From: a virus
Reading direction: 5' to 3' (one strand)
Virus record (IMG/VR): IMGVR_UViG_3300024262_003114
Coordinates: 1 to 25,766 of that record
DNA length: 25,766 nt
A program made the translations under genes and the position numbers. Below, in pieces: positions 1-25,766 of the stretch (the first letter of the stretch is position 1; every line of letters begins with the position of its first letter). The notes under the pieces are model-generated. The model saw only the letters and a list, made by a program, of their open reading frames with translations. It ran no database searches and was not told where the DNA came from.

Positions 1-1
1 G

Positions 2-2380
2 GATGATTCGTGGTTACTTGAATTGGAACAAGGTGGATATGTTGTGACATCAAATCAACCTTCGCCATATACATCCGAAGAAGATAGATTTGGTTCAGCA
101 ATTTCACTCAATAATCAATTTTTTGCAATCGGTGCTCCGAATATAGAATGTTTTTCAGGAAGTAAAGCAGGAACCGTTTTCGTTCAAGATAAATACAAAG
201 GTGGAATTGACCATTGGGGAACGATAAATGTACTTGAATCAGGAATAAAAGACGATGAATTTGGATTTGCTGTAAAAATCAATGAGAATATATTGGCAGT
301 TGGTGCTCCTGGATACTTAGATGACCGTGGGGCGGTATACATATACCAACGTAAAACCTTTACTCACCAGACTGACCCATGTTTGGATACGGCAACGTCA
401 TCATTCTATCAGGTACTAACACCCGAGGATAATTTCTTCTTTCCGACTACCAACTCGTTTTGTGCAAATGAATTTATATTAGAAGATGAAGATTCCGGCT
501 CTCTTTACATTGAAGATGATACACCATCATTTGTATCAGGAACAAACACTTTTATTTTCCACGGTCGAATCGTGGCACCTGACAATGCTCCTAATGAAAG
601 ATTCGGAGGATGTATTGACATTTACAACGACACAATGGTAATCGGGAACGATAAAAAGCCAGAATACGGAGGCGGTAAAGTATACGTTTATAAATTTCTA
701 TCTGAGAGTGTAGTCATAAGTGGAAGTAATTGTATATCAGGTTCATGGGTTCCTGCTTGTGTAATGGATAAGGATTACGGTCTTACGGCCTCATTGTCTT
801 TGCCAGGTTTCGCAAAAGAGAATTCAGGTGACGCATACGGTCATGCAGTTGCAATTGAAGGTGGAAATATTATCGTTGGATGTCCTAATTTTGGATTGGT
901 CACTGTAATATCCCAATCATATAACATAGGAGCGGCTTATGCATACGAATCAGGTGATGTATTTGAAGATGGATTTTTCTGTAACAATTGTTGTGACCCA
1001 AGTTTATTAGCGACAGCAAGTTGTACAACCGTATTTTCAGATAGATTCGTTTATTTCGGTGAGACATTTGGAAATAATTGGTTTGGAACATCGGTTGATA
1101 TATCAGAAAATAGATTCATCGTCGGATGTCCAACAGGACAACAGTTTGTAACTGCATCATATGATGGGTCTGATTACACAATTGAGATGTATGATCGTGA
1201 GGATGTACATGGTCATATAGTTGTTTATAGACAAGACTCAAATTTAGATTGGAAGTTGGAAAAGGATTTTAGAAAAGCGAAACTACAAGGATGGTCAAAA
1301 CAACAATTTGGCGACAGCGTTAAAATGACCCCTCAATATATTTTCGTGGGTGCTCCTTCATACGTTGGAACGGAAAGTGCTTCGGCAGCTTTATATCCAA
1401 GTTCATATCACGATCTGGATAACTTGAAAGACAAACTCCCAATGAATGTATCAGGTTCAGTATATGTGTATGATACGCCTGATTTGAACAACTATTTCAA
1501 GGTGGGAAATGTATTTTACAAAAATGGTCTGGTTACGATAACCGACACAGGTTCATTTTTCGGAAATATGCTTACAGGAACTGGTAGTAGAGGCCATTTG
1601 ATCAAATTCAAAGGTGAACATACGATATACGAAAATGAGTATTTAATTCCTGTTGAACCTGGTGAATTTAACATAAGCACAAACCCAACAGCATTGTTGA
1701 AAGAAACAGTTATACTTGATATCAATGGTGACGGAGTATTTGACTTTGACGATTTGGATTTGATTTTGAGATATCTGAATAAGTTTAAGTTTTTAACAGG
1801 AACAGAATCGGAAGTCGATAATGGTCATGAAATTGAACAAACGGAAGCATGGTGGAATAATGACATCATCATAACCGAAGCTGAGGATGCGATCTTGTTG
1901 GATGGGTTTGATACCGACGCTTTACAAGAAGAGTTTGAAGCTGACGGTGGTAAGTTGACCAAACAAATTTTTGACAAATTAGTTGAAATTGACCAAGGTG
2001 GATATTTGGATTTTGACGGGGATGGAAATTCCAACTCTTTTGATGCTTCAATTCTGATAAACTATTTTAACAATATTCGCAATCAAGCGTTAATTGATGA
2101 ATTGATCAATGACAATTCAACGAGAAATACTCCAGATCAAGTGGCAAATTACTTGGATAATCTTACAGGAAAATTTAATTTCACAAGGGTAAATCCGGAA
2201 TTCAATAGTTATTTGGAATCATCTTCGCTTGATAAGACAGGTAGTTATTTGTCACCATATGTTACTTCCATTGGATTATATAACGAGAGGTATGAAATGG
2301 TTGCTGTTGCTAAATTGGCTAAGCCGATAAAAATTCTTCAAAATCAGCCTCTAAATTTCAACATTCGTATTGACATTTAA
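2..2380 (+). CDS. FG-GAP beta-propeller and dockerin-type virion/adhesin protein, 5' partial
   Basis: The frame is open back to base 2, so the TTG at 23 is not a real start; 792 residues are visible and the N-terminus lies outside the window. At least six FG-GAP-like repeats are seen, each with an FG (or YG) turn followed about 12 residues later by a G(A/C)P motif, for example FGFAVKINENILAVGAP. This is the pattern of integrin-type beta-propellers. Two Ca-binding dockerin-like loops follow: DINGDGVFDFDD (about 1720-1755) and DFDGDGNSNSFD (about 2009-2044). The C-terminal segment (SIGLYNERYEMVAVAKL) looks like the end domain of phage structural proteins. A late, surface-exposed tail or fibre role is inferred from domain type and neighbours, not proved. 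An enzyme is unlikely, since no catalytic motif was seen. Confidence 0.7.
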   Translation, partial: DDSWLLELEQGGYVVTSNQPSPYTSEEDRFGSAISLNNQFFAIGAPNIECFSGSKAGTVFVQDKYKGGIDHWGTINVLESGIKDDEFGFAVKINENILAVGAPGYLDDRGAVYIYQRKTFTHQTDPCLDTATSSFYQVLTPEDNFFFPTTNSFCANEFILEDEDSGSLYIEDDTPSFVSGTNTFIFHGRIVAPDNAPNERFGGCIDIYNDTMVIGNDKKPEYGGGKVYVYKFLSESVVISGSNCISGSWVPACVMDKDYGLTASLSLPGFAKENSGDAYGHAVAIEGGNIIVGCPNFGLVTVISQSYNIGAAYAYESGDVFEDGFFCNNCCDPSLLATASCTTVFSDRFVYFGETFGNNWFGTSVDISENRFIVGCPTGQQFVTASYDGSDYTIEMYDREDVHGHIVVYRQDSNLDWKLEKDFRKAKLQGWSKQQFGDSVKMTPQYIFVGAPSYVGTESASAALYPSSYHDLDNLKDKLPMNVSGSVYVYDTPDLNNYFKVGNVFYKNGLVTITDTGSFFGNMLTGTGSRGHLIKFKGEHTIYENEYLIPVEPGEFNISTNPTALLKETVILDINGDGVFDFDDLDLILRYLNKFKFLTGTESEVDNGHEIEQTEAWWNNDIIITEAEDAILLDGFDTDALQEEFEADGGKLTKQIFDKLVEIDQGGYLDFDGDGNSNSFDASILINYFNNIRNQALIDELINDNSTRNTPDQVANYLDNLTGKFNFTRVNPEFNSYLESSSLDKTGSYLSPYVTSIGLYNERYEMVAVAKLAKPIKILQNQPLNFNIRIDI

Positions 2381-2399
2381 CTTTTTTCAATTTGGTTGA

Positions 2400-2407
2400 T
2401 ATTTATC
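2400..2407 (+). promoter_or_regulatory. Late-promoter-like box (TATTTATC)
   Basis: ATATTTAT occupies 2399-2406, with the start codon of the next gene at 2411. Only four bases separate the box from the ATG and no Shine-Dalgarno is possible there. The box is the reverse of the T4 late consensus TATAAATA. If it works as a -10 element, the transcript starts at or within a base or two of the ATG. Confidence 0.55.
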
Positions 2408-2410
2408 TAT

Positions 2411-2818
2411 ATGGCAAATTCAGATTCATCAGATACAGGTGTCGGTATAAACCGTCAATCACTCGCAACAAGTCTTGAAGAAAGATATTTAGGGTGGAAA
2501 GGGCAAAAAGAGCGTGAAGCTCCAACTGCTGTAGATTTCCTCAACAATAAATATGTTGAAGGGTTCAAAATGAACAAACAAGCAGGAGGCGCATCTGACA
2601 TACGAGCAATTGGCCTTGGTGGACCAGGCGCAAAATCATTGTATTCAGAAGAAAGAGGAATTCCATCATCTGTTAATTTCTTGACCGACATATATCAAAC
2701 CCAATTTATCAAAAAAATGCAAGTTCGCCAAACATCATTCAAAGGAAACGCCTTGAATTATGTTAATGGTATTCCAGGTTTCAGCAACAAAAAATATTTT
2801 ACTGGCGGAATCCAGTAA
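2411..2818 (+). CDS. Hypothetical late protein, 135 aa
   Basis: The ATG at 2411 (MANSDSSDTG) is preferred over the in-frame TTG at 2396 because the ATATTTAT box lies directly before it; the TTG start would put that box inside the gene. The protein has no signal peptide, membrane segment or known motif. It contains two similar segments, PTAVDFLNNKYVEGF and PSSVNFLTDIYQTQF, about 55 residues apart, so it may be an internal duplication of a short helical unit. Its position next to a virion-like protein suggests a structural or assembly role. I do not recognise the family. Confidence 0.7.
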   Translation: MANSDSSDTGVGINRQSLATSLEERYLGWKGQKEREAPTAVDFLNNKYVEGFKMNKQAGGASDIRAIGLGGPGAKSLYSEERGIPSSVNFLTDIYQTQFIKKMQVRQTSFKGNALNYVNGIPGFSNKKYFTGGIQ

Positions 2819-2838
2819 ATTCAAACAAAGGTTATAAC

Positions 2839-3237
2839 ATGAGTAAATTTGACTGGGGGCATTGGCTTCCTCCAAAAAACATAGATACAATTCCAGAAAA
2901 TACTATTGGTTTCGTTTATAAAATCACGGATAGTAATGGGAAATTTTACATTGGATGCAAACTTACCGTGAAAACGATAAAACGTCCGCCGCTTAAAGGG
3001 AAAAAACGTCGTAGGATTTGTGAGGTTGATAGTGATTGGAGAAAGTATTGTTCATCAAGCGGAAAAATTGCAGAAGATGTTGAAAAAAACGGTGACAAGT
3101 TCAAGTTTGAGATTTTGAGTTTCCATGAAAGTAAATCCTCAATGAAAATTGAAGAAACCAAACAGATCATTGAGAATATATACGATCCCAAATGTTGGAA
3201 TGAGATGATAAATATCCGTCTAAGAGTTGTCAAGTAA
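2839..3237 (+). CDS. GIY-YIG-fold nuclease-like protein, 132 aa
   Basis: The N-terminal half carries the GIY-YIG signature: FVYKIT at residues 25-30 and FYIGCK at 36-41, spaced as usual. It is followed by a basic stretch (RPPLKGKKRRR) and SDWRKYCSSS. A Glu-rich helix near residue 105-112 could supply the catalytic glutamate. Small proteins of this type occur in many T4-like phages and may be fixed phage genes rather than mobile endonucleases. A Shine-Dalgarno AAAGG at 2827-2831 lies 7 bases before the ATG, so the gene is probably translated from the transcript of the preceding gene. It has no DNA-binding repeats like those of the GIY-YIG gene at 17845. Confidence 0.65.
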   Translation: MSKFDWGHWLPPKNIDTIPENTIGFVYKITDSNGKFYIGCKLTVKTIKRPPLKGKKRRRICEVDSDWRKYCSSSGKIAEDVEKNGDKFKFEILSFHESKSSMKIEETKQIIENIYDPKCWNEMINIRLRVVK

Positions 3238-3253
3238 AATAAGTTATTATATG

Positions 3254-3282
3254 TTGACTGTTATGGGATTATAGTTTATAAT
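3254..3282 (+). promoter_or_regulatory. Sigma70-type promoter for primase and recombination genes
   Basis: TTGACT at 3254-3259 and TATAAT at 3277-3282 are separated by exactly 17 bases. A start site 6-7 bases after the -10 falls on the primase ATG at 3289, so this mRNA would also be leaderless. It is the only classical -35/-10 pair I recognised, and it precedes the replication genes rather than the late genes. Confidence 0.65.
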
Positions 3283-3288
3283 TTCAAA

Positions 3289-4206
3289 ATGTCGGTAAAA
3301 TTGTTGTTGGACAAAGCATTTAATCAAGACGGAAAAGAAGTCCGTGGTGGCGAAATTATGTACGATTGCCCGAAATGCAACCATCATAAACCCAAATTGT
3401 CAGTCAATGTTGAAAGTCAAAATTGGAAATGTTGGATTTGTGGACATACACATGACACTCGTGGAAAAAGCATCTTCACTTTATTCAAGTTTTTAAAGGC
3501 GCCTAAAAAATTATTTGAGGAACTTAAAAAATTAAAGCTGGATAGAAAAGAATTCAAAATTGAAAACATTGAAGAAAAGATTCAGTTGCCAGAGGAATTT
3601 AGAAGTTTGACAAAAAAGAGTATTCACCCAGGTTACAGACAGGCATTATTTTATTTAAAGCGAAGAGGTATAACGATATCTGAAATAATAAAATACAACA
3701 TTGGATATTGTGTTTCAGGTGATTACAAAGACAGAATCATTTTACCTAGTTATGATGCTTCTGGTATGTTGAATTATTTTGTAGCAAGAACTTGGATAAA
3801 AGATCATACATTGAAATACAAAAATCCACCGGTCTCAAAAAATGTAGTCGGTCTTGAATTGTTTGTTAATTGGAATCTGCCTGTGTATTTGTGTGAGGGT
3901 ATTTTTGACGCAATTGCAATCAAACGGAATGCAATTCCTCTTTTTGGAAAAACATTGAATGATTCGTTGAGATTGGCATTGATTGCAAACTCAGTCAAGG
4001 ATGTATATATAGTATTAGATCAGGATGCATTGTATAATGTAATGAGAAATGCCCAAGAACTTCAATCATGGGGTATAAATGTACATGCCGTGGAATTAAC
4101 AGGAAAAGATCCTTCTCAATTAGGATATGTGGAAATACAGAATTTAATCAATCAAACTAAACAATTTGAGTTCAACGATTTGTTAAAACTCAAACTATCA
4201 TTATAA
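3289..4206 (+). CDS. 61: DNA primase, T4 gp61-like
   Basis: DnaG-type primase that would make RNA primers for lagging-strand synthesis with the phage helicase. The N-terminus has a zinc ribbon: CPKC near residue 26 and CWIC near residue 48. The TOPRIM domain shows the acidic motif LCEGIFDAIA (around residues 201-210) and the DxD motif VLDQDA (around residues 242-247). At 305 residues it is somewhat shorter than T4 gp61 (342 residues). It lies directly downstream of a sigma70-type promoter whose predicted start site coincides with the ATG. Its stop codon overlaps the next ATG by one base, so it is co-transcribed and probably translationally coupled with the gp47-gp46-like gene. Confidence 0.85.
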   Translation: MSVKLLLDKAFNQDGKEVRGGEIMYDCPKCNHHKPKLSVNVESQNWKCWICGHTHDTRGKSIFTLFKFLKAPKKLFEELKKLKLDRKEFKIENIEEKIQLPEEFRSLTKKSIHPGYRQALFYLKRRGITISEIIKYNIGYCVSGDYKDRIILPSYDASGMLNYFVARTWIKDHTLKYKNPPVSKNVVGLELFVNWNLPVYLCEGIFDAIAIKRNAIPLFGKTLNDSLRLALIANSVKDVYIVLDQDALYNVMRNAQELQSWGINVHAVELTGKDPSQLGYVEIQNLINQTKQFEFNDLLKLKLSL

Positions 4207-7200
4207 TGGAAATAGAAACACTCAGCATACAACACGACAAAATTGAAACAATTTACCACGTTGCGGATATTCATATACGAAATGTAAAACGTCATGACGA
4301 ATACCGAGAAGTATTTGATAGATTTTTCAAGGATATTGAACAACGGGGTCAGAAAAACTCAATCATCTTCATTGCAGGTGACATAGCACACTCAAAGGTT
4401 GAAATGAGTCCTGAATTAATTAAGGAAATGTCCGACTTTTTAAGCCGTTGCGCTGACTTTACTGATACTCTGATTATACCAGGGAACCACGACTGTTTCA
4501 CTGGAGACCATGAAGTTTTAACGAGGGTCGGGTGGCAGAGAATATCTGATATCGTTGAGGGCGACCAAAATATTGATGTTTGCTGCTTTGATTCTGAGAC
4601 ATGTGAGTTAAATTTTGACCAACCAATTGCAAAAATAAAAAAACCATTTTCAGGAGATCTAATTCATTTTACAGGAAAAGATGTTGATTTGAAAGTTACA
4701 CCGACTCATGAGATTTTATATCAATTTTCAGGTTATAACACTCAATTTTCAAAAAAAATGGCAAAAGATTTGCCGAAACAGGCACATATTCCGATAAACG
4801 GGGTGATCACTGATTTTGAAAATGATACTTTTTTCAATTTACTTGGATTCTCATTTGCTGATGGAACTTTTGTTCTGAAAAATGAAAGAACCGGAACATG
4901 TAGAATACAATTTAGATTAAAAAAACAAAGAAAAAAAGATTATTTAAGCAAATTGCTTGATGATTTGGGATATGAATATAATTGGAGACATGGGACTGAT
5001 GGTGTTAGTACAGTTTGCATATATTCGGATTTGGCTAGAAAAATTTATTCATTTTTCAATGGACAAAAAAGCATTCCATTTGACTTATTATCAGAGTCGC
5101 GTAGTAAAATAAAATCATTTGTTGATGGGTATTTTGAGGGTGATGGCTGGGTCATCAAGAATTCAGTTCATGGATTTTGTTCAATTGATAGACAAAGTAT
5201 AGAAGTATTACAAACAGCGATGAGATTCATAGGTGGAACTTCTCATTCAGATCTTGAACCTTTCTTGAATGGTGCATTTGAAAATTCCAAACCTCAATAT
5301 GGTTGCAATTGTAACCTCAACAACAAAGTAAATAGAACAAAAGTCCAAAGTCGTGAAAACATACCTTTCACAGGCGATGTATATTGTTTAACGGTTCCAA
5401 CATCAAATTTGTTAATACGCCGAAATAACAAAATCTTTATCACTGGAAATTGTAATCTTAACAACAAGACCCGACTAGATGTTATTACGCCAGTTGTTAA
5501 AAATTTATCACATCCACATTTACACCACTTGGATAAAAACTCATTGTATAAATGTAAAAATTTATTGATCTCGCATTATCTTATCAGCGAAGATTCTGAG
5601 AATTTTATTACATGTGACAAAATACCATCAACATATAAAAATAAGTCAGACACCTTAGTTTCAACATGGCATGGCCCAATGAATCAAGCGAAAACTGACA
5701 TTGGGTATGAAGTAAGTAATAAAGCTATAACCAAAGACCTTTTCAAAGGGTTTGACATCGCTTTACTCGGTGATATTCACATGTACCAATGTTTACAGAA
5801 GTTTGACAGTGTTGAAGAATTGCCTGAAATCGTTTATCCGGGGTCAATGGTTCAACAAAATCACGGTGAAGCGTTTGATGGTCATGGATATTGTGTATGG
5901 GATGTAAAATCAAGAAATCATGAACATGTTGAGTTGAAAAACGATTATGGGTATTTTACGGTAAATATTAGAGATGGAGACATTGAAGGCGATCTATCAG
6001 AATTACCACCAAAGGCAAGATTACGAATCCGTTGTTTTGAAACCGAACCGGCGGAGGTTAAAAAAGCTCTTGCAAAGATTCAAAAATTATCAGATTTACA
6101 AGAAGTTTCATACATTCGTGGTGATGCAATCAAGGATTTAAAGCGTGGTAATGTTTCCAAAGTACCTTTAGTTCGTTTGAATGATGTAAATTTCCAAAAT
6201 ACATTGATTGAGAACTTTCTCAGACGAAAAAATCCGAAAATCAAGAAAAAGTCATTGGACTTAATCTTTGAGATTAACCGAAATTTGAATTCAAGATTAT
6301 CACAAGACGATAAAGTTCCAAACATTCAGTGGGTACCTAAGACTTTTAAGTTTGACAACATGTTCTCATATGGTGAAGGTAATGTCATTGACTTCACGAA
6401 GCTCAATGGAATCAATGGAATATTTGCTGGAAATGCATCAGGTAAGTCCAGTTTGATGGATGCGTTCTGTTTCTGTTTGTGGGATAAATGTTCAAGAACA
6501 TTCAAAGCCGCCAATGTGATGAACGAATCCAAAATGGGTTTCAAATGTGAGGTTGAATTTGAAATTGATGGAGTTTCATATTTTGTAAAACGTGCAGCAA
6601 AACGGAACAAAAAAGGCGACGTAAGGGTTGAGGTAGATTTTTACAAAATGGTAAATGGTGAAAAAGAAAATCTAAATGACGAATCACGACGAAGCACCAA
6701 TGACATTATTCGTTCATATATAGGTTCATACGAAGATTTCATTTTGACCGCTTTAAGCTTACAACGAAACAACTCAAATTTCATTGATAAAGGTCAAAGC
6801 GAAAGAAAAGATTTGATCGCTCGGTTTTTAGGTATAACTATTTTTGACCATTTAAGTCAACAAGCACAAGAAGAATCAAGAGATATTTCAGCCTTTATCA
6901 GAAAACATGATAGAAAGAAGATCCTCACAAAGACATCATCACTTGATGATCAAATTTTTATTGCTGAAGAAAAATACAATAAAATGTTGGATATAAAAGG
7001 TGAAATCGTAACTCACCGAGAATCATTATTGAAACAAATAGTGGAAAAGAATTCGGAGATTGTGAATTTGGCAAATGTACCCGATAACATAGATGACTTT
7101 GAGATTGAATTGCAACAAAAAGAAAAGTTATCATCTGCAATTAACATTGATGCTTTAAAATCTGAGTGTGATGTATTCACAACAACGATTAAACAAATCA

Positions 7201-8354
7201 AGCAAAATATTCTTGACTTTGAAGATTCAAACATTGAAAAACAAAAAGATGAATTTGACGAAACAACCAAAAATTTAAATTCATTGAATTCTGAAATTGA
7301 AATTTTAAAAGTTGAAGTAAGAAATAAACTTGATAAGGTTGCATTCTTGGATACTCATGAATATGATCCTGAATGTGAGTATTGTAACAAAAATGCATTT
7401 GTTCAAGATGCGATTCAATCAAAGACTGATTTGGAAACTCTAAAGCCAAATGTAGTGGATAAGATGAAACAGAAAAACAAATTAGTGGAAATGTTGGAAA
7501 CTCTTGATGATATACCAGAAAAATATGATCAATATAAAAACCTTCAAACTAAATTGTCAAAGATAGAATCAGAATATCATAAATGCATCAATTCGGTTCA
7601 AGAAAAAGAAAAAGAACTTATCAATTTGAATAACGAGATTGACAATTTGAAAAAGAAAATCAAACGGTTTAATGATTCAATTGATATTATCAAGAAAAAT
7701 GAAAAAGTAAAAAATGAAATTTTACAACTAAACGATCAACTTGAAAAATTTTCAGGCAAACTTAAAATTGCAGATGAAAAAATCATGGAAACCAATTCAC
7801 AAATCAACGTTTGGAAAAATGACTTGAAAAACTTCAATGACTTGTTGGTTGAGTTGGATGAATTGGAAGAACAAAATCATGCATATCAATTGTATTACAG
7901 TAGTGTATCTCGCGACGGCGTTCCATATGACATAATTTGCAAATCAATCCCTTCAATTGAAAGTGAGATCAATGAAATATTGTCTCAGCTTGTTGAATTT
8001 GGAATTTCAATTGAGATGGATGGAAAGAATGTAAACGCTAGTATAGTATATGATGAAAAATGTTGGCCAATTGAATTGACAAGTGGAATGGAAACCTTCA
8101 TTTCAAACTTAGCAATTCGTATCGCATTGACAAATATTTCCAATATGCCTAAGACTACCTTCTTGATGATTGATGAAGGGTTTGGCGCTTTGGATTCTGA
8201 GGTTATGGCGTCATTACATCAACTGTTCACCTTCTTGAAAGTGAATTATGATTTTATCATGGTAATTTCACACATTGATACACTTCGCGACGTTGTTGAT
8301 GGCCACATTGAAATACAAAAAGAAAAGGGATTCAGCAACGTGATTTTTGATTAA
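4206..8354 (+). CDS. 47-46: Fused Mre11-Rad50-type recombination nuclease/ATPase (gp47-gp46-like) with intein
   Basis: One 1382-residue frame encodes what T4 makes as two proteins. The N-terminal part is an Mre11/SbcD-type phosphoesterase: DIH at 21-23, GD at 58-59, GNHD at 93-96, and after the intein STWHG and LLGDIH. The C-terminal part is a Rad50/SbcC ATPase: Walker A GNASGKSS (Lys 747), coiled coil roughly 890-1250 with a zinc-hook C1057-x2-C1060, signature-like LTSGME, and Walker B FLMIDEGFG (D1323, E1324). An intein covers residues 97-415; the spliced product would be about 1063 residues. The role would be end resection in recombination-dependent replication. The stop overlaps that of the convergent minus-strand gene by a few bases, leaving no terminator between them. 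Confidence 0.85.
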   Translation: MEIETLSIQHDKIETIYHVADIHIRNVKRHDEYREVFDRFFKDIEQRGQKNSIIFIAGDIAHSKVEMSPELIKEMSDFLSRCADFTDTLIIPGNHDCFTGDHEVLTRVGWQRISDIVEGDQNIDVCCFDSETCELNFDQPIAKIKKPFSGDLIHFTGKDVDLKVTPTHEILYQFSGYNTQFSKKMAKDLPKQAHIPINGVITDFENDTFFNLLGFSFADGTFVLKNERTGTCRIQFRLKKQRKKDYLSKLLDDLGYEYNWRHGTDGVSTVCIYSDLARKIYSFFNGQKSIPFDLLSESRSKIKSFVDGYFEGDGWVIKNSVHGFCSIDRQSIEVLQTAMRFIGGTSHSDLEPFLNGAFENSKPQYGCNCNLNNKVNRTKVQSRENIPFTGDVYCLTVPTSNLLIRRNNKIFITGNCNLNNKTRLDVITPVVKNLSHPHLHHLDKNSLYKCKNLLISHYLISEDSENFITCDKIPSTYKNKSDTLVSTWHGPMNQAKTDIGYEVSNKAITKDLFKGFDIALLGDIHMYQCLQKFDSVEELPEIVYPGSMVQQNHGEAFDGHGYCVWDVKSRNHEHVELKNDYGYFTVNIRDGDIEGDLSELPPKARLRIRCFETEPAEVKKALAKIQKLSDLQEVSYIRGDAIKDLKRGNVSKVPLVRLNDVNFQNTLIENFLRRKNPKIKKKSLDLIFEINRNLNSRLSQDDKVPNIQWVPKTFKFDNMFSYGEGNVIDFTKLNGINGIFAGNASGKSSLMDAFCFCLWDKCSRTFKAANVMNESKMGFKCEVEFEIDGVSYFVKRAAKRNKKGDVRVEVDFYKMVNGEKENLNDESRRSTNDIIRSYIGSYEDFILTALSLQRNNSNFIDKGQSERKDLIARFLGITIFDHLSQQAQEESRDISAFIRKHDRKKILTKTSSLDDQIFIAEEKYNKMLDIKGEIVTHRESLLKQIVEKNSEIVNLANVPDNIDDFEIELQQKEKLSSAINIDALKSECDVFTTTIKQIKQNILDFEDSNIEKQKDEFDETTKNLNSLNSEIEILKVEVRNKLDKVAFLDTHEYDPECEYCNKNAFVQDAIQSKTDLETLKPNVVDKMKQKNKLVEMLETLDDIPEKYDQYKNLQTKLSKIESEYHKCINSVQEKEKELINLNNEIDNLKKKIKRFNDSIDIIKKNEKVKNEILQLNDQLEKFSGKLKIADEKIMETNSQINVWKNDLKNFNDLLVELDELEEQNHAYQLYYSSVSRDGVPYDIICKSIPSIESEINEILSQLVEFGISIEMDGKNVNASIVYDEKCWPIELTSGMETFISNLAIRIALTNISNMPKTTFLMIDEGFGALDSEVMASLHQLFTFLKVNYDFIMVISHIDTLRDVVDGHIEIQKEKGFSNVIFD
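4494..5450 (+). mobile_element. LAGLIDADG intein in the Mre11-type nuclease domain
   Basis: Removing residues C97-N415 restores GNHD-CNLNNKTRLD, the continuous phosphoesterase motif. Block A is CFTGDHEVLTRVGW, block B contains TPTHEI, block F is VYCLTVPTSN and the end is FITGN before Cys+1. The penultimate residue is Gly rather than the usual His. The homing endonuclease is the two-motif LAGLIDADG type: LLGFSFADG and FVDGYFEGDG. Length is 319 residues. Insertion directly after the metal-binding GNHD would inactivate the nuclease unless the intein splices out. Confidence 0.88.
5307..5327 (+). repeat. Internal copy of the intein's C-terminal splice junction
   Basis: This 21-base segment inside the intein encodes NCNLNNK, the same seven residues as the true junction at 5448-5468 (last intein Asn, then Cys+1 and the extein). 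The two copies match at 18 of 21 bases and all three differences are synonymous. Confidence 0.75.
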
Positions 8355-11227
8355 GTTGCAAGTGTTTTTCGAACCACCGAATCTATCGCAGTTCTTTCTT
8401 TGTCTGAGAGGTGTTCGTTCTTAAGCAATTCATAAAAACGACTAAGTGCTAGTGCGAAAGTTTCTTTGTCAAGATGTTTTTTCATTAACGCCGTCAATCC
8501 GCCGAAAGATCTGAAAACTTCAAGTTCTTTGTTGGTTGGGGAATTTCCGAATATAACTTTGAATATTTTTGAAATATCAATGATCAATGCAAATTCAGCA
8601 CCCAACTCCCCTTTTCGTTTGGCTTCAACAAATTCATAAGCAGGCGTTCCATCTGGAAGTTTTCCAAGTAGACGGTAAGCACGTCGTATCCCAGCACCAC
8701 CTCCACCTGTATTTAACGTGTAGTTAGATGGCATAGAATGTTTTGCGCTGTTTGAAATATCACGGTCAGTCAATTCTTTTCCTACTTGGAATTTCTTTGA
8801 TCCTCCAGGTGTTAATACAACTCCATTTTCAATACGTGTTGCTGCTCTAGTTACCGAACGTAACATCAAAGCACCAGCAAGACCTTTTACTCCACTTAGA
8901 ATATCATCCCATGGAGAATCTTTTGAAAACTTATTCCAATCAGACGGTTTTTTGAACTTCTCTCCATCAATATCAACAATTTGCATATGATCATGTTCAA
9001 AGTCAATTTGTACAATTTGTTTTTTGGGAGCATAATACCATAATGTCACGGTTTGGTCAGGAATAGAAGCATAACTACGCGTTCTTCCGACATAATAAAA
9101 CTCAGGTGTAATTCTGTTTTGTGCCGTTGGCTTCCATTTTACTTGGTTGTCATCTATTTTGTCAAGATATTCTTCCAAATCTTTCCCTTTTTCAATTGGA
9201 ATGATGATGTCAATGTCGCCAAATGTAGGTTTCACCTTTTCAATTGTTTTTACCCGTTCAGGATGCATTAAATGTTGTGAACTTCCATTATACATGTATC
9301 CGTTGGCAATAAATGGATTGTTCGGTTTCCAAAATTTCAATACATCGTTCAAAGCATATGTCAATTTACGAATATCAGAGGAAACCTTGCTTGCTTGTCC
9401 ACCTTCTATTGAAATCTTTTTCGTGATTCGTATAGGAGCCCCATTCAGTAATTTTGGAGTTTTTGGATCAACTGCGGCAATTGACTGACCACTTTCGTTT
9501 AAATTTTTATTTTGAGATATTTTTTGCGATACCACATCACGAAGTATTTCTCTGATTTGTTCTTTTGCTGTCATTTTGTTTTGAATGTCTTTATTCATTT
9601 TATCCCAAATTTCTTGTTTTTGGTTGATTTGTAGTGGTGGAAGGTATTTGAAGAAGTTAGTTTTATCTCCAGATTGCAAAAACTCTCTCATTTGAGTTCC
9701 GCTTATTTTTACAGTTGATTCACGGGATATTCCTCGTTTTTCAATGCGATTCGTTTTGACCATAGTTGGAGCATATTTTTCTAACTGTTCACCGTCGAAG
9801 TTTCCTTCTACGTCGTGGTCATCTGAATACAATTTAACCATAGGAACATCTATGTTGTCTTGCGTAAGCAATTGTTCAAACCATTTAAGTTCAAAGATGG
9901 AATGTCTTACAGGAGAATCTGTAAATTTCACTTTTACATTTTTTGGAAGTTGTGGAATAAAAAACTCATTCCAGAAGTAAGCGAAAGTTTGTCCGCTGAC
10001 ATGTAGTTCGTTTTTTCTATTTCTATCCGCCAAAGATGTATACACTACAACCCTATCGTTTTCCTTTGATGCCAGCTCAATTAGTTTCCAATGACCTATG
10101 TGTAGAGGTTTTCCAGCAATTGGAATCACGCCTATAGTTTTTGGTGATACGCCTAATGTCTTAGACTTGGAAATCATTACCCTAGCAGTTTCATGTGCGT
10201 CGTCACGGATTTGGATTTCATTCCGTTTGTCATTTTTTGGGAATTTTTCAATTGGAAGTTTCGCAGCGATTTTTTGAAAATGTTTCAACAGTTGTTGACG
10301 TGGTTGATTCAAATCAATTCTGCTTAAAACGACCGACACAAGTTTTCTCATTTTTATGAAATATTCCGTCGTTTCATCAGCAGACATCTGAAATTTTGAT
10401 TTCTTATCATTACGTTGTTCCACATCGTATTGGTCAGCTTGAACATATTTGAAATACTCTCCATTATCCAATTTGAGAACCACGCCTTCGCTGATTCCGC
10501 CTAAAATAGACTCAACACCCAAAAGCATATTTCCAAACTCTTTGACGATTGATAGTGGGTCTTTAAAATCTATGTTTGATTTTACAAATTGTTCTCTGAG
10601 TTGTGGTGATTGTATTCCCTTCTCAATTTCAGATTTACTTGAAATTTTTCCATCAAATATCACAGGAAAATTCATGATCTCCAAATTTGATGCCATTTCC
10701 TTGATTTTTTTCAAATCAGTTTCTTCATCTTTTTGTGGAATGGAAATTAAAACTCCATCATGTATATAGTATTTTACAGGAGCATAAGTCCGTAAAAACA
10801 TCCCACCTAAGTTTTTATATGTTCTCGTCAGAGTGTCTTTGTTTTGTGCAAACTCAATTGAATACTCCATATTTTGAGGGATTTTTGATGCATCCAATTT
10901 TTTAAGGTGGTCAAACACCAATGCATATTGTGAGATACCAATTGATTTACTTTTTATATTTTTTAAATCTAAATCGGTTAAATGTGCAAATTCATCCGAG
11001 AAGATCACCGTATCTTTATATGAAACGATGTAATTTTCAGCGTAATTTTCACTGTTTTTGTCGGTTCGTATGACGGTCAGTTTTGTTCCGTCTATTTTTT
11101 CCTGAATCAACATGTTGTGTGAAACAAACTCATTTGCTTTTTTAATTTGCGTTTTTTCTCCAAGTGGTTTGGATTTTGTACCGAAAATATGAGTTATTGT
11201 ATTTTTTATAGAAATGTCTAATGCCAT
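8351..11227 (-). CDS. Three-domain nucleotidyltransferase: ligase core, HxGH NMNAT-like domain, Pol-beta-type NTase
   Basis: The only minus-strand gene in the window, 958 residues. Domain 1 (about 1-330) looks like an RNA/DNA-ligase adenylation domain: motif I EKIDGTK with Lys44 as nucleophile, motif IV SEGVVLK (246-252) and a motif V-like lysine near 260. Domain 2 (about 360-530) looks like a cytidylyltransferase-fold NMN adenylyltransferase: PLHIGHW with H376 and H379, and ISGTQMR at 508-514. Domain 3 (about 610-800) looks like a Pol-beta-type nucleotidyltransferase: GSS at 648-650, GDIDI with D671 and D673, and a possible third Asp at 742. The remainder (800-958) is unassigned. Substrates are unknown; RNA end repair or NAD metabolism are both possible. 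The start lies behind a minus-strand ATATTTAT box. Confidence 0.75.
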   Translation of the reverse strand: MALDISIKNTITHIFGTKSKPLGEKTQIKKANEFVSHNMLIQEKIDGTKLTVIRTDKNSENYAENYIVSYKDTVIFSDEFAHLTDLDLKNIKSKSIGISQYALVFDHLKKLDASKIPQNMEYSIEFAQNKDTLTRTYKNLGGMFLRTYAPVKYYIHDGVLISIPQKDEETDLKKIKEMASNLEIMNFPVIFDGKISSKSEIEKGIQSPQLREQFVKSNIDFKDPLSIVKEFGNMLLGVESILGGISEGVVLKLDNGEYFKYVQADQYDVEQRNDKKSKFQMSADETTEYFIKMRKLVSVVLSRIDLNQPRQQLLKHFQKIAAKLPIEKFPKNDKRNEIQIRDDAHETARVMISKSKTLGVSPKTIGVIPIAGKPLHIGHWKLIELASKENDRVVVYTSLADRNRKNELHVSGQTFAYFWNEFFIPQLPKNVKVKFTDSPVRHSIFELKWFEQLLTQDNIDVPMVKLYSDDHDVEGNFDGEQLEKYAPTMVKTNRIEKRGISRESTVKISGTQMREFLQSGDKTNFFKYLPPLQINQKQEIWDKMNKDIQNKMTAKEQIREILRDVVSQKISQNKNLNESGQSIAAVDPKTPKLLNGAPIRITKKISIEGGQASKVSSDIRKLTYALNDVLKFWKPNNPFIANGYMYNGSSQHLMHPERVKTIEKVKPTFGDIDIIIPIEKGKDLEEYLDKIDDNQVKWKPTAQNRITPEFYYVGRTRSYASIPDQTVTLWYYAPKKQIVQIDFEHDHMQIVDIDGEKFKKPSDWNKFSKDSPWDDILSGVKGLAGALMLRSVTRAATRIENGVVLTPGGSKKFQVGKELTDRDISNSAKHSMPSNYTLNTGGGGAGIRRAYRLLGKLPDGTPAYEFVEAKRKGELGAEFALIIDISKIFKVIFGNSPTNKELEVFRSFGGLTALMKKHLDKETFALALSRFYELLKNEHLSDKERTAIDSVVRKTLAT

Positions 11228-11231
11228 GGTA

Positions 11232-11239
11232 AATAAATA
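11232..11239 (-). promoter_or_regulatory. Late-promoter-like box for the minus-strand gene
   Basis: On the minus strand this reads TATTTATT, followed by TACC and the ATG at 11227. This is the same box and nearly the same spacing as at the plus-strand genes, which makes chance AT-richness less likely. Confidence 0.5.
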
Positions 11240-11342
11240 TTTTATAGTTGTTGTATTTGATTTTTTATAATATAATCCAAAAAATATAAAAAGTCAAGAA
11301 TTTTTTTAATTTGATATGAAATTTAAATAACTTCACATTTTA

Positions 11343-11350
11343 TATTTATC
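11343..11350 (+). promoter_or_regulatory. Late-promoter-like box (TATTTATC)
   Basis: The box is followed by TATT and the ATG at 11355. With the minus-strand box at 11232-11239 it makes a divergent promoter pair inside the 127-base gap 11228-11354; the rest of that gap is AT-rich with no other feature seen. Confidence 0.55.
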
Positions 11351-11354
11351 TATT

Positions 11355-13469
11355 ATGGCAAAGCGTGTAGGTAAAAAGCTAAATTTAGCAAATTTAAAGG
11401 TTGATATTGAAGATTCAGATCCAAACTCAGAATATTTCGGGGTCAAGGAGTTTGATCCTGTATTAACAGGTGGTAAAAATTCTATATCATTAGCTGGAAG
11501 TGAACTGATTAAACCTGGTTCAAGCATTGAAATTGAAGTACTTGACCTCAAAGGAGAACAATTATATGTTGAAGTCGGAAGAGGAAAGAAGAATATAAAA
11601 TATAGAGATGGCGTATCTATCATCGTTGCAATCCACGTTCAATCATTCGTTCCACAGGGAAACGGTAAAATTTATATAGTTGGAACCTCAAAGGATGGGA
11701 AACTCGTAAGATGGAGTCGTGACATTACAATTGACTCGTCAAAACAAAACAAAACGAAAATACGATTTTATAAAACACCATCCATGACAGTTGATCCATC
11801 GGTTTCGGATTTATCTATATTTTCAAATTCCCAAACCGTCACCGCATCAGGATCAGCATATTCAATTGCTTTATCACCGCAAAAAGAAACCAACTTTCTG
11901 AATTACGATTCGTTGAGAAAGCCCGTGGAGTATAATGTTGTTACGAAGTCAGGAAATAAATTCACATCAAGAATGATAGGTGAAACCATTTCATTGACAA
12001 ATATTACCCTTGAAACAGGTGTAGTTTTACCCACAACATTTTCAGCGAAGATCAAAGATGTATTAAATGAGGATACTTTGTTGCTTAAAAAGCCAGTTTT
12101 ATATCCAAATGATGTTGCAACTCAAACAGTTAGAACATTTAGAACTGCAACATATTCTATTCAGTATACGCCCATACTACCAACAAGTGTTGCTTCTTCA
12201 GCAGGAGTAACATTCAAAAAGTCATTGGCAAAAATCACACTCCAAAACTTGAAAACCTTCACGGGTAATGTATATAGATTCAAGGTATACCGAAAAAGTT
12301 TCAATTCAAATGTTGATAGTGAAATTATTGCCGATTCTGTTCTTTCAGCAAAAGAAGCGTTATTGGACGAAATTACATCAGATAGACAACGTGAATGGAT
12401 GGGGGATACTTTTGACCAAGACCAAGTGGATGAATATTGGTATGAAAATGGATTAACTTCATTGACCGCTGACGCAACTAAAATCATTGATGGGATGAAA
12501 CTTAATGGTTCAGTTGGGGCTAATTCAACCAAAACAACGTATGTCATATTGAAAGATAATACAGAACCGTCAACCGATGAAACATATGTTCCCGTTGATC
12601 CAGTTCAAATGGAAGTAAGAAGTGGTAGTGCATGGGATAGTAATTTTATTGAACTTAAACAAGATGTTGAGTATGTGTTATCCGCTAAAGTTTTTGACAG
12701 CCGAGCAAATCTTGGAAATGAATCAAAACTATTATTTTACCTCACAGGTTCTGAATTGGGATATTCAACATCGGATAAATATGATGGTTATGGAATCAAA
12801 ATCGGAGAAATATCATATCCAACGAATTTGGGTAACACTCCAAAAACATTTTCAACTCAATTTACACTGAAAGAAGATGTGAATTGTACATTGGCATTAG
12901 TTCCACAATACGGAGAATTCACAGTTTCTAAAATTTCAATAAAACCGCTTCAAGAATTCTCATTTTCTCCTGAAATCATAAGCATACGAATTCCATTTGA
13001 CGTGAGTGTTGCAAATGAAAGATTTTTGATTCGTTCGGAATTGTTTGATGTTGATCACAAAAATATACCTGTTGTATTGGAAGATGTCAAATTCTTTGAC
13101 CCAACTGGAAAAACATTAGCAAAGTCAGGCTCAGTTTCCCTTGAGTGGGGAAGTATAACCGGAAAACCGTCATGGATTTCAAATTTTCCAAATTTTTCAG
13201 GAAACACAATCATTGCTGACGGGTTTACTGGAACTGTAAATGCAAGTGATATATCAGGAACAGTTGCTTCAGCATCACATGCTGAACGTAGTGATTTATC
13301 TGAGACAGCAGGCACGTCAAGTTACATAAAAACAACCAATGTTTCTTCTGATCCAGGAACAAATCATTCGGTTGGAACGATGTATTATGACACATCAATA
13401 AACGCTCCTATTTGGTATAACGGAGGCGGCAATTGGTTAGACGCAACAGGTTCTACCATATATACATAA
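11355..13469 (+). CDS. Putative tail-fibre or other virion protein, 704 aa
   Basis: A long, Ser/Thr/Asn-rich protein, probably beta-rich, without enzyme motifs. The central part (around residues 420-540) alternates hydrophobic strands in a way that could be a carbohydrate-binding-like beta-sandwich, for example FIELKQDVEYVLSAKVFDS. The C-terminal 130 residues contain WGSITGKPSWI and SVGTMYYDTSINAPIWYNG, patterns common in phage fibre and adhesin C-termini. A late box 4 bases before the ATG makes it the first gene of a rightward unit. Host-receptor or fibre function is inferred from composition and context only. Confidence 0.6.
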   Translation: MAKRVGKKLNLANLKVDIEDSDPNSEYFGVKEFDPVLTGGKNSISLAGSELIKPGSSIEIEVLDLKGEQLYVEVGRGKKNIKYRDGVSIIVAIHVQSFVPQGNGKIYIVGTSKDGKLVRWSRDITIDSSKQNKTKIRFYKTPSMTVDPSVSDLSIFSNSQTVTASGSAYSIALSPQKETNFLNYDSLRKPVEYNVVTKSGNKFTSRMIGETISLTNITLETGVVLPTTFSAKIKDVLNEDTLLLKKPVLYPNDVATQTVRTFRTATYSIQYTPILPTSVASSAGVTFKKSLAKITLQNLKTFTGNVYRFKVYRKSFNSNVDSEIIADSVLSAKEALLDEITSDRQREWMGDTFDQDQVDEYWYENGLTSLTADATKIIDGMKLNGSVGANSTKTTYVILKDNTEPSTDETYVPVDPVQMEVRSGSAWDSNFIELKQDVEYVLSAKVFDSRANLGNESKLLFYLTGSELGYSTSDKYDGYGIKIGEISYPTNLGNTPKTFSTQFTLKEDVNCTLALVPQYGEFTVSKISIKPLQEFSFSPEIISIRIPFDVSVANERFLIRSELFDVDHKNIPVVLEDVKFFDPTGKTLAKSGSVSLEWGSITGKPSWISNFPNFSGNTIIADGFTGTVNASDISGTVASASHAERSDLSETAGTSSYIKTTNVSSDPGTNHSVGTMYYDTSINAPIWYNGGGNWLDATGSTIYT

Positions 13470-13486
13470 TTTTTAAAATAACCCGA

Positions 13487-13494
13487 TATTTATA
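13487..13494 (+). promoter_or_regulatory. Late-promoter-like box (TATTTATA)
   Basis: The box is followed by CGC and the ATG at 13498. TATTTATA is the exact reverse complement of the T4 late consensus TATAAATA. Confidence 0.55.
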
Positions 13495-13497
13495 CGC

Positions 13498-14799
13498 ATG
13501 GATGTTAATAAACTAGTAGAATCTATCGTCGCTCCGTTTTTGTGTGAGGATACCAATTTAGAATATGATAACGCCGTTGTGCCAGCGAAAGATGGTCAAG
13601 GTGTGTATGGATGTGATGATAAAACTGAAAATCATAACAAGATTGATGAATGTGGAATATTAAGAAGGGTTCTTTCTTTATCAGCAATTCCATCAATTCA
13701 ACAACTTGGACAATCTATTGAAGACGACCAAATACAATCATTCATTACTCAAAAAAATCCAAATGTTGATATGGCATGGGATGAACGAAATCAAATGATG
13801 GCAGATAAGCTTGGGTATGATCTCATTGATTACATTGATGGTGACGAAAAATATTCAAATCCAGAAGTAAATGTATCGTTGGGCGATGAACATACATTCA
13901 TGGATATATCTGGTCAAATTTGTGAAGAATATTCAGTTCGTGATAAAATACGTCATCAAGTGAAACATAATACACTAAAAAAAAAGTTTATCAATGAGAA
14001 TAAACAAAAGTTGCTGAAACTTATTTGTGAGAATAACCCAACAGGACAAATACAAGGCGGAACACGTGACATGGCGCCATTTGCCAGTCTTCAGGGATAT
14101 AAAAAGTTTTCTCGTGATAGAGCAACAATAACTGGATATGAAATAACAAGAGACTTGTTTGATGATCATCAAATTTTCGCAGTTGAAGATGTTGAACTCA
14201 AATTCAAATCAAATAAAATAAAAATTTATGGAGAAGATGAACTGGATTCAAACATTGTAAAATTACAGGAAACATTCAAAGAAATTGGGAAGTTGTATAA
14301 CGAATATATTAAAGCTGGCAATTTTGACCATGCAAAAGACCGTGATTATGACAACACCACAGATGAATTTACAGACGATAAAAAGGATACCCCATCATTT
14401 GATGATTCACAAGTTCCGACCGGAACACAAATGAAAAAGTTGGATGGAAAAAAACCAAACATCAACAAAGGATATTCTGAAATTGATCCGAAAAAGAAAT
14501 CATCATCAAAGGTTGATAAACGTGTAAATTCAGTGAATGATCTTGAAGAATGGGTAACTGCATCTGAAAGATTATCAGATGACGGTTCGGAAAATATCAA
14601 ATTGAAAGATGGTGAAATCGGTAAAGGAAATTCAAAAGAGTCTGGAACTGGAACTCCATGTGTAAAATCCACTGATTGTAAAAAGATACCCGTGAAAAAA
14701 CAATATGGAAGTAAAGTCCAAGCTAAAAAGCCATACACACATTTCACCAATAAAAACGGAGAAGACGAATCTCAATTGAAACAAATCAAAGAAAAATAA
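13498..14799 (+). CDS. Hypothetical protein, 433 aa, disordered basic C-terminus
   Basis: I do not recognise the family. The N-terminus, MDVNKLVESIVAPFLCE, is a short amphipathic helix ending in (L/I)-x-E, similar to other head-region proteins here. Residues about 80-260 look folded (for example a helical EYSVRDKIRHQVKHNTLKKK). From about residue 280 onward the chain is rich in Lys, Asp, Ser and Thr and probably disordered. No signal peptide or membrane segment is seen. It precedes the packaging genes and has its own late box, so a head or packaging-associated structural role is possible but unproven. Confidence 0.6.
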   Translation: MDVNKLVESIVAPFLCEDTNLEYDNAVVPAKDGQGVYGCDDKTENHNKIDECGILRRVLSLSAIPSIQQLGQSIEDDQIQSFITQKNPNVDMAWDERNQMMADKLGYDLIDYIDGDEKYSNPEVNVSLGDEHTFMDISGQICEEYSVRDKIRHQVKHNTLKKKFINENKQKLLKLICENNPTGQIQGGTRDMAPFASLQGYKKFSRDRATITGYEITRDLFDDHQIFAVEDVELKFKSNKIKIYGEDELDSNIVKLQETFKEIGKLYNEYIKAGNFDHAKDRDYDNTTDEFTDDKKDTPSFDDSQVPTGTQMKKLDGKKPNINKGYSEIDPKKKSSSKVDKRVNSVNDLEEWVTASERLSDDGSENIKLKDGEIGKGNSKESGTGTPCVKSTDCKKIPVKKQYGSKVQAKKPYTHFTNKNGEDESQLKQIKEK

Positions 14800-14819
14800 C
14801 GATTTTCCATACGAAATCA

Positions 14820-14827
14820 TATATATA
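14820..14827 (+). promoter_or_regulatory. Variant late box (TATATATA)
   Basis: TATATATA is followed by GGTAT and the ATG at 14833. It departs from the ATATTTAT consensus and is the weakest of the series; AGG at 14827-14829 is too close to the ATG to be a good ribosome-binding site. Confidence 0.35.
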
Positions 14828-14832
14828 GGTAT

Positions 14833-15447
14833 ATGAGTTCAAATCTTGATATTATAAACGACTGGGTAAAAGGGGATAACCTGAGACCAGTTTCAATTAA
14901 CTTCGTCACAGATCAGCTTAAAGAAGCTAATTCCAGGGTTGTAGGTGATAGATGGGAAGACTCGGATGGAAAAATCTGGGAAAAAACATCATACGGTAAA
15001 AAAAGCATCCCCAAGGTACTTACAGCAATTGCGGAAACAAATCCGAATTGTAAAGCTTGCCAAAAGGAAATTAGATGTGATCATCGTCATGACAACTCAT
15101 CATACAGAAATACTAAAATGTGCTTTGATTGTATGATAGAACTTGATACTCAGAGACGAATAAACGGCACATACAAAAATTATGAAATGGAGTTTGTACT
15201 GAAAAAACAAAGGGATTATATTTTGGATATGCTTGAACAACTTCGTGATGGTTATTCAAAACTTGACGATAAAGATGTAATGGAATTTGTAAATGAGTTT
15301 GGAGATCGTGAATCTTGGAGTGGATTGGATGTAAATAAGCTCAAACAAGAAATGCAAAAAGACATCAAAGAAGGCGAAGATTCATTGGAAAGAGTTGAAA
15401 AATCATTATCAGAATTACAAATGAAGAATGAGCAAGCAAGATCTTAA
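14833..15447 (+). CDS. Zinc-binding protein in the small-terminase position, 204 aa
   Basis: The gene directly precedes and overlaps the large terminase by 20 bases, the place where T4 gp16 (small terminase) lies. The central region has a likely zinc site, C73-x2-C76 and C97-x2-C100, with C82, H84 and H86 between. The C-terminal third (about 118-204) is strongly charged and helical, probably coiled coil. Small terminases form rings through helical domains, so the role fits, but a four-Cys zinc site is not typical of T4 gp16, and I see no recognisable helix-turn-helix. Small terminase is therefore a positional inference; another packaging cofactor is equally possible. Confidence 0.55.
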   Translation: MSSNLDIINDWVKGDNLRPVSINFVTDQLKEANSRVVGDRWEDSDGKIWEKTSYGKKSIPKVLTAIAETNPNCKACQKEIRCDHRHDNSSYRNTKMCFDCMIELDTQRRINGTYKNYEMEFVLKKQRDYILDMLEQLRDGYSKLDDKDVMEFVNEFGDRESWSGLDVNKLKQEMQKDIKEGEDSLERVEKSLSELQMKNEQARS

Positions 15448-17476
15448 AAAGTTAATTGCTTCAGAATACAAGAAATGTGCTGCTGACCCAGCATATTTCA
15501 TGAAAAAGTATTGTAAAATTCAACATCCAAGTAAAGGTACGGTAAATTTTAACTTATACCCGTTTCAAGAAAACGCTGTACGAGAATTTCGTGACAATCC
15601 AAAAAATATCATTTTAAAATGTCGTCAAATGGGCATATCTACGCTTACGGCGGGATATAGCATGTGGATGATGACATTCCACAAAGATAAATCCATTCTT
15701 GTAATTGCAACGAAACAAGACGTTGCTAAGAATCTGGTAACCAAAGTCCGTTTCATGAATGACAATCTTCCATCTTGGATGCGTCAAAAAGAAGTGGAAA
15801 ATAACCGAACAAGTTTAAGATTAAAAAACGGTTCACAAATCAAGGCGGTTTCCGCTAGTGGGGATGCTGGTCGTTCAGAAGCTTTGAGTTTATTGGTTGT
15901 GGATGAGGCTGCTTTCATTGATCAAATTGATGAGATTTGGACATCTGTTCAATCCGCAATGACTCATGGTGGAGGAAACGCAATCGTTCTTTCAACACCA
16001 AATGGTATGGGTAATTGGTTTTACCGCATGTGGAAAGAGTCAGAAGAAGGTATTCAAAAATTTAATACAATCAAACTACATTGGACACTTCACCCTGAAT
16101 ATGATCAATTATGGCGTGACGAACAAGATGTTTTACTAGGGCCAAGGGGAGCCGCTCAAGAATGTGACTGTCTATGGGGAGATTCAAAAGTTAAAATACT
16201 TGACACACACACAAATGAAGAATCGTGGGTGACTCTTGAAGATTTATACAAAAATAATCAACCGGGTCCAAACGGCATAAAACACAACAACCGATACAAA
16301 ATCCAAACTCCAAATGGATTTGAATTATTTTCTGGAATGCGTAGATTGGAAAAAAAATCACATTATGTTATCACATTGTCGTCAGGTAAGAAAATAAAAT
16401 GTTCAGAAACTCACCCATTTATGTGTAGAATTGGTTTGGTAGAAGCTAATGCATTAACAGAGGGTATGGAGTTGTGGGGGTTTTGTGATAAAATTCACGT
16501 TGTGTCAATTGAAAAAATTGAAAAATCTATAATACTTTATGATGTTTTAGAGGTTGATAATGGAAATATATTTGTTGTTGATGACATTGTATCCCACAAT
16601 TGTTCATTCGTTTCATCTGGTAATTCAGTAGTTGATCTTGAAATACTTAAATGGTATCAAGAAGAACAAATTAAAGATCCAATTTCAAAAGAATATCATG
16701 ATCAAAACTATTGGCGTTGGGAATATCCAGACTTCACACGAACTTACACGGTATGTGCCGACGTTGCTCGTGGAGATGGTGAAGATTACTCCACATTTCA
16801 TGTGCTTGATATTGAAAGGAATGTTCAAGTTGCAGAATACAGGGGTAAAATTGAAACAACCGAATTTGGAAACTTGTTAGTACAAGTTGCAACTGAATGG
16901 AATAATGCGTTGCTTATCATTGAAAATGGAACTATTGGGTGGGCTACTATCCAACGGGTAATAGACCGAAATTACCAAAATCTATTTTACATGAATGAGG
17001 ACATGAAATATATTGATCCAAACGAACATATCACAAACAAGTGGAATGCTCGTGAGAAAAGAGCTACAGCTGGATTTACAATGTCAGTGAGAACACGTCC
17101 ATTAATTATTTCAAAACTTGATTTGTATTTTCGTGATAAGGATGTAACCATTCATTCTATGAGAACCATAAATGAGTTAATGACATTCATATGGCACAAC
17201 GGAAAGGCACAAGCCGCCAAAGGTTATAATGATGACTTGACAATGGCACTTGGAATTGGATTGTGGGTTAGAGATACCGCTTTAGTTTTGAAACAACATG
17301 GTATTGATATGCAAAGGACTGCATTAGATCACATGGGAAAATCAAAGTTTAATGAAGGTGGGGTATATTCAACAGGAACATACAACCGAAATGGGTCAGG
17401 ATACCCAGCAAAAGATCCATATACTCAGAATTTTGGAAATGGAATATCTGAGGACTTACGTTGGTTGTTAAAATAA
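15428..17476 (+). CDS. 17: Terminase large subunit, T4 gp17-like, with mini-intein
   Basis: ATP-driven DNA-packaging motor and headful nuclease. The ATPase domain shows a deviant Walker A CRQMGIST (65-72), Walker B LLVVDE with D159-E160, and coupling motif LSTPNG (188-193). The RNase H-like nuclease domain shows ADVARGDGEDYS (Asp445), LLIIENGT, and NDDLTMAL, which supply the metal-binding acids. A 144-residue intein (248-391) separates the two domains; without it the protein is 538 residues, somewhat shorter than T4 gp17 (610 residues). The start overlaps the preceding gene and no strong Shine-Dalgarno is seen, suggesting coupled translation. Confidence 0.92.
   Translation: MSKQDLKKLIASEYKKCAADPAYFMKKYCKIQHPSKGTVNFNLYPFQENAVREFRDNPKNIILKCRQMGISTLTAGYSMWMMTFHKDKSILVIATKQDVAKNLVTKVRFMNDNLPSWMRQKEVENNRTSLRLKNGSQIKAVSASGDAGRSEALSLLVVDEAAFIDQIDEIWTSVQSAMTHGGGNAIVLSTPNGMGNWFYRMWKESEEGIQKFNTIKLHWTLHPEYDQLWRDEQDVLLGPRGAAQECDCLWGDSKVKILDTHTNEESWVTLEDLYKNNQPGPNGIKHNNRYKIQTPNGFELFSGMRRLEKKSHYVITLSSGKKIKCSETHPFMCRIGLVEANALTEGMELWGFCDKIHVVSIEKIEKSIILYDVLEVDNGNIFVVDDIVSHNCSFVSSGNSVVDLEILKWYQEEQIKDPISKEYHDQNYWRWEYPDFTRTYTVCADVARGDGEDYSTFHVLDIERNVQVAEYRGKIETTEFGNLLVQVATEWNNALLIIENGTIGWATIQRVIDRNYQNLFYMNEDMKYIDPNEHITNKWNAREKRATAGFTMSVRTRPLIISKLDLYFRDKDVTIHSMRTINELMTFIWHNGKAQAAKGYNDDLTMALGIGLWVRDTALVLKQHGIDMQRTALDHMGKSKFNEGGVYSTGTYNRNGSGYPAKDPYTQNFGNGISEDLRWLLK
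16169..16600 (+). mobile_element. Mini-intein in terminase large subunit
   Basis: Excision of C248-N391 joins QECD to CSFVSSGNSV, restoring a continuous terminase sequence. Block A starts CLWGDSKVKILD, block B contains CSETHPF, block F is LYDVLEVDNGNIFVVDD and the end is IVSHN before Cys+1, with the canonical penultimate His. At 144 residues there is room for the splicing domain only: no LAGLIDADG, HNH or GIY-YIG motif is present. Confidence 0.9.
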
Positions 17477-17486
17477 TTTCTGCATA

Positions 17487-17494
17487 TATTTATT
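17487..17494 (+). promoter_or_regulatory. Late-promoter-like box (TATTTATT)
   Basis: The box is followed by TAC and the ATG at 17498. It opens the unit that contains the coiled-coil gene, the homing endonuclease and the portal. Confidence 0.55.
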
Positions 17495-17497
17495 TAC

Positions 17498-17839
17498 ATG
17501 GCGATTGAAGATTTAGTTAGAAAAATAATTCAGGAAGAAATAGAAAATATATTTGAAAATTCTATTGCAACTGGCAAAGCATTGGCTCAGGCAAAAGAAA
17601 AATTATCAAATGAAACTGAAAATTTTGAAGACGAACAAGATGCTGTTAAAAAAACACAAGCAGAATTAAAAAAGTTACAAGCACAAAAAGAAGTGTATAA
17701 AAAAGCAGCTGACCATGTTGGTGAGTTGGAAAAAGAAACAAATATGAATATGGCAAAGGCCAAGCAAAAGTTAAAAATTGCTGTTGCTGCCAAACAGGAT
17801 TCCCAAAGTGAACAGGGAAGCTTGAACATAGGAATATAA
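17498..17839 (+). CDS. Small coiled-coil protein, 113 aa
   Basis: Almost entirely helical and charged, rich in Lys, Glu, Ala and Gln, with heptad-like spacing over residues 25-100; probably a coiled coil. The N-terminus MAIEDLVRKIIQEEIENI resembles the N-terminal helices of the head-region proteins downstream. It sits between gp17 and gp20, where T4 encodes the sheath gp18 and tube gp19; it is far too small to be either. A role in head or portal assembly is possible; no family was recognised. Confidence 0.65.
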   Translation: MAIEDLVRKIIQEEIENIFENSIATGKALAQAKEKLSNETENFEDEQDAVKKTQAELKKLQAQKEVYKKAADHVGELEKETNMNMAKAKQKLKIAVAAKQDSQSEQGSLNIGI

Positions 17840-17844
17840 AGGTT

Positions 17845-18612
17845 ATGGCAGAATATTACATTTATAGTATAAAAAATGAAAAGAATGGAAAACTTTACAT
17901 CGGAAGTTCCATGCAACTCAAACGGAGATGGATAACTCATAGAAGTGAATTGAAACGGAATATACATCCAAATGAACATTTGCAGAGATCATATAATAAA
18001 CATGGAAAAGATGTTTTTGTATACTCGATAATACAATCAGGCATAAACGACAAATTGGAATGTAAAAATTGTGAAGATCATTTTATTGAAAAATTTAACA
18101 CGTTGAATAATTCACATGGATATAATAAAGCATATTCAAATTTTGAGTCATCTCCAATGTTAGAATCTGTGAAATTGAAAATTTCAAAATCATTGAAAAA
18201 TAATAAATCAATTTGCAAATCAGTCATCCAATATGACATACACACCGGCAAAAAGATAAAAACATGGATATCAGCGTCGGATGTTGCTAGGGAATTATTT
18301 AATGGAAAATGTCAGTCTAATATATCAGCATGTTGTCGTGGCAAATGTATCGCTGTTAAGGGATTTGGATTTTGTTTTGAGTCTGAATTTGATTGTCGTA
18401 TGATAGATCCAACATACAAACAAGTAAAACATTCACATAATAGAGAAACCAAAATCAAACAAATATTTAAATCTGGAAAAGAAAATGTATATAATTCAAT
18501 AAAAGAAGCAATAGAAGCCACTGGATTTTCATATAAAGTGATATCAAGATGTGTCGCTGGTCATAGAAAGTTGGCATACAATTGCAAGTGGGAATATCTA
18601 AAGGGAATATAA
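17845..18612 (+). CDS. Free-standing GIY-YIG homing endonuclease with IENR1/NUMOD repeats
   Basis: The N-terminus has YYIYSI (residues 4-9) and LYIGSS (17-22), the GIY-YIG motifs, with candidate catalytic Arg27/28 and Glu near 77. Two C-terminal DNA-binding repeats of the NUMOD1/IENR1 kind follow: one around VIQYDIHTGKKIKTW (about 130), ending GFGFCF, and one around ENVYNSIKEAIEATGFS (about 218), ending CKWEYL. This is the make-up of mobile Seg/I-TevI-like enzymes. It is inserted between the coiled-coil gene and the portal, with 5 bases upstream and 1 base downstream, so it rides in the late operon. AAAGG at 17838-17842 is only two bases from the ATG. Confidence 0.85.
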   Translation: MAEYYIYSIKNEKNGKLYIGSSMQLKRRWITHRSELKRNIHPNEHLQRSYNKHGKDVFVYSIIQSGINDKLECKNCEDHFIEKFNTLNNSHGYNKAYSNFESSPMLESVKLKISKSLKNNKSICKSVIQYDIHTGKKIKTWISASDVARELFNGKCQSNISACCRGKCIAVKGFGFCFESEFDCRMIDPTYKQVKHSHNRETKIKQIFKSGKENVYNSIKEAIEATGFSYKVISRCVAGHRKLAYNCKWEYLKGI

Positions 18613-18613
18613 T

Positions 18614-21600
18614 ATGGCAGATTTAAGCGTATTTAAGAGATTGCAAAAACTTTTCTCAACTGATGTAATTGTTAGAAATATAGGCGGGAAAAAATTGAAA
18701 GTGGTTGATACCAACCGAATTCAATATGCAACTGATAGAAATTCACTGCGAGATCGTTTTAATAGACTCCGCAGTTCAACATACAACTTGCACAATAGAG
18801 ATATGTCAATGGCATATCAAGCTAGCAGGTTAGAGTTGTTTAGGGACTACGACACAATGGATATGGACCCGATTCTAGCGTCTGCCTTGGACATCTACGC
18901 TGATGAATGCGTCGGGGAGAATGAGATGGGTGACGTTTTAACCATTCAATCGGATGACGAAAACATCAAAGCGATATTAGAAAATCTATTTTATGAGATT
19001 CTAAACATTGAATTTAACTTATGGTCTTGGACTCGTAACATGCCGGTGAAATTTGATTCTATAATTCCATTGTTAGATGGGCGTAATATAACCATCAAGG
19101 AGTTATCAGAAGAAATAAAATCAGGAAAAGAAATATGGGTATATTCATGTCAAGACGGAACAAATAAAACTGTTCCCGGAAAAGTCGTGTGGTGTGATAA
19201 AAACTATACATCTGAAAAAATAGTTCAAATTGAATTGGATGATGATTCTATTTTAGAGTGTTCTCCCGAACACCCATTTATTCTAAGGGATGGGACTGAA
19301 GTTAGAGCCGACGAACTTATGGAATCTGATAGCTTGATGCCTTTTTATAGAAAATTAAGTGAAAAGAAAAACAAGTGTGATCTTGATAAATATGAAATGA
19401 TATTATCAAATGAATCAAATGAATATGACTTTACACACCGAATCGTTGCAAATGAACTCAATGTTAAATCATATGGAGAACCTGAAGTAATCCACCATGT
19501 AGATTTTAACAAATATAACAATGAACCGGCAAATCTTCAAAAAATGGATTTCTTTGAACATAAAAAGTTTCATGCTGACCATTGTAAGGCTGTGTTACAC
19601 ACTCCCGAAGTTACTAAGAAACGATTGGATTCTTTGCAGAAATATTTACGGTCAGATAGTAGAAAGAAACGACTATCTGATGAAATGAGAGGAAAACGAA
19701 TAAAGTATTTTGATGAATATAATGCATCACCTCTACATTCAACACACAATAAAATACGGTCAGACGTAAAACGTAATATGTGGAAAGACCCAAAAAAGAG
19801 AAAAGCTTATTGTGAAAACATGAAAAATAAATGGAATGACAAACTTGAAGATATTCTCCAGATTGAAATTTCAAAAGTAAGTCGTGGAGAAAGAGGGGCA
19901 ATCAACCATGATGAATTGTTACAATCGTTAAAAAATAACAATAATTTTATATCTGAGTGGGAATCTGTTAATTCCAGAGAGTTTAAACGACTTCCGTCTA
20001 GGGCAAAAGACGGACAGAGAAACCACAAAGTCAAAAGCGTCTCAGTTATTGCGGAGAAATCGGACGTGTATTGCATGACGGTTGTGGGTCCGAATGGTGA
20101 AAGGGATAGGCATAATTTTGCAATATTAGGTAAAAACAAAGATGGCACTTTCAATGAAAACAGTGGAGTATTTACCAAAAATTGTAAATATGGTGATTTT
20201 TTCCTCAAAATGGAAATCTCACCTGAATATGGTGTTTATTCAGTTGAACCGTTGAGTGCATATGAAGTAACACGTATAGAGGGAATTGACCCTGAGAATA
20301 AGAATTATGTGAAATTTCAACATGATGGCGCTTACGGTGGAATGGAGTATGAAAATTATGAAGTTGCACATTTTAGATTAATTTCAGACTCAAACTTTTT
20401 GCCGTATGGCCGTAGTCAAATAGAACCAGCACGTCGTGTTTGGAAACAACTTTCATTAATGGAAGACGCTATGCTTATCCATCGTATTATGAGAGCACCT
20501 GAACGTCGGATTTTTTACGTTGACATTGGAAATATTCCACCAGCTGAGGTTGATACATACATGGAACGATTGATCAATAAAATGAAGAAGGTTCCATTTA
20601 TTGATGAGAAAACCGGCGATTACAATTTGAGATTCAACCTTCAAAACATGAATGAGGATTTTTATATGCCTGTTCGTGGAGGTGATAGTGGAACTAAAAT
20701 TGAAAATTTAGGAGGGCTTGATTGGACTGGAACTGAGGATTTGGAGTATATCAGAAATAAAATGATGGCTGCTTTAAAAATTCCAAAAGCATTTTTAGGT
20801 TACGATGAAACCATTTCAGGGAAAGCAACATTGGCAGCTGAAGATGTTAGATTTGCAAAAACGATTCAACGAATTCAAAAAATTATTGCATCTGAATTGA
20901 CCAAAATTGCCATTCTACACTTATACGTTCAAGGATACACAGACGCGTCAATGATCAATTTCGAATTGAGGTTGTCAAACCCATCAACGATTTTCAAACA
21001 AGAAAAGGTTGCACTATGGGGTGATATGATGAGTGTTGCTGGTGATATGATTGACAGAAAACTATTTTCAAAACGTCATGTATATGAACATTTGTTTGAA
21101 TTGTCTCCGGATGAAACTGATAAAATTTCAAATGAAATCATTACAGATACCAAGGAATTATTTAGACTCAACACAATTGAGAATGAAGGAACTGACCCAG
21201 CTGCACAAGTGACTAAGGTTGCAACCGACGCTGAAGAAGAAGGCGGAGACGAATTTGGCGGCGGAGGTGACTTTGGTGGTGGAGACTTCGGTGGCGACAT
21301 GGGTGGAGGCGATGAATTGTTTGAAGGAGATATTCCAAAACCAGGTGAAGATAATAGACCAGAAGAAGTCAAAAAAGACCAAGACAATTTGAAAAAACCA
21401 ACAACTACACAAGGATTGAGTGATCGTAGAAAAGATGCTGACACAAAAGATCTGGATATTTTAGGGAAACGAAGTCGGATTGTGAGAGGGAAAACCGAAG
21501 AACATGAAGACGATAGATTCAACAAAAGACCAAATTTTTCAATATCGGAAGAACTGGAAAATTTGAAAAAGAAGATTGGAAATACCTCAAAATCAAAGAA

Positions 21601-21637
21601 GTCTTTATTAGACGAAAATAATATTTTGAAAGATTAA
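18614..21637 (+). CDS. 20: Portal protein, T4 gp20-like, with HNH intein
   Basis: Ring-forming head portal that starts prohead assembly and docks the terminase. The extein parts, residues 1-143 and 524-1007, give a 627-residue portal with typical T4-type stretches: PILASALDIYADEC, YGRSQIEPARRVWKQL, MRAPERRIFYVDIGN and KIPKAFLGYDE. T4 gp20 is 524 residues; the excess is a C-terminal tail with a Gly/Asp-rich low-complexity stretch (about 876-902) and a charged end. The Shine-Dalgarno AAGGGA at 18601-18606 lies 7 bases before the ATG, as expected for an operon-internal gene. The large intein interrupts the conserved RNM-CKYGDFF segment. Confidence 0.9.
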   Translation: MADLSVFKRLQKLFSTDVIVRNIGGKKLKVVDTNRIQYATDRNSLRDRFNRLRSSTYNLHNRDMSMAYQASRLELFRDYDTMDMDPILASALDIYADECVGENEMGDVLTIQSDDENIKAILENLFYEILNIEFNLWSWTRNMPVKFDSIIPLLDGRNITIKELSEEIKSGKEIWVYSCQDGTNKTVPGKVVWCDKNYTSEKIVQIELDDDSILECSPEHPFILRDGTEVRADELMESDSLMPFYRKLSEKKNKCDLDKYEMILSNESNEYDFTHRIVANELNVKSYGEPEVIHHVDFNKYNNEPANLQKMDFFEHKKFHADHCKAVLHTPEVTKKRLDSLQKYLRSDSRKKRLSDEMRGKRIKYFDEYNASPLHSTHNKIRSDVKRNMWKDPKKRKAYCENMKNKWNDKLEDILQIEISKVSRGERGAINHDELLQSLKNNNNFISEWESVNSREFKRLPSRAKDGQRNHKVKSVSVIAEKSDVYCMTVVGPNGERDRHNFAILGKNKDGTFNENSGVFTKNCKYGDFFLKMEISPEYGVYSVEPLSAYEVTRIEGIDPENKNYVKFQHDGAYGGMEYENYEVAHFRLISDSNFLPYGRSQIEPARRVWKQLSLMEDAMLIHRIMRAPERRIFYVDIGNIPPAEVDTYMERLINKMKKVPFIDEKTGDYNLRFNLQNMNEDFYMPVRGGDSGTKIENLGGLDWTGTEDLEYIRNKMMAALKIPKAFLGYDETISGKATLAAEDVRFAKTIQRIQKIIASELTKIAILHLYVQGYTDASMINFELRLSNPSTIFKQEKVALWGDMMSVAGDMIDRKLFSKRHVYEHLFELSPDETDKISNEIITDTKELFRLNTIENEGTDPAAQVTKVATDAEEEGGDEFGGGGDFGGGDFGGDMGGGDELFEGDIPKPGEDNRPEEVKKDQDNLKKPTTTQGLSDRRKDADTKDLDILGKRSRIVRGKTEEHEDDRFNKRPNFSISEELENLKKKIGNTSKSKKSLLDENNILKD
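19043..20182 (+). mobile_element. HNH intein in portal, N-terminal proline (class-3-like)
   Basis: Excision of P144-N523 joins WTRNM to CKYGDFF. The intein is 380 residues. It starts PVKFDSIIPLLDG, with no Cys, Ser or Ala nucleophile. Block B is CSPEHPF (His220), block F is DVYCMTV with Cys487 at the position used as nucleophile in class 3 inteins, and the end is GVFTKN before Cys+1, with Thr521 and a penultimate Lys instead of His. The tryptophan of the class 3 W-C-T triplet is not at its expected block B place (RDGT rather than a GW). The HNH endonuclease is clear: HHVDFNKYNNEPANL (from His294) and EHKKFH. Confidence 0.85.
21236..21330 (+). repeat. Gly/Asp-rich low-complexity repeat in portal C-terminus
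   Basis: Repeating ggcggaggtgact-like units encode FGGG and DFGGG repeats of the portal tail. A similar acidic Gly-rich style recurs in the core-like protein at 24082. Confidence 0.7.
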
Positions 21638-21649
21638 AAAAAAGTTATA

Positions 21650-21664
21650 TATTTATTATAAATA
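21650..21664 (+). promoter_or_regulatory. Late box with perfect dyad (TATTTAT-T-ATAAATA)
   Basis: Seven bases and their exact reverse complement surround one T. The left arm is the ATATTTAT-type box of this phage; 21657-21664 is TATAAATA, the T4 late consensus, ending directly before the GTG at 21665. The spacing from the left box to the start codon is longer (7 bases) than at other genes. Confidence 0.5.
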
Positions 21665-22117
21665 GTGGCGTCAAAAAAGAGTATGAATAAAATAAAGCAT
21701 AGCAAATTTAAAAATACAGGAATTCTATTTGAATTGTTGATTCGACAGGTAACAGCGGATATTTTATCCGATTCCAATGAATCAAAAGCGAATAAAATTT
21801 TACAGAAATTTTTCAACGAGAATACCGAATTGGGGACTGAGTTGAAATTATATCAGTTGCTCATCAATGAGAAAGCAAAGGATTCAATTGGCGCAGATAG
21901 AACCATAGAAGCGATTCTAAGGGCGCGTGGTAAAATATCAAACAAACGACTCCACGAACAAAAGTATAATCTAATCAAGACTATTAGAGAAAATTATCCG
22001 ATTGATTCATTTTTACGAGGAAAAGTTTCAAATTACAAATTACATGCATCAATTTATAAATTATTTGAAGATTTTTGTAATGAGGGTAATTATGATCCAA
22101 CTGAAGCATTACAGTAG
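21665..22117 (+). CDS. Head-region protein, N-terminal part before amber codon, 150 aa
   Basis: Begins at GTG 21665 directly after the late box; the in-frame ATG 21683 is an alternative. The sequence KHSKFKNTGILFELLIRQV is of a type I associate with a conserved protein between portal and protease in T4-like phages; the function is unknown. It is helical and soluble. The frame ends with TAG at 22115-22117, the only TAG stop among the genes here. The same frame is open directly after it and runs into the next gene (22142), so the two probably belong to one protein of about 300 residues. Confidence 0.7.
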   Translation: MASKKSMNKIKHSKFKNTGILFELLIRQVTADILSDSNESKANKILQKFFNENTELGTELKLYQLLINEKAKDSIGADRTIEAILRARGKISNKRLHEQKYNLIKTIRENYPIDSFLRGKVSNYKLHASIYKLFEDFCNEGNYDPTEALQ

Positions 22118-22141
22118 AGACAAAGCATAACTGAGAATTTA

Positions 22142-22564
22142 ATGGGTAATATATCATCCAATTCAGTTGTTCAAGATGAAAAAGATAAATTGATTGAGTA
22201 TTACAAAAAACAAGAAAAAGATTTACAACTTCTTTCATATAAAATATTAGTTGATAATTTCAACAAAAAATATTCAAATCTGAATGAGAAACAAAAAACT
22301 TTACTCAGAGAATATATCAACAACGTAAGCAATACAAATTCACTTAAAGGTTATATGGATAGTGAAGTTCCAATTGTAAAAAGTGAAATTAAAAAATTGT
22401 CTGAGAATATATCAGATTCGGTTGTGAAAATCAAATTGAATGAAACTTGTCGCCAACTTGATAAAATTACAAATGGGAAGATAGCTAAAGACTCCCATGT
22501 TACTTCTTTACTTTTGTCTTATGAATTGATCAAAGAATTAAAGAACGTAACAAAAAATGGATAA
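22142..22564 (+). CDS. Head-region protein, C-terminal part after amber codon, 140 aa
   Basis: In the same frame as the preceding gene, separated by one TAG and eight sense codons before this ATG. There is no Shine-Dalgarno or late box before the ATG, which argues against independent initiation. Helical and Lys/Glu-rich, with EKDLQLLSYKILVDNFNKKY and LLREYINNVSNTNSLKGY as the most conserved-looking stretches. It overlaps the next gene by 8 bases. Function unknown; likely the C-terminal half of the upstream protein. Confidence 0.65.
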   Translation: MGNISSNSVVQDEKDKLIEYYKKQEKDLQLLSYKILVDNFNKKYSNLNEKQKTLLREYINNVSNTNSLKGYMDSEVPIVKSEIKKLSENISDSVVKIKLNETCRQLDKITNGKIAKDSHVTSLLLSYELIKELKNVTKNG

Positions 22565-23030
22565 AACCGAGTTAAAAAATTTAATAAAAGAATTCATCCG
22601 AGAAGAACTTGATGAAATTTCTACAACAGGCGCAACACCTGGTTACAACACTCCGAACGCTTTTTCAAGTAAAAGTGTAAAATGGAGAGGTGGAGACCTT
22701 GGCGCCAACAGTATGCCTCATCCCGAAGAACGCAAACGGAAAGAGGTTGACGATGAAGATCCTGGAAATTTATCAGAAGCATACTCAAAATACAAACGAT
22801 TTAAAGAGAGTAACACTTACAAAAAACACAATTCTAAAGTGTCGTTCTTGGCAATGGAAATTAAGAAAATGCTTAAAGAAGTTGATTATCTGGTCAAAAT
22901 TAGCAATAAATTAAAAAATGAAGCTGATATTTCTCCTGACAATTTGTGGAAACGTACAACGAGAGATTTACAGGAAATTGGAATGTATTCAAAAAAAATC
23001 TCTCAAAATATACAAGGATTAACCCGATGA
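22557..23030 (+). CDS. Hypothetical head-region protein, 157 aa
   Basis: Starts 8 bases before the end of the previous gene, without a clear ribosome-binding site. The N-terminus DKTELKNLIKEFIREELDEI is an amphipathic helix with (I)-x-E sites, followed by a Gly/Pro/Asn-rich stretch (TTGATPGYNTPNAF) and a helical C-terminal half. Its stop overlaps the next start as ATGA. The N-terminal helix and location before the protease suggest a prohead-associated protein cleaved during maturation; this is inference. Confidence 0.65.
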   Translation: MDKTELKNLIKEFIREELDEISTTGATPGYNTPNAFSSKSVKWRGGDLGANSMPHPEERKRKEVDDEDPGNLSEAYSKYKRFKESNTYKKHNSKVSFLAMEIKKMLKEVDYLVKISNKLKNEADISPDNLWKRTTRDLQEIGMYSKKISQNIQGLTR

Positions 23031-23431
23031 AATTAAGAGATTTAATGAATGAAACTATGCTTCGTGAAGAACCAAGCATAAACAGCACAATAAAATTTGA
23101 TGTTGGAAAAGAAATTGAAGACATGAAACAAGCAATTTTGAAATACGAACAATCAGCGTTTGACCAAACAACACAAACATTAAGACGTAAACTTGTGGGG
23201 AATCATATTGATGGGAAAAACGGATTGATTGAAGTAACGGATGTATTTGTTAAACAATCAGAGGAAGGCGATCATGAATATACAGCGTATGTGAAAACAA
23301 GCGACGGTAAGACAATTGGATTGCCAAATCAAATCAACATACAAAATGATAATGATGCTCCAGTTACCTCGGTAACTCAGAATACAGCTCAACCAAGTAA
23401 CACCTCACCACATAAAGTTACACAATTTTAA
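23027..23431 (+). CDS. Hypothetical head-region protein, 134 aa
   Basis: ATG 23027 is chosen over the in-frame upstream ATG at 22946 because it overlaps the previous stop as ATGA and has AAGGA at 23014-23018, 8 bases upstream. The N-terminus MKLRDLMNETMLREE resembles the N-terminal helices of neighbouring proteins. The middle (about 63-105) looks beta-rich, and the end is Thr/Asn/Pro-rich and probably disordered. No family recognised. Confidence 0.65.
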   Translation: MKLRDLMNETMLREEPSINSTIKFDVGKEIEDMKQAILKYEQSAFDQTTQTLRRKLVGNHIDGKNGLIEVTDVFVKQSEEGDHEYTAYVKTSDGKTIGLPNQINIQNDNDAPVTSVTQNTAQPSNTSPHKVTQF

Positions 23432-23441
23432 CGCCATTGTA

Positions 23442-23449
23442 TATTTATA
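23442..23449 (+). promoter_or_regulatory. Late-promoter-like box (TATTTATA) before protease
   Basis: The box is followed by AGC and the ATG at 23453, the same three-base spacing as at 2411, 13498 and 17498. Confidence 0.55.
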
Positions 23450-23452
23450 AGC

Positions 23453-23965
23453 ATGAATAAAAGTTTGTTAGTTGATTATATCCCATTTGAGGTTCCTAGA
23501 GGGATGCTTCAGGAATCTATAAAAAGTGGAATGCCCCTTGAAGTAAAGGGAATTCTTCAACGCTCGGATGCGAAAAATCACAATGGACGAGTATACCCTC
23601 ATCAAATTTTAATGAGAGAGGCACAAAACTACACGGAGAATTTCATTAACGAAAATCGTGCTTATGGTGAACTTGATCATCCTGATTCATCGGTGGTTGA
23701 ATTGAAAAATGCATGTCACATGATAACCGAGATGCATTGGGAAGGTAAAGACCTTGTAGGAACATGTAAAATTTTATCAACTCCAGCAGGAAATATTTTG
23801 AAAGAAATTCTTGCCTGTGGAGGTAGACTTGGAATATCAAGTCGTGGATTGGGTTCAGTAAAAGAATTACATGAAGCAGATGGACCTGTAGTTATGGTTC
23901 AAGAAGATTTTGAATTGATTGGATTCGACTTCGTTAGCAACCCAAGCACCACGGTGCTTTTATGA
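23453..23965 (+). CDS. 21: Prohead maturation protease, T4 gp21-like, frame broken near C-terminus
   Basis: Serine protease that cleaves head proteins during maturation. Herpesvirus-assemblin-like features are seen: AYGELDHP with the catalytic His, and GRLGISSRG with the catalytic Ser. The open frame stops at TGA 23963-23965 after NPSTTVLL (170 residues), while the expected continuation NPST-HGAF is read in the -1 frame from 23950. The remaining C-terminus lies in the original frame at 23972-24079. Joined, the protein would be about 208 residues, close to T4 gp21 (212). Both catalytic motifs lie before the break, so activity could survive truncation. Confidence 0.82.
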   Translation: MNKSLLVDYIPFEVPRGMLQESIKSGMPLEVKGILQRSDAKNHNGRVYPHQILMREAQNYTENFINENRAYGELDHPDSSVVELKNACHMITEMHWEGKDLVGTCKILSTPAGNILKEILACGGRLGISSRGLGSVKELHEADGPVVMVQEDFELIGFDFVSNPSTTVLL

Positions 23966-24079
23966 TGATGCAAAGAAGGAAAAAGAACAATCAACGAATC
24001 AGTACAATCACAAATACAAAATAACCCTTTTAGAAAAACTGAATTATTAGTCAGAGACATTTTAAATCAGATAGGATAA
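23950..24079 (+). pseudogene. 21: Frame-shifted C-terminal part of prohead protease
   Basis: From 23950 the -1 frame reads HGAFMMM to 23970; from 23972 the original frame reads KEGKRTINESVQ and ends RKTELLVRDILNQIG at TAA 24077-24079, two bases before the next ATG. The fit to a gp21-type end, and the exact join to the next gene, show that this is protease coding sequence separated by two compensating indels, not intergenic DNA. Confidence 0.7.
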
Positions 24080-24081
24080 TT

Positions 24082-24723
24082 ATGAACGACGAATTAGAAA
24101 AAATCATTAAAACAATTTCAACAAACGCCTCTTCTGGACGTTTACTATTTGAAGCTGAAGATCCATTGGCAGCTGGAGGTGAAGAAGAAGATCCTTTAGC
24201 TGGAGGCGAAGAAGGTGAAGAAGATCCATTAGGCGGAGACGCGGGAGGGGAAGACCCTTTTGGTGGAGAAGACATGATGGGTGGAGAAGAAACAGCTGAA
24301 GATGATCCAGAAGCGGAAAAAATTGACGCTGAAGCTGAAACAGCAAAAGCAGAGGCTGAAGCAGCCAAAGCAGAAGCAGATGCAGCTAAAGCCGAAGCTG
24401 ACCAAGAAAAGTCAGAAGCGGAAAGAGAAAAAGCAGAAGCTGAAAAAAATCAATTCAATGGGATTAAATTATGGTCTCGTCCTGGTGTGACATCACTAAT
24501 GGGAATGTTGATGGATAAATATTCCAACGACAACGAATTGTCTAGTTTAGCAGGTGAACTTGTTACTAAATTAAAAATTGACAAACGAGGAATGCAGAAA
24601 TTCAAATCCGACGCAGGTCCATTGTTGAAATTAAAAGGATTCAACCAACTTGTTAACGACATGCAAAATCAATTGACATCATCATCCGAGGATGAAATAA
24701 CATCAGCAGCGGAAGAATCTTAA
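24082..24723 (+). CDS. Acidic Glu/Ala-rich prohead-core-like protein, 213 aa
   Basis: AGGA at 24073-24076 lies 5 bases before the ATG. The N-terminal 30 residues form a helix ending RLLFEAEDP, a candidate (L/I)-x-E cleavage site. Residues about 28-75 are acidic Gly-rich repeats (EDPLAGGEE-type). Residues about 76-130 are a long helix of AEAE/KAEA repeats. The C-terminal 80 residues look folded (KLWSRPGVTSLMGMLMDKY). Position after the protease and extreme acidity fit a T4 gp22/gp67-type scaffold or core protein; which one cannot be decided. Confidence 0.6.
   Translation: MNDELEKIIKTISTNASSGRLLFEAEDPLAAGGEEEDPLAGGEEGEEDPLGGDAGGEDPFGGEDMMGGEETAEDDPEAEKIDAEAETAKAEAEAAKAEADAAKAEADQEKSEAEREKAEAEKNQFNGIKLWSRPGVTSLMGMLMDKYSNDNELSSLAGELVTKLKIDKRGMQKFKSDAGPLLKLKGFNQLVNDMQNQLTSSSEDEITSAAEES
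24313..24450 (+). repeat. Ala/Glu/Lys codon repeat (KAEAEAA-type)
   Basis: Imperfect tandem repeats of gcagaagc- and gctgaagc-like units encode a long charged helix. Such repeats can expand or shrink by slippage. Confidence 0.6.
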
Positions 24724-24740
24724 TCTACAGGGATATATAT

Positions 24741-25166
24741 ATGAATATGAAATTATCAAATTTAATCAGAGAAAGTTTTGGGCAACCAGAAGAAGAATTG
24801 AGAAAACTTTCAACAGAAGAAAAGCGTGAAGTTCTTTCAATGATCGCTGAGTATAATCGTTTGGGCGAATCCCTTGAAAGAAGAGGCAGTTTACCAGATA
24901 CAGCAGTAAAGTTATCTAAGATAACTGAAGCCGCTAAGTCAATCACATTATCAGAGTCAAGCGACGATTGGATGGATAAAAAAACCATCACTGAGAATAT
25001 GAAACGGTTGGATAACTGTTCAAAAGAATTTGACAAAATGGCTAAAGAATCTCATTTATTAGAACAAAGAATGACGGCGTGTTTTGAAGATATAGGTCAT
25101 ATTTTAGAACGATATTTTGAGATTAAAGAACCAATCACAGAAGTTGATTCAATAGAAGATTTGTAA
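24741..25166 (+). CDS. Hypothetical head-region protein, 141 aa
   Basis: AGGGA at 24729-24733 lies 7 bases before the ATG, and an ATATATAT stretch fills the gap between them. The N-terminus MNMKLSNLIRESFGQ is another short amphipathic helix with an I-R-E site. The rest is helical (EVLSMIAEYNRLGESLERR, RMTACFEDIGHILERYFEI). It lies between two acidic core-like proteins. I associate such proteins with the gp21-gp23 region of marine T4-like phages, but know no function. Confidence 0.65.
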   Translation: MNMKLSNLIRESFGQPEEELRKLSTEEKREVLSMIAEYNRLGESLERRGSLPDTAVKLSKITEAAKSITLSESSDDWMDKKTITENMKRLDNCSKEFDKMAKESHLLEQRMTACFEDIGHILERYFEIKEPITEVDSIEDL

Positions 25167-25204
25167 TTTTTTAAAAAAATTTAGTGTTTTTTGAAAATAG
25201 ACAC

Positions 25205-25212
25205 TATTTATA
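25205..25212 (+). promoter_or_regulatory. Late-promoter-like box (TATTTATA) with long leader
   Basis: The same box occurs here 110 bases before the ATG at 25323, so it cannot be a translation signal for that gene. This supports a promoter role for the series. Confidence 0.45.
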
Positions 25213-25227
25213 ATTTGTAAATAAAAT

Positions 25228-25250
25228 ACAGCAATTTGTGTATTTGCTGT
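25228..25250 (+). promoter_or_regulatory. Leader hairpin 1
   Basis: ACAGCAA (25228-25234) and TTGCTGT (25244-25250) form a perfect 7-bp stem with a 9-base loop. No T-run follows, so it is not a classical terminator. Confidence 0.5.
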
Positions 25251-25268
25251 CAGAAAAATAAATTTTAT

Positions 25269-25307
25269 TAACGCTCACCAAGCAATAGCGTTAGGCTAAT
25301 AAGCTAA
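25269..25307 (+). promoter_or_regulatory. Leader hairpins 2 and 3 (mutually exclusive)
   Basis: TAACGCT (25269-25275) pairs perfectly with AGCGTTA (25287-25293). A bulged hairpin of TTAGGCT (25291-25297) with AGCTAA (25302-25307) shares bases 25291-25293, so the two cannot form fully at once. The second ends directly before the AAAGG ribosome-binding site. Confidence 0.45.
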
Positions 25308-25322
25308 AAAAGGTAAAATAAG

Positions 25323-25766
25323 ATGAGTAAACTCTTACAAAGTGCTATTGCAGATGCCAAAGCTGTTCGTGAAACGGCTTTACAGAATGCTAGAGCAGTT
25401 CTTGAAGAAGCATTCACACCAAAACTACAATCTATGCTTTCTACGAAGCTTCAGCAAGAAATTGCTGGAGAAGAAGATGAAGAAATGCTTGAAGAATTTG
25501 AAAGCGTTGATAACGACGGAACAAGTTCTAATGGTTTCATGGGTGTTGACGGTGATGTAATGAACGAGGGAGAAAGCGGATATAAATCAGATGATCACAC
25601 GACTGACCCACAAGGTCCTTCAAAGGAATTAAGTTCCGGTCCTTCTGATCAAGATGCTGACTCTACTCCAAACGTAAATACCGCTTCAGAAGGTCCAAAA
25701 GCTGGTGGAAAATTAACTCCATCAAATACAGATCATTCTGGAATGGGTGGGTCAAAGAGCCAAATT
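25323..25766 (+). CDS. Prohead-core/scaffold-like acidic protein, 3' partial
   Basis: The frame from ATG 25323 stays open to the last base (148 codons). AAAAAGG about 25306-25312 acts as ribosome-binding site. The N-terminus MSKLLQSAIADAKAVRETAL continues as one long amphipathic helix through LEEAFTPKLQSMLSTKLQQE, then becomes acidic and Gly/Ser/Pro-rich and probably disordered. Helix plus acidic disordered tail, just downstream of the protease where T4 has gp22, suggests a scaffold protein or an N-terminal extension of the next head protein. The right edge prevents a decision. Confidence 0.6.
   Translation, partial: MSKLLQSAIADAKAVRETALQNARAVLEEAFTPKLQSMLSTKLQQEIAGEEDEEMLEEFESVDNDGTSSNGFMGVDGDVMNEGESGYKSDDHTTDPQGPSKELSSGPSDQDADSTPNVNTASEGPKAGGKLTPSNTDHSGMGGSKSQI

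Follow-up and report, generated by a model that had tools for sequence, protein, structure and literature searches.

What is the function of an AT-only octamer that stands a few bases ahead of the start codons of phage genes, in the place where a ribosome-binding site would be expected? The question is raised by IMGVR_UViG_3300024262_003114, a virus contig which is a fragment of a genome and has 34.6% G+C; its whole 25,766-nt stretch is called the window here. The octamer ATATTTAT has 12 copies on both strands of the window, compared with a mean of 3.7 in shuffled sequences, and none of 100 shuffles reached 12. Seven copies are in sense orientation and the other five are antisense within genes. 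A first-pass annotation had placed the box 4-5 bases before six ATGs, and all six were located. The spacing is 4 nt for the plus-strand boxes at 2399..2406 (ATG 2411), 13486..13493 (ATG 13498), 17486..17493 (ATG 17498) and 23441..23448 (ATG 23453, prohead protease). It is 5 nt for the box at 11342..11349 (+; ATG 11355, virion structural) and for the minus-strand box at 11233..11240 (ATG 11227, ligase/nucleotidyltransferase-like fusion). With 21 starts, 0.003 genes with this arrangement are expected by chance (P about 1e-16 to 1e-18), and the box is therefore genuine and far above chance. In all six genes the box begins 12-13 nt ahead of the ATG, the position of a -10 element. The gene starts were predicted by a custom coding-potential caller which did not use promoter signals.

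The seventh sense copy, at 21649..21656 (+), had been read as leading a GTG start at 21665. The orthologues of this gene begin with MKKLKHSKY, and stop codons are present just ahead of that methionine in the relatives; the start is thus probably ATG 21683, 26 nt downstream of the box, which serves a short-leader gene. AT-rich variants of the box had also been proposed before 14833 and 24741, and neither gene has the box. Relatives of 14833 align with AAAGG or AGAGG ahead of the ATG, and AGGG stands at Shine-Dalgarno (SD) distance before 24741, so that both look like SD genes. A box-like TATTTATA at 25205..25212 (+), 111 nt before 25323, is a candidate late promoter with a leader. SD-like sites were found in 7 of the 14 window genes lacking a box versus 8% in shuffled upstream regions, confirming that unit-internal genes have SD-like sites. 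The statement that no SD site can fit before the boxed starts is true; it follows from the position of the box and hence is not separate evidence.

The gene content of the window relates it to the T4 superfamily. Family matches identified the head genes terminase, portal and prohead protease, and genes for a primase and an SbcC/D-type nuclease are also present. Judged by prohead protease, the named phages closest to the window are Microcystis phage Mel-JY01 and Flavobacterium phage immuto, and they resemble it in gene neighbourhood and order. Three core genes look intein-interrupted, their family matches being split around an insert: the SbcD/SbcC-like fusion (4206-8354, 1,382 aa), the terminase (15428-17476, 682 aa) and the portal (18614-21637, 1,007 aa), the last with an HNH endonuclease match inside. 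Two free-standing homing-endonuclease-like genes (2839-3237 and 17845-18612) are situated between phage genes. The 785-aa protein encoded at 23-2380 contains FG-GAP repeats and a dockerin type I domain, which is unusual for a phage. The 958-aa fusion at 8351-11227 (-) has a cytidylyltransferase/NMNAT-like middle part with unassigned flanks, and its orthologues also bear the leaderless box.

To place the box in a wider frame, relatives were gathered by portal and gp55-like searches as viral contigs of up to 297 kb. In the large relatives ATATTTAT/TATTTATA was the top or near-top motif ahead of genes. The identical motif script returned TATAAATA for T4, cyanophage S-RIM44 and pelagiphage Mosig, which indicates that the method works and that the clade differs. 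TATAAATA was near background in most clade members. The clade consensus is not the TATAAATA of T4 but a switched form, TATTTATA, in which just the two central letters differ. The clade boxes have, 14-17 nt upstream, a T-tract that is weak at 0.2-0.4 bits per column. One 96.7-kb relative (L152, G002) showed very low coding density, with 19% called under table 11. Its longest stop-free run increased from 994 codons to 2,528 with TAG read through and to 2,281 with TGA, which may reflect a recoded stop or an assembly rich in frameshifts.

In 123 non-redundant box genes from 11 contigs, the spacing between ATATTTAT and the start codon was analyzed. Distance was 0 in a single gene and 1-3 in none, while 60 genes fell at 4-8, of which 25 were at 5. 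Only 9 genes were found in a valley at 9-14 and 43 in a second hump at 15-26. The floor is thus at 4 with the mode at 5. A hard floor with an adjoining mode is the pattern expected of start codons that can never lie ahead of the transcription start, and a valley is expected when leaders of about 5-10 nt function poorly. The peak was absent for the reverse complement and for TATAAATA in the clade, and TATAAATA-to-start distances in the T4 control were 13-34, never below 13. The base preceding the start was a pyrimidine in 51 of the 60 near-box genes against 558/783 (P 0.01).

The spacing is also conserved between orthologues. That of the prohead protease gene (23453) is retained in two relatives (L006 and L007), L007 also retains that of the 17498 gene, at 50% identity, and the spacing of 5 at 11227 recurs in orthologues at 44-47% identity; the 13498 protein had no relatives among the viral contigs searched. 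Box carriers represent a minority of genes and have either a wider gap upstream or a divergent neighbour. Those with a match among annotated PHROGs encode virion structural or head-tail proteins, while several box genes are unnamed; in the window the box carriers include the prohead protease and virion structural genes.

Since the geometry of sigma70-type promoters is known, they allow the leaderless idea to be tested without assumptions about the late box. TTGAC formed a needle peak: in 25 genes its first T stood exactly 35 nt ahead of the start codon. At 34-38 it was found in 76 genes, compared with 7.7 expected from a background of 1.5 per position. The peak at 35 was missing in T4, S-RIM44, Mel-JY01, G008 and immuto, and Mosig showed a slight TTGAC excess of 5. 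The TTGAC genes tested encode replication and metabolic enzymes, including DNA polymerases, a helicase, two DNA ligases and glycosyltransferases. The window contributes such a promoter, TTGACT-17-TATAAT at 3254..3288 (+), with TTGAC beginning exactly 35 nt before ATG 3289 of the primase gene and TATAAT at -12; this gene is predicted to be early and leaderless. These early promoters would be positioned with the start codon at +1. As TTGAC and box classes are both placed close to the start, early and late genes share the placement. Leaderless initiation would then be a genome-wide habit of the branch and not confined to late genes. The first-pass annotation had regarded it as a trait of late genes, which is supported for those genes and appears too narrow for the branch.

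A candidate reader of the box was found in the relatives. In T4 late transcription, a textbook system, the sigma factor gp55 is activated by the sliding clamp gp45 with gp33. A weak PHROG gp55 match in immuto was the first lead to a gp55-like protein, which is present in seven genomes or large contigs and at 80 or more loci in viral contigs. When its profile was compared with that of T4-type gp55, the N-terminal sigma domain aligned (hhalign P 9e-6, probability 83%), a link that is remote in sequence. The best PDB match of a structure model built from 11 sequences (mean pLDDT 72) was T4 gp55 chain 7d7c_F (Z 10.5, rmsd 2.4 A, 104 residues). Many sigmas share sigma domain 2, and nearly all other top structure matches were this domain of other factors; hence the modelled fold is secure at the level of sigma domain 2 and identity at the level of gp55 is likely. 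The gene was absent from the 25,766-nt window, itself a fragment, and we infer its presence in the rest of the window's own genome from the relatives. PHROG 12791 and 223 (gp45) profiles gave no match anywhere, controls included, and are therefore uninformative. A gp55-like gene also occurs on a 3.4-kb contig (L356, JACTVG010000072.1) of a Methanoregulaceae MAG, probably misbinned phage DNA in an archaeal MAG.

T4 gp55 reads A-12 by Y97, A-9 by N13 and H95, and A-8 by T99 (PMC7892883). In the hhalign register, which is a remote alignment, the clade residues at these pocket places are Tyr, Thr and Phe, and Ser, respectively. The clade box in the TATTTATA register retains A-12 and A-8, not A-9. 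ATATTTAT is, letter by letter, the complement of TATAAATA; this was discarded as not meaningful, the two adenines being kept in the TATTTATA register. The pocket changes may be tied to the change of A-9 to T; the link is suggestive only, because cyanophage gp55 likewise has Phe at the H95 position, yet the cyanophage genome favours TATAAATA.

Taken together, the most probable explanation, which we hold with good confidence, is a gp55-type late promoter placed so that the RNA starts at the start codon, with early promoters placed alike and leaderless mRNAs as the product. ATATTTAT(A) would serve as the -10 element in a late promoter of T4 type, its consensus switched from TATAAATA to TATTTATA, read most likely by the clade's own gp55-like sigma on the host RNA polymerase. 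In many unit-first late genes of the window's phage and its relatives, transcription would start on the start codon or no more than about 3 nt from it. Such mRNAs would be leaderless or nearly so and translated without SD pairing, half of the other genes of the window having SD sites. The earlier proposal that the first genes of late units are transcribed from the start codon itself is thus supported by the distances, the orthologue spacing and the gp55-like sigma, and needs restriction, as about half of the box genes of the clade are short-leadered. In strict T4 geometry the box lies at -13 to -6 (PMC2988020). Applied to the TATTTATA register at spacings of 4-5, this puts +1 at 1-2 nt inside the ATG, so either the spacing to +1 is slightly shorter here or transcription starts at a preferred purine.

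The strongest competitor, a real possibility though clearly the less probable one, is a late promoter with a leader of about 1-8 nt, which would make the mRNAs ultra-short-leadered and not truly leaderless. Spacings of 6-8 in 27 of the 60 near-box genes agree with it, as does the fact that start sites are deduced from promoter positions. Against this, the distance floor of 4 with its mode of 5 places the ATG at the earliest possible start, and in the early class, where TTGAC peaks at exactly 35, +1 is fixed at the ATG. We consider it improbable that sigma70 or an alternative host sigma uses the box as an ordinary -10 element, with no phage sigma involved. The T-tract lies near a -35-like position and would suit such a promoter; the sigma70-type promoters, however, have TTGAC and precede replication genes, while the nameable box genes are structural. 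The box moreover follows the phage branch across the hosts Microcystis and Flavobacterium, and the branch encodes a gp55-like protein.

That the box acts in the RNA, as an AU-rich translation enhancer and not as a promoter, we regard as very improbable. It does adjoin the start codon, and AU-rich sequences are reported to help initiation in SD-poor hosts, in work on Flavobacterium (PMC6847099). However, Mel-JY01 and G008 have this box 14-45 nt upstream, together with SD sites close to the ATG, only a minority of genes carry it, ones with wide upstream gaps or divergent neighbours, and the box is similar to the T4 late promoter and goes together with the gp55-like sigma. Misassigned start codons, with true starts downstream behind a normal SD leader, account for GTG 21665 but hardly for the others, where the first-Met N-termini are conserved among orthologues of 23453, 17498 and 11227 and the prohead proteases of Mel-JY01 and immuto can be aligned from the first residue on.

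The leaderless reading raises the question of whether the hosts are rich in leaderless genes or translation is redirected by the phages. In SD-poor relatives such as G013 and G001 the SD frequency is at chance, and leaderless initiation may reflect the host. A Bacteroidota host for the SD-poor relatives was considered, but their early promoters are of TTGAC type and not TAnnTTTG, the type described for flavobacteria (PMC9723704). Bacterial and archaeal genomes, searched with the portal for clues to the host, gave no match. The phage of the window has SD starts alongside the predicted leaderless ones, and its host appears to be SD-using. Expression of early and late genes of the branch on leaderless mRNAs could, in SD-using hosts, separate phage unit-first genes from host mRNAs at ribosome initiation; we offer such a takeover of translation as a speculation that is rather unlikely. 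Ribosomal protein S21 was rejected as the cause, being found in Mel-JY01 (L214) and G008 (L215), both leadered, and not in the leaderless relatives searched.

The analysis points to a large, mostly uncultured branch with an altered promoter centre and a diverged sigma, a natural experiment on the reading of positions -10 and -9 by gp55. With leaderless placement in both temporal classes, gene finders relying on SD sites would misjudge starts in these genomes. Neither leaderless late transcription in T4 relatives nor TATTTATA as a late promoter was reported in the open-access literature searched.

Among T4-type late promoters TATAAATA is near-invariant, with an a/gC variant at -13/-12 in Aeh1. 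They are, to our knowledge, without -35 conservation, and we know of no upstream T-tract described for T4. The clade shares with T4 the superfamily structural genes, a gp55-like sigma showing the fold of sigma domain 2, and an AT-only 8-bp box at -10 before structural genes (PMC2988020, PMC7892883). It differs in the consensus, TATTTATA in place of TATAAATA, and in the distance, 4-8 nt before many starts compared with 13-34 nt in T4. Mel-JY01 and immuto have the TATTTATA box, the gp55-like protein and the gene order in common with the window; their boxes are mostly 11-45 nt upstream (leadered) and they show no TTGAC peak at 35. In leaderless 'TA-led' bacterial genes a -10 box precedes the start codon by about 10-12 bp (PMC3160421). 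They resemble the present arrangement in that a -10-type element sets the transcription start at the start codon without an SD site; they are bacterial genes, whereas here a phage branch would use the same placement with both phage-type late and sigma70-type early promoters.
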